Part shown: positions 1-64,000 of the stretch, piece after piece | Position numbering within the stretch: the first letter of the stretch is position 1 | Layout of the letters: every line of letters starts with the position of its first letter | DNA from: Schizochytrium sp. TIO01 | Taxonomy: Eukaryota > Sar > Bigyra > Thraustochytrida > Thraustochytriidae | Assembly (NCBI GenBank): GCA_004764695.1 | Contig: SMSO01000034.1 | Location: 1,009,501-1,073,500 of the forward strand | DNA: 64,000 bases | Direction of reading: 5' to 3' | Made by a program: the position numbers and the translations under genes | Notes under the pieces: model-generated | Told to the model about the DNA's origin: nothing | Database searches by the model: none | Seen by the model: only the letters and a program-made list of their open reading frames with translations

Positions 1-1050
1 CTGGTAATGGTATGGACCACACGTGTAGCTGCGCAAATCGACACAAAACAATGGTAGTAGGTTCTGTATTTGACACAACTCAAAGATGGATGGATGAATA
101 TACAAGCTTAAACACAAGAATCAAAGCTATCTTTGATGAAAAAGGATGCTTTAATGCCTCATCTATCAACAAGTCACACTCTCGGATTTTACAGATATGA
201 TATACACACACAGAGGCTCCCCTCTGTACATGTATAGTCTATGCATCTTTGACCAGTAGCTGCTGCCGTATAAAGGGCACACTCGAAAGAAGCGTTGACA
301 CTCTTATCAGCATATGACGATTTCTTGCTAGTTGCAGTGCTTGTACCAGGCAACCTTCTTAGTTACGGAAAAGGCCCAAATGCTACATCTAACAAGTATA
401 AAGAAGCACAGATCAACCTAGATGGGGAAAAAAGAAGAAATATTATTTTAATTCTTGGAAATGCAGGTATACTCGTCAGCAAGCTAGAGAATCAGCAAAT
501 ATGCATACAAATAATACAAATTACAGAGGAGCTCATCATACTTAACACATGCACAAACAAGAACAAGACTATCTTGAAGCACAACCTATTTGAGAACGCC
601 AATATCCTGAGGCTTTTTAAAGACCCCGCATTCTCTGTTCAAGGTCGATAAAGGAACCAGAGAGTCTACGAAGAAAGCATCACTATTACGGAAATCTCAT
701 TTGAGGCCTATGTTTCATTCAGTAAGGTATTCCCAGGGGTGTCAAGATTGCAAGATCAAGGTTCATAATGACAAAAGGTTGAGCAAAAGAAGAAAAAAAA
801 AGAGACGTAACATAGTGCTCAAATTGATGAGTTGCTATTCCATTTGCAACTAGTAAACTAAAAAGGTAGATCTCAAAACACAAACGCCAACTCACTGACA
901 ACCTAAGTATCAAAATACGCGTTGATTGTAGCGTGAGCCTACATTTAGCTTCTATCCTTACTCATCCAATAAAAGCAAGTCAAAGTAGTAAAGGCTGGAG
1001 GTAGCGAGGAGTCAATTTACGGGCAATCCGCATTAATTAAGCTAGATGGC
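1..1050. other. Left-edge gene-poor stretch
   Basis: No gene is supported here. Short open frames occur (for example about 295-651 on the plus strand, which starts with TTG), but none has recognisable domains. The stretch lies 3' of protease gene P1 and probably includes its 3' UTR. Confidence 0.6.
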
Positions 1051-2184
1051 TCAAAAGAGGAGAGCCACGAAGCACATTAAAAGTAAGAGGAGCGGGCCAG
1101 CAACATGCTGACGAGATGCAGGGCTTGGGCTGCTGGTAGGCACTGTTCCGATATAGTCCACTCCGGAGTCTTGAAATGTGAGGAAGTAGTCGTCACCAGT
1201 GACATGAGCAGCATAGTAATGGATCCAATATTCATAGTAAGAGACACGAGTATAAACATCTGGGTAAGCAGGCTCTGTATCTGCGCAATCAAATCCCCAA
1301 GAAACAATTCCAATAACCACTTCCGTTGAGTTGGATCTTGTTACCATCAAAGGACCACCAGAATCACCTTGGCAAGAGCCTTTGCCGCTACTCATCGCAC
1401 AAACTTCCACATCGCTATCAAGAGGAGCACCACCACTGCTGATAAGAGTATAGCATTTTAAGTTTGAAATGATTTGGAGTGTGACTTCGCGCAGGTATGA
1501 AGTAACAGAATTTCCATAGCCTGTGACACCATAGCCAGAAACTGTAGCATTCTCACCTACAGTAAGTTCAATGTTTTTACCAGCCAACACAGCAGGAGTG
1601 GCAGAAACTGAGGTCGAGTCTGTGAAGGCAAGATATGCAATGTCATTTTGGTATACGGTGCTATCATAATCTTGATGCACTACTTTGTATCTAGCTGAAG
1701 CCAGAAAATACGCGTCGGAGTCAGAGTCGGGGTCAGAGTTGTACATCTCGATATTGTTCACAAGAAACAATGCATATGCTGCGTTCAACGTATCAACAAC
1801 ACAATGGGCTGCAGTGAGCACCATATGGTAGCCTCCATTATGCCCAACATAGCTGCCTCCACACAAGTATGTTCCGTCCGACTCAACTAGCAAAAGGGCA
1901 ACAAGCCATTCCCTCTTTGTTGGATCTGCAACCACTCCATCCACGATACGAGTCGAAGCCAAACTCGACCTAATCGATGCGACAGACTCTGCGTCGAGAT
2001 AACCAGATTTAATTTTGGCTACAATATCATCGCTGACCTTTGTCAGGTTAGCGCGGTTCGCTGCGTTGTACCCAGCAGGCACCTCATCCAAGTTCATAAT
2101 TTTAGCCTGGCTAGGTGTAGCGCCGAGCACGGCGAGCACTGTAGCCAGTGCAAGTGCCATCCCAGCCCTCATCATGGCCTTCAT
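1051..2184 (-). CDS. P1: secreted S1-family serine protease with C-terminal hydrophobic tail
   Basis: Predicted secreted endopeptidase of the chymotrypsin/trypsin fold, 377 aa, single exon, ATG start. Seen: signal peptide (about residues 1-27, ending SQA); propeptide to R79; activation site R79|IVDG, where the usual IVGG has Asp in place of the first Gly; Cys pair of CGG and TAAHC; catalytic triad His127, Asp181 (NDIAY) and Ser275 (GDSGGP). The S1 pocket has Gly at position 189 (G269) and Asp at 226 (D309, YPDVYTRV), an elastase/crab-collagenase-like arrangement rather than trypsin's Asp189. An FLTF box (about 334-337) follows the domain, then SSPSPAS (351-357) and a Leu-rich hydrophobic C-terminus that could be a GPI signal. 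It is the leftmost of eleven same-strand paralogues. Enzyme class is certain; substrate is unknown. Confidence 0.93.
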   Translation of the reverse strand: MKAMMRAGMALALATVLAVLGATPSQAKIMNLDEVPAGYNAANRANLTKVSDDIVAKIKSGYLDAESVASIRSSLASTRIVDGVVADPTKREWLVALLLVESDGTYLCGGSYVGHNGGYHMVLTAAHCVVDTLNAAYALFLVNNIEMYNSDPDSDSDAYFLASARYKVVHQDYDSTVYQNDIAYLAFTDSTSVSATPAVLAGKNIELTVGENATVSGYGVTGYGNSVTSYLREVTLQIISNLKCYTLISSGGAPLDSDVEVCAMSSGKGSCQGDSGGPLMVTRSNSTEVVIGIVSWGFDCADTEPAYPDVYTRVSYYEYWIHYYAAHVTGDDYFLTFQDSGVDYIGTVPTSSPSPASRQHVAGPLLLLLMCFVALLF

Positions 2185-5100
2185 CTTCAGTCTCCGCGTC
2201 TCTCACACAAGCCCCAAGCCAGACCCCAACTCGCTTTCCGAAGGCCTCTGGTCGTGGCCAAGTTTCTTTGCGGGTTTGTTGCACATGCTCGTGCGTGCAC
2301 TACTCTACTACCTACTCATCATAACAAAGAAGCTGGGTAGTACTTAGTACCGAGGCTACTAGAAGCACGGAGAGGAGTCCAAGAATTAGTTATATGGAGG
2401 CAACTGCGTAGTAAAATTCAATTGCTCCGTCTCTCTGGGCATTAGGAACCTCTATGTGCGATTCTACTCAGCCAAATGTCCATTAATGCTCGCATAATGC
2501 ATGATTTGTTTATTACTTGCGCAAGCCTTCCAAACACGCCATGCTGGACTCTTCGAGGAGAGAGGGATGCTCTCGAGCTGCTGCTGGGCTCAAGCACTTG
2601 CGACGATGCTGTCAAGCTCATTGGCCTGGCGACCTGAACGCCTCAAAGTCTGATGCTGGATGCGGACCTCAGGTACCTGGGCATTGCCTTTCTATAAACA
2701 AATTCACTGTCCTTGGGTGGAGAGAAGTGAAGCAGAATGGGTCCTCTGAAACAAACCTTTATGGCTATGACTACATACGCTTAAGCTATAGTGCACACTT
2801 TGCGTATATTACTCTTTCGGCACGTGCACTGTAAGTGGTATATATGATTGTATGGTATGCAAAATCAGGTAATGTTGAAGAAGGAGTTCGAGTCTTTTGC
2901 CCGCAATGCATTACTCAAGCACCGATGCCCTGCATCTGCTGCTACCACCATGTTTTCCATGCACTTAAAAGGCACTTGTGCAAAGGTCGAGAGAGCTTTT
3001 GTGCGAGTTTGGCAGCTCATATTCGATTTCTAAGGGCCAGCTTTCCCCCTATTAATTTATTGTTTTCTTTTTGTTTATTAATATAAATATTTTAATTTAA
3101 TTACAAATAATTACAAATTACAAAACGCTGCCATTCTGCCAAAGTAGGTCGCACGCCCCAGCTTTGAGCGATGGTGGGGGTATTCGGAGGGAACGGGAGG
3201 GGCTTCGTTTATAAATCTGGATGCAGCCAGTCGTGCTGGGCATGGCCAAGATGCACCTCAAGCACTCACTGAATCCAATGCAAAGTCCATTTAGAAGAAG
3301 GACTCCTACCAGATTCCGCTAACTATTCATTATTGTTTTACGGGTGCCCTACTGTAACACCTAAGGACTTGCACATGCTATTCGAAGTTACCAAAGTGTT
3401 AGTCGGTTTGCTTTCTCTTATTTCTCACTCTCCGTCTCTTTCTGTCTTTTATCGATTATTTAGTTATATTATATTTTTTAATCTTATGATGTGATGTCGA
3501 AGGTAATATGCGCCTTTTTTGTAATACCAATCAATGGTCGATGGTGTGCCTTTGGTTATTCTCGTTCATCTCTTGACCTTTGTTTCACCAGGTTTGAGCA
3601 CGCTTCCCTGTGCTGGCATCGAAACGATTTCAAGCACCACTTTAGGGTCGCCGCACCGGTATAGCTTCGAGGAGGTGCCCGTCTGAATGGGTTTTTCTGT
3701 TTCTCACCGACCTGTGGCCAGCTTGGGTGGCTTACTACAGTAGGGCAATAATTTCATAGTGCGGGACTTGTGAATGGCAGATACCATAATAATGGCAGCT
3801 CATCTTGCGACACAAGTACGAACTGGGCATTTGGGGAAGCGGAGGCGCTCAAAAGCCCTGGAATTGATACTAAGGCCCGCCATTAGTCGTGATGGCCATG
3901 TGATCTGGGTGCTTTTCCTGCTTTCACCACTACTAGTGAGGGATGTTTCACAATCGTCCAGCGCAAGACTTCAAGGACTTAGAAGAAGAATCATGAGTAG
4001 CTGTGTCTAAAAATGCACAGTAGTACTACCTCAGGCTGACTTCGAAAGAGGGAGAAGCGTTCCCATTACCTAGGTCGGTAATGGGTAAATTTTTTTAGCT
4101 TGAAGGTAAAACAATCACGAGCGAGCGAGAAACCTGTCTCTCTCTCTCTCTTTCTCTCTTTCTTCGCGCTGCCTAACACTTGAACTAGAGAAAGAAGTGC
4201 TTCTGGTTGCTTCAAAGCAAGTATCGTGTCGTTTGTTTGAGTATGTTACAGAGCTTAGATATGAGTGCTACCTACCTTTAATTCGGTAGCTATGGCACTT
4301 TCCCTCTTTGGGATAAATTTAATTTTGACTCGACTCCTGACGAGGCAACTGGCAAGTTCTGATCGCCACAGTTTATCATCAGAAACTATCGAGCTGACCG
4401 CTGCCCATGATGACTCTTCCATTTGAAATAACTGACTGTCCGTAAATTCCGTATCCTTTCATGGGAACTGGGGAACTTGACCTCTATATTTGATGTACTC
4501 ACCAAATCCTGATATCAATCACATTCATCAACTGATATCTTTAAGTTGAGAACCCCCTCTCAATACACAATCACTTTAGTGTCTGGGAGTACAGGTACCT
4601 GTCTACCTACTGCCATAGTAGTTCCAATTTCCCTCGCTAGATTCATTTGTAAACTGTTACGCGCTACATATTCAATCAGCTCCTATACATTCTCGATTCC
4701 TGTTGCCTAGTGATCTATCTACACGACGCTTGTTCGTCGGGCAGTCCTGATCTACTTTCTGGTAAATCATTTAACTAGAAAAAATACAATTTCTTAGGCC
4801 TTTGTCTTGCTGCATCTAGCTACTAGGTACCTATCTAAGAAATATTTGGGAGACAAAACTGGGCAGCTTTGCTTATTTACCACCTCTGAGTAGAGTCCAG
4901 CATTGTCCAGCACCTTCACATTTCTAATTACCATTTTCCGTAAAATCCCTAGAAGGACATGGGCACTTGCAATTGGTGTTGTGTAAATAAGCGATCTCAT
5001 GCTTGAGGGTTCCTTATGCCCCGGATTCGTTGTGTCATTGAAGGGTAGCTGTTCAATAACATAATTTGAAGTATGTATGTCTCGTGGAGATATAATTTCC

Positions 5101-5445
5101 TACGATGCAATGACATTATTTGCGTTGCATCCTCAAAAGAGATAGCAGACAGAAAAAGTTGCTTACTTGTTGTTATGTTCTAGAAGTGAGTGAGTTTTGG
5201 GTAATGTGTTGATACAAATGGATGAAGTACTATTCACCCACTCACACAGAGTGGTGCTAGGTCAGACCTCACAATTATTGTATTGTAAGAGAGTCGCGTA
5301 TGTTCAAAGTGCAAGGCATAGGTCAGATCGTCATTTTTCAATAGATCCGAGGTGCCTTTCATCCTTTTTAAAAAGTTAATTGAAAATCGTGACTGAGATG
5401 ATTTCCAATATAACCTCGGAACTAGGGATAGTCAAGAGGCGGGTT
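2185..5445. other. Intergenic region P1-P2
   Basis: This stretch of 3.3 kb holds no gene I can support. The part next to 2185 is the P1 promoter and 5' UTR; a GGGTTTG heptamer lies at 2272-2278, about 90 bp upstream of the P1 start. A CT-rich microsatellite lies at about 4137-4164. Small ORFs near 2.5-3.1 kb and 3.77-4.01 kb lack any family signature. Confidence 0.6.
4137..4164. repeat. (TC)n microsatellite
   Basis: Nearly pure TC dinucleotide tract interrupted by short T runs. Confidence 0.9.
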
Positions 5446-6720
5446 TTAAAGAGCCAACAAAACCAAGGTGCACAAGGCAAGAACTAGGGAGAACGGGCGC
5501 AACGACGAAGCCTGCGAAGGACTATCCAGCAGAGCACGTCCATTACTTTCATAAATAGTATCCCCAATTTCATACATAAAGCCTGTAGTTTCATTCCAGA
5601 GATCAACTGGGCTTGCAGTTGGAATGATAGAACTTGCTACAGTAGGGCTTGCTGACGGAGCACGTGATGGTGAGACGGTGTTGAAGGATTTGGAGTCAGC
5701 TTCCGCGGTTGTGTTGTAAAACTGAAGAAATGAGCTTGTGCCGCATACATTCTCAACCTTTTTCGTAACCCAAGATTGGAATGCAGAAACACGAGTGTAA
5801 ACATCAGGATAAGTAGGTTCTGTGTCTGCACATTCAATGCCCCAGGACACAAGACCTACCACAACTTCCTCGGAATTACGAGTAGCGATCAGCGGACCAC
5901 CTGAATCGCCGCTGCATGAGCCTTTGCCGGTAGACATGGCACATACCTCAACATCCATGTCTGTGGTCACACCTCCCTTTGTGTAAATGCTCTGACACTT
6001 TGTATCGGAAATAATTTGCAGAGTGACCTCGCGAAGGTCGTACTTGTCTGTCTGCTTGGCGTAAGATGTGAGTCCGTACCCAGTGACAGTAACATTCTCA
6101 CCAACTTCGAGAGACATGCCAGAGCCCGCTAAAGTGGCAGGAGTAGTAGTCTGCAGGTTCTCGTCTGTGAAGACAATAATGCCAATGTCATTGATGATAT
6201 TGGTAGAATCAAAGTCCGAATTGACAAACTTCTTGTAGTAGCTGCTGAGATAATAAGCATCCGAATCACTTCCCAAGTCGTTGAGATTATCGAGGTCAAA
6301 GAATGCATATGCCTTGCTGATCGAGTTGGCTAAGCAGTGTGCAGCAGTAACTACAAAGTGGTATCCGTTGGCGCTACCCACGTAGTTGCCGCCACAGAGG
6401 TACTCCTTATAGGATTTTCCAGATGCCACATAAGTAATGAGTGCAACCATCCACGACCGGTCTGACGGGTCAGCAAGGGTGCCTCCAATGATTCTTGCGC
6501 TCACTGAAGCCTTCGCTCTAGCGAGAAAGTCTGTCTCATTCGTAGACCCATCAACCTCCTCTTCCTCCAGAACTCTGAAAGCGGCCCTGTCTTCCTGAGC
6601 TTTGCTCCACGCATCAGCTATCCTGGAATCAATCTGTGCTTCACTCAGCTCCGCCTTTGCGACCGCGAAGGTCGCTACAAGCACGGCAGCGACCACAGAG
6701 CTTGCCCATGAGGCCCTCAT
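5446..6720 (-). CDS. P2: secreted S1-family serine protease with stalk and hydrophobic tail
   Basis: Chymotrypsin-fold protease, 424 aa, ATG start, no intron seen. Signal peptide about 1-23; propeptide containing FLARAKASVSA; activation at R76|IIGG. The catalytic triad is intact: His128 (TAAHC), Asp178 (NDIG), Ser273 (GDSGGPL). The S1 pocket is Gly267 (position 189) and Asp306 (position 226). The SSFLQFYN box is at 329-336, followed by a 60-70 residue Ser/Pro/Thr-rich stalk, SPSQAS (400-405) and a strongly hydrophobic last 15 residues. It is closest by eye to P10: both have GSANGYHFV, KAYAFF, DLNDL and a cysteine just before the FY box (VCGTSS/ICGTSS). An extracellular, probably surface-anchored enzyme is inferred. 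Confidence 0.94.
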   Translation of the reverse strand: MRASWASSVVAAVLVATFAVAKAELSEAQIDSRIADAWSKAQEDRAAFRVLEEEEVDGSTNETDFLARAKASVSARIIGGTLADPSDRSWMVALITYVASGKSYKEYLCGGNYVGSANGYHFVVTAAHCLANSISKAYAFFDLDNLNDLGSDSDAYYLSSYYKKFVNSDFDSTNIINDIGIIVFTDENLQTTTPATLAGSGMSLEVGENVTVTGYGLTSYAKQTDKYDLREVTLQIISDTKCQSIYTKGGVTTDMDVEVCAMSTGKGSCSGDSGGPLIATRNSEEVVVGLVSWGIECADTEPTYPDVYTRVSAFQSWVTKKVENVCGTSSFLQFYNTTAEADSKSFNTVSPSRAPSASPTVASSIIPTASPVDLWNETTGFMYEIGDTIYESNGRALLDSPSQASSLRPFSLVLALCTLVLLAL

Positions 6721-7969
6721 CTTCCTTTCCTGTCCGCGCTGTTATCACCGTTGGCGCTCGAAGAAGCCAACTTAATTTATCAGGGTTTGTTTGCTGACGT
6801 CGCGGAGGTCTTCGATGCGGTCTTCGACGCCACCTTCGCGCCGCCACCTTCGTGCCACCACCACGTTTCGGTTCTGCTGGCAGCTAGCCGTATTGCCTCG
6901 ACGCCCACTCCATCAATCAATCATGGCTCGGTAATCTTGGAACGAATTAAATGAACAAGTTTACAAACAACAGCTTTTCTTAGTTAACATCTTTGCTTTG
7001 CGAAAGAAAGTACATAAAAAGGAAGAAAACAAAAAGAAATAGAACCTCGTGGAGGGACCAGCTCGCCTGCCAAACGCAGCAATGGTGCAGCAGACCCACC
7101 AAGACATTCTCAGGAAGCACCGAGGACAGCGATGACAGTCTCGAATGGACAGGCTCTGGGACCTCACAAACAAAGGCTTCCTTCCTCCTGTGAGGTGAAC
7201 TGTCGAAGTCGAAAACAGTGAAAAAGGGGCGTCGAATGAACGTTCTAATATTGTTGTTTCCTGTTTCTTAAGCGAGAACTTCGATTTTCTCCGTCTTCAG
7301 CAGACCTTCAAGAACCCGCGCCCTCGCCTGCCACGAAACCAACCGCTCGCTCACAGGGGTGGATGCGCCCGCATGCATGGATGTGCTTTGATGCGTGTCA
7401 CCCCCGCTTGCCCATGCATGCAGGAGTCTGAGACGTCTGTCTGAGGATAATGCATGCAACTCAGCGGAATGTAGTGCAACGTAATCAATTAAACTCGAGA
7501 GATGCAATGAATGCAACACACGAAAGAACCCATTTTTCTGTCGCGAAGGCCTCTCTTGCAGCGAGGAGCTCAGAGCGACGGGGTCTTCTCGTGCCGCCCA
7601 AGCCTGCGTGCGGGGTGCTCAACGACACCGGGGACTGCGCCTCCTCCTTTGGAGATCCTCGTCGGCCAGAACTTCAGCCTTCCTGCGAACCGAAACAGTT
7701 TCCGCAGCTGCTCGAACCGCGACGCCTTTGGGGATCAAGCGATCAAGCTCTTCCTCGCCATTTAGCTGCACTAGCTGGCTGGCTCAGGGCCCGCCGAAAT
7801 CACCACCATCGCCAAAACCACCCACGAGGCGGGAAAAGCTCTCGGCCTCCGCAATCGATTCTGGACCTCGGCCTCTGCTGTACAATCAAAATCAGTACAT
7901 TGTCACCGCCACAACGACCGCCACAACGACGACGATGATGATGACCGCCTGAAAACATTTATTTTTCAT

Positions 7970-7998
7970 TTATTTTTATTTTTATTTTTATTTTTATA
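7970..7998. repeat. (ATTTTT)n microsatellite
   Basis: Tandem hexamers of A followed by five T, about 4-5 copies. Confidence 0.85.
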
Positions 7999-8034
7999 AA
8001 TTCTCTTCCTCTTTCCCAGAATAAAAATCAGTCT

Positions 8035-8118
8035 ATCAATATCAATATCAATATCAATATCAATATCAATATCAATATCAATATCAATATCAATATCAAT
8101 ATCAATATCAATATCAAT
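8035..8118. repeat. (ATCAAT)14 perfect hexanucleotide repeat
   Basis: Fourteen uninterrupted copies of ATCAAT, 84 bp, running directly into an ATTC tract. Confidence 0.97.
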
Positions 8119-8178
8119 TCATTCATTCATTCATTCGTCCATTCATTCATTCATTCATTTATTCATTCATTCATTTAT
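8119..8178. repeat. (ATTC)n tetranucleotide repeat
   Basis: Imperfect CATT/ATTC tetramers with single-base variants, directly abutting the ATCAAT array. Confidence 0.93.
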
Positions 8179-9416
8179 ACCTATGTTTGTTTCAAAGTTG
8201 GCATTGGAGAGACGAAGAAGAAAGGAGCAGAAAACTCGAAGAGAACACCAAAAAGAAATTAAAAACAACAATCTAAAAAGCTGCCAAAAACAAAATCTCG
8301 CGAGCGTCAGAAACTGCCCAACAGCAGCAACACCAAATCCGACCAAAGCTTCGACACCCTTCTTCGATCGCTCACAACCTCAGGCACAAGTGGTCGTCCA
8401 ACGCCAGGCACCACCTAGATCTCGGCCATCCCCGCCGCCCCATTCCTCAGTTTCTTGCAAGGCAATCAATCAATTGCCTCTTCTTCACGTTCGAGTGCGT
8501 AATGCAATGCAATGCAATGTACTGACTGAGTCACTGATCGAGTGATGGACTGCTTTGGCTTCTTCTGCCACCTACAATGAATGACTTCAACCTTCGTCCA
8601 ACTTGCCAACGACTTTTGTAAACTTGCCTCCCATCAGACCAGCGATTGCTTCGATGTGGAATTTTGGCGACGGCTGTGATAGTACCTAAGGAAGCACCTC
8701 CGTAGTCGTAAATTCATTCGCTCAATTTGTACGGCTCCGAGAGAGAGGGCGCACTGGCCAGCTCGCTAGGGGCTCCGCTAGGCCAAACTCTAGCTCACGT
8801 CTCAGAATCGCTCCGGCGATGATGGGAGGAATAATAATGACATGACCAATTGACAAATTGACAAATGAATAAATAAATAAATGCCTACGAATTAAGAGTT
8901 CGCTTTCGCCTTTGACGGCTCTGAGGCCTTTGCTGCGTAGGCAGGCAGGGGCGACGACACAGACTGATCCGACCCGGGAGCGAGGGAGAGCTAGCTAGTT
9001 CTTCTTCGCTGCCAGGAAAAGAAGCTTTGCCGGAGGAAAACGACAAAGCAAAGAAAAGGAAGGAGCCGCAGAAAAGGAGCCGCCATATTTGTTTAGTGAG
9101 GCGAAAAGTGCGACGAATGGAGAGCGAGTACATACATGCATACTTACTTACTAAGCTACTTACTCACTTATGGAGGCACTTAAAGGGCGTCACGAGCAGG
9201 ATGGAAAACTTGACAGTGCAAGGTACCTTAAGTGCCTGCAATACCTAGCAATAGCGAGTAGGGATGACAAGACAAGGTCGAAACTGCTGCGTAGGTGATA
9301 GCTAGGTAAAGTAGCCAGCTAGCCAGGCAGTACGGTCCAGAAGCGAAATGGTGAAGGAGCTCCTGAGGTTTCTAGGCGAGGAATTAGCTACTGATTTGGT
9401 GAATCTCTTGGATACC

Positions 9417-9444
9417 TAGGTAGGTAGGTAGGTAGGTAGGTAGG
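9417..9444. repeat. (TAGG)n tetranucleotide repeat
   Basis: About seven TAGG copies, degenerating into TTGG/TGGG at the right end. Confidence 0.93.
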
Positions 9445-11036
9445 TTGGTGGGTAGGCCAGGTACCTATGACTTTATCAATACTTTTCGATACTATAGCAT
9501 GTACGAATGCTTCATTGTGAGAATAAAAGGTGCCTGGCTGATCATGCCATGGTGTGAACGAGCAACATGAAGCAAGTTGGAAAATAGAATTACGTATTTA
9601 GGACTGTTGGCCGTGGACCAAATAAAAGTAAGACACGAATAAATTGCAGCGATGCCGCAACAGCCAGATTTCCAGCATCTTGTCTCCAGATACCTTTATG
9701 CGATTGTTTTGAAATATACATGCATTATTTATATCTACTTCATCGCGAGTATGAGTGACTTCGCAGTCAAGTCACACAACAAGGTACCTACCTACTACTA
9801 GTCGCTCATTCTCTGATTTAGCACGTGTCTGCTTCTTTTCACAAGTGGATTTGTATTCCTCTATTTGCCCTAAAATCTTTCAGCATTTCTTCCACTAATT
9901 AATCTGCGGAGACTTTACTTACGTCATACAGGTCCAGGACCGCTGGTAGCTGGCCGGATCCTAGAATGGTCTGTAGTTCTGATCTCTTACATTATGTTCT
10001 TCTTTCAGAGCTTCAAGTTCAAGGATGACAAAAATAAATGCAGCAGAGATACTCATAGATAGCGCTTCATGAGAATAAAAAAGCAGTGTACAAAATCCTC
10101 CCTATAATACAGGGCTTGCACATTCCGTCGTACTTGCACTGCGGCAATGCTATACTCTAAAATTTGGGATTTGGCAGTTATCTATCAATCAAACCAACTT
10201 TCCTGAAGGACGCCATGGCCAACATCAAGAACGTGGCACATGAAACATGGTCAGGTATGCGCAAACGCGGCTGCACTTCACCAAAATTACCGACTTAACT
10301 GCTATGTGATGGACCCAGACCAGGTGGTTTGAATGATCTACTGCGGCATGGTTGAGGTTGATGTAAGCAACAAAATAGTCGCAAATTACAAAATATCATT
10401 TCATCGAGCATTTGTATTCGCAAATTCCGACCAAAAAAAACATATAAAGCCCTATTTTAAGTTTACTTATTAAGGATGTATTTCTAATGAATGGATTGCA
10501 ATGGAAGCTCACCAACATCGACTGACAAGGCTTCGTGAAAGTGACAATATCTTTGAGCAAACCCCTTGCAACTATCATCAACTGCCGATCAAAATGAAAT
10601 TGTAGCGCACAATTTTAATCCATGTGACTGAGCTAGTTATCCCTTGAAGATCAATTAATGCAGCCTAACATATACTATCCAGGATGATTGAAGTTCAAAA
10701 GATGATTTTCTTATAGTAAAATTATCAAACCAGCAAAAGCAACATCTTCTTGACTCCTATTGTTACGAATACCTGCTAAACAGTAGAATTCTTAACATAC
10801 CACATTGTTGTTTGAAGATACCATCTGAAAATCATCACGTGCAAACAGATGCTCCTCAGTTTGCTTTTAAAATATTGCGAAATTGAAGGCGATGGCCCAA
10901 AAGTCATTTTACTTCAGGTAAACACCATACGATGAACTGCTATCGCAATCATCCTGGAAACGAGAAGCGCGTACTTTCCTACATCTTAATGCAGTTCCTA
11001 TATCGAGAGTAACCTGTAGACAAATTACAAAAGACT

Positions 11037-12407
11037 TTATGCCAAAACGAGCATAGTCAGAGTTGCCAAAACAGTAGACAGCATGATTGACACAGCACTT
11101 GCCATTGGGGCAGAAGACGGGCTTCCTGTGACGACCCCGGCATCGTTTGAATCCTTCTCCGTATTGGCAGAGGTACTATCAGAGCCGCTTGAGCTCGAAG
11201 AAGTGAAGTTCGAGGACGTTGGGCTGAGAGTAGAGTCCCATGTAGTTCCATCTGTCTCATTTGCTCCCGAGGTAGAGTTCTCGAAGGAGAAGCTGGTTGG
11301 AGCGCTCGTACCATTGGCGTAAGTGTTGTTTGAAAATGACTCTGGGGTGTCTTGTCCATCAACATAGAACTGCAAAAAGTCACTATCGCCAATCACAAGC
11401 TCTACGGAATAACGAAGCCAATCCTCAAAATAGGATACACGAGTGTAAACGTCTGGGTACATTGGCGCTGAGTCTGCACATTCAACGCCCCAGGAAACAA
11501 GGCCAATCACAATCTCTTCGGAATTGCGCGAAGCAATTAGAGGACCACCAGAATCGCCACTGCAGGAGCCTTTATCTTGGCTCATGGCGCAAATCTCTAC
11601 ATCCATGTCCATAAACACACCCACGGAAGTAAAGATATTTTTGCAGGTACTATCAGCCATCAGCTCAAGCGAAACTTCACGCAGGCTATACTCATAGTCC
11701 ACTGAAGGGGTATAATCGTCATAAGGGACGTTGTAAATTTGGTTACCATAGCCAGTAACTGTGACTACCTCACCAGCTTGAAGAGTCATGTTGGAGCTGG
11801 CAAGGATCGCTGGATCGGGGCCATTGAAATCGGAGTCAGTAAAAAAGAGCAATCCAATATCGTTTGTGTAGCTGCGCGAGCTGTAGTCCTCATGCCTCAT
11901 CTTATATTTAGCATGGCGCAGAACGTATGCATCAGAGTCAGTATTAAACGCTCCGAGGTCATCAGTGTCAAAAAACGCGTAGGCTGCGATGACTGAACCA
12001 GTAACACAGTGAGCTGCAGTCAAAATCACGTGGTATCCTCCAGCGCTGCCAATGTAGCTTCCTCCACAGAGCGCCTGGCCTCCTGATGACAACGAAAGAA
12101 GTACTGCTACCATCCAAGGACGTTTCAATGGGTCTGTGATGTAACCTCCCACAATTCTTGTGGTGGCAATATCTCTAACAAGAAATGAGATATCCTTCTC
12201 TGTAGCCGTCGCGTCTGATGAAAAGAGTTCTTCTTGGAGGCCATATACCGGAGCTCCGCTTGCCAAGACGCGGCGGGCTTTGGCCTCATACTGCAGGCCC
12301 TCTAAACCCGTGCCCACACCATTTGCATTGTCAAAGGCCATCGTCAGTCGTGCCAGAGACAGCAAAGAGAGCACGACCATAAACAGGCGCATTGTGGCAA
12401 GCACCAT
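11037..12407 (-). CDS. P3: secreted S1-family serine protease with Ser/Thr-rich stalk
   Basis: Chymotrypsin-fold protease, 456 aa. The ATG at 12407 is used; a second Met (residue 6, MRLFMVVLSLL) gives an equally good signal peptide. Propeptide with FLVRDIATT; activation R84|IVGG. Triad His133, Asp183, Ser286; pocket Gly280 (189) and Asp319 (226). A surface loop insertion with DDYTP (about 231-235), absent from most siblings, is shared with P4 and P10. The box SDFLQFYV (342-349) leads into a long Asn/Ser/Thr-rich stalk (about 360-430) with many N-x-S/T sites and then a hydrophobic C-terminus. A heavily glycosylated surface-anchored protease is inferred. Confidence 0.94.
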   Translation of the reverse strand: MVLATMRLFMVVLSLLSLARLTMAFDNANGVGTGLEGLQYEAKARRVLASGAPVYGLQEELFSSDATATEKDISFLVRDIATTRIVGGYITDPLKRPWMVAVLLSLSSGGQALCGGSYIGSAGGYHVILTAAHCVTGSVIAAYAFFDTDDLGAFNTDSDAYVLRHAKYKMRHEDYSSRSYTNDIGLLFFTDSDFNGPDPAILASSNMTLQAGEVVTVTGYGNQIYNVPYDDYTPSVDYEYSLREVSLELMADSTCKNIFTSVGVFMDMDVEICAMSQDKGSCSGDSGGPLIASRNSEEIVIGLVSWGVECADSAPMYPDVYTRVSYFEDWLRYSVELVIGDSDFLQFYVDGQDTPESFSNNTYANGTSAPTSFSFENSTSGANETDGTTWDSTLSPTSSNFTSSSSSGSDSTSANTEKDSNDAGVVTGSPSSAPMASAVSIMLSTVLATLTMLVLA

Positions 12408-13619
12408 CGCAACACAAACTCGCTCGCGAATCCTAATAAAGCAACAGCACGTTTCTGTTCTACTGCTAGAGCTTGCATGCTGACGCCACTTCAGTGGCGC
12501 GTTTGCACGCGTGCTGTTTTTTCACTTGGTTTTCAGTAAAAAAAGGAACAAAAAACGTAAAAAAATGCACAATTTCGCTACCACTAAATTAGCAGAGGCC
12601 TAATAGCCCCTACCGTGATTGGCTTTTTAAAATCAAAATGTTTTTTACAAATTAGAAAAAAATGAACTTAAACTGTGGAAATAATATGTTTGACCCTATT
12701 GACTGCAGTACCTCATAGGTATAGGTAAATCAAGTGAGCAAGTGTCTGTCGAAGCTACTCAGTATAGGCAAAGAGAGATCTCTGATAAGCCCTGGAAAAG
12801 GTTTTGAGTGATGCATGCTTTTTCCAACAGGGATTCTAGAGAATGTACAACAGCTTCTATACATTTCTGCTAGGAACTCAATAGGAACCAAGGATTCCAA
12901 GATGGCCAGAAAAGAAAAGAAAGAACAGAAATGCAGTCTCGAAGATGAAAATGCAGAAGGGACACCAAATAAGCCACGAACGATGCCCGAAGTCGAGATC
13001 TATCTTTCTTGCAGGTGTATGTACCCTATGGATGAATACGAACAAGAGAAAAGGTGCTCATTTTGCTTTATTTACCTACTTTTTCTGTACGTGCGTCTTT
13101 TATTTATTTTATTTTATATTTGTTCAGTACAAAAAGAGCGAGCATGCAAGAGCAACTTGAAGTATCACCTCTTGTGATGCTTATGTTGCTTTAATTCATA
13201 GTTCTCATCTCCATCATAGACCAAGTGCTCGTTTGGATTGTTTCTATCGGATTTTGTTTCGGTTCATTCATGACGAGGTGTATTTACTCTACAATCATAT
13301 CGTTATTTTTCTGATCATTTATAACGTAATCTTACATCTTACATGTTTGCTCAGCGTACCAGGCGTTGGGCTGCAAGGTTAAGCTGCGAAAGAGATGTCC
13401 ACAAAAGACATAAACAGAGCTGAGCTGATTATGCATGCAAATGAATAGTCTAGAGTTTTCATTGAAGGTATCAACCTACGATGTTTTTACTAGAGTATTT
13501 ATGCAAGTAAAACAATCGTAGCGGCAGATACTAGTTACCAGTAGGTATTGATGTTGCCAACGTCAATGATGAACACACGATATTACACGGGGAGTCAGAA
13601 TATTAGCTTCTTATGTTTG
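12408..13619. other. Intergenic region P3-P4
   Basis: Promoter side of P3 and 3' side of P4. It contains a compact inverted repeat at 12484-12499. A 120-codon plus-strand open frame starts with ATG at 12815, but it is Lys-rich and then hydrophobic with no recognised domain, so I do not call it a gene. Confidence 0.5.
12484..12499. repeat. Short inverted repeat upstream of P3
   Basis: 7-bp arms CGCCACT/AGTGGCG around a 2-nt centre, about 80-90 bp upstream of the P3 start codon. It could be a protein-binding dyad, but nothing more supports this. Confidence 0.4.
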
Positions 13620-14999
13620 TTATTTGAGTATCGAATCTGACAAGACAGCAAATAAGCAAACTAAGAATAGATTGATGAGCGTCCCAGATGAAGAATTAGG
13701 AGCCATTGTTGGGGCTGGAGAATTGACGGATGTAGCTTCTACAAAATCTTGCACCGTTGGAGCGGAGAGTTGAGTGGGTACCGGAGTTGAAAAGTTTTCA
13801 GTTGCCAGTGTTTCAGAGTCTCCCACAGACTCATTTCCATAGAACCGAAGAAACGAAGATGATCCAGCAATACTATAAACTGCGTCCTCAATCCAACTTT
13901 TGTAAAAAGAAATACGCGTATACACATCGGGATAGGTCGGCATTGTATCTGCGCATTGCACCCCCCAAGATACAAGTCCAACAACAACCTTTTGAGATCC
14001 CCGCGTGGCAATGAGGGGCCCACCAGAATCACCATGGCATGAACCTTTTCCTTTTGAAAATGCACACACTTCGCTTTCCATATCAGTGATTAGAGACACA
14101 TTGTGATAGATTTGTGCACAGTTGTCGTCAGGGAATATCTGCATCTCTACTTCTCGCAGCTCGTAGTCGGTATTCTCTGCTGGCGTATAATCATCTCCAG
14201 GAATGTTGTAAGCAGTGTAGCCATAGCCAATGACAGAAACGGTTTCTTGATCTTCAAGATGCAAAGAATGGTCAGCCAGGTAAGCTATCGTAGGTTCAAC
14301 ATCGATTTCATCATTGAAGATCACGATGCCAACATCATTTAAAATGTCAACTGGGTTATAGCTTTCATGAATAACCTTCGTGTGGTAGTTTATCAGCCAT
14401 ATTGTATCATTTGAGGAGACGGCATTACGGAGATTGTTAGTATTAAAAACCGCAATAGCTCGCTCGAAGGATTGTGAAATACAGTGTGCTGCCGTCAATA
14501 CAAAATGAAAACCATCGAAGCTTCCGATATAATTTGCGCCACATATATACTGTTTACCGGACGCAACTGTCACAAGCCCTCCCATCCAGCCGTACTTGTT
14601 CACATCAACAAGGTATCCGTCAATGATCTTTGGTGTGGTGGTTGCTATCTTATTAAGTTTTCCTTCATCTGCATTCTGTAGCATCCTATTTTGAAAGATA
14701 CTCAACAAATAGCTTGGGTCACTTTCATCGCTGAAAATCTCATTTCTCTCTACGTTGTCGCTATGTTTATTAATCGAAGCCGGTGTGTAGTCACCAGAAC
14801 CTTGGAACCTTGAAAGTTCCTCTGGTTCATCTGTCCCGGGTCGCACAGGTGAACTATAGTCGCTTCGACCTACAGCAGTAATTTCAGAAAGGCTTTCGCC
14901 TTGGCCTCTGAGCTCACTCGGTGCAATTGTAGTTGCGACTGCACAGCCTACTGCCAATAGAGCCACACCAACGATAACACCAGGGCGAAATCCCACCAT
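13620..14999 (-). CDS. P4: secreted S1-family serine protease with long propeptide
   Basis: Chymotrypsin-fold protease, 459 aa from the ATG at 14999. The open frame extends upstream to a TTG at 15068, but only the internal ATG gives a signal peptide (MVGFRPGVIVGVALLAVG). The propeptide is about 100 residues, the longest of the array. The activation site has Lys in place of Arg (PK124|IIDG). Triad His172, Asp222 (NDVG), Ser325 (GDSGGP); pocket Gly189 with Asp226 (YPDVYTRI). It carries the DDYTP loop insertion shared with P3 and P10. The SSFLRFYG box (about 380-387) is followed by a Thr/Pro/Ser stalk and a weaker hydrophobic end. A degraded copy of part of this propeptide lies at 17586-17665. 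Confidence 0.92.
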   Translation of the reverse strand: MVGFRPGVIVGVALLAVGCAVATTIAPSELRGQGESLSEITAVGRSDYSSPVRPGTDEPEELSRFQGSGDYTPASINKHSDNVERNEIFSDESDPSYLLSIFQNRMLQNADEGKLNKIATTTPKIIDGYLVDVNKYGWMGGLVTVASGKQYICGANYIGSFDGFHFVLTAAHCISQSFERAIAVFNTNNLRNAVSSNDTIWLINYHTKVIHESYNPVDILNDVGIVIFNDEIDVEPTIAYLADHSLHLEDQETVSVIGYGYTAYNIPGDDYTPAENTDYELREVEMQIFPDDNCAQIYHNVSLITDMESEVCAFSKGKGSCHGDSGGPLIATRGSQKVVVGLVSWGVQCADTMPTYPDVYTRISFYKSWIEDAVYSIAGSSSFLRFYGNESVGDSETLATENFSTPVPTQLSAPTVQDFVEATSVNSPAPTMAPNSSSGTLINLFLVCLFAVLSDSILK

Positions 15000-15575
15000 T
15001 TTTAACGATGCTGTACACCTTAATCCGAAGTAATCGAAGGGGATATGTTGTGCATTATTGTTCGACAATGATCATCTTCTTGGCCATGCACAATATCCTG
15101 CCAGATATTTAAACCTTGCTGGACTTGACTGTCTATATATAGCAATATTCATAAAATCAAAGGTGCGGCGACGGCTGGATCAACAATGGCTTATTTATTT
15201 TTAAAAAATTAGACTTGACTCTTTCTAATAGTGTATCTTGGAGGTTTTTCCTAATACTTTAATTAGAACCATCTTACAATGTGAAGGTGTGTACCTGGGA
15301 ATTTCAAAGAAAGGGAGAACCTTTCTTATTTCGTCGTTTCTGACAATGGAGGTAGAACTGGGATATAGCATACAAAGTTACAAAGTTGCTAGCAATAACA
15401 TAAGTAGGGCCACTATCTTTCTGAAAGGTCAGAATACCCCACTCATAACATGTGGAATATGACGTTACGAGCTGAATATGCAGCATAGTGAGTACATAAA
15501 ACAGCCAAAATCGCATGCGATTTTGTCCTGAAATACCAACGGCCGTTGTGTACCATCTTATCTCATTACATCTTT
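15000..15575. other. Intergenic region P4-P5
   Basis: Shortest gap in the array (576 bp). It must contain the P4 promoter and the P5 3' end. No other feature seen. Confidence 0.5.
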
Positions 15576-16811
15576 TCATCCATACTGGACTCGGATGTGA
15601 ATAACAATAAAGAACAACGCTAATCCTACATTTACACGACTTGAAGAACCAAGTTCTCCTGAGGAAGTCCAAAGATATGGAATGTAATCAACGGCCATTG
15701 ATGCAAATTCATCGGACTTCATAAAAATAAGATCTTCTGAATCGATAGTGCCAGAATCAAAGGTTGTCGGCTTTTCATGAAATCTTAAAAAATCAGATCT
15801 GCCAACCGTGGAGTTCACAATAGAACGTATCCATTTTTCGTGAGCAGAGACTCGACTGTATACGCTAGGAAAGTGAATTCGATCAGGACATCCATAAGTC
15901 CAAGACACTAAACCAACAACAACCTCGCTTCCATTGCGTTTGATTAATAAAGGTCCTCCCGAATCACCTCTGCATGGCCCCTTTGTATCTTTGATGGTGC
16001 AAAGCTCTGATTCTGGATCAAGGGCAACTTTTGTCTTAGAAAAGAATGACAGACATTTGTTGCTCGACATAATTCGAAGCTTCACTTGACGAAGAACATC
16101 ATCAGATGATGTTTGCAACGAAGATGTATAGCCATAACCTGCCATCATTGCAACCTCCCCACCACGAAGATGTGTTTCGGAACTGCCTAAGACTGCAGGA
16201 GCTGGAGAAGAAAAGTTGTTTTGCTTGAAAATTAGCAAACCAATGTCATTTGTGTAGTTATGTATGTTGAAGCCTGCATGTATATATTTCCTGTATAACT
16301 CGTTAAGGAAATGACCCCGTGGGGCAGAATTAAACTTTGTGAGCTGATTTGTTTTAAAAAATGCCGAAATAGATGTTTGGTTTGACTCGATACAATGTCC
16401 AGCAGTGAGTATGAAGTGAAAGCTCTCTTTACTTCCAATGTAAACTCCACCGCATACTGTTTTTGAGCCTTGCTCGGTTGGATTCATCGCAGATTGGATC
16501 AAAAGCCCAACCATGTATGGTCGAGAACTCGCAGCAACTTTGTAGCCACCTACTATGAGATCTCTTCTTGCTTGTATTGATGGGATACCAGAATGTCCTA
16601 CTCCTGACAAGTGTGCGTTTGTCATCATCCATGATGGCTTTCTTTCGTTAAGGTCATGTGTCATCAGTTCGAGATTTTGCACATTTATGCTACTATCGTT
16701 GAGCCCGTTTGTCTTGACCGCCAATTCACATAATACAATAGTGAATAATGCAAAGCGCATTGTTTGCACCATCATTTGTATCATGTCACTTCTTTTCAAC
16801 ATTGCAAACAT
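15576..16811 (-). CDS. P5: divergent S1-family serine protease with altered activation site and S1 pocket
   Basis: Chymotrypsin-fold protease, up to 411 aa. The longest ATG is used; Met18 (MRFALFTIVLCEL, at 16760) aligns better with the signal peptides of P3 and P8 and may be the true start. Triad intact: His139 (TAGHC), Asp189, Ser284 (RGDSGGP). Three oddities: the new N-terminus IVGG (86-89) is preceded by RRDL, so there is no basic P1 residue; the pocket has Gly at 189 and Ser at 226 (FPSVYSRV), so neither acid is present; and Gly216 is Thr (SWTYGC). The SDFLRFHE box is at 339-346. The C-terminal hydrophobic segment ends with polar residues, so anchoring is less certain. Specificity is probably unlike its siblings, perhaps for uncharged residues (inference). 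Confidence 0.91.
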   Translation of the reverse strand: MFAMLKRSDMIQMMVQTMRFALFTIVLCELAVKTNGLNDSSINVQNLELMTHDLNERKPSWMMTNAHLSGVGHSGIPSIQARRDLIVGGYKVAASSRPYMVGLLIQSAMNPTEQGSKTVCGGVYIGSKESFHFILTAGHCIESNQTSISAFFKTNQLTKFNSAPRGHFLNELYRKYIHAGFNIHNYTNDIGLLIFKQNNFSSPAPAVLGSSETHLRGGEVAMMAGYGYTSSLQTSSDDVLRQVKLRIMSSNKCLSFFSKTKVALDPESELCTIKDTKGPCRGDSGGPLLIKRNGSEVVVGLVSWTYGCPDRIHFPSVYSRVSAHEKWIRSIVNSTVGRSDFLRFHEKPTTFDSGTIDSEDLIFMKSDEFASMAVDYIPYLWTSSGELGSSSRVNVGLALFFIVIHIRVQYG

Positions 16812-18203
16812 CGAGAAGACGGCTCGAACCAGATTACCTGTTTTAGCTCATCTCATGCAATGTTTTGGGTTCTGAATAGCATTGGCCAACATTTCAGGAT
16901 TGTTTGGGCAGGGCACTTCCTTTTCGTTTATGATGAGGCCATTGGTATTGTACCGCACAGTTTAACTTTTTCAAGTTGAGAGACTAACAGGCAAGTATCT
17001 AACCTAAACCATATGTGTGCAAAAACTACCTACCCTCGTTCACGCTACTCCGACGCAAAATCATTACACCATGCTACGAGTCAATTATGACATACTAAGC
17101 ACACCATAATGAAGAAGTAACACAAACCATTTAAGAATATATTCCATCAATTGAGTCCGTTTCAAAGACTGAAATAAGCTGCGGCATCAGTATAACTGAG
17201 CTCCCTATGGCTGCAAACACGCCAAGGACGTCGGCGAGAGCCCCCGCGCTAACCATAATATAATGAATGACCTTCCACGTGTTGTTGTTTTTTTGCTCTT
17301 TCATTCAACTTTTTTTTCCCCTTCTTGTTCTTACCTCTCCCGACCGAGTTGAGTGATCACCAGCAGGCTCGTGATAGCCAAGAAAGACTCTGCAATATTG
17401 CTAGTGTTCGGCTCCACGCGTCCTCCTGCTGCGTCTCTCTCCGTCTCGAGCCATGCTGCAATCTCCTCAAACCAAGTTTCTGTGAGATTTGGTTCTTCGC
17501 CCAATTGATTTCATTCGACTTCTACGAAAGGAAGATGAAATGTAGGTAGTGGGCTTAGTGGGTAAATAGTATGTACGAATCGCAGTTCTCTTTGCGTTAT
17601 CGCTACGTTCATCATTGAAGCCGGCGTGTAATCAATCACCAGAACCTTGGGACCTTGAAAAATCTAGTTCTACCCCAGCGCGTGTGCTTTGACTTGAGTT
17701 TTCACCTCCGTAAAAAGATTGAGGAGTAGGTAGCCTCTCGCGAAAAAGGTAAGTGATCTGAGTCTAACTCTACAGTCTAAATACTTGTGCACCCAGAAGA
17801 GAATGCCACAGGAGTCGCAGTTGCTCAGTAGGAGTAAATAAATTAAATTTTGCGATTTCCATTTCTTGATGGCACATATTCTTATTTATAATCTAGCTTT
17901 AACTAGTTAGATATTTTAGATATTACGACGCTTTGTGAGTATCGAAAAGCAAATATTATCGTAAAGAGAGCACTAGCCTACGGTTATTTTGAAACCACAT
18001 AGTCATTTCTCTCCACTATTCTAAAAACAAGAACTAGGTCTATATTTGAATATTTGAGACATATGCAATGGAAATTATTCAACCATTAAATTTGAGAATT
18101 AGCTCTGAGATCTCTTATGTAGTCAAACAGCAACGAAAAGAATATGATAGATTCATTTTAAAATATCGAAACAACGGGAAACACACATCTGGCAACCTCT
18201 TTA
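16812..18203. other. Intergenic region P5-P6
   Basis: Contains a protease-gene relic at 17586-17665 and otherwise AT-rich sequence with no supported gene. Confidence 0.55.
17586..17665 (-). pseudogene. Relic of a P4-like protease propeptide
   Basis: This 80-bp segment aligns by eye, at roughly 80% identity, with 14743-14820, which codes for part of the P4 propeptide. Shared blocks include GAAGCCGG(T/C)GTGTA and ACCAGAACCTTGG(A/G)ACCTTGAAA. A 4-nt insertion (AATC, near 17632-17635) breaks the frame. No catalytic domain is recognisable nearby. It is best read as the remnant of a lost or truncated duplicate that lay between P5 and P6. Chance similarity of this length is unlikely, but the exact ends are uncertain. 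Confidence 0.65.
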
Positions 18204-19292
18204 TCACACCAATGCTATGATCGAGACGAGCAGCGTAGCCAAGGCTGGCATAAAGATGCTTTTCGTCAGCGAAGACGCAGGAGATGGCGCGTAAGAAGAC
18301 GACTGATTGTAAAATCGTAAGAAACTAGAATTTCCTGTCAGGGAAGCAACCTGCGTATCAATCCAGTCTTCAAAATAGGTCACACGAGTGTAGACATCAG
18401 GATATGATGCCGTGTCTGCACATTCAACACCCCAAGACACCAATCCAATGACAACTTCTTCGTCACCACGATAAGCAATGAGCGGGCCTCCAGAGTCACC
18501 ACTGCAGGAACCTTTATCGCTTGCCTCAGCACAGATTTCAACATCCATATCTGTCTCAACATTCACTCTACTAAAGGTAGATGAACACGAGGAGTCACTA
18601 ATCAGAGAAAGGTTGACAGCACGCAATTCGTAGTCACGAGATTGAGTTCGGTAAGAAGTTAAACCGTATCCAGTGACAGTTACGGTCTCGCCGGTTACCA
18701 GATCGATTTTGGACGAACCCAAGATTGCAGGCGTCGGTGCTGTAAACGAAGAGTCTGTGAAAACGAGAATTCCAATGTCATTGGTGTATGCGGATGCATC
18801 ATAGTTGGCATTGACAAACTTTGTGCTAAAACTAGACAGTGAGTACGAGTCACTCGTTAAGGTTTCGGCATTGTCCGTGTTAAAGGAAGCCTTCGCACTA
18901 TCGAAGTTGTTGACTACGCAGTGAGCTGCAGTAACGACAAAATGGTAGCCACTGGAGCTGCCGATGTAGCTACCGCCGCACAAGGTGGCAGTATTCGAAG
19001 AGCTGTTGTACATGTTAAGTGCCACCATCCACTCGCGGTCACTGGCATCAACAGTAACACCTCCAATAATTCGTGTTGAGGCTGTGACAGTGCTGGCTGC
19101 CTCTGTAGCATTAGTTGCATTAATTGGGATTGTCACCGGAGTGGAGTAGATAGAAACATTGCTAGCTGTAACCCACGTCGGGATTGCTGAGAAATCCGCC
19201 ACTACTGGAGAGGTTACATTCAATACTGCCAATGCCACCAGGAGCAGCTTGCCAAGGCCTTTTGCCGAGGCTCCGAAGTATGTGAAAGCCAT
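18204..19292 (-). CDS. P6: secreted S1-family serine protease, short form
   Basis: Chymotrypsin-fold protease, 362 aa, ATG start, intronless. Signal peptide about 1-32. The short propeptide contains IYSTPVTIPIN, related to YATPIVVQIN in P7 and YASPVSFAIE in P9. Activation R74|IIGG. Triad His124, Asp172, Ser267; pocket Gly189 (KGSCSGDSGG) and Asp299 at 226. The SSFLRFYN box (322-329) is followed almost at once by APSPAS (335-340) and a hydrophobic tail, so the stalk is nearly absent. Closest by eye to P7 (DREWMVAL, MYN, YHF). A GGGTTTG heptamer lies about 130 bp upstream of the ATG. Confidence 0.94.
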   Translation of the reverse strand: MAFTYFGASAKGLGKLLLVALAVLNVTSPVVADFSAIPTWVTASNVSIYSTPVTIPINATNATEAASTVTASTRIIGGVTVDASDREWMVALNMYNSSSNTATLCGGSYIGSSSGYHFVVTAAHCVVNNFDSAKASFNTDNAETLTSDSYSLSSFSTKFVNANYDASAYTNDIGILVFTDSSFTAPTPAILGSSKIDLVTGETVTVTGYGLTSYRTQSRDYELRAVNLSLISDSSCSSTFSRVNVETDMDVEICAEASDKGSCSGDSGGPLIAYRGDEEVVIGLVSWGVECADTASYPDVYTRVTYFEDWIDTQVASLTGNSSFLRFYNQSSSYAPSPASSLTKSIFMPALATLLVSIIALV

Positions 19293-22200
19293 CAGAGACT
19301 GACGGCCGATGGTTGAAGCAGACCCACCCTATAACAAAAGAGTCTCACCTCTTTTGAAGCCGTAAGCAAATGTCGAAAGTTATTAGCAAGGGAGGGCAGC
19401 GCTGCTCCGAGCCCAGTTTTGGGGTTTGGCAATATTCGACCTTTTGGTTTTGCTTGCCTCAGCAACTCGCTTGATTTGTAACACTTCGTGGAGAACCGAC
19501 CAATTCTATAGAACTGAAATTTTTTCTTTCAAAATTATTACTACAATATATGCTTTTAGATTTTGGAAAATTTTGTTTCATTTTCTTTTATTGTCTTTTA
19601 TTTTTAATTATTTCTTTCCTACTAGAAAGGTACTCATCATTGCGAGAATTCATCCATCCTCAACCTACTAGGTATCAACTCTTGAGAAAAGCTCAGCTTC
19701 TCGTGGTTTGTGGCGTGCTTCCCTCTGACCAAAGCAACAATAAGTTTAGGAAGGGAGTGAAAGTTTGAGCGAGTCTCAGTCCACAGTGAGACGTCGATTT
19801 ATCGAAGTGCTCCATACCTTGATCATATCGTACTTTCTTGGTACTTATTGAACTATTGTGTATCCAAAATGGGTGAAATTTGCAAATTCAATACCTGAGT
19901 GTACTTTATGTTCCAGTCAGCATGTTGCTTGGAGCTTCATCATTCGCATGGCATCTAATTATTTATCTTTCTGAGCTCTTCATTTAGGAATGAACTCCAT
20001 TCTCAGCCCCAAATGTCATCGTGCATCGAATTCGGAGCCGCGCGAACATATGCAACTTGAGTCCAGTGTTGATCTCAACATCTTCTCTCTCTCTGATTGA
20101 TACTCTCTTCGATGTTCGAGTCACACTCTCTCTAAACCTCCAGGTGCAACGAGCGTGTGACTGACTGCAACGAGCGAGGGTCTCCCTCGTAAGCCCAGGT
20201 CGGAGCAACGGCTTGCACTCCCAGTAGTATCTGCCATTACTCGTTCGCTGAGTTTCACGTGCCGCACTCCAAAAAGCCAAGCCAGCTGAGACCCACCGGC
20301 CAATTCATAGTCCATCCGACCGCCCAAGTGCTTTCTCCGAGACCAGACGTGCAAGCCCTCCTTTATGACCAATCCTCGAAGACGATGGCAGTGATTGATT
20401 GATTGATCGATCGATTGCTTTCCATGCCGCCTCTTCAAGTTTCTTCGAGATTCTTGCCTTCAACTATTTTTTTTGAAAGTAGATTAATAGTTAGAAAGCT
20501 GTAGAATAGCAGTAGAACAACTATGCAGGAAAAGTGTATTTTCAAGACAAGCACTTACTGTGGGGAAGATTGCAGCCTACATAGTAGTCTTACTAGTATC
20601 CAGCACTTCATTACTCTTATTAGTCCACTCTTCAAGGAGGGTCTCTACTAACTAAACGGGTAGGCACTACTACTAGGTGCTACCTTTTGCTGTGTTTTTA
20701 TTTTGCTAGCTTGTTTTTCTTTTTGGTCTGATAACATTTATAAATCGACTTGCATCTCGATTTTAAAATATTTATACATGGTATAAAGGTGACAATAGCA
20801 ATTATATATATTATTTTTTTTACAAAAATTGAAAATTTAAATAACACGTAACAATGGTGAAAACATTGATGAACTCAGTGTACTTTTATCCTGTATTCGA
20901 TTTGGAGATCCCAGTTTGACCTCATCACAGCGAGCGACTTGGAGAAGGGTGGAGTTGCGGCGTCTTTGACTTGACAAGAATGTCCACCAAGTCCCTGGGC
21001 TGTGGCTTTTCTTCGAGCTCCTTGCATCGCAGTAGACGCCAGCTGTCTTGCCTGCAAGTTTCGAGGATGCTCAAGAAGTCGGCCCTGGGAAGATTAGCGC
21101 TGAAGTCGATGAAAGCAACAGCAACAGCCCTTAATTCTGTCGATCGGCTATCACAGAAGCTAAAAAATAAGAGAAGCACAGCCTAAGGTGGCGAGTTGAA
21201 TAATTGGAGAATGGATTGATTGATTGATTCTTAGAGGCCCAGAGGGCACAGGGACCCTCGAAGCAGTAGGCAGGCTAAATATAATATTTAATAGCCAGAG
21301 AATTGCAGCGGTGATGGACTTGATCATGGGTCTGCATAATTGCAGATGCGAGAGAACTCTCGAGCTGCTCCGCTGAATAAGGTCTATACGACTTCCAGTA
21401 CACCATCTGTCGTTCACCCAGTGCTTCAAGCGTGATCGGCAGTAGGTTGGTAGGTATGGTTAGCGACGACGCCCCGACTCTGCGAATGGGGCCTCTTCAA
21501 ATGATGCATTGAGGAGAACTCGCCAGGGAACTAGATGAAGAGACCAGCTTACAGCCATCCACTTTGAAATGTACAACACGCTTAGGCCACTGGGAACCTA
21601 TCAAGTGGGAACAATGGAAAATAATGTACTTCCTGCTACCTGGAAGACTTCTTGCACGGATCAACGACCGACGAGCGCGCCGTAGGAGTGGAGAAGCAGT
21701 CTTTCAAGTTCATTCGTTGCTAAAACAAGATGTGTTTTTGTTTTCGTTTTGTCTATTCGCTATAATTAAAATGAGTGGGTCTACTGGCCGATATATTGTT
21801 CACGAGGAGACGATGCAACCCGGGGTTCAGGGACTCCAGGTCGAGCCTTTTAAACATGATCCTTGTTTAAAGTAAATGCTACTCTCAAGTTTGCGTAATA
21901 AAGCTTAAAAACTTCAAATTTTAGAGTTCTTTCGTCAGCTTCTAATGGCCACGTTCGGTTGAAACTGACGAGTTCGACTTCCCCCAGGTTTTCCAGGCGG
22001 TGGCTAAATTATCGAGTAAAGATCCGAGCGTTATCAGTCGTTCGTAGAAAACTCGTAAGTTTATGTGCTCTACATTGGGATTGTTGGTCTTGGGCAAACC
22101 ATCTGGCATTTGTCGTACCCACGCAAAATTTTAAACGGATCAATGCGAGCTTGGCTCGTTGTATTTGATGTGACATGGTTTAAATAACTGCCTGTATACC

Positions 22201-22765
22201 AAGCATTCAAATTTATTTGAATGAATAAGGTGCTTGTCGCAAACGTTCCAACTCTTTATGACAGGTGGAAAAGAAAAAGCTAACATCATCCCTCGAAGGA
22301 GGATGGCCTATATTACCGATCATTATTCAAATAAAAGGATACAAGAATTGAAAGTGCAAATATGCGTCACGAAAAACCTCCACGACACAAGATTTCACAG
22401 AACCCCCTCAACCCTTAGAATCTAGTTCTTGGCTTTAAGAAACCACCCCGATGATTGCAGAATCACTATTTCAATTATTGTTTACAAACCTTTTGATGTT
22501 GACTATATTGAAATGTATATAGTTTAACAAGTGCTGCGAAATTAAAATTAAAACTACTAATATTCATCTTCTTCATAAGGTACCATATTCGTAGGCAATT
22601 TAGAAAGTAGTTTGTGATGTCACTGCAAATACAAGGATTGAATGGTGTCGTTATAGTGGTAATTTTCTTCTTCCCTGAAACCTCTACTTGAATACATTTC
22701 CTTAGGCAAAGGGCAAAATGACCCCAAACAAAGGTCGGCCATGGCGCACGGCTCAGTCAGATGAT
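19293..22765. other. Intergenic region P6-P7
   Basis: 3.5 kb with the P6 promoter (GGGTTTG at 19422-19428), a short GATT repeat near 20392-20406 and a second GATT run near 21217-21229. ORFs on both strands around 20.0-21.9 kb show no domain and overlap each other, so no gene is called. Confidence 0.55.
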
Positions 22766-23974
22766 TCAAAGATGGGCTGAGAAAAAAAGAAGAGCAGCTA
22801 CAGCAAGGCCTAATGAGCCTTCGCCAAGCTTTGATGCCGGACTCGGGGCGTTATCACTTGTGCTTTCTGCGATGGAAGCACTAGGTGATGATGTTGATGA
22901 GTTAGACTCGGTATATGAAGAGTCAGTATATTCATCAGAATCTGCGTCAGAATCTGAGCTAGAGTCAGAATCAGAGTCAGAGGACATTGTGGTGCTATTG
23001 TAGAATGTAAGGAAGCTTGATGTACCAGCCACTGAGGCGACATTGGTCTTAATCCAATCAACATAAGTTGAGACACGAGTGTATACATCAGGGTATGCAG
23101 CAGTGTCAGCACATTCAACACCCCATGAAACAAGACCAATCACAATTTCATAATCTCCGCGAGTTACAATTAGTGGACCACCAGAGTCGCCACTGCAAGC
23201 TCCCTTGTCGTCCGCCATGGCACAAACCTCTACGTCGAGATCAGTAGGAACACCAACCTTTGCAAAGTCGGATTTGCATGTAGCATTTGAAAGGAGGCTA
23301 AGAGTGACCTCCCTAAGGGAATAATCATCACTCTGGGTAGCATAAGAGGTGAGCCCATATCCGGTTACAGTGACATTTTCGCCAACCACAAGGTCAATCT
23401 CTGGAGTAGCAAGGACTGCAGGTGTTGGTCCAGAAAAGCTTGACGACTTAAAGGTAATAATGCCAATGTCATTCGTGATCGTTGAGGAATCATAATCGGC
23501 ATTAACAACTTTGCTTGAGTAAGACTTGAGGTAGTAGTATCCGCTGTTCGCCCGCTCAAGATTGTCAAGGTTAAAGTATGCAATTGCAGTATCAAATGTA
23601 TCAACCAAACAGTGCGCAGCTGTAACAATAAAATGGTAGTTTCCAGAGCTGCCAACATAGTTGCCGCCACAGAGAGTGGCGGAGGATGAACTTTGATTGT
23701 ACATCAGCAACGCGACCATCCACTCGCGGTCAGTAGCATCTACTGTAACACCACCAATGATTCTTGTGGAAATGGACACTGAGCGGACGGTTGAGACTAA
23801 CTCATCAGCGCTTGCTGTCTCATTAATTTGAACTACAATCGGAGTAGCGTACACAGTGATATTATCACCCGTTGTGAAGGTTGCCTCCATCGAAGCTGTG
23901 CTCAACTGCACCGCGTTGGCGATGACCAGGAGAACCGCTGACAGCGCTGCAAGAGCGGCACGTGAGAGCTGCAT
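22766..23974 (-). CDS. P7: secreted S1-family serine protease with Ser-Asp repeat stalk
   Basis: Chymotrypsin-fold protease, 402 aa, ATG start. Signal peptide about 1-27; propeptide with VYATPIVVQIN; activation R71|IIGG. Triad His121, Asp169, Ser264; pocket Gly189/Ala190 (KGACSGDSGG) and Asp296 at 226. The SSFLTFYN box (319-326) leads into an acidic stalk of Ser-Asp repeats (about 331-349) and Ser/Thr-rich sequence, then APSPAS (377-382) and a hydrophobic C-terminus. The SD-repeat stalk is unique in the array. Such acidic repeats can extend a domain from a surface and bind Ca2+ in other proteins; here that is only a possibility. A GGGTTTG heptamer lies about 110 bp upstream. Confidence 0.94.
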   Translation of the reverse strand: MQLSRAALAALSAVLLVIANAVQLSTASMEATFTTGDNITVYATPIVVQINETASADELVSTVRSVSISTRIIGGVTVDATDREWMVALLMYNQSSSSATLCGGNYVGSSGNYHFIVTAAHCLVDTFDTAIAYFNLDNLERANSGYYYLKSYSSKVVNADYDSSTITNDIGIITFKSSSFSGPTPAVLATPEIDLVVGENVTVTGYGLTSYATQSDDYSLREVTLSLLSNATCKSDFAKVGVPTDLDVEVCAMADDKGACSGDSGGPLIVTRGDYEIVIGLVSWGVECADTAAYPDVYTRVSTYVDWIKTNVASVAGTSSFLTFYNSTTMSSDSDSDSSSDSDADSDEYTDSSYTESNSSTSSPSASIAESTSDNAPSPASKLGEGSLGLAVAALLFFSAHL

Positions 23975-26973
23975 GTTGGTTACTACTTTCTACTGCAAGC
24001 AGAACAAACCTCTCTATTGACGAGGTCGAGTTTCCCCGCCTTCAGGCCCTGCCGAAGAGGTGCTCGTCAGCCTCCAAGTTTGGGGTTTGCCTGCTGCTCC
24101 GTCACCCTCGCTGGAGCTTGGGTTATGTCTTCGCAGCTTGTACGTGCTAGTACTAGGTACTACCATGCTTTGTTTCTGAGTTTCTAAAACGCGTGACTTT
24201 TTGTTTTTTTTCAAAGAATAACATTTAAAGGCCCTATAGTATGGAAGCGAGTGTTTTAAAAGCATCTAAGCATCCTGTTACCGCTTACTGTACTACCAAC
24301 CAAAAGACCAAACAAGTAAATAAAGGAGGCTGCATTAACACTAGCTGGACTCTCTTCATTCGCCACTTCGGTGCAACAACATCTCTTCGCTGTACTTTTA
24401 CTCTATAGAAGAGTGTCTAAAGCACCTCGAGAGGGAATGAAGGAGCAGCCAAAGCCTACACGTTGGTCTTGATCCTTCTCCACTCGTAGTTTGACGGAAA
24501 GAGGAAAAAGTGCCATCGAGCGAAAAGACATACAAACATACATATATACATACGCCTATTTAGACCGGTCTCAAGCACCTCAAAGTTGGCTTGTTTCTTC
24601 TCGCTTTGGTTCGATACGATGGTGTGATTGCAGAAACTGAAGCAGAAGAAACCAGGGCGGAGTAGCGAAGTTGGCCCGATTCGGCTTAGGAGAACGATTC
24701 TAAAGTGGCATCATAGTTTCTCGAGAAAGTTTTCTTCGTGAAAACGCGCGGCGACGAATCTGCAACAAAAAAATAAAATAAACAGAAACATATTTGCATC
24801 TTCACTTTTTTTAAATTAAAATTTAAAAATTTAAAGAAAATATCTCATTAAAAATGTTTTTTCTTTCAGCCAAAACTCAGCCCGAAGTAAAGCTGTAAAC
24901 GGCTAGGTAGGAAATTGCAAAGCAAATAACTACCGCGTATGCCACCTTTGCAGTTTGCCATCCACTGCTGCCTGCGCTTTTGCTAGCCTTGCATGGTTTG
25001 CGAGGCTGAAGGGCCAACAAATGCGTACATAGTTGTTGTCACTTCCTACCTTCGCTATTACATAACGCTTAGCCTTTTTCTTTTCTTTTTCTTTTCTCCT
25101 CTTTTCTCTTTATCTCTATAAGTTGTAAAACAGCAGAAGAAAGTTTATTTACCTCCGCAAAGAAGAAAGATATCACTCACAAACACGAAAAGCTTTTGTT
25201 CACCAGCGTTAATAAGAGGGTGCAAAAAGGCGACCGATCGATCGATTTTACCAATCGATCGGTCAACCTATCGCACGAACTCCGCGGGAACCTTGTCTTC
25301 GCGACGCCTTCTGCTCTGCAGTATTCGCCAACACTGAACAAGAAGAAGTCAGTCGGTCAGCCAGTAAGTTACTGAGTAAGCTTCGCATTGATTGCCATTC
25401 TCAAGTTCTCTCGGGCACGCCGCTCCTACCGTGCGCCCGGCGCTAGCAAACACCTACCAGCGCATAGGGACGCCTCGCGGGTTTCCCGCTGTTTCCACTT
25501 AGAAGTTGGACTTCGAAGACGCACTTAAGGGCCTTCTGAACAAAGCGAAGAGGTGTTGGAGACGTCGATGAAAGAATACCCACGCAGCGAATGCCTCGCC
25601 AGCCAAGCTCTGCGCGGAACCTGCTTGGGCGAAGAAGCATCTTGAAGAAGCCTCCATGGGCCTTTTCGGCTTCTGGCCTTCTTCTGTCTCTTGGCTTGTA
25701 CAATGTGATTCAGGTTGGCAACTGAATGAAGACTCGCTGAACCGGCGCTAAGCCGATGTGGAAACACGGAGGTGCCGGATAAATGAATGCATATTGATGT
25801 TGGATAGATGGTACGTTCGCACTTCGAGAGAGAGTGTGGATAGCGACGTTGAAACTTTGGAGGCCGAGTGCAAAGTCGATATAGTCAGGGGTCGCTGCAC
25901 AGAGCAGGGCGATCGGCCTCAAGGCAATTGACGATAACGCCGGGGTTGAGGGCACAGAGCTGGGTTCGAGGTGGATGAGGTTTCTATGAATATTTCTTTC
26001 CATCTGTACCACGAGCTTGATACCGCTACCTGCTGGGAGGCAATAATACTACTTTAAGACTTGTAGTGGATGCTCTCTTGGTAGATAGTTCACTTCTTGA
26101 TCAACTGGGATATGGTGCGGTGCCAGGGAAGTCACTGCGACAAGTCGAGCTTGGAGCCAGATGCTGAGAGGAAACCTTGATGGAGATATCGTGCTTCGAC
26201 TACTTAACTGGTATGGGTTCCGAAGTGGATGTTCCTCGCTAGAGGAAGGCAATGATCGGCCTCTGGAGGAACAATTCTTCTTATAGACGCCAAGAAATCA
26301 TCTGCACGATCCGCACATAATAGTGGAACAATTTCAGGCTGCATTTTAGTCTGCAATCATTGAGAGTGCATGCCCTCTCGAAAACTTATATTCCTAGTAT
26401 CTCTGATGTCACTAAATGGGTTGCGTAATTGCGCATTTTGCTAGAAAGTACCTTCTCAAGATTTTGTTGCTCCATATCAAACTTCTTCTCAAGCCAAGGG
26501 AGTAAGATGCCACAGCACCGGTAGAGTCTTACCAATTTTTGTTTAAGCACAAATGATCGAACTCCTTTTCATTGGAAGTAGCCAAGTGGCGCGGGTTGAA
26601 TGCGAAAAGTGACCTAATTCCTATTGCCTACCGAGGGATGACTTTTCAAGGAAATTGATGGAATGATCACGAGATTTCATACATATCAGCATCAAGAAAA
26701 TAGTTTCATAAGGCAACCCTGTCTAGGACTTAGTTATATGTTGATACACGCCAACTCTTCCCAGCCAAATCAACTCTTGGATGGTGTTAGTAGTATTAGG
26801 CTCTTATTCTGTGACGGCCGTTTTTATTAACCTATCTCTAGAAATACATACGTATTGAAGATACTCCCTGTACGAAGATTATGAAGAAAGTTTACCTTCT
26901 CCGATGCATACGAAAAACAGGATTCCACAGATAGAATAGTTGTATTGGACGATATCTTCATTTTTAAAAAAGC
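23975..26973. other. Intergenic region P7-P8
   Basis: 3.0 kb. The P7 promoter carries GGGTTTG at 24083-24089. An 11-bp perfect inverted repeat lies at 25232-25264. A GC-richer patch (about 25.2-26.3 kb) has overlapping minus-strand open frames that lack convincing starts or domains. It may hold exons of an unrecognised gene, but I cannot support one. Confidence 0.5.
25232..25264. repeat. Perfect 11-bp inverted repeat (GACCGATCGAT stem)
   Basis: Arms 25232-25242 and 25254-25264 are exact reverse complements (GACCGATCGAT/ATCGATCGGTC) separated by 11 nt. It could form a hairpin. Function unknown. Confidence 0.7.
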
Positions 26974-28590
26974 TTACATTAGAATTAGCTTGAGGATAGA
27001 GATGGCCAGAAGAATTAAATTTGACTCTGATTTACGATTCGCCGAGTTTCGGGCGAATGGAAAATCTAATACCAGAGGGCTTTGCGTCGGTGTTGAGGTA
27101 GGTGCAACTGTAGGAGACGCATGCCCAATTGGAGCATCTGTAATTGATGTTATCGATGGTGCATTTGATGCCTCAGTAACCACATTTGGGGTTTCTGTTG
27201 AAGTCAGTGGCAGTGGCGATGTTGTTGGCACATCAAGGTAAGCTGTTGGCGCAGAGGTTGGTGCTATTGGCGCAGTTGTTGGTGCTATTGGAGCAGTTGT
27301 TGGTGCTATTGGAGCAGTTGTTGGTGCGATCGGCGCAGTCGTTGGTGCTATTGGAGCAGTTGTTGGTGCGATCGGCGCAGTTGTTGGTGCTATTGGAGCA
27401 GTTGTTGGTGCGATCGGCGCAGTTGTTGGTGCTATTGGAGCAGTTGTTGGTGCGATCGGCGCAGTTGTTGGTGCTATTGGAGCAGTTGTTGGTGCAATCG
27501 GCGCAATTGTTGGTGCTATTGGAGCAGATGTCGGCATAGTTGGAGCAGATGTTGGCTCAGTTGGAGCAGACGTTGGCTCAGTTGGAGCAGATGTTGGCTC
27601 AGTTGGAGCAGACGTTGGCTCAGTTGGAGCAGACGTTGGAGCAGCTGTTGGAGTTTGATAGAAAAGCAAGAAGTCAGATGTTGTGCCTGTCAAAGAGGCT
27701 ACGGTTGTCTTGATCCACTCTGTATATGCTGATATACGGGTGTGAACGTAAGGGTAGTTAGCTGTATCAGCGCACTCGATGCTCCAGGATACAATCCCCA
27801 CTACAAACTCTTCACTATCGCGTGAGACAATCAAAGGTCCACCACTATCCTCGAGGCAAGCGCCCTCTCCATTTGTATAGGTACAAACCTGTAAGTCTAA
27901 GTTTGTACTCACACCAGCTGAATCAAATGTCGAGGTACAGCTAGAATTTGACATAATGCTGGTCTCTAGTTCGCGTAACACTCCATCTGAACTTTGATTA
28001 GCATATGATGTAAACCCGTATCCAGTAACCGTAACAGTCTCATTCTCCACTAGGTTAAGTTCCGGAGTTGCAAGAGCAGCGGGAGTAGGACCCGAAAACG
28101 ACGAATGAAAGAATGTCAGGATGCCGATATCGTTTGTGTGAGAAGTAGCATTGTAGTCAGGGTGGTAGACTTTGGATCCATATTGATTAAGCATATAGTA
28201 GCCACTGGACACAGATTCCATAGAATTAGTGTAAAAAAAGGCGCCGGCAATACTAAAGGAGCTAACAAGACACTGTGCCGCTGTAAGCATATAGTGCCAA
28301 TTATTGTAGCTACCAATATATACTCCGCCGCATATATAGTTACTTGAGGAACTATAATCAATGAATGTGATGCCAACCATCCATTGGCGATTTGACACAT
28401 CAACCGTGTAACCTCCAACGATGCGCGTAGAAGCTACTGTCTCATTCGAAGCATTACTTTGAAGAGTTTCAGGGAAATCTGATGATGAGTTCAAAGAATG
28501 AAGTTTATCTCCACGCTGGGTGTTAGTTCCTGATAGCTCCGTAACAATACTTGCAAAGGACAGACACAGCAAAACCATAAAGAAACGCAT
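26974..28590 (-). CDS. P8: catalytically dead S1-family protease homologue with long PT-repeat stalk
   Basis: Secreted pseudoprotease, 538 aa from the ATG at 28590. The frame opens at a TTG at 28614, but the ATG begins a clean signal peptide, MRFFMVLLCLSFASIV. Activation site R56|IVGG is kept, as are Asp154 (NDIG) and Ser249. The catalytic His is Gln106 (TAAQC) and oxyanion-hole Gly193 is Glu247 (CLEDSGG), so normal hydrolysis should be lost. Position 216 is Ser, 226 is Tyr, and Tyr228 is His. The fold Cys residues remain and the frame is open for over 1.6 kb, arguing against simple decay. The SDFLLFYQ box (305-312) is followed by about 140 residues of heptads of the PTSAPTE and PTTAPIA types, then a Ser/Thr/Pro linker and hydrophobic end. 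Closest by eye to P9 (LDLQVCTY). A decoy, inhibitor or binding role is inferred. Confidence 0.93.
   Translation of the reverse strand: MRFFMVLLCLSFASIVTELSGTNTQRGDKLHSLNSSSDFPETLQSNASNETVASTRIVGGYTVDVSNRQWMVGITFIDYSSSSNYICGGVYIGSYNNWHYMLTAAQCLVSSFSIAGAFFYTNSMESVSSGYYMLNQYGSKVYHPDYNATSHTNDIGILTFFHSSFSGPTPAALATPELNLVENETVTVTGYGFTSYANQSSDGVLRELETSIMSNSSCTSTFDSAGVSTNLDLQVCTYTNGEGACLEDSGGPLIVSRDSEEFVVGIVSWSIECADTANYPYVHTRISAYTEWIKTTVASLTGTTSDFLLFYQTPTAAPTSAPTEPTSAPTEPTSAPTEPTSAPTEPTSAPTMPTSAPIAPTIAPIAPTTAPIAPTTAPIAPTTAPIAPTTAPIAPTTAPIAPTTAPIAPTTAPIAPTTAPIAPTTAPIAPTTAPIAPTTAPIAPTSAPTAYLDVPTTSPLPLTSTETPNVVTEASNAPSITSITDAPIGHASPTVAPTSTPTQSPLVLDFPFARNSANRKSESNLILLAISILKLILM
27220..27636. repeat. 21-bp coding minisatellite with 42-bp higher-order unit
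   Basis: Tandem 21-bp units within P8, each coding one heptad. One block codes PTSAPTE-type heptads (about 27535-27636). The other codes APIAPTT-type heptads in which two sequence variants, containing GCTATTGGAGCAG or GCGATCGGCGCAG, alternate to give a 42-bp higher-order period. The alternation suggests recent expansion by unequal exchange of 42-bp pairs. Confidence 0.92.
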
Positions 28591-30267
28591 GGCACCCGCG
28601 TTTTGATGTGGCAACTCGATGATATCAAAAATCTAAGCCTATCAAGCCAGAATAGATTGGGTTTTGTTTGATCAAAAGACACGTTTAATTTTCCATTATA
28701 CAACAAACCCTCAAGTGTGTAGGATGTAAACGAGAGATTTTTCTTTTTTCTTTTTTCTTTTCTTTTAAACTAAAAGGCCCAACTTAATTCTAGTTCATTG
28801 ATCATTTGACACGAAGGAAACGGCGGCCCCACTCTCAGAAGACATAAAAGTCCCATTTACCCTTGCTAGTGGACAAAACCTTAGAGACACGCACGGAGAG
28901 AATACACCCTGCGAGGTATCTTTGGGAAGTTTGGGCAAAATTTGATAAGATACCAAAGACAGATCGAATGAGGGATGGAAGTTAACGAGCTTCTTGTTTT
29001 CAACGCTAGGCACATATTGAACTAAACTGAATAATAATAGCAATAGAATGAGCTCAATCCAATTTTGCCGTGGAGGCAAGTTCTAACCTTTGACATTTCT
29101 TGTTATTCCGAATTAAAAGGACCTATAGGAGTAGTCTCCAACTAGTGTTTTTTTTTGGCATTGAAATGCCAACAATCATACATTTTTGGCTCTTGATTCG
29201 CCATAACCACTCCATTTGAGGAAGCACACACCTTGTCTAGCTAGAGAGAAAAAAAAAAATACAGATGCAATTCGAAGCCGTAAATGTCCTCGGACCAGTC
29301 AAATTTCTACAAAGTTCCCAAGTATTTGCTCTGCTTAGTCATGGCGTTAAGGAATGTACAAAGATCCGCATACACAGGTTACTCAAATTAAGCGTCCAAG
29401 TGTATTTTTCTTTGCTTAGAGCTTGTCTGCGCAATCAGGCCAACTTCTAATAAAGTCTTATCCTACTTTGTGTTTGGTTTGTAGGTACTTATCAATAACT
29501 GGAATGATGATGCAACCCGGTGAACTTGAGAATTGGGTAGCGGAGTTGATACTTACCAAAACTCAAGCGACACTGAGGTCGCAAATAAAAGTTCTGCTTC
29601 TTTTTTCAGTCTCTCTCATTTGTGGTTCGCTCCACTTCGGTGAGCCCAATTTCTACTGAATAAGGCATCCAATTAGTGTTCGTTGCACCATGGTGTGAGT
29701 ATGCAACAATTATGAACCGCTTTGTAATTGGTCCCTGGTAATACGCTTTTACAAAAAAGAATCGCATTTAAACGTTTAAGAAACAAAAGTTAAATCGAGG
29801 CTCTCATCTCACCTTGTACCTTTGTGTTACGTCAGGGAATTCCGGAACAGTACTTGACATGCTCCAACTCTCTATTAAGGATTCCAACCTCTGCTTAAAG
29901 GTAGAAAATATAGTTATCGGGTCCCAGGTATAAGTTCTATGAATACTTGGGGCCGGCAAGATGTTTCTCCTTAAGGCAATTAATTTCATCGCAATGAAGC
30001 TTTTGTTGCACTGGAACAACCGATTTGGCCACTTCCAAAGAGAACGTTTGCTGCTATCCTTTTCAGCAAGCGTTCAGCAAGCAAACACTAGAAACACAAA
30101 CAAATGTTGAATGAGATCGACCATTGGAGAAAAGTAATCATTTTGAGAAACTGTTAGGATTATGCGTCTTTAACGCGTGAACTAAATAGATCGCTGTAGT
30201 GACGAAGAACACAGTTGATTATATCCTTTTCTGCTGTTCGTCAACCATGCGATATTACAAGGATGCA
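28591..30267. other. Intergenic region P8-P9
   Basis: 1.7 kb. The P8 promoter side carries GGGTTTTG at 28659-28666. No gene supported; short frames near 28.8-29.1 kb and 29.3-29.7 kb are featureless. Confidence 0.5.
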
Positions 30268-31686
30268 TTAATCCAAATTTATCATCACAAGGGCCACAAA
30301 CATACCGGTTGCGAAGGTGAATGCTGATATACGACTTGCAGGGCTGGGAGTGAACGGGAACGGGAATTCTACAGGAGGAAGAGTAGGGTTTTCCGTCGGA
30401 GCAATCGTAATGACTTCAATAGAAGTTGGTGCAGTCGTGGATACTGTAGGTGAAGCAGAACTAGGTGTCGTGGGCGAGTCTGTAATTGTTGTAGGCGAAA
30501 TCGTGGTGGGCGTGGGTGAAGTAGTAAACTCCGTCGGTGAAGCAGTAGGCGAAGTCGGTGATACAGTAGGCGAAGCAGTAGAAGCAACTGGAGAAGTAGT
30601 CGGGGCTGTCGGAGAAGCAGTATTGGCAACTGGAGCAGTAGTGGGGCTTGTCGGCGAAGTAGTAGGGGCTGTCGGTGGAATTGTCGGTGTAGTTGGGGAT
30701 GCCGTAGGTGTAGATGAGTCATAGAATTTAAGAAAGCTCGAGCTTCCTGTTGCAGCCGCAACGTTGCTCTTAATCCAGCTCTCATAAGTCGAAACGCGTG
30801 TGTATACGTCAGGGTAACTGGCTGTGTCAGCACACTCTATACCCCAAGATACTATTCCCATTACAATCTCCTCGCCAGCTCGAGTTGCAACCAACGGACC
30901 ACCTGAGTCACCGCTGCAAGAACCCTTCTTGTAGTTGTAAGTACAGACTTGCAAATCTAAATCAGTTGGAATGCCAACTGTATTAAACTGAGTAGCACAG
31001 CTAGAATCCGATATTAGGTTCACTTTGACTTCGCGAAGTAACCCATCCATACTTTGCGTAGCATAAGAGGTAATTCCATAGCCAGTAACCGTGAGAGTCT
31101 CACCAACAACCAGATTTAGATCAGAAGACGCCAGTATCGGAGTGCTGGGTCCGGAGAAGGTTGTATCATAAAATGTCAAGATACCAATATCGTTTTGGAT
31201 TGTTGAAGGGTCATAGCTTGCATGGTATCTTTTGGATGTGTATTGACTCAAATAGTACTCATCGCTCTTTATAGTTTCTGCATAGGCTGAATCGAAATTG
31301 AAAAAGGCCGCTGCATATGTGAAATCACCCACAATGCAGTGAGCAGCAGTAAGGATGGCATGATAATTATTGTTACTCCCAATGTAGCTGCCTCCACAAA
31401 TTGTTGCATAGCCTGTTGTTTGATCAACGAAGAGGATACCAACCATCCATTCCCGATTCGTTGCATCAACGGTATACCCGCCAATAATGCGTGAAGAAGC
31501 AAACTCTTTTCGTGCAAGAGGAAGAATCTTGTCGACGGTGCTATTCGGTTCAATTGCGAACGAAACTGGAGAAGCATAAACTGCGTCGCCCTCCCGTGTT
31601 TGGAAAGTTGGCATTAGTTTCGCATGAACAATCGAAATCATGGCCACAGCAAAAATGCACAAGGTTGTAGACCTTAACAGCCACAT
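30268..31686 (-). CDS. P9: secreted S1-family serine protease with Ser/Thr/Pro stalk
   Basis: Chymotrypsin-fold protease, 472 aa, ATG start, intronless. Signal peptide about 1-22 (ending VHA); propeptide with VYASPVSFAIE; activation R66|IIGG. Triad His116, Asp166, Ser261; pocket Gly189 (KGSCSGDSGG) and Asp293 at 226. The SSFLKFYD box (316-323) is followed by a ~115-residue stalk of irregular TSPT/ASPT/APT repeats, then TPSPAS (446-451) and a hydrophobic tail. It is the active counterpart of P8: they share YTVD at the mature N-terminus, LDLQVCTY before the active serine and a PT stalk. Surface anchoring is inferred. Confidence 0.94.
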   Translation of the reverse strand: MWLLRSTTLCIFAVAMISIVHAKLMPTFQTREGDAVYASPVSFAIEPNSTVDKILPLARKEFASSRIIGGYTVDATNREWMVGILFVDQTTGYATICGGSYIGSNNNYHAILTAAHCIVGDFTYAAAFFNFDSAYAETIKSDEYYLSQYTSKRYHASYDPSTIQNDIGILTFYDTTFSGPSTPILASSDLNLVVGETLTVTGYGITSYATQSMDGLLREVKVNLISDSSCATQFNTVGIPTDLDLQVCTYNYKKGSCSGDSGGPLVATRAGEEIVMGIVSWGIECADTASYPDVYTRVSTYESWIKSNVAAATGSSSFLKFYDSSTPTASPTTPTIPPTAPTTSPTSPTTAPVANTASPTAPTTSPVASTASPTVSPTSPTASPTEFTTSPTPTTISPTTITDSPTTPSSASPTVSTTAPTSIEVITIAPTENPTLPPVEFPFPFTPSPASRISAFTFATGMFVALVMINLD

Positions 31687-34600
31687 GGTTTATACTTGCT
31701 CCGCTCACTACTGCAAAGTGTCCTTACTTTATTTTTCTCAGTATGAAGTCCTTTCTCAGCTTTCTTGGAATTCTCTAAACTATTGAGTTGCAGTTCTGCA
31801 TTTGCTTGGTACTGGGCATCGTCAAGAGTCCTAGAGATAGATGAGAGAACAAAATAACAAAATATTCTGACCTTGTTAGGAAGAATTAAAAATATGTTGC
31901 GTTTGTTGGTGAATGTTTTTATTAGTTGATCCGGCAAATTATACCTCTATTAGTTAGCGAAAGATTTTATCCTTCTAACCTTAGCGCATTCCTATTACAT
32001 GATTTCGAAAGAAAAGTCGAATTATTCTGACACTAGCATCCTGTCTATGCACCGCTCTCAGGCAAAGAGGATGCAGCACTGAATCACGAGTAAGTGATCA
32101 TCGTGTCGCTCCATAGAAAATGTTCTTGTTTTTTTCTATTTAAAGTTTTACACGCGTCATATGAATAATCTGTCTGCTGTATTGCATAACTGCGTTTTCT
32201 TCCAGAGTCGTGCTCATGAAAACCATTGACAAACTTCAAAGGGAGTATAATGCACAATTACACGAGAAGGTTCGTAGGAAATTACGAAAGAACTGTATTT
32301 GAAAAGTTGGGCGTGCGCATTTCTCAAATCCTTCCAACTAAGTTGGCCATAAATTTGAGGAGAGAGTGAGCTTAATTTCATGTAACCGTATTCACATTCA
32401 ACCCACTTCCTACGTACCCTCTGGAAAGCGAATCATTGATTGCAAACCTCCCATTAAATTTGTTCTCTTTCTCTCAAGATTGTCTGTGTCTTTTAATTAA
32501 TTAATACAACTATGGATAACTTGATAGTCATATTCTGATCTTTAAAAGGTGTTCATATGATACGACTATTCTAAGCCCGTGATTTTTTGCTAAAAATGTC
32601 TCAAGAACGAACAGAAAACAGATGATCATATCTTTCCGATGACAAACACAACAATGATCGGTATTGGTGGACCGCACTAAACAAACCACCAGCAACAAGC
32701 AAATAATATTATAAATTTATACATTTGTTGCGAAATTCTCTTTTAGACTACCCATGCAGCTGCTACTATGCTACCAAGCTACCGATTGTTATTAATAAAA
32801 TAGTACTAGTATGCTGGAATTGAAGGGTGCAATGATGTCAAGAATGCTACCTAATGCATATAATTGGAAGTAGTTCTCTCCCGCTTTTAGGAACCATTTG
32901 CAATGTTTTGCATATGGTAGTGCTCAGTCATGCTGGAATTTGACCAGCGGAGCTTGAAACGATTAGCTATTCAGGAGTTGCACTCCCAGTACTACACAGG
33001 TTCTGGTCATCAGATGAATATGTTTGGTTAGACTTGGAGGCTTTTCCTTCCTCTGGTTCAAATGAACAAGGATTATTTTGACATCAAGACCATAGTCTAG
33101 CTTTGCGTGCACCGCCGCAGGCTGTACTTAGACGTAGCTTGCACCTACCTACGTATGGGTCTGTCAAACAACAGTGGCCGACAGTGTATCAAGACGGAAG
33201 ATATTTCAGATATTTCAGATATTTCAGAGTGAGTCAAATTCAGTAGATGCACTCGATCTATTTAGACGAAATCTACTTATAATGTTTACCTTCGAACTAC
33301 AGTCGCTATCGCTTGAAAGGATGCACATTCTTACAGCACGAAAAGTCAGCACGCTGTTTCCTTTTCACTCTTTCGATCTTTCACTCGTTCATTCTTGGCA
33401 CTTTGCGTTAAACATTTACATAGAGTGACTACAAATCGATGGTGTGCACCTTAATTTTTTGGTCCAGCAGATTCCAGCATAAGTCGTGAATGTTGCCCCA
33501 TTCAGAGAGAAAGATTGGGGTTGCCCTAGCGAGAGTGATTAGTAGTAGTACCTACGAGGGGATATCAATGAATCATACCTTCTTACTTGAGTTTGTACCA
33601 AAAGGATTATCCGGAGTAGTTTATCGCTAGTGAAGATGACTTTCCTTATTACATATTGCCTGGATATCATAGTTCCTTGAGTGTAAACGAAGCTATGAAG
33701 CGCTAATGCTTAGGACGAGAATGAATACAGGAAGAATTTACTTATTGAGAACTGGCGCAGGTGGCTAATCGTCACCAGGTCAGCAGCTGGTAAATTGAGA
33801 AGAACTAACCTTGCAGTTTCCAGCAAAACTGGAATGTTGTGACTTCTTCATTTGTTGAGATACCTTTCACGCGCTGACTTTGGAACTTTGAATAAGTTAC
33901 ATATAGAAATCCTAGAAAGTGCCGCCAATCCCAATTATCAACTACTCTAATCAACCCTTTGACTTGGGAAAACCCTGAAGTCATGATAACCACTCACCAT
34001 AGCTGAAGGCCTGTCCATGGAATCTAGGAAACAACAATACGTTTAAGTCGTACAACAGAAGCAAAATTGTTCCTGACGATTCTATATCGGAGACTATCTG
34101 GCATATTCTTGTAACATTTCCAGTGTCAAGTTAAGAGAATTAATCTGATTCATAGCTTTTGAATCGAAAAGTGTTACCTTAGTGAGAAATGTACAAATGT
34201 CATACTGTTCGGTTCCCTTCCGAGAAGCAGGCTATTAGCGTGTGTGTCAACTAGGACAAAATACTCTGTGCATGTCCTCTACAGTTTATTAGTTTGTTAT
34301 CACCGAATGTAAAATACTCATAATTCTGGGAGACACTCTCCGTCGTGCGGAGGCGCGGGACTCCGCAGCGATCAGCAAGGTATAACTAATTAGGGCTCTG
34401 CGATCTACTTGAAATAGTAAACACCAGAGCTGACGGAATTCGTCAAAAAAAGGTTAAAAAACAGAATTTTAGCATCACTTTTATCAGACAATCTATGTCA
34501 GGGTAGCAGTAGCGTCACCGTTGCTACGAGGGAAACGGAGTTCCGTATAACTTTTAAAAGAAGTTGGACAGAATGGGCATGGAAGCTTTGCTTTTACTAA

Positions 34601-34762
34601 AAGCTGAAGCAGAGAAAGATGTTTTGTATACCCTCTAATTTGTGAGGGTGTAGTATGGGTGGGTGGAAAACCTAGTAAAACAGATTGGTGGCATGAGACA
34701 ATTAAAAGGCGGGTTGTGAGACTACCTTCGCGCTATTTATAATGTGAGCTATTCGAGACTGG
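31687..34762. other. Intergenic region P9-P10
   Basis: 3.1 kb of AT-rich sequence with no supported gene and no notable long repeat. A short run of three GATATTTCA copies lies near 33201-33228. Confidence 0.55.
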
Positions 34763-35974
34763 TCAACGAGCGAAAAGGTTAAAATAGCAAGAGAGGAGCA
34801 ACACTATAAATGAAAGCTTCCACAGAGGCCGATCAACACTCGAACTTGACGGAGATGATGGTGATGATGCGGTGGTTGAAGAATATTCAGTTCCGTTGTA
34901 AAAGCGAACAAAAGAACTGGTACCACAAATATTCTCAACATTAGTCTTAATCCACGACTCATAAACAGAAACTCGGGTGTATACATCAGGATATGTGGGT
35001 TCGGTATCCGCACATTCAACACCCCATGAAACTAGTCCAACGACAACCTCACTTGAGTTACGGGTTGCAATGAGTGGGCCACCTGAATCTCCACTGCACG
35101 ATCCTTTACCTGTGGACATAGCACACAGCTCAACATCCATATCGACAGAGATTCCGCCTTCGGTATAGATACTCTCGCATTCAGAGTCAGATATGAGTGC
35201 TAGATCTACCTCGTGTAGTTGATAATCTTTATCTGCCTCCGGGGTATAATCATCGTATGGTTCATTATACACAGTGTTACCATACCCGGTGACAATTACG
35301 CTTTCACCTGTTTCAAGTGTCATATTTTCACTTGCGAGGGTTGCTGGTGTTGTCGTCTTTAGGTTAGAGTCGGTGAAGGTGATGATTCCGATGTCGTTTG
35401 TGATTGATGAAGAATCATAGTCAGAATTGATGATTTTGCTCGAGTAACTGCTCAACATGTACAAATCAGTATCTGAATCTAGATCATTGAGATCATTCAA
35501 GTTAAAAAACGCATACGCTTTGTGAATAGAGTCTGCAAGGCAGTGTGCGGCTGAGAGGACAAAGTGGTAGCCATTAGCACTGCCAATATAATTTCCGCCA
35601 CAAAGAACCTCTTCATAGCTGTTTCCTCCACGGGGAATATACATAATAAGAGCTACAAACCAGGATCGCTCACTTGGATTCACTGTCACACCACCAATAA
35701 TTCTGGAGCTTACGATGTCTCGAGCTAAATCTGCAAGATCACTTGTATTGCGAGTTGGGAGGCTTGCATTCAAATCCATAACAAGGCCGATATCATCGTT
35801 TGCCATCCTTCGGCGGCCATCTGCGTCACCATCACTATTGTCCAAGTATACCATCCTGGTTTGAGGAGCGCGGGTAGAAATACCCTTGGCGTCTGCAGTC
35901 TGGATTTCTAACGCCAAGCATAATAGCAAAGAGAATGCAGCTACTATAGCACGTTTCATTGTGGGGATCATCAT
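34763..35974 (-). CDS. P10: secreted S1-family serine protease
   Basis: Chymotrypsin-fold protease, 403 aa, ATG start (Met6 is an alternative start of the signal peptide). Propeptide to LARDIVSS; activation R91|IIGG. Triad His144 (SAAHC), Asp194, Ser297; pocket Gly189 (KGSCSGDSGG) and Asp330 at 226. It combines features of two siblings: most of the domain resembles P2 (GSANGYHFV, KAYAFF, DLNDL, CGTSSF), but it carries the DDYTP loop insertion (about 241-245) found in P3 and P4. The SSFVRFYN box (353-360) is followed by a short Ser/Pro stretch and a hydrophobic tail ending in FAR. Recombination or gene conversion within the array is a reasonable inference. Confidence 0.94.
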   Translation of the reverse strand: MMIPTMKRAIVAAFSLLLCLALEIQTADAKGISTRAPQTRMVYLDNSDGDADGRRRMANDDIGLVMDLNASLPTRNTSDLADLARDIVSSRIIGGVTVNPSERSWFVALIMYIPRGGNSYEEVLCGGNYIGSANGYHFVLSAAHCLADSIHKAYAFFNLNDLNDLDSDTDLYMLSSYSSKIINSDYDSSSITNDIGIITFTDSNLKTTTPATLASENMTLETGESVIVTGYGNTVYNEPYDDYTPEADKDYQLHEVDLALISDSECESIYTEGGISVDMDVELCAMSTGKGSCSGDSGGPLIATRNSSEVVVGLVSWGVECADTEPTYPDVYTRVSVYESWIKTNVENICGTSSFVRFYNGTEYSSTTASSPSSPSSSSVDRPLWKLSFIVLLLSCYFNLFAR

Positions 35975-36315
35975 TTCTATGAATATTAATAAACAGTGGG
36001 GCGCTGCGCTCCGTTTCCTTGTAGCTTCACCAATTTCCTTGGTGCTTTTGATGTATACAGCTGTTCTGCTGCCAGGTCTCTGTTTTAGCTCGGTTCTCCA
36101 CGAGCCGTTGGTGTAACTCTTTACAGCTTACGTTGCAAGACAGATTTCATACGTGGACGTCTCTACACGAGTGTCAGCTTTGCACACAGTCTTTGGGGTC
36201 ACAGCGGACAATAACCAACTCTGCCTTTCGGTCACACACAGATGGTCAAACTTAGCAGTGCGAGAGCGTGAATATGACGCAGAACCAGCTGTCTAGCCGA
36301 GCCGTCAGCCAGAGA

Positions 36316-36350
36316 AGAGCAGAGCAGAGCAGAGCAGAGCAGAGCAGAGC
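36316..36350. repeat. (AGAGC)7 pentanucleotide repeat
   Basis: Seven perfect copies of AGAGC. Confidence 0.95.
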
Positions 36351-38058
36351 AAAGCCGGAGCAGAGGGTATGTCGAAAGGAGCAATGTGCAAGCCGCAGTA
36401 AGTACTGGTACGTTCTCCTTCTGCTTTTCCCTTGACGAAGGCCGCCAACGAGACGACACCGACGGCTGGCGAGCAAACCGGTCCTGCAGCTGGCACGGTG
36501 TTTGCAAGTGAGGGTTTTGGACGCCGGGCGACCAGGAATCGAAGGCGATCGACCGATCCCCGATCGATCTCGATGGCCGATCTCAGCACAACGACTCTGT
36601 TTCTAAGGGTTTGTTTTATTGGGCAGAAAGAGGTCAGCGAGCAGGAAGCGGCGTTCTTTTTTGCTCTTTCCTTCTCACAAAAAGAGAGACGATAAATAGA
36701 TAAATAAAAACAAAGAAAGAATATGCTGCCTCAAGAGGAGGTAGCTACTACTAACACTACTTCTGTTTGCAGATTGTTGTTGCCATGAAAGAGATTGGCT
36801 GAAAGAAAACCATTGAGATGAGTTTCTTCAATCTGTACTGCCTGGCAAGAAAGCCTTCTTGAGCCGAGGGCTGTGCGATGCAATGGCAGGCCGCTTATGG
36901 TTTGCAAAGGGAAGTGGGGGAAAAGATGGTCCTCTTGTGATTAATTAGCTAGTTTGTGGCGCCAGAGCAACTGAGTGTTCCTCGATGTGTTGTGCAACAA
37001 TTCTGAAATGTTTACCAATACCTACAATTATTCAACTAACTTTGCAGGTGAAACTAAGAATGATAAAAACTATTGATTGCTTCTTCCTTCTGCCTTTCAT
37101 TGCTCTCGTCGAAGAGTTTCGTGGTTTCCATTGAGTGATGATTAATCGAGGGCAGTTCACAACGAATTCGTGGAAGGAGGCCTGGGTCTGAACGGTATTC
37201 GCAGCTCTGGTTTTGAAGAGGTTTATTGAATTACATTACACAGCAGGGATGTATCGCGCAGCGACTTTGACGGAACTTCCTCTCCTCTTCATTCAAGACG
37301 ATTAAGGAAATGGATTGATCAGCAAAAGCTAATGAATGAATAATACCTATTCGCGAGAACCGAGATATTCCTCTTTCACGCAAGGTTTCTTAGAGGTCAG
37401 CCTGGTCAACATTATGATGTCCTGCACCGTGATTTTGGCGCGGTGGGAACCTCGATCATAGCTGAACAGAGGCACCGTATAAATCTCAATGAGATGACAG
37501 GCCTTGAGAAACGCACACATTTTACTAAGTAGTGATGCTCCACTCAAATGATTATTCTCTTTTTCAATTAAAGCTTCATGAAAACATTTTAAAATTAATT
37601 AAAACGACAACCATGAAAAAAATATCTATATGAAACATAAACCCAGAGGAGAAGTAAATAGTTATGGAAACCGCTTGTGAAATGAAGTCAAACCCACGCA
37701 ACTGCCATGGAGATCACGCCTCTCCTCGCACACTCCATATTAAGAGCTCTCCAGACCAGCTTGCAACTGCTTTGCACGCAATATACGCATCGCTCTTAAA
37801 ATCTAACCGATTAATGGATTGCAACTGACCAGCAAATTTTTGCGAGAACTAAGTACTAAGAATGCGGTGGTCGATTGAATTCTCCAAGAAGCAGACGGCC
37901 TTAGACATATTTCTTTTCCCCTCAAGTTGAACTTGGAGCCGTCTAGAGCTGACTCGAGTATTATTGCCCAAGAAAGAATCTTAAGTAGCCTCTAGAGTCG
38001 AACCAGCTTATAAAAGACCTTAAAAGACAGGACCTGCAATCAGAAGTTGCGCTGCTTT

Positions 38059-38082
38059 TTCTTCTTCTTCTTCTTCTTCTTC
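38059..38082. repeat. (CTT)n trinucleotide repeat
   Basis: About eight CTT copies following a T run. Confidence 0.88.
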
Positions 38083-38318
38083 GTCTTTCAATAAAGAGTT
38101 CCGAATTGAAGAGAATGTCTGTTTAGAGCAAGATGTATTTAATAGAGCAAGATGAATTTAAAAGTAGATAGTTCCTGCCATCAACCCAAATAAATATTCT
38201 TTTGAGACATCTTTCAATTAAAACTTAAAAAGGGTATAAAGTTCAGGTTCTGCACGACCTCGAAGAATCGTCGTGAGAAGTTGGCGGTGACCATTTCCGA
38301 CTCACGCCACGCCACCAA

Positions 38319-38338
38319 GCGAGCGAGCGAGCGAGCGA
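38319..38338. repeat. (GCGA)5 repeat
   Basis: Five tandem GCGA copies. Confidence 0.88.
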
Positions 38339-38926
38339 GTGAATGAGCTGCTTCAAGTTGAGGTAGCAAGCTAGCCAGCTATAGCTCGGCCTGGCAACTA
38401 ACTCACTTCCTAGCTGTGTCTGGGCCAAGCAAGATTGATGGCAAAACCCACGTTCAAGGTTCAAGGTGAACCTGAAGCAGACTCGACTCTGAAGCAAGCA
38501 AACGATAGCAAGCAATTCCAAAACGCCACCGTGTAAAACGTCGGCGGCCTTCCAGAGCTACTGCCCCTCGTTGTGGGAATCTCGCTGGTCGGAGGCAGTG
38601 GAAATGGAGTTCGTCGCGGCCTTCGTTAAAGTCTGATCGGCCAGACATCGTAGAGACCGGCCTTTACAATGGCCAATTTGACGTCATTCAATAGCGACGG
38701 CCTCGTGTCGCGGGAAGCCACCCATCTCGAGATCGACGCCGCCAAATCGAGAGATCGGATGGTGAAGCTTTCGACCTTGTCCTGGGCCCACTCGTTCAGG
38801 TCAGCTTGACGGCATTCACAAGCGACATGAACGATGCGGCAAGTCTCATGGAGTACTGGTACACATCTCGAACTTGGACAAGCACGGCATTGCATTCGCT
38901 CCAAGAGCGTAAGTGATTCGCAAACC

Positions 38927-38927
<1 letters not shown>

Positions 38928-38969
<42 letters not shown>
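38928..38969. repeat. (TGC)14 perfect trinucleotide repeat
   Basis: 42 bp of uninterrupted TGC (GCA on the other strand). On the minus strand it lies in an open frame as a poly-Ser run, so it could be coding if the surrounding frame is a real exon. Confidence 0.95.
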
Positions 38970-38972
<3 letters not shown>

Positions 38973-40799
38973 TGATTGAGGTTTCTGACCTCAATCATCA
39001 TGAGATTGACAACGGGGCCAATGCCGACGGCTCAGTGAGGATTCAGCTGCCTGACCGCCTCGAGACTTGTAGGCCGTGCTCCGTGAAGACAGCGTGCTTG
39101 GCGATCCAAAGCAAAGGCGCTTGTGGTCTCTGTTTTCGCCATGGGCGGCAACGGTGAACGGTGACTTCGATTGCCTTAGCACAGATCACATTGGCGGTGG
39201 AGATCCTGAGAAGTTCACCGAGTGAAGCGAAGGTCTGCTCTGGCAGTTGGCAGCTCGAGCCGTCGAAGTCGGCATTCGAGAGTGAGCGTACGACCGGTCG
39301 TAGGATTGTGGCTTCAGCTTCGAGCTGCTCAGGATGCCGTGGACGAACTGCCAGGTAGATGGATATCGATACGCGTGTCGCACGGGTGTTACGGTCGAGT
39401 GTTTGTTTGCGATGTCACTCACATTCGCTGCCAAATTTGTTGTGTCCGCCTGACACAAAGGTGAGGAATTCCAAACAATTCCAGGACGATCACCGCCCAC
39501 TTCAACTATAGACAAAATACACAAACAAGACGGGGCACCAAAGCGGAAGGTCTCAAGCTTGCAGGTATTGCATAGTTGCTTAATTGCCTGAGGGCTTGAT
39601 TGATTGCAAGCTTGTTGCTCCTCTGAGATGCAGGAAAGATGGCAGGCTATGGCAGAAGGTGGAAGACCTACAAATATGACAGTATTCATTTATGGATCGT
39701 ACAAACATTGAATCACTGTTCTTTTTATTCTTCGAGGCGCCTCTCCTACTACTTAAGGTTTACATAAAATGAAAGCTATTTTAAAATATTTATCGGGTCG
39801 GCCTATACCCATATATGTAAAGTAACCTGCTAATGCTTCTTATGGCTGCGATCATTTTCTGATTGTTTACACCAATTTTTTTTCTTCTTGGGTAGTAATT
39901 TGGTTATAATTCAGATCTGTTCTTCCTTGGTTTATTTTAAGATTTAAAATTTACCGAAAGTTAATTTTTTCCTCTTTTTTTTTAATAATGGTATTTGCAA
40001 AAATGTTTTTTGTTTAAATTGAAAGGAAAGGTGTGCTGCGGATTCCCAGGTGACGATGCCAACGTGGGGTGAGTGCCAAGGAATCCAACACTATGTTTAG
40101 GGAAAAATTGGCGACACAAGTGCGAGAATATAATATCACATAAGCTTATATATTGAACTTTGTAAAAGAATGAATAGACAAATCAAAGATCTTTGTGCAA
40201 AATAAAGTTCTTCAGAATATGACTTGACTTGTCGAAGAACCATTTATTAGGAATGCTAGATTGTGTCACACTGTCACACCACGCAAAGCAAACAAATAGT
40301 AGTTATGAAATCACCCAGTTCTAAAAATTAGGAGCTAATTAACAGTTCTTTTGCAGAATGTCTCGACACTTGCTCTCGCGATGTCCAATAACAGAGCCCA
40401 AGAAAAGCAGTCGGGTTTCGCCTAATTTAATGCGCCGTTTGATGGTGTTTGATATTGTATGCAGTCAAAATTGCTCTCTCTCTATCAGGTTACAAGTCCT
40501 TTTCTTTTTTTTTTGAATAATGTGAAATATCATGATCTACTTGAAGAAGGTCATGAAGACCTTCGTAAGCTTAAAGCGCTTGAAATGGAGGATACAAAGA
40601 AAACTAAAACTATGTTTTTTTAGAGTCACACTACAACTTTGTTGTAGTAAACAGACATTCCCGCGCACCGTTTGCAATGACAAACTGGTGTTTACAGCAG
40701 CCAATATCTAATATGCTAATTTTGACTGGGTGTGCTGATGGAATGACATGCGCTAATCAGGTTAAATGTAATGCCTCTTTTTTACAAGGAAAGGCTTGT

Positions 40800-41948
40800 T
40801 CAGTACATGGAAAATAGAAGAGTAACCATCAGGGCCATGCAGGACACCATCAAGCTCTGAGCAGAGGAGGTTGGCGAGTTGGTAGGGTTCATTGTGGGCG
40901 AAGACGTAGAGTTGATGGTTTCGGAACGGTGAGAAGACGGTCCACCACCAAAACCAGGGAAGCCTCCACTGCCAGGACCAAAGCTGTTGGCCGTTGTCGG
41001 TGCCTTAGTGGGTGACGGTGTCGGCGCAGTAGGTGCTGCAGTAGGCACAAAGGTGCTGTTTGAGTACGGCGAGTCGTAGAAACGAAGTCCAGAGGTATCT
41101 CCGTTAGGGGATGTGGAGTTCACCGTAGCACGAATCCAGGACTCGTATGTTGAAAGACGAGTGTAGACACCAGGGTAACCAGGGTAGGCACAGCCATATC
41201 CAAAGGCCACCAGACCCACCTCGACCTCTTCAGCACCCTCATAAGGATGCACGGTAAGAGGACCACCCGAGTCGCCCTGGCAAGAGTCGCGACCAGGGGC
41301 TGCAGCGCAAATGTGTTCCGATGGAATGATGGTGAACATACTTGCGTAGTCGTTGCCACAAACGGTCTCGTTGACAATGTCAAGAGTGGTCTGGCGGAGC
41401 TCGTAATCTGTGCTGCCTCCAGAAGAAGTAGTTCCGTAGCCGCTGACTGTGGCATTCTCACCTGGGTAGACAGTCATGTACTCTCCAGCGAGAAGCGCAG
41501 AGGTCGGGAGGTCAACGTTGGCATCCTTAAAGATCACAAGTGCCAAGTCATTGTCCGTGGAGCCATCTTCGTTCTCAACAAAGTCAGGGTGCACAACAAT
41601 GCCAACGGCATCAACAAGGTTGAAGGAGTCAGAGTCATACTCCTCAAGGTCGTCGCGCAGGAACATGGCCACTGGCTGGAGCTCGCCAGACGGAATGCAG
41701 TGACCTGCTGTGAGCATGTAATGGTATCCATCGGAGCTGCCGATGTAAGAGCTACCGCAAAGGTACTCCTCGTTGGTGGTGTAATCCACAATAATCATGG
41801 CAGCCATCCACTCACGAATTTTGGGGCTGATCACAACACCTCCAACGATCCTGGTGGAGGCTGTTACACTAGCTGCTTCAGCTTGGAGCGGCGTCAAGAC
41901 CGCTGCACAGGCAAGCGCAAGAACCATCTTCATAGCCCTCATCATCAT
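40800..41948 (-). CDS. P11: canonical-pocket trypsin-like serine protease
   Basis: S1 protease, 382 aa from the ATG at 41948. The frame continues upstream to an ATG at 42131 and a TTG at 42134, but only the MMMRAMKMVLALACAAV start gives a signal peptide. The propeptide is very short: activation R33|IVGG lies about 10 residues after the signal peptide. Triad His83 (TAGHC), Asp134 (DNDL), Ser227 (QGDSGGP). Uniquely in the array the pocket is Asp221 at position 189 (RDSCQGDSGG) and Gly260 at 226 (YPGVYTRL), so cleavage after Arg/Lys is expected. Ser214-Trp215 are replaced by Ala-Phe (VAFGYGC). The degenerate box SGLRFYD is at 286-292; a Thr/Pro and Gly/Phe-rich stalk and a hydrophobic C-terminus follow. 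It could activate the other R/K|IxGG zymogens (inference). Confidence 0.92.
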   Translation of the reverse strand: MMMRAMKMVLALACAAVLTPLQAEAASVTASTRIVGGVVISPKIREWMAAMIIVDYTTNEEYLCGSSYIGSSDGYHYMLTAGHCIPSGELQPVAMFLRDDLEEYDSDSFNLVDAVGIVVHPDFVENEDGSTDNDLALVIFKDANVDLPTSALLAGEYMTVYPGENATVSGYGTTSSGGSTDYELRQTTLDIVNETVCGNDYASMFTIIPSEHICAAAPGRDSCQGDSGGPLTVHPYEGAEEVEVGLVAFGYGCAYPGYPGVYTRLSTYESWIRATVNSTSPNGDTSGLRFYDSPYSNSTFVPTAAPTAPTPSPTKAPTTANSFGPGSGGFPGFGGGPSSHRSETINSTSSPTMNPTNSPTSSAQSLMVSCMALMVTLLFSMY

Positions 41949-44900
41949 GGTTGCAATGCAAGCTTGCTGAGACCAATAAATCCAATCTTCACTAAACCAA
42001 CAAGCCCAATCCCGTCGCCAGCCGTGGCCTTGTACAGCCGCACCGTTCCTTGATCTTAGTCGTCGAGAAGGTCTCCTTTGTTTCGGATTTGCTTGCTCAA
42101 GAGCCGCACATCTCCAACTTTCCAAGAACATCAATCATTATCCAGGACACATTCTTCAATTCCATCTTACTAGAGTCTTCTAACTCTACCAGAGAGGTAT
42201 AGTATAGTTAGGTGCCTACTATTGCACCCACTCATGCTGCCAAAATGGGTTCTGCAGATTCCCTGAATCCTTCGGAGGTCGCCGAACCAGAGGCCTCAGA
42301 GGAGACCGAGTCTGTCCGTACTATGGGCATCACTCCCACCTGGCAGGGTTCGGAAACCCTTGTTTCCAAGTCGTCTCGAGGGGGTGTATTTTTACTGCTA
42401 GTACTGCGTAGGTAGTCATGAAATAAGTTGAACTTGAAGAACCTTTGAGTTCTCTTTCGTAGGAAGAGATAAACGAGTGAACTCCGAAAAAGAACGATCG
42501 ATGGATGAAGATTAGTTGGAGTTGGCTCTGATGATTGTGTGCGTCTGTTTATATCGTTTGTTTTGGGTAAGTTCAACTTGGCTGACTGATGAGAGGGTTT
42601 GTTCGCCATGATGAAATCGATACGCTGGTTTGTCCTAACTTAAGTTTTGGTAATTGTGCAGTACAACCTTCAAGTTGAAACCATCGGCACCGGGGATCGT
42701 TTCGAAGATAGAAGGTCCTCGCCTTTCAAGGATAGTGGAGCTTGAACTTGACGTTTCAGGCGTCGGGGTGCTGGTTTGCAGCGCCGTTTCTTACCATGTT
42801 GATTTGCTGTTGAAATCGGCCGCGCCGTTGATGATTTGAGGCGACCAATTCAGAAGGAGTTCTTTGAGTTTTCTCCATGATGGCAGCAGTTAGCAAGTTA
42901 CTGTAGTCAGAGCAGTGGGTTGGCAATCTCCACTAAACGAGAAGCCTCGTTCCTTACGCATGACAACTGTTTGAGACTTCGTGTTATGTTGTGCTTACTA
43001 CAGATGAGGTGCTTGGTGCCATGGTCGTGGTAGATCCTGTGTTGAGGTTCTTGAGAACCATAACGAAAATCTCACCAAGAGATTCCAAAAACGCGCGGAC
43101 TTCGACGTGCGTAGCAATAACAGAGGAGGCAGAAGACAATTTGAGTGCAGAACGTGGAGATGTGAGGATATTGAAGTTGTTGTACAAAGGTTTGGTGTTC
43201 AAGACGTTTTAGTGCTGGTGCAGATTGTGCATTTCGAGATCGGAGCACTACCCTCGCGCGCCGCAGGTGTTTCGATGCACGCGATCGAAGTGCAGATCGT
43301 GCTCCTCGAGACGCCGCCTCCTCGACCTGGCCTGCCGGAGTTGTCTTGAAGAAAGGTATTCCAGGGAATGCATCAGGCAAACGCGCCCCGATTGGCCTGA
43401 TTGAAACTGTCTGGCCATCCTGAGCTCCAAGAGGCCATCAAAGGCGAACCTCCTCCACACCTTCGAAGTTCACATCAAAGAGCTCTAGACTCTGCCACGC
43501 CAAGACGCTGAGTAAGTGAGCAGGTACTTTTGCAGCAATGTCACATGGTCTGGCGGCAGTCAGTCATTTCGAGATCGGCTATACACCGCTCGACAGCTTG
43601 CACAAAGGGGTGCAGGTCTGCGGCTTGGGTCCCTGCTTTCAGAAGGGAACTCGAGGGGCGGCCAACCAGTGGTTTCCAGCTCGCCCGGGCTTGCGACGAA
43701 CTAGGATAGCCGAATCCGCTGCAGCGAACCCCGAGCGACACAGACGCACCGCCAGTCCCTCCTCCGGTCGGCCTCAGGGCCCGCGTCGATCTCAGAGTGA
43801 TCGGCGATTGAGCTCTCTGCAGCGCTTTGCAAAGAGAGCGACCGCGAGGCTGCCTGTTGTTATATAAACATGGACGATCCGGCCAAGATGGAGCCCCGTG
43901 AGCTTTAGAGAATGTACGGGCAAATGTCCAGGATTAGTGGGACATTGAGCAGCTGTCCAGACCATTTGGAGTTGGCCTTTTCGATTGCAAATCGATACAG
44001 AGATGCGTCAAAGGCTCCCAAACTACGTTGCGTTGCGATTTGAGGGTTCGCTGCGTCGGGCGGTTGGCATAAATAAATAAGGCTGCAGATCTGGTGCAGA
44101 GGTGCAAACAGGAGCAAGTGCAGCGCGGGTTCGTCTGAATGCATTTCAGGAAGCGACAATTTTCCAGCCGGTAAGTAAAATGTCGTACTTCGAAGCCTCT
44201 AAGCTAGGTTGCTAGCTAGGGGTAAGAGGAAGAAATCTCGAGGTTTCATGGAAGTAGGTAGCACCTACTACATACTAGAACTTGGTCGAAGACATTGCGA
44301 GTTTTCGAAGCTGCAGAGGCTGGGAAAACTTACTTCAAGTCACTCGCACTAGTGTAACAGTTGGTAAAAAGGTAAATAGCACAACGGCAACGATAGACCC
44401 TCACGCTCAGAACCTGAATGCTAGTGATATTCATTAAATTCTAGAGAAAAATCCCCCTCCTCAGCAAATAACAGCCAGGACCAGCAAAAGAGCTGAATAT
44501 CACAATTACTTGACTTTATGTTGGTTGCACTTATATAGTGCAGTTGGAAATTCAACACCGGCTAGCTGAGGCAACCAAAGAGCCTCAAATTTCGATTACA
44601 GTGTGTGACCATGAATCATTAAGGTAATTTCAATAACTAAATAAGAAGCACCGAATAGTGACTTGGTTCGCAAAGCCTTGATCGTATTCTATCCTACCTA
44701 CCTAGGTTGAATCTATTGTCATACTTCAAGACTAAACACGGGTCTATTGTTATCTAGTGTTGAAAGTTGGGTTTTCTTCATTTGACTCAAGACGAGAATG
44801 AATTGAAACAAAGAAGTTGAGTTCGTCTTGAGAGACCGATTCTAATTTACTTGGTCCGCGGTCTTTACAAGGTGTATCTATTTCTGTTTCCTCGGCCTGT

Positions 44901-45726
44901 CCAACCTAGTATACCAATCTTACATCAGTCGAAAGGAGTATTATATTTAGTCCCGCACTTCGAGTTAGACTTCAATTTGGATTCACTCATTCTCAAAAGG
45001 CAGGATTGACATTTTGAAATTTACATCTAACAAACGAGTTGACCTATTCTATTTGCTCCAGAGGTTGCAATATGCTTGCATAAATCTATGCAGAAACTGC
45101 AACCCGTATAAAACTAGCTCGATCTTTTGCAACTTCTTATCGATTGTGATTTACAAAAACTCTTGCCCATATTAGTCTTTAAGCAACCCTTTCAATTCTT
45201 TCCACACTAATTGGAGATGTGAGGCTAAGGAGACTGAATACGAATAACCTTTGTATTGCACTATGCTAATTCTCTTTTGCGTGTGAAGACAAGGGATCAT
45301 CACACTACGTAGATAACCTCTACCTACCGGACTATACAGCTATTACTATCGAAATGTCTCATTGTTTTCTGTGTTCCGCTCTCAAAATCGATACTCAACA
45401 AGTAGCTACGTAGCCCATTTAAATTTACTCACGCACTGTTCAAGAACAATGAATGATGACAACACCACTCATCGCCACGAAATAGGTACATCCTGAGAGT
45501 GCTGCTTTTCGTGTCGCACCAACTTGACCGAGCGAAAGCTGCTATGAAACTTTAAAAAGAGAGAATAAGCACCATATGAATGGGAACTAGTGCCTATCCA
45601 GACAGTAAGGGTTTATAGTGAAAAACGAATGAAGGCGATGGGAAAATTTTTTCAAGAAAGCTCCTGACGCCAGAGAAAATCGTTGCTTCATTCTGCTTCT
45701 TCGACGCTCACCGCAGCGCGGAGACG
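41949..45726. other. Intergenic region between the protease array and the single-copy genes
   Basis: 3.8 kb. It includes the P11 promoter and, near 45.6-45.7 kb, the promoter of the basic-protein gene. A GC-richer patch (about 42.6-44.2 kb) has many short overlapping frames on both strands but no recognisable domain. Confidence 0.5.
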
Positions 45727-48195
45727 ATGAAACTTCGAGCACGCGGAGCGAAAGTTCACAGTGTGTCTACTGATTCTCAGGATTCAAAGAAGCGTCGTAT
45801 TGAGGCGACACGCGATGACCAAGAGCACCAATCTGAGAGCTCGCGACGAGCAAGAGTCTCGAGAAGCGCACGTACGCCACGGGAAAACAAACGTGGACAT
45901 GAAGACAGCGATGGGGATTCAAGGAAGGCACGGCTTCGAAAAACATCTTTGAGAAAAAGACGAACGGGGAATAGCTGCAATTTTCAAAGCGGAGAAATCA
46001 CAGATATTCTGAGCAAGCACACATTGAAAACTATGGAACATGGGCCAGAAGTTAGCAACGATAACAGTTCCGGAAAGAAAAAGTCGCAAAGAACGAGGCT
46101 GAGAAAATTAAGCTCAGAATCAACCAGCAAGGCTGGTAGCACTAAGCAAAGGAAAGAGAATTCGGCCAGCGAAGAAATTGATACACTTAAGCATTTGAAA
46201 CTCAAAGAACCCGAGAGGCCAGTTTCGCCATTGCAAGTCAGGGGGCGCAAACGACAGAGACAAAGTGTAGATTTACCTAAAAGTAACACCGAATCACAAA
46301 GACGTCGAGGTGCTTTGCCAAGAGCTACGAAGAGATCGCGCAGATCTCCAACAAAAAGTAGATCACAGAGCACGGGTGATGAGGACGTCACTACAAGAGC
46401 GCGAGGAAAAGACTATTGTATTTCTGGATGGACGCCCACGACTCCTGGTACCAGCCCAGTCCGAAATTCGGTTCGTATCTCCAAACGTCGGGAAAAGATT
46501 CTTAGGCTAGGATCAGTGAAATCATGCAATACTTTTCAAGACCAGGAGAATGTGCTCCAACAACAAGAGAAGATCCCCCTTTCAGTATCTAAAAGGCGGC
46601 AACGAGCTCCCTTGCAGTCCTTATCTAATGCCCAACTAAAACACTGTCCCATAAGAAGTTCAGGTATTGTCGCCGATAAGGATTTGCAGATCCATAAGCG
46701 TAAGAAAAAGCAATGCCAAGAAACGCGCGTGGTCCGGTCATTAAGATCCACACCTTCGCAGAAAGCACATGACGTCTTAATCAAACATGATGAACCAGTA
46801 TGCTCAAACTTAAGAAACAGTAGGAGTACTCCGAATCTCAGTGGCAGAGATTTGTCCGATAATCATGGAACAATTAGCAGACAATGCAATAATATATCCT
46901 CGCGACAAGATGACCAAGGTGCGGGCTCAAAATCAAAAAGTCGTAAGGCACGGTCGAAGCTTAGTTGGAATGCAAACAATCCAAATTTATTGCTTGAAAC
47001 GGACTGCAAACGCCCACAAGCTCAATCGCCTTTGACAAGGAAAGCTAAAACTTCTTATGAAGCCACCACAGCTGATGCAAAAAGGATAACTCTGCGGCCC
47101 AGAAACAAAAGGCTAGACAATGAATCTGCCCAGGCAACTCTCGGAACACAAGCACAAGAAGAAAAATCTTTATTGTCCAATGGGAAATCTCCAAGAACCC
47201 GCTCCCAACAGAAGTCTAAGCAGGGAATAGTTGACGCGTCCCTCCCTTCTCAGAAATGTCTACCGTGCACAAAATCTCCCTGCAAATATTCTCGATCGAA
47301 TACTGCATCAAAGAAAAAATCAAGCCCTGCAAGGGAAGTAAATACTGATCAACAGGTGATTCAAAGAGCAGGAAGAGAGAAAATTCAAGCCAAAATATCA
47401 TTGAATCAACTTGGTGCTGATAAGCATGATAACAGTAGCAAAAGTGGGCTTGCAGAAACTGCATCAGCATCCATAGCCAGAAACAAGAAGCAGGCACGTT
47501 CTAGAACTTCCAAAATTTTGAAAGCTCAGGACAGAGCAAACTCTTCTCAGGCAAAGATGCGTTCTACAGAGGCTTTGCATGGAGTTTTGCACCCAATTGG
47601 CGACGACGAAGAACTCAGGGCAAAACAACAGCGTTCAACAAGGAGAGAGATCGATTCACTCAGCGTCCCATCTGTGAAAGAGAGCCTAAGTTTGACAAAA
47701 GAATCCAGATTGTCAGTTTCAAAAGCCTCATGCGAGAAGCAAAATCGTTTGAAAGCAAGTTTGGTGGAGGGAAAAAAGATTGGTCATTCACGAAAAGATC
47801 GTAAACAGCGGTCTGAGAGTACGACAACAATGATCCAAAGCCACAGTAATTCTGGGCAACCTACTACTTTCGATACTGGTTCAGTCGGGAAAAGGCTCAG
47901 ATGTGGAGCTCGTAGTGCACCAAGCTCAAGCGATTCCCTGAATAAATCACTTGCAAAAAAAGTGTCTTCGGAACCCAAATGGGTTTCCGAGGCCGTTCGT
48001 GCAACAGCTTCGGCCTTGTCAAGACGGAGCTCGGCTTTGACTAGTTCTCGTGTGCGCACGTATTCAAAGCGGCATGCTTTGGATGATGTTTATCTTGCTG
48101 TGTTGGATGACCTTTACGAGTCAACTGCGACCCAACGTTCGCGGGGTCGCAGAAGTATCTCCAGTCGTCTCAGTCTGCACGGATCTGAGTGGTAG
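45727..48195 (+). CDS. Large Lys/Arg/Ser-rich disordered protein, probably nuclear; function unknown
   Basis: 822 aa, ATG start, single exon. I do not recognise the family. The protein is highly basic and low in complexity: many RR/KR/KKK clusters (for example KKRRIE at 21-26 and KRKKKKQ in the middle) would serve as nuclear localisation signals. A KEN tripeptide (143-145, the degron type recognised by APC/C) and a TPTTPGTSP...RNSVRIS segment (about 236-252) with S/TP sites could be cell-cycle phosphorylation sites. The last ~50 residues (around ALDDVYLAVLDDLYES) are less disordered and may be a short conserved motif. The pattern is typical of chromatin or mitotic proteins, but that is inference. 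It lies between the protease array and the kinase gene, with no shared theme. Confidence 0.85.
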   Translation: MKLRARGAKVHSVSTDSQDSKKRRIEATRDDQEHQSESSRRARVSRSARTPRENKRGHEDSDGDSRKARLRKTSLRKRRTGNSCNFQSGEITDILSKHTLKTMEHGPEVSNDNSSGKKKSQRTRLRKLSSESTSKAGSTKQRKENSASEEIDTLKHLKLKEPERPVSPLQVRGRKRQRQSVDLPKSNTESQRRRGALPRATKRSRRSPTKSRSQSTGDEDVTTRARGKDYCISGWTPTTPGTSPVRNSVRISKRREKILRLGSVKSCNTFQDQENVLQQQEKIPLSVSKRRQRAPLQSLSNAQLKHCPIRSSGIVADKDLQIHKRKKKQCQETRVVRSLRSTPSQKAHDVLIKHDEPVCSNLRNSRSTPNLSGRDLSDNHGTISRQCNNISSRQDDQGAGSKSKSRKARSKLSWNANNPNLLLETDCKRPQAQSPLTRKAKTSYEATTADAKRITLRPRNKRLDNESAQATLGTQAQEEKSLLSNGKSPRTRSQQKSKQGIVDASLPSQKCLPCTKSPCKYSRSNTASKKKSSPAREVNTDQQVIQRAGREKIQAKISLNQLGADKHDNSSKSGLAETASASIARNKKQARSRTSKILKAQDRANSSQAKMRSTEALHGVLHPIGDDEELRAKQQRSTRREIDSLSVPSVKESLSLTKESRLSVSKASCEKQNRLKASLVEGKKIGHSRKDRKQRSESTTTMIQSHSNSGQPTTFDTGSVGKRLRCGARSAPSSSDSLNKSLAKKVSSEPKWVSEAVRATASALSRRSSALTSSRVRTYSKRHALDDVYLAVLDDLYESTATQRSRGRRSISSRLSLHGSEW

Positions 48196-48420
48196 GCATG
48201 CCAGACACTACTGGTAGTATTCTGTTTCTGGCAATCTGACTTATTTAATGTAGCATAGTGATCGATAAAAATCTAAATCCATGTGTTATGATAATGTTTC
48301 CTTCTCTGCGATTGCTTAATCTTTGAATCACTGCTTCGTATCTTGTCTCAACCACCCTGGTATTGATTATCACAGTTAAGTTGCCACCCTCGGGCCACAC
48401 ATCAGTAGGTGCGCGGGTGT

Positions 48421-48975
48421 TTAGTGGGCTTTGAAGTCCACCACTTCTGCACCCAATAACTCCAAAGCTTTTGTGCTGAAGTGCCCGAAGTCAAGACATT
48501 TTGGCCCTTTTACGTGCCAATAGTGCCAACATATCCCTGCACTCGCATCGCAATGACACCTGAGTTGGATTACTATTCTATCGATAGGAGTGCGAGCCAT
48601 AGCATGTCGAAGCCTCCTTTGTAGATAAACACCGTGACCTTTAAGAGTAATGAGATTCATGGCTTCGTCATCATCGCGGAAATAGATTGCGCACACTTTC
48701 TTAGCGCTTTCAACATTGGCGACGTCAACTCCAAGTTTTTGTACATTTAGCCAAGAAAAGGGAACCGAAACGGCATCGCCACCACCGAGTCAGCAAGGAA
48801 ACCCAGCCCTGTCAGCAGTTTGCAGGCCAACTCTTTCATGAACTAAGATCCCTCTGCAATGCGGAGTGCCACGGTCGTGAACAACACGCACGAGTTCATC
48901 ATTTACAAAGCAAAAGCCCGGCCAGGCTGTCCAGTAGTACCTGCTACTGCCTGTTCTTTCTGCAATATCGCGTCG
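48421..48975 (-). other. Protein-like minus-strand frame interrupted by one TGA (possible spliced gene, relic, or recoded stop)
   Basis: On the minus strand one frame is open for 555 bp except for a TGA at 48790-48792. The 122 codons after it end with a TAA at 48421. They read like a folded protein, rich in hydrophobic residues, Cys, His and Trp, with stretches such as NLITLKGHGVYLQRRL and GICWHYWHVKG. The ~60 codons before the TGA, ending with a Cys codon, also read like protein (GFCFVNDELVRVVHDRG). No ATG opens the frame, and I recognise no family. The TGA may lie in an intron, mark a pseudogene or, less likely, code selenocysteine. Real coding in the 3' part is plausible, not proven. Confidence 0.4.
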
Positions 48976-50154
48976 TCATCGAAAGCAAATTCACGCACAC
49001 TCGATGGTCGAAAAGCTCTCCCGAGCTCGTCTGCGACAGGTCTGCACACACCAGCAGCGCGAGTATTTCAACAGCGTGTCAAAGCACGCTCCACAGGCAG
49101 TAGAGGCATTCATCGTGGTGGCCACGCACCCATCTCTTCTTGCGTGGCATACACCATATTAACATTACAGTGCCGGATTTAAAGGAGAATTGTTAGTTAG
49201 AAATTTTATGGAAAATCTATTGAAACCACCATAGCAATAATTATATTCATACCATGATCAAATGATCATCAAATGAAACACTTCGATGTCATACTAGGCA
49301 GCAGTCGTGCCCTCTCGCCCCATTGAACTCAAGTGCTTTCATAACATGGTAGAAAGTATGGGGCAACGCAATCATCACTATGGTACCGTGTTCTGCGATC
49401 AATTATTTATGACAGCCAAATGCAAATGTATGACTGACGCCATTTTATATACTTCGTATACATTTTCTTAGCGTTTACGGTAGGAGTGCCCTTTTTACCA
49501 GGAACAGAGCGCCGGTCAATCAAAACTGGCGAATCCTTGGAGCGAGCGAGCCTTTCCGCAGGTTGCTTTCTCTGGGCCTTTCAAGGCTCGATCTTATTCG
49601 TGAAAGTGAAGTCCGCGGAGGAACTTCGGTGCCATTTGCTGGTGTCCAGACTGTCAAGTTAGCCATTGCGAGACACAGGTATCAGTATCTTGTTTGCAAT
49701 GGAACGGTGACAAGCTTTTGTGTACTTTTCTTAGATTCTTTTTATTCCTACGGACATACATACATACATACTTATCTTAAAGCCGTGCTATCTCACTATA
49801 GTTTACTACTATGTGATAGTAGGAGTGGCAGCGCAATCTTTCATTAGAAAGGCGACGAATTTCATTCATTCATTCATTCATTCAATCCATCGATGATCAT
49901 TTATGGATTGAGCAAATGTGCTTTCAATTAAACGATAGCGTCAGCGGAAAGATACCGCTGCAGCCAGTTCCCGCACCGCCGCAGCCCGCTCCCTCCACCC
50001 TTTCGAGACGGGTTTTCGCCACAAGCTCTCGGCTTTCTGCAGGTTTGCCAGCCCGAAGGAGCCCAAAGAGAGGACCACCGCTTAAATCGATCAGTCCTTT
50101 CGAGGTGAGTTTTGCTCCATTTCTATTTATCCTAAGATTGATGATTCTTTATCG

Positions 50155-50176
50155 ATCGATTGATCGATCAATCGAT
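50155..50176. repeat. Perfect 22-bp palindrome of ATCG/ATTG units
   Basis: The 22 bp from 50155 to 50176 equal their own reverse complement (ATCGATTGATCG at the left). It is embedded in GATC-rich sequence and probably arose from a tetranucleotide repeat. Confidence 0.85.
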
Positions 50177-50290
50177 TTATTAGAAAACCTTTTTTTTTCT
50201 TTTCTTTTAAAAAAAAAAGAGGTATCATTTCATCCCTCGTTTACAGAGGGAGCTGTTCTCTGTTCTCCCTAAGCTGTTCTTTTCTCTTAC

Positions 50291-50334
50291 TTTGTTTGTT
50301 TGTTTGTTTGTTTGTTTGTTTGTTTGTTTGTTTG
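50291..50334. repeat. (TTTG)11 tetranucleotide repeat
   Basis: Eleven perfect copies of TTTG. Confidence 0.96.
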
Positions 50335-50539
50335 TTCATAAACTCATTGAGTGTTCATAAAAAAACAGAATGATGAGCAATCAGTCTCGACGATCGATCT
50401 TCAGGTCACTCTTCGTGGAGCCTGATCACCCGCCTCGCCCCTCCAGGTGAAGAAGAAGAAGAGGAAGTCCGCAGCATGTCAACCTCCAAGCTCAAGGTTC
50501 TTCAACCTTGAAAGGCCCTAAAACTGAACCTTCTTCGAT

Positions 50540-50590
50540 CATTCATTCATTCGTTCGTTCATTCATTCATTCATTCATTCATTCATTCAT
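50540..50590. repeat. (ATTC)n tetranucleotide repeat
   Basis: ATTC/CATT tetramers with two GTTC variants, followed by ATCG-type repeats. Confidence 0.92.
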
Positions 50591-52007
50591 CATCGATCAT
50601 CGATGATTTGCAATAATTAACTCAACAACGACGACAACAACAGAGACGTCTCTAGCGACGCACATAGCCTAAACTGTAGCGCTCGGACTCCTGCGGCGAG
50701 GTGCTTCATGGTCCTGCGGCGCCCTTTGGCCCTGGGAACGAGGCCGTGGCCGCTCCTCCAAAGACGAAATTGAGGCCCCGAGGACGTGCACCTGGGCCAC
50801 CTCCTGAGCAGCTTTGCGAGCAATTTAGCAGCTGCCAGGCGCTTGCGAAGGCTCGAAACAGGCCGAAGCAGGCGCCAGCGACTCCAGCTCCAGGCCTATC
50901 CATCCCCTAGCAAGTCCTACAGTGTAGGGGTCCTTAGGTGAAAGTTAGGGGCCCTATACTCTGTGAGAGTTGCTGCGGCAGTGCTGGCGTTGGAAATTCC
51001 ACATAGTGTCCCCCCAGCCCCCCTAGTTGTCCATAATCTATTCGATTGACAGGATGAGATAGATTTGAATGGGGGTATAGTGTAAGATTGGGATGTTTTA
51101 GGACCGTCTTAAATTAGCTGTAGGAGCGAAGAGGGAGTAGGGAAAGTATGGAGTAAAATACAGGAGAGAATAAAATACGGGGCTGTTAGGGGTGGATAGG
51201 GTAAATATGTAGGAGTGGGTTATGATAGGAGAAAGGGGAAGAAAGCGAAAGAAAGGGAAAGAAAGCGCTTCGAGAGACAGACTTGGATCGATCTCCGCGC
51301 GAGCGTCTCGCGGCTGATTCGGCTGCGGCGCCGAGCCTCGCGGGTACCTCAGGCGCTGCGTGTGCAACGCCGCGTGTTCCCGCGCTGTCGGTAGCTGGCG
51401 CTAGCGCTGGCTGCCTGCCGTGGAAGGATCGTCCGCCGCGCTTTCTTTGTTAATATCTGGTGAATTTGAGGCATTTCATTTCACTTCGTTATTTCAAGTT
51501 TCCTCTGTTTCCTCGCAGGCGCTCGCGGCGACGCTTCTTCGGCATCGCTCAGAGGGTTATCTAACGCGTGTGAACCCTGGTACGCTCACATCTGTAGCGC
51601 TTGGGGAACTTGTGCAAAATTGGGGTCGGTTGCAGCGTCGAAAGAAAAGATTGAATAATCTTTATCTTCAATCTCAAGACCTCGAAAATCGCCGGATTTT
51701 GAGCTTTTTGTAGACTTTAACCTGCAAGTATTGACGTACTTTGAAAGAATTTACCATCTACGAAAGCTATTGTTCAGAGAATCGTGTGGAAATACCCCCC
51801 CGCCCCATTGGCATTTGTTACATTTGCCAAATTATTTTCGTGGATTGGTCTCACGGAGCTTGCATCTCGGAGTTTGAAGCCAGAGCTTTTCGTGCGGTTG
51901 TACTTTGGTACGTTTCTGCTACTCTTGGTGTAGAGTAAATTTCGCACGGGGCTTGTGATCATAGTGATTGATCTCTGTCGGTCAGTGCTAGATTGCTGTG
52001 TGGGAAA

Positions 52008-53969
52008 ATGGCGAGCGAGCATGCCGGGCGCCAGGCGCCTGGATCCTCATCGAACTCGTCAGCAGCAGCAACGGCGTCGTCTTCAAGAAAGAGGTCTACA
52101 AGTAGTGGTACATCATCACGGCGACGAACGTCTGGACACAGCAGCAAAATGCGCGTGCAAATTGGCGAATACGTCTTGGGCAAGACGTTGGGTCTGGGTT
52201 CTTTTGGTCGTGTACGGCTGGCAGAGCACGTGTTGACGGGTCAACTAGTGGCAATCAAAATCCTAAACCGGCAAAAGATTAGGAATCTAGGTATGGAGGA
52301 AAAGGTCCGTCGCGAGATCCAAATTCTTAAGATGTTCAAGCACCCCCATATTATCAGATTGTATGAGGTAATTGAAACCCCAACCGAGATCTTCTTGGTA
52401 ATGGAGTACGTTTCAGGTGGAGAACTTTTCGATTATATCGTATCAAAAGGACGTCTTCATGTTGATGAAGCTAGACAGTTTTTCCAGCAAATCATTTCTG
52501 GTGTCGCTTACTGCCACAGTATGGGTGTGGTTCATCGCGATCTCAAGCCTGAGAATCTCCTGCTGAGTGGAGACAATAACGTCAAACTCGCAGATTTTGG
52601 ACTTTCCAATATTATGCACGACGGAGAATTTCTGCGCACCAGTTGTGGCTCCCCCAACTATGCCAGCCCACAGGTCATCAGCGGGTCGCTCTATGCAGGT
52701 CCAGAGGTGGATATCTGGAGCTGCGGCGTCATTCTTTACGCACTGCTTTGCGGCAGCTTGCCTTTTGATGACGAGTCGATTCCTAAGCTTTTCCGTAAGA
52801 TTAAAAACGGCAACTACGTCATGCCATCTTACTTAGACGAAGCAAGCCGAGACCTCATCCCACGTATGCTTGTTGTAGAACCTACACAGCGTATTACAAT
52901 TGATGAAATCCGGCGGCATCCCTTCTTCACTACTAAACTTCCGCCTTATCTCGAACTTCCAGTGTCTCTACAAGCTATCACAATGGATTCTGAGGTGCTA
53001 GAGGACGAGTGCATAGATCGTATCCTTGATATCAAGCATCCTTACATTCAGCGGACGGGCCGCATCGGCATTATCAAAGCCCTGCAGTCCCACAAGAAAA
53101 ACTTTATCAAAGTCGTGTACAGTCTTTACCTTGATCAGATGCAAACCAAGATCCGCGTCGCTGAGCAGAGAGCCTCCGCTACTGCAAAGCATAATAACAG
53201 CGAGTCTTCTATGCGTATTGCCTTCTCGCCTCCGGTAGCGCCCCAGTCAGCACCAGGACCTGCCGTTCGTATTCAAGGATCATCTGCTGGTGGACAAACA
53301 TCAGCCAACTCGCGGGCATCCATGCAAGCAAACTCTGCGGCACCAACCTCGACGACTGCCGCATCCATGCCAGGGCAGTCTGCCTTACAGAGCCTTCGTG
53401 CAGGTTCCTCATCTTCTTCAAATCCTGCTTATGCTGCTCCGCGCAATTCTTCGGCCTCTGCCAAAGCCAACTCATCTCGGTCTCGAAATGCAAGCTGCAT
53501 GCGCAAATGGTACCTTGGAATCCAATCTAAAAAAGATCCGGAGCTGGTTATGAGCGAAGTTTTCCGTGCATTACGATCTCTACGTTCTCAATGGCATTAT
53601 GCCCCCGCAAACCCATATCGCGTGACATGTCGATGGCGACCATCCTGTCTCGGAATCGTAGATCCTGATATCCCAGACCAATGGGTTTATGTGTCTTTAC
53701 AGCTCTACAAGGTGCAATCTTCTATTTACCTCCTTGATTTCCAAAGAGCAGGTGGGATTAGTGGGTGCTTCTCATTTATGCGGCTTTGTTCTCTCATCAT
53801 CAACGCCCTTAAGGCTCCCAGCTCCGCTCCATCAGGCCCAGGGGGCTCCTCGGCCCAGAACGCAGGCGCACTTCCATCAGGAGGGGGGCAGTCTGCTTCC
53901 CCGCATGATGATCCGCGTGCTGCACATACCGGAGTATCACCTAGGCAGCCCCAAGCCACTGGACGATAG
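52008..53969 (+). CDS. SNF1/AMPK alpha-type protein kinase
   Basis: Catalytic subunit of the SNF1/AMPK energy-sensing Ser/Thr kinase, 653 aa. The frame opens at a TTG, but the ATG at 52008 (GGGAAAATGG) is the likely start. A Ser/Arg-rich N-terminus (about 1-50) precedes the kinase domain: G-loop GLGSFG (62-67), VAIK lysine (84), HRDLKPEN (Asp178), DFG (196-198), and activation loop LRTSCGSPNY with the LKB1-type Thr at 211. The APE motif reads SPQ (220-222). After the domain come an autoinhibitory/UBA-like region (about 325-365), a Ser/Pro/Ala-rich linker and a C-terminal AMPK/KA1-like domain (about 497-600: RKWYLGIQSKKDP, VYVSLQLYKVQ, YLLDFQ) that binds beta/gamma subunits in the family. The tail is Gly/Ser/Pro-rich. 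It converges with the RCC1 gene, 665 bp apart. The family call is strong. Confidence 0.95.
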   Translation: MASEHAGRQAPGSSSNSSAAATASSSRKRSTSSGTSSRRRTSGHSSKMRVQIGEYVLGKTLGLGSFGRVRLAEHVLTGQLVAIKILNRQKIRNLGMEEKVRREIQILKMFKHPHIIRLYEVIETPTEIFLVMEYVSGGELFDYIVSKGRLHVDEARQFFQQIISGVAYCHSMGVVHRDLKPENLLLSGDNNVKLADFGLSNIMHDGEFLRTSCGSPNYASPQVISGSLYAGPEVDIWSCGVILYALLCGSLPFDDESIPKLFRKIKNGNYVMPSYLDEASRDLIPRMLVVEPTQRITIDEIRRHPFFTTKLPPYLELPVSLQAITMDSEVLEDECIDRILDIKHPYIQRTGRIGIIKALQSHKKNFIKVVYSLYLDQMQTKIRVAEQRASATAKHNNSESSMRIAFSPPVAPQSAPGPAVRIQGSSAGGQTSANSRASMQANSAAPTSTTAASMPGQSALQSLRAGSSSSSNPAYAAPRNSSASAKANSSRSRNASCMRKWYLGIQSKKDPELVMSEVFRALRSLRSQWHYAPANPYRVTCRWRPSCLGIVDPDIPDQWVYVSLQLYKVQSSIYLLDFQRAGGISGCFSFMRLCSLIINALKAPSSAPSGPGGSSAQNAGALPSGGGQSASPHDDPRAAHTGVSPRQPQATGR

Positions 53970-54634
53970 AAACTCTCGTTTTGATTTTGTTGTTGTTGTT
54001 ATTGTTGTTGTTGGCTAACAACTAGTCTTGCAGGCTTACACATGAATATCTGGCGAAACGATGTTGCTGAGACGCGTCTTGCCTGTTCGCGCACCTCGAA
54101 AGTACTAGTTCTTTCAGATTTTTTCTTCACTGTTCTATTCATTACACGATGGACATCCCATGAACCTGCTACGTGCTTATAAAGTAGAATCCATTTCTTC
54201 AATACTCCGTATCTTATATTACAAGCCATCGCAAAAGTACGTCTTCATAAGCTCACTTTTTATTTGGTTTTGAAGGCATCGTGCGCTCATGCGCTTTTTC
54301 TCGCTTTGCATCTCATCGAGGTACTAAGCACATGTCTATGAATGATGCGCAAATCCGAATGAAGGATTCTTATGTGAGACAAAACTGTCAGTCAGGGAGA
54401 AGACATCAAGTTAAAAACAACGGTGATTGCTGACGTTAACTATAACCAAGAAGGTTTACAAAAACACACAAAATATCTTTAAAAACAAAACATAAATAGT
54501 ACATATAGAATGAATATTTCTCGCTATCCTGAATCAGCAAGCAAGGGAATGTAAAAATGATGTGCCTCGATTGGAAAATCTTTTCGTTTTGTTTTCCTCT
54601 AGGAAAACAAAACCTTAATATCTGAGCAACTTTT
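53970..54634. other. Convergent 3' intergenic region
   Basis: 665 bp between the stop codons of two convergent genes. AT-rich with a TTG repeat near 53984-54014. It should hold both polyadenylation regions; nothing else seen. Confidence 0.55.
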
Positions 54635-57600
54635 CTAGTCTGTCCCAACAACTTCCAAATTCTGGATGCCTTGGACAATTCGCTCATTCCACAGCGTTTG
54701 GGCCTCTTGTTTTCCATCATCTTGAAAACCTCGGACCCATGGAAGTTGACGCTCTGTAAGAAATAGTGCATGCCGTAAACCAGGACTTAATTGCACAATA
54801 CGCACTTGCCTATTCAGCGCAAGATAATGTGCTTTTAGCATATTAGTAAAACCAAGAACATTCGCATCGCATTCATTCCACATTGTATTTTCCGCTGTCC
54901 ATGGAAATGTTTTTCTTAAATCTAGCCAACAATCCTCCTTGTGATTTTGGGTTAAACTTAATATAAAAGATTCCTTCACAGGGGGGGCAGCACTATGGAA
55001 GCTTTCACGACATAAATTAAAGAGCTTGTGCTTTAGTTTTATTGTTACCTTATACAGCTGTCCATTGGCATGAGCTCGATACTGTAAAAGGTGAAATCGC
55101 TCCCACAACAACTCTCCAAACGTGCCGAGTTCTTGTACAAGAGCATTAATCTCCTCTTGTTCCCGTTTGACCTCATCTTCGGTAGCAGCGTTTTTGCGTT
55201 TACGATTTAACATCTTCATGTTTGAATCTTGAGCAAGATTTACAATGTGCTGCTCTAGCTCGTCAAGAGTCACAAAGCCATTTCCATCATTGTCAATTTC
55301 AGCAAACATACTCTTTGCCAGTTTACGATCAATACCTAGACGTACCAAACAGACACGAAGCTCCTTTAGGTCAAGATAGCCAGAGTTATCTGCGTCAGCT
55401 TCGAGAAAGACGCGACGGATCTCTCGAATCTTAGTGCTATGGTCGACATGTTGAGTTAGCGCCCTCTCAAAGTCTCTCTGTGCCCTTTCGATACGAAGAT
55501 TAAACCATTCTCGAAAGTTGTCTTCCCCAAACGTTTTGGTAGGCTGGGAATGCGCGTCAGCAACGGGGTCGTCCTCGCGCACGTCCACAACATGTCCTTT
55601 AAGGAATGTTCTCATTGTTAGACCCTTCCTCAATGCCCGCGCAGTGAAGTTATCAAGCTCTAATGCCAAACTTATCTTGTGAGAGGCCATGCGCTGTTGC
55701 TTGGTCATAGGGTCCTCAATGACTACATGCTCTAAGAAATACACAGGCAGCTGGTAAAGACGGCCACCACGAGAGCCAGGGCTACATGGACAACTTTCTG
55801 ATTTTGTGCGTGGATTACTTGGATTATCAAAATCAAGAATTTGGCCGCAAGTTAAGCACTTTGCACACTCTTGGTAATCAGCAAGCTCGTCATGAAACAC
55901 CATGACTGTCTTAATAAAATCGGCACCCACCTTAGTGATGTGATTGTGGCGAAGGTCGATTCGACGAATCATCGGAGCGCATTTCAAAGCTGTGCATAAT
56001 GCCTCAACATACGGATCAGTCATGTCGCAATCCATTAAATCAATCTCTCCAATATGGAATAATGGCTGAGCACCTGGAACGCAAAGTTGATGGCGTAATC
56101 TTGGTGGGATGTCACCCCAGATTGATAGCTCAACACACTCTCGCATAAATGCCTTTACAAACCGGGAGTACGTGTCAGGGAAAACACGAGGTACGGCGCG
56201 AAGGCGCCTTCGATACTTGAACCAGAGTCTATACTCCTTCTCTTCGCGTCTCAACTTTGCAGGAGGATCTTTAGGTGGAATGGCAGGCGGTGGATCCGTT
56301 CTGCCAACAACAGGTCGACGAAGAAAAAGACGCTGAAAAAAACCACCATTGCGCCCCTTGCGAACAATCTCAGCATAGCAAAAATCCAAAAATTCTTCTA
56401 GAGACATCGTGCCATCTTTGTTGTCATCGTATTTTTTCATTATACGCTTTGCTTTCCGAAGTCCAATGTTGTAGCCAAGCTGTTGCATAGCAATCGCCAT
56501 CTCATACACGTCAATTGAACCTGAGCCATCTTTATCGAAATAAAAAAAGATTCGACGCATCTCCAGAATTGAGTTGTCATCTTCGAGCCTCCGACCATAA
56601 GCTTGAATATCATATAATGTATTGTAGGGAATGTAATTACCTGCTTCAACTTCCAGAGACCATCCCTGCTCTTCTAGAAGATCACCCCAGTTTGCAGCTT
56701 GTTCGGCTAAGACTCGTCGGTATCGCTCAAAAGATCCTTGGCCTCTGTAGCCAATATCCCGTCCAAGGTATTGAGTCTTACGACGTACAATAACAGGAGG
56801 GACAGCCTTTTTGTATTGGTTTTGGAAGGCTTCGCTAAATTCTCTTGCACGGCGCGCTACAGTGCCCGGAGACTGTGCACGCTCAGGGAGATCACCAGGT
56901 CTGAAGAATGGAGATTGCCCTGCATATAGTAGTGTGTCCACAGGTTGCTGGACTCCATCATAGAGTTTTTCCAAAAGCGTTGTACTTAGAAGTTGTGATG
57001 CATCCCATGCTTTGTGAGCTTCGTTGCATGCAGTAATTCCATTTTCATCAATCTCTACAAGCATATCATCAATGATACCATCGAGATAGGCAACCTCCTC
57101 AGCAGGTTCCTTCAGATGCATAGGGCATAATGGTGGTCCCTCAATATCACCTTCAGCAGAAATCGGCAAAAGTTTCGAATCCGAAAATAGAGGAGCTTTT
57201 CTTTGTAATATATTCGAATGCGTCTCACAAAGAATAGAATAAGCTCGACCATTAACATCACGTACAAACAGGTGAGGCCCGCCACTCCGTATTTCCGCGA
57301 TAGCGTCTGCTCCTACAGCACTGAAGTCAATAGCAATGCCTTGCTTATTTTCCTCGTATGCAAGCCCGCCATACAAATATAAGGTACCCTCAGTTGTTAG
57401 AATACATGTATGCCTTGCTCCACAAGTAACTTGTACAACGACCTTATTTTGTAGGTGGTCTAGCACACGAGGTACAAGTATATCAAGGGTGTCCTGGTTT
57501 CTAACCTTTGTGGCTTGGCAAAGCTGGCCATGGCGCCCACGGCCCCAACACCATAAGTCACCTGCCTCAGTTACAATCGCAGAATGGCGATCACCTCCAG

Positions 57601-58429
57601 ACATCATAGCAACGCACGACCTCCACCAGGTTTCTGCTCGGTTCAAAGTTTCTGGCTCAAAGGTATTAAGGCGGGTCCCGTTACCCAGTTGGCCAAAGTC
57701 GTTGCGCCCCCAAACACACAGCATTTTTCGATCCTTGGCACTCAATGCCATTGCGTGATGAGCTCCACACTCTATGAGAGTAAACCCTTCATTACCAACC
57801 GCTGGGGGGAAAGTTTGAATTCGCTCGGGCTCAGGTGCAAATTTGTGCTTGGAGCCTAAGCCAAGCTCACCATAAGGACCAGAACCCCAAGTGTAAATTT
57901 CTCCTTTGGCAGTAAGAGCCATGCTAAACGTCATTCCTGCTGCAAGAGCCACAACATGGTTATTGTTGGTACCAAGGTTACCAGGATGTAAGAGTTTGAT
58001 TGCTTGGGGTTTTATAAGACAGTCTCGAGACCCATGGCCCAGTTGTCCATGCGAGCCTTCTCCAAAAGATAGGACCTGGCCAGAATCATCGATCATGAGA
58101 GTGTGGTGGTGTCCTGCAGCTATCAAAGTAACACGAGCACGGCTGAGAGAAAGAACAGGAGTAAACCTGTACAGCAGTTTTTTGGAGCTCCATTGCTGGC
58201 GATCTGCTAGACGTTGCTTGGCTGATATCTGTATGATAGCACCGTTTCGAATTAGTTGACCCATCCATAGATAAATTTATTTATAGATATCCAGTACATC
58301 GGAGGTCGCATTCACAATGCGTTAACTTACCCTCTTGGATTTTTGTACAACGTCTACCTGACGCTCCTTGACTTGAGTCTGAGCAAAGCGGTGCAAGTTT
58401 GGAATAGCTTTTTTGTTCTCCACTGGCAT
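54635..58429 (-). CDS. RCC1-repeat/EF-hand/LRR protein, two exons
   Basis: Predicted 1230-aa Ca2+-binding scaffold. Exon 1 (58331-58429) codes MPVENKKAIPNLHRF... (33 aa); intron 58229-58330; exon 2 (54635-58228) codes the rest. An ATG at 58264 lies inside the intron and would give a false N-terminus. Domains in the spliced numbering: RCC1 repeats about 60-350 (for example SFGEGSHGQLGHGS, TWGSGPYGELGLGS, VWGRNDFGQLGNG, CWGRGRHGQL); an EF-hand pair with canonical loops at 598-609 and 634-645; a basic/Pro-rich linker; one or two LRRs (about 760-808, with IRRIDLRHNHI); a Cys cluster (CAKCLTCG and CPC, 821-848); a second EF-hand pair with loops at 978-989 and 1012-1023; and a C-terminal VRIVQLSPGLRHALFLTE that resembles another RCC1 blade. 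Divergent from the ARM gene. No specific orthologue recognised. Confidence 0.9.
58229..58330 (-). other. Spliceosomal intron of the RCC1/EF-hand gene
   Basis: 102-nt phase-0 intron with 5' GTAAGT at 58330 and 3' ATACAG ending at 58229; a CTAAT branch-like site lies about 25 nt before the acceptor. Reading through would hit a TAA at once (GTA AGT TAA). Splicing joins ...QKSKR to ISAKQ..., giving a continuous protein whose ATG has an A at -3. Confidence 0.88.
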
Positions 58430-59105
58430 GGTTGCTGGCAAGGACAAAACGGTTTAATACTCTCAGCCCTCTTAACTTTCCAGTGAGCTTAACAAGCAAA
58501 GATACGCCACATCATCTAGCGTAGCAGACTTCTCTTGTCTATCGAGTTGACGGTCCTCCGCCTGCGAGGTATTATTGCAGCTTTGTTCCACCTCCACCAA
58601 GGTCCTCCTTTCTTTAATATACTTTGTTAAATTGCAGATATGAAAAGTGGCCCAACGGGTGGATACGCCTCTTTCCAACGGATCGATGTGCGCACCACTT
58701 CTGGAACTCGTTGTCTCACAATGCCTCTGTGCCACACTACCTACTTAAATAGATGGGTAGATAGATACCCTGAAGTCGATTACATGGCGCCTATTGATAA
58801 GCAATGCTTGTTAAATAAATCTCTACTTGAGCAGATAGCTGGTCTGCCGGGATTTGTTTGACTTGCAGCAAGGTATTTATGAGCTAGCTGTACCTTCCAA
58901 GAAAAACAGCGAGGAACTTCAAGTTGTATAATACAAGAACAACAAGGAAAACATCATAGACAAGTTGCCCTGCCAGTGCAAGAACTGAGCATTTGCAAGG
59001 TAAGTCCTTGCAAAGGCAGGGTCTTGCACAAGCAGGCTCCTAAAAAGACGCTCTGACAATTAGAACATCTGAGGTGCTGCAGGCAGCTCTTCACGAGAGG
59101 CCGCC
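58430..59105. promoter_or_regulatory. Shared divergent promoter region
   Basis: 676 bp separate the divergent start codons of the RCC1/EF-hand gene (-) and the ARM-type gene (+), so promoters and 5' UTRs of both must lie here. No clear TATA box is identified. The ARM start has a strong context, GCCGCCATGC. Co-expression is possible but not shown. Confidence 0.55.
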
Positions 59106-62100
59106 ATGCACTATGCAACAGCACTCAGTAAGTCGCAAACCAAACTCTCAGCGCAAACAAGTTCAAAAAGTACATCTCTGAGGTCATCCAAAGCCGAAAG
59201 CTCCCCAACTAATGGCACAAGCTTGGAAACAGAGGTTTTGGCTGAGGAAGCTAAAGAGACTGCTATTCAACAGGCTCAAGCCTTGCAACACATGAATGAG
59301 ATAGCAAAGAGATTAGATCGCGAGCAAGTCGCGCTCAGAGCAAAAGCATTTGCAATATCTGGCTTTAACTCCTTGCAAGAAATAGATCGAGAGTTAAGGC
59401 CAAGGTTAGATATTGATATTATCTTCGATAGTGATTATTTAGAGGAGATGATGAGACGTAGACGTTCCATCGCAACATCACTGTCATATTTCCAAACAAC
59501 ACTTTCAGTAACAAATAAAAGTCCTTTGGAAGGCCTGAACGCTCGTTTAATTAATAAGTTTGCAGCATATGCTCCTAATGGAAATCAGGAATCAGCAGCA
59601 TCACTAGGGCAGGGCTCAAGATTACTGGTTCAGGCTGGTGCTGCACATGGATGGAAAGAGGTTCGTAATGAAGCAGACTTTCGGGATGCTATACGCGTGT
59701 ATCTCACTGAAGAAAAGCAGCAGTATTTTTTTCAACTCCAACGAATTGTAGACGCTCTACTAGAAATGGTTCTGGCCAAGGAGGAGCCTGCATGTACTTT
59801 AGCGATACACGCAATCTGGGATTTAAGCGTCAATGAAGCCAACTATGAGGTGATTCGGGGGAGCTCTTCATGGATTGACGCAATTGTGCAAATGCTTAGT
59901 GATGATCGACTTATATACAGTCGCGATAGCACAATTACTTACGGTGAACTGTTGAGCGTTCAGCAGGCAGCAGGGGCTGCCTTACTCAATCTTTGCATAG
60001 ATGGAAACCAAAACTTCTTGAGACAAGTTCACGAAAGAAAAGTTCTTTCTTGCTGCTGCGCAAGCCTTTATTTGTTTGGGAATGAAGCTTGTGCTGAAGC
60101 TGACTTTGAAAATCGTACGCGCATTGAAATGCTGTGTTCTCTTATTGACAAATTGATTCGTTCCTGTCCTCCACCTCAAAGCATTGAGAGTGCAGAAGTT
60201 CTTCGAAAATACTCAAACTTTATTCTTTGTGTTTTGCAATCAACGCAGCGGAAGCATATATTTAAATTACTCTTAAGGTCACTAGTTCAACTCATGGATC
60301 CTGAAGGTCTGCAGCAAATGCCCTATCTGCTTGAGGCAGGTGAAATGAGATGGAGCCTTACACTGTGCTGTTTGCAAGATATTGTTACTCATAGCGAGTG
60401 TGCAGACCATAGTGATCGGCTCTTGGTTATGGATTTGTTGGCTCGCTGTGTTCACTCAAGTGCTGCTGACTTTGTTGCAGGCGTTTATTCTTTAAATTCT
60501 CAAAGTTCGCAAACGTCTAAGCATGAAGGTTACCAAGTGATTAATCTAAGCCTTATATATCATACACTACGATGCACGAATTTCAGCGCATTAGTGAGTG
60601 GGAATTTACTAGTAACAGTAGCTTCTGTTGAGGATCCTTTAGCTCAGGAACAGTGGAGGCCAGTAGGACCAAGCATAATTAAAGAGGAACAGGAGATTTG
60701 TAGCATGATTGTCGAAAGAGGATTGTGTGCTCTGAGGGGCCTTGTTTTGCAACATGCTCGTCAAAGTGGGATTTTAATGCCTCCGGGAACCTGTTCTATA
60801 CTATGGAGATGCCTGATGTACTTTTACGAAACAATGGGGAAATTTAAAGAAAGTGTACTTGCAACGCTCGCGTCATGTTGCTTCTTGACAGGTTTTTTGC
60901 AGAAAATCCCAAAGGAATGCTTGAGTTCCTTAATCTTGATTTTGGAGTGTGAAGAACTTCACGGAAGCCCTAGCCTTGCATTGATCTTGCGATGCCTTTG
61001 TGTTACACAAGAAGGCTGTATTTTGCTGAGCAACCGACTTCATGGCATAGAGATCCTAGTTCACCACCTCGAAGCAGCTGAGGGTGTTTCTACACGTAAA
61101 CTTCTTGGCTCCGCAATTGTAGAGTTCTCAACAAATATGTTCACTCCCCTTTGTAATCCTGGGTTAGGCCATGATTCTCGTTCAAACAAGTCAGGAGAGA
61201 GGAAATATGAATGCTTACGCTGGGTTAGGGGTGTTGACAGAATTAGCCCTCACGAAGAGCTCGGGCGCTTCGGAGTTCTCACTATGGAGTCTGGAGATGA
61301 CTTTGACGAAGCTGGGTTAACATTCCATTTCCCATATGAACAGGCATTTGACACAACACCTGAGTATGACATTGTCTCAACGCAGGAGGTTGATGCACTA
61401 TGTAGGGCACTGAAAAATGCATGTTGTTCATCTTGGTCTGACGAGTCTGTGACGATCGATCTTTCTTATGCACTGCGCATCCTCGTCCAGCATGAAACTC
61501 GTAATCTGAAACAATTCACAGAGCACGCAATTGCTACCCTCCTTGAAGTTGCACTAAGTTGCATGTCTTGTGGAGGCGTCAACGCCATATCACGACTCTT
61601 ACAGCTCTTAGAAGATCTAGCGCTCACTGATGTTGGCCAACAAACCATGGATGAACGACACAAAGAGGTTTCGTCTTTAGTACAACTATGCTTGTATCTA
61701 CAGGCAAAAGAGCATCGCTTACTTGAATTTGAGGCCCTTGTTGATAGTTGCTTAAAGCTTGTGTGGAAACTTGCATGGGCTGGGGCATCATTACGTGAGA
61801 ATATACATTTGCTGACCATCGTGCATGCTGGCATTTCGCAGCCGGACTTTACACCCTTTCAGCGTGAATTATGCGCAAATGCTTGTCTCGCCCTCACTGT
61901 GCAAAATAATCCTGCGATAACGCAAACATTCCAGGATATCACAAAGTCTTCGGACCCTGCTCTCGAAGCCTGTATAGAATGCTTATATTCAGACCAATTT
62001 AACGTGCAAATGGCAGGTGCACAATTTATTTTATGTGAATGTATTTGTGCGGCTTCCACTGCCCCGTTTGTTAGGGCGCATGGTCTGCGGCAACTCGTAG

Positions 62101-63578
62101 AGATGGCGTGGCAGTCTGAGAACTCTATTGTACAAGCGCATGGTTTGCATGCCCTCTTAAGGCTGGTTATTGACAATGAACTCGTTCAGACGACTCTTGC
62201 CCGAGAAAGCATGCTTGCCTTAATTTTGTTAGCTCAGCACCTTTTTGCGGTCGATGGCAAAGTTTTTCGAAAAGGTTCTGCTAGTCAAATTGACCCTCAT
62301 GAGGACATGCAAGAGTCAGTCCACGTAGATTCCTACCCCAACTCCAAAATCAAGGACGGGTGTATTGAGTATACGATTACACAAAAGGTAATTAGTCGAC
62401 TTATCAGTACTCTTGAATCGAATTTCAAGAATCGAACGGTTTTGTACCAAGCAGAACTTCGTTTAAATAATGAGGTAGGTCTGTCTTATGAAACTTATGA
62501 ACTCCCATGGGCCAACGAAGATCGACGTTCAAACCTCGGACAAAAAAATACGAGGAATCTTGAAGACGATGATGCTAGTATCCGTGACCAATTTGACAAA
62601 TGGATGGGAGATATGCTGCGTAGAGATGCGGCAAAACTCAAGCATCATCAGCTGCAGCGAGTGTCAGTAGTTCCAGTACCACCTTGTGGGAAGGCATCGT
62701 CTAAGGGGCAAAGTCCTTCAGTGCAACGGCGTCTTTACAAGTCTGCACATCTACTTTGGAAGCCATATTCCGAGCGAGAAATGCGATGGCAGCCCAGAGT
62801 TATCTCTGCGAAACTTACAGAAAATCCTGAAGTGACGGAGTTCTCCCAACGCACTTATGGTGATGCAGGGGTGTTGACAATTAAGGGCAGGGAGACTGAG
62901 AACATTGAGAGTGCCAGTCCAGCCAGTGGTGATGAAGATCAAAGTGACATACTAAGTGTGATGGATGAAAATCATATTAGAGCAGAAAAAACGCGAGAGG
63001 AGAGACGTGAACGAAAACGGAAAGCTGTCTTGCGCCAGTATGGTGTCCAACTACGGGAAAAGCCTCTCAAAGATAGAAATGTGCAAATTGTGCTTGATCG
63101 ACCATACGCATTCTCAGCGACTAGTATGACATCACCATACATATCTCAGCCATTAAATAAATCAAAAGCAAAGGCAAAGAACACTGGTGCGTCCAAAGTA
63201 TGTCTTTTTCATCACATTGAAGGCTCTCGAGTTTATGATAATTACGGTATGACCAAAATAGCGGTCGACACTAATAATGCTGTTTTCGTATACACTACAA
63301 TGGAACCTATCCTACCTCACAACGAACGATGTAGCCCCCCACCAACAGACGAGGTAGAAATAACTATGCCTTCATTTGGTACATATCAGAAGACAAGTAT
63401 AAGCTTGTTACGGAGGGTTGAGATACGCTCGAGGCCGGTTAGTTCTGTGGTAGTTCTCTCTAGCGTTTCGGAGCAGGACGGTCAAAAATTCGACCACCAG
63501 GGACAGTATTTGCACGTTTTGCAGATTTTATGGCAGAAAGCAAGCGAACAGTATTTTGGGGGAGTGATGGTCTTGTAA
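59106..63578 (+). CDS. Large armadillo-like helical repeat protein
   Basis: 1490-aa open frame with an ATG in optimal context. An N-terminal Ser-rich tract and Glu/Gln-rich coiled-coil-like helix (about 30-90) precede a long all-helical region (about 180-1090) with ARM/HEAT character, such as ACTLAIHAIWDLSVNEANYE and QAAGAALLNLCIDGNQNF, where Leu/Ala helices end in Asn/Asp turns. A polar region follows, then a basic stretch (about 1288-1305, REERRERKRK), and a C-terminal part with KVCLFHHIEGSRVYDNYG that I do not recognise. Such proteins are common in cilia and scaffolds, but the role here is unknown. The last ~50 codons look less protein-like than an alternative frame (63464-63751), so the true C-terminus probably differs through an intron or a sequence error. 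Confidence 0.88.
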   Translation: MHYATALSKSQTKLSAQTSSKSTSLRSSKAESSPTNGTSLETEVLAEEAKETAIQQAQALQHMNEIAKRLDREQVALRAKAFAISGFNSLQEIDRELRPRLDIDIIFDSDYLEEMMRRRRSIATSLSYFQTTLSVTNKSPLEGLNARLINKFAAYAPNGNQESAASLGQGSRLLVQAGAAHGWKEVRNEADFRDAIRVYLTEEKQQYFFQLQRIVDALLEMVLAKEEPACTLAIHAIWDLSVNEANYEVIRGSSSWIDAIVQMLSDDRLIYSRDSTITYGELLSVQQAAGAALLNLCIDGNQNFLRQVHERKVLSCCCASLYLFGNEACAEADFENRTRIEMLCSLIDKLIRSCPPPQSIESAEVLRKYSNFILCVLQSTQRKHIFKLLLRSLVQLMDPEGLQQMPYLLEAGEMRWSLTLCCLQDIVTHSECADHSDRLLVMDLLARCVHSSAADFVAGVYSLNSQSSQTSKHEGYQVINLSLIYHTLRCTNFSALVSGNLLVTVASVEDPLAQEQWRPVGPSIIKEEQEICSMIVERGLCALRGLVLQHARQSGILMPPGTCSILWRCLMYFYETMGKFKESVLATLASCCFLTGFLQKIPKECLSSLILILECEELHGSPSLALILRCLCVTQEGCILLSNRLHGIEILVHHLEAAEGVSTRKLLGSAIVEFSTNMFTPLCNPGLGHDSRSNKSGERKYECLRWVRGVDRISPHEELGRFGVLTMESGDDFDEAGLTFHFPYEQAFDTTPEYDIVSTQEVDALCRALKNACCSSWSDESVTIDLSYALRILVQHETRNLKQFTEHAIATLLEVALSCMSCGGVNAISRLLQLLEDLALTDVGQQTMDERHKEVSSLVQLCLYLQAKEHRLLEFEALVDSCLKLVWKLAWAGASLRENIHLLTIVHAGISQPDFTPFQRELCANACLALTVQNNPAITQTFQDITKSSDPALEACIECLYSDQFNVQMAGAQFILCECICAASTAPFVRAHGLRQLVEMAWQSENSIVQAHGLHALLRLVIDNELVQTTLARESMLALILLAQHLFAVDGKVFRKGSASQIDPHEDMQESVHVDSYPNSKIKDGCIEYTITQKVISRLISTLESNFKNRTVLYQAELRLNNEVGLSYETYELPWANEDRRSNLGQKNTRNLEDDDASIRDQFDKWMGDMLRRDAAKLKHHQLQRVSVVPVPPCGKASSKGQSPSVQRRLYKSAHLLWKPYSEREMRWQPRVISAKLTENPEVTEFSQRTYGDAGVLTIKGRETENIESASPASGDEDQSDILSVMDENHIRAEKTREERRERKRKAVLRQYGVQLREKPLKDRNVQIVLDRPYAFSATSMTSPYISQPLNKSKAKAKNTGASKVCLFHHIEGSRVYDNYGMTKIAVDTNNAVFVYTTMEPILPHNERCSPPPTDEVEITMPSFGTYQKTSISLLRRVEIRSRPVSSVVVLSSVSEQDGQKFDHQGQYLHVLQILWQKASEQYFGGVMVL

Positions 63579-63751
63579 AAGTACCAAGCTTTGCTATTGC
63601 TCTCATTTGCCCTGCCATGCTTAAAGAGCTACGAATTAACCCTGATCAAAAAGATGATGAAGATACCTCAATGATGAGCTTCACAACACGTAAAAAACGC
63701 GGCAAGCTAAAGAAGCAACGGAGCCAGCTATCTGCGAACCCAAAACTATAG
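63464..63751 (+). CDS. Probable C-terminal exon or frameshifted end of the ARM-type protein
   Basis: A second frame is open from 63464 (after a TAG at 63461) to a TAA/TAG-type stop at 63749-63751, overlapping the end of the 1490-codon frame. It reads PPGTVFARFADFMAESKR, then FWGSDGLVKVPSFAIALICP, ending in a basic KKRGKLKKQ tail, and looks more like real protein than the frame it overlaps. A 47-nt GT...AG segment (63417-63463: GTTGAG...CTCTCTAG) would join the two in phase, giving about 1532 aa. A one-base indel is the other explanation. Confidence 0.5.
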   Translation, partial: RFGAGRSKIRPPGTVFARFADFMAESKRTVFWGSDGLVKVPSFAIALICPAMLKELRINPDQKDDEDTSMMSFTTRKKRGKLKKQRSQLSANPKL

Positions 63752-64000
63752 GAAGTAGCATAATTGCTCCTAGGTCACGTTTGAACTTGGTTATCTGAAG
63801 ACTAGATTTTCTTGAACGTTGTACAAAAATAATTTTTAGTTTTAAAAAAAGGAAAAAAAAAGGAAGAAGGACAAATATAGTTCTGGTGGTGATAGACTTC
63901 GATTGTAGTAGTAAAATCTCTCGGCTGTATAGTTTGTGGCGCTATGATGAAGTTGGTGAACAACACGTAAACAAAAATGATCAAATAAGCTGGTCTGACT
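63752..64000. other. Right-edge 3' flank
   Basis: AT-rich 3' flank of the ARM-type gene with poly-A/T runs. No other feature seen. Confidence 0.55.

Follow-up and report, generated by a model that had tools for sequence, protein, structure and literature searches.

In S1A proteases of the Gly189/Gly216/Asp226 (GGD) pocket type, reported specificities are Lys-preferring and trypsin-like, broad, or chymotrypsin-like (PMC7914634, PMC11172050). Rat trypsin D189G/G226D still prefers basic residues, Lys more than Arg, and the complement proteases with a shifted acid likewise retain a basic preference, while in the neutrophil enzymes Val190 and Val216 shield the acid (PMC7914634). Crab collagenase is broad in specificity, and insect enzymes that share its S1 trio are chymotrypsin-like (PMC11172050); in fire-ant chymotrypsin, Asp226 has to rotate away (PMC2930297).

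The window analyzed here, a 64,000-nucleotide stretch of DNA from Schizochytrium sp. TIO01 (contig SMSO01000034.1, positions 1,009,501 to 1,073,500), contains eleven S1A (trypsin-fold) protease genes, P1–P11, which are intact, intronless and arranged head to tail on the minus strand, with their eleven S1 domains between 1051 and 42134. The 64-Mb genome contains 43 exact copies of a labyrinthulomycete 18S primer site, the one copy inspected being part of an rRNA unit, in agreement with its origin in a labyrinthulomycete, a marine protist. Residues are given in chymotrypsinogen numbering, and the genes are as follows.

P1, 1051–2184, minus strand: predicted secreted S1A protease; Gly189 (1378–1380, GGC), Asp226 (1258–1260, GAT), Gly216; presumed start Met.
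P2, 5446–6720, minus strand: S1A protease; Gly189 (5920–5922, GGC), Asp226 (5803–5805, GAT), Gly216.
P3, 11037–12392, minus strand: S1A protease; Gly189 (11568–11570, GGC), Asp226 (11451–11453, GAC), Gly216.
P4, 13620–14999, minus strand: S1A protease; Gly189 (14043–14045, GGT), Asp226 (13926–13928, GAT), Gly216; Lys at the activation site.
P5, 15576–16760, minus strand: S1A protease with an acid-free pocket; Gly189 (15978–15980, GGG), Pro190, Thr216, Ser226 (15864–15866, AGC); triad intact.
P6, 18204–19292, minus strand: S1A protease; Gly189 (18510–18512, GGT), Asp226 (18396–18398, GAT), Gly216.
P7, 22766–23974, minus strand: S1A protease; Gly189 (23201–23203, GGA), Ala190, Asp226 (23087–23089, GAT), Gly216.
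P8, 26974–28590, minus strand: putative pseudoprotease; H57Q (28273–28275), G193E, Gly189 (27862–27864), Ala190, Ser216, Tyr226 (27748–27750, TAC).
P9, 30268–31686, minus strand: S1A protease; Gly189 (30922–30924, GGT), Asp226 (30808–30810, GAC), Gly216; modelled.
P10, 34763–35959, minus strand: S1A protease; Gly189 (35102–35104, GGA), Asp226 (34985–34987, GAT), Gly216.
P11, 40800–41948, minus strand: trypsin-type S1A protease; Asp189 (41286–41288, GAC), Gly226 (41169–41171, GGT), Gly216, short loop 2; modelled.

Each gene is a single open frame of 374–552 codons, and all eleven loci match Pfam Trypsin (PF00089) at 108.7–137.8 bits, far above the curated cut-off of 20.6 bits. The His57-Asp102-Ser195 triad is intact in every member except P8. 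Nearly all gene pairs are saturated at synonymous sites and pairwise dN is 0.23–0.81, implying that the array reading frames are old and constrained; because of the saturation, only the sign of dN/dS (constraint) is used, its magnitude being unusable. No degenerate S1 remnants were found between the array genes, and a motif match at 7788, which falls in no S1 domain and is absent from the tblastn matches, was rejected as an additional S1 gene and ascribed to chance. Reading frames in the intergenic stretches and flanks of the array had no match in a Pfam search. An 857-codon Lys/Arg/Ser-rich open frame, also without a Pfam match, adjoins the array (45622–48195, plus strand), and the open frame at 51972–53969 (plus strand) resembles an AMPK/SNF1-type protein kinase by eye. 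A literature search found no paper on these labyrinthulomycete genes.

All eleven proteins comprise a hydrophobic N terminus, a propeptide, the protease domain and a hydrophobic C terminus, most with a Ser/Thr/Pro-rich stretch, and hydropathy analysis places only 0–6 residues beyond the C-terminal hydrophobic segment in each. This layout suggests that P1–P11 are secreted, surface-anchored zymogens, and the hydropathy profile would be compatible with a GPI-type anchor. The residue preceding Ile16 is Arg or Lys in 10 of the 11, and Leu in P5.

Codon-level reading of all eleven genes confirmed the residues originally predicted at positions 189 and 226. The GGD trio is present in P1–P4, P6, P7, P9 and P10. 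Position 189 is encoded by GGN (Gly) in P1–P10 and by GAC (Asp) in P11, and position 226 by GAT or GAC in eight genes, AGC in P5, TAC in P8 and GGT in P11. P11 (Asp189/Gly216/Gly226) is therefore alone in the array in having the trypsin DGG pocket, P1–P10 being without Asp189, and neither P5 nor P8 has an acid at 189 or 226. The register is anchored by conserved flanking residues (Cys191, Gly193, Asp194 and Ser195; Cys220; Pro225-X-Val227-Tyr228), which, together with alignment to PDB 1bra and 1azz, identify 189 and 226 as S1-pocket positions. The motifs GKGSC.GDSGGP and PDVYT align in register with 1bra, with Pro225-Asp226-Val227-Tyr228 unshifted, and the array Asp aligns with position 226 of fiddler-crab collagenase (1azz), in keeping with the proposed likeness to the crab enzyme and to D189G/G226D trypsin. 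Judged by alignment, the Asp of the YPD motif lies within the S1 pocket. A Glu or Asp at position 219, near the pocket mouth, accompanies Asp226 in seven of the eight genes (Gln in P4), and Glu219 also occurs in L008, an S1A gene elsewhere in the genome; this second acid could contribute alongside Asp226. Of the structural modelling suggested for the domains, AlphaFold models were produced for P9 and P11 (pLDDT 86.0 and 84.1); both overlay solved S1A structures along the whole double-barrel fold, with the match extending from Ile16 to approximately residue 244 (Z about 28, rmsd about 2 Å over 217–235 residues).

Across the genome, 11 S1A genes are Asp189/Gly226, eight are Gly189/Asp226, none has both acids and four have neither (P5, P8, L011 and L016). 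Outside P1–P10, all are Asp189/Gly226 except L011 (Asn189) and L016 (Ser189/Asn226). L016 (G000:C33:607895-608614), located on the same contig, is a diverged S1A gene on a long branch, with Ser189, Ile190, Ser216 and Asn226 giving an uncharged pocket; L023 (G000:C24:109522-109806) has a long acidic insertion in its S1A domain and, by eye, Cys-rich SRCR-like repeats downstream. Since nearly all the other S1A genes share it, Asp189/Gly226 is the older arrangement, the point on which the original prediction had called for ancestral reconstruction. The order of states was taken from parsimony counts of single-site states, which give one change at the 189 acid for the genome's own genes when the long-branch rows L011 and L016 are left out.

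In a maximum-likelihood tree of the genome's S1A domains and five references, P1–P10 form a clade with support of 100/98, whether the two trait columns are included or removed, and of 100/97 after addition of bacterial rows. Because P1–P10 are one clade, the agreement at Asp226 reflects descent rather than repeated covariation, and the eight Asp226 genes share one ancestral swap on the P1–P10 stem. The perfect covariation initially noted thus holds in that the two acids are mutually exclusive genome-wide, but it amounts to one inherited event; even with kinship ignored, the exact probability for eight genes versus one is only 1/9. Chance resemblance is not at issue, since the motifs are homologous and conserved, yet the eight-to-one split is a single phylogenetic event.

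The pocket also changed in length. Loop 2, which likewise governs specificity in the S1A family, comprises 7–8 residues (Cys220 to residue 226) in all of P1–P10 and six in their nearest relatives; most members outside the clade have six, L016 has five and crab collagenase seven. Loop 2 gained these one or two residues on the same branch as the acid swap, implying that the relocation was part of a larger pocket change and not a clean two-residue swap.

Two members of the clade have departed from the GGD pocket. P8 has Gln57, Glu193, Ser216 and Tyr226, its Tyr codon (TAC) differs by a single base from GAC, the codon at that position in its sister P9, and its tail carries a long PTTAPIA-type repeat. 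Its frame is open, and relative to P9 its synonymous sites are saturated with a dN of 0.34; P8 thus appears to be a long-retained pseudoprotease rather than a decaying gene, a homologue in which activity is not expected and for which a role as decoy or regulator is possible. P5 keeps the triad but has Gly189/Pro190/Thr216/Ser226, predicting a blocked, elastase-like pocket, and is the sole member with Leu before Ile16 (16554–16556), so that its activating protease and its specificity should differ from those of the other members. Derivation of its Ser226 from Asp226 is suggested by the position of P5 in the tree, on a long branch; AGC is two changes from GAC.

We consider it probable, with good confidence, that the array is a tandem S1A family in which a single floor-to-wall move of the acid and the remodelling of loop 2 took place on the P1–P10 stem, P5 and P8 changed later and P11 has the ancestral pocket. 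The S1 acid would have moved once from Asp189 on the pocket floor to Asp226 on its wall, on the branch that also saw the remodelling of loop 2 (220–226); subsequent duplication within the clade would have given ten genes, eight of which retain the wall acid, and P5 and P8 would later have lost it, P8 also losing His57 and Gly193. P11 would have kept the ancestral trypsin pocket, and the secreted proteases are probably anchored at the cell surface. This reading draws on what is established for the array, namely the residues, the order of states, the single origin and the fold; the array gives no evidence of repeated swapping, nor as yet of a specific change in cleavage.

Whether the swap occurred inside the array depends on P11, which groups with L008, a gene on contig C13; support for the pair is 96/79 when all sites are used, 84/84 after removal of the trait columns and 95/80 with bacterial rows. 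These three trees slightly tip the balance towards P11 being an older trypsin lineage that merely adjoins the array and has its closest relative elsewhere in the genome. Against this, P11 is the directly neighbouring gene, in the same orientation, and the AU test fails to reject an 11-gene array clade (p 0.254). A swap within one tandem array, as originally described, is therefore possible rather than established.

With respect to function, Asp226 should be accessible in the array enzymes, since small residues occupy both 190 and 216, although it might instead be shielded or pair with Ser190/Tyr228. Most probably, primary specificity has changed in the wall-acid enzymes, to a preference that is either broad and brachyurin-like or directed to Lys and aromatic residues instead of Arg>Lys; in this they would be unlike P11, which probably cleaves after Arg/Lys. 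Alternatively, the wall acid may have had little effect, P1–P10 remaining Lys/Arg enzymes in the manner of rat D189G/G226D trypsin and the vertebrate complement factors. These enzymes do keep a basic preference (PMC7914634), and seven of the eight genes with the wall acid retain Ser190, but insect and crab proteases sharing this residue trio show chymotrypsin-like or broad specificity (PMC11172050) and the specificity-governing loop 2 was lengthened on the same branch; we regard this alternative as rather unlikely, if a serious one. Given how widely GGD specificities vary, divergence is likely but its direction is unpredictable. Of the clean specificity divergence first proposed, the divergence remains likely, whereas 'clean' does not hold, since GGD specificities vary, Asp226 can be shielded or rotate (PMC7914634, PMC2930297) and loop 2 has changed as well.

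The Arg or Lys before Ile16 in 10 of the 11 zymogens makes activation by a trypsin-type enzyme such as P11 possible, and P11 could activate the other zymogens at this conserved Arg/Lys|Ile site. A fuller scenario, a specificity radiation equipped with its own trypsin, would have P11 activating nine proforms with Arg/Lys sites, P5 as an elastase-like enzyme with a Leu site, P8 as a decoy or regulator, and the swap proceeding via a neutral pocket, as in the acid-free bacterial relatives described below; we hold it to be doubtful, with perhaps a one-in-four standing. Parallel swaps under selection, one per array gene, are very improbable: we found nothing in their favour, the agreement of the two sites being expected under them too, and the eight genes fall in one clade (100/98) for which one event and two losses fit both the tree and the loop length.

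The same pocket has arisen in bacteria. Among 130 bacterial or viral-contig relatives, a sample biased towards the query, in which 18 are unreadable at 226 and background frequencies are approximate, 95 have Asp189/Gly216/Gly226, three have Gly189/Asp226 and no readable row has both acids. The three represent two independent origins, in Colwellia and in an actinomycete. The latter, L069, from an actinomycete metagenome-assembled genome, is Gly189/Asp226 with a nearest row, L041, that has Asp189, marking a separate origin. The Colwellia-type clade, including L169 of the Alteromonadales set, is supported at 99/97; its sister group (L052, L063, L067 and L170) is Gly189/Gly226 or Ser189/Gly226, and further out L168, a paralogue in the L099 genome, is Asp189/Gly226. 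By parsimony in this small sample, the floor acid would have been lost in Alteromonadales before the wall acid was gained, and the series Asp189/Gly226, Ser189/Gly226, Gly189/Gly226, Gly189/Asp226 forms a candidate stepwise path through an acid-free pocket. The bacterial acid-free enzymes are thereby natural candidates for an intermediate not preserved in the array, and the series makes it testable whether loss of the floor charge precedes gain of the wall charge. A bacterial or arthropod source of the array pocket by horizontal transfer was rejected, because the GGD enzymes sampled fall into distinct clades. Together, the array and the two bacterial origins indicate that the two acids are mutually exclusive and that this pocket has been rebuilt repeatedly.

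Comparison with known systems places the eight genes in the GGD pocket type. Crab collagenase 1 (brachyurin, 1azz) shares Gly189, Gly216 and Asp226 with them, and its KGTCNGDSGGP and YPDAFTRV motifs correspond to KGSCSGDSGGP and YPDVYTRV in the array, although its Cys220 pattern differs and it lacks the C-terminal anchor region. The crab enzyme falls apart from the array in trees with and without bacterial rows (insect GGD enzymes being outside the tree sampling), implying that the pocket is convergent; descent from the crab GGD lineage is thus unsupported by the trees. Some insect GGD chymotrypsins (fire-ant 1eq9, Tenebrio clade A4) have the same S1 trio (PMC11172050; Asp226 of 1eq9, PMC2930297), but are animal digestive enzymes with measured chymotrypsin-like specificity, whereas the array is known from sequence. 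Rat trypsin D189G/G226D (1bra) has the identical charge relocation, and the string GKGSCQGDSGGP is common to P1 and 1bra; it is, however, an engineered trypsin whose loop 2 is short, in contrast to the natural divergence and the one or two additional loop residues of the array. Vertebrate complement factors D and B, C1r-LP and the neutrophil proteases also carry the negative charge at 226 instead of 189, and their duplicating family likewise includes inactive homologues (PMC7914634), but they belong to a vertebrate lineage, with Ser or Asn at 189 in some, and the neutrophil enzymes have the Val190/Val216 shield where the array has Ser/Ala190 and Gly216. The Colwellia-type bacterial enzymes (L056, L099 and L169) are natural Gly189/Asp226 proteases with KGSCQGDSGGP or RGSCQGDSGGP and FPDVY or FPDIY motifs; unlike the array, they are bacterial, form a separate clade and have nearest relatives with an acid-free pocket. 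The pocket change in the array is thus of a known kind, documented in crabs, insects and vertebrates; the array contributes a natural protist example of S1-pocket charge relocation.
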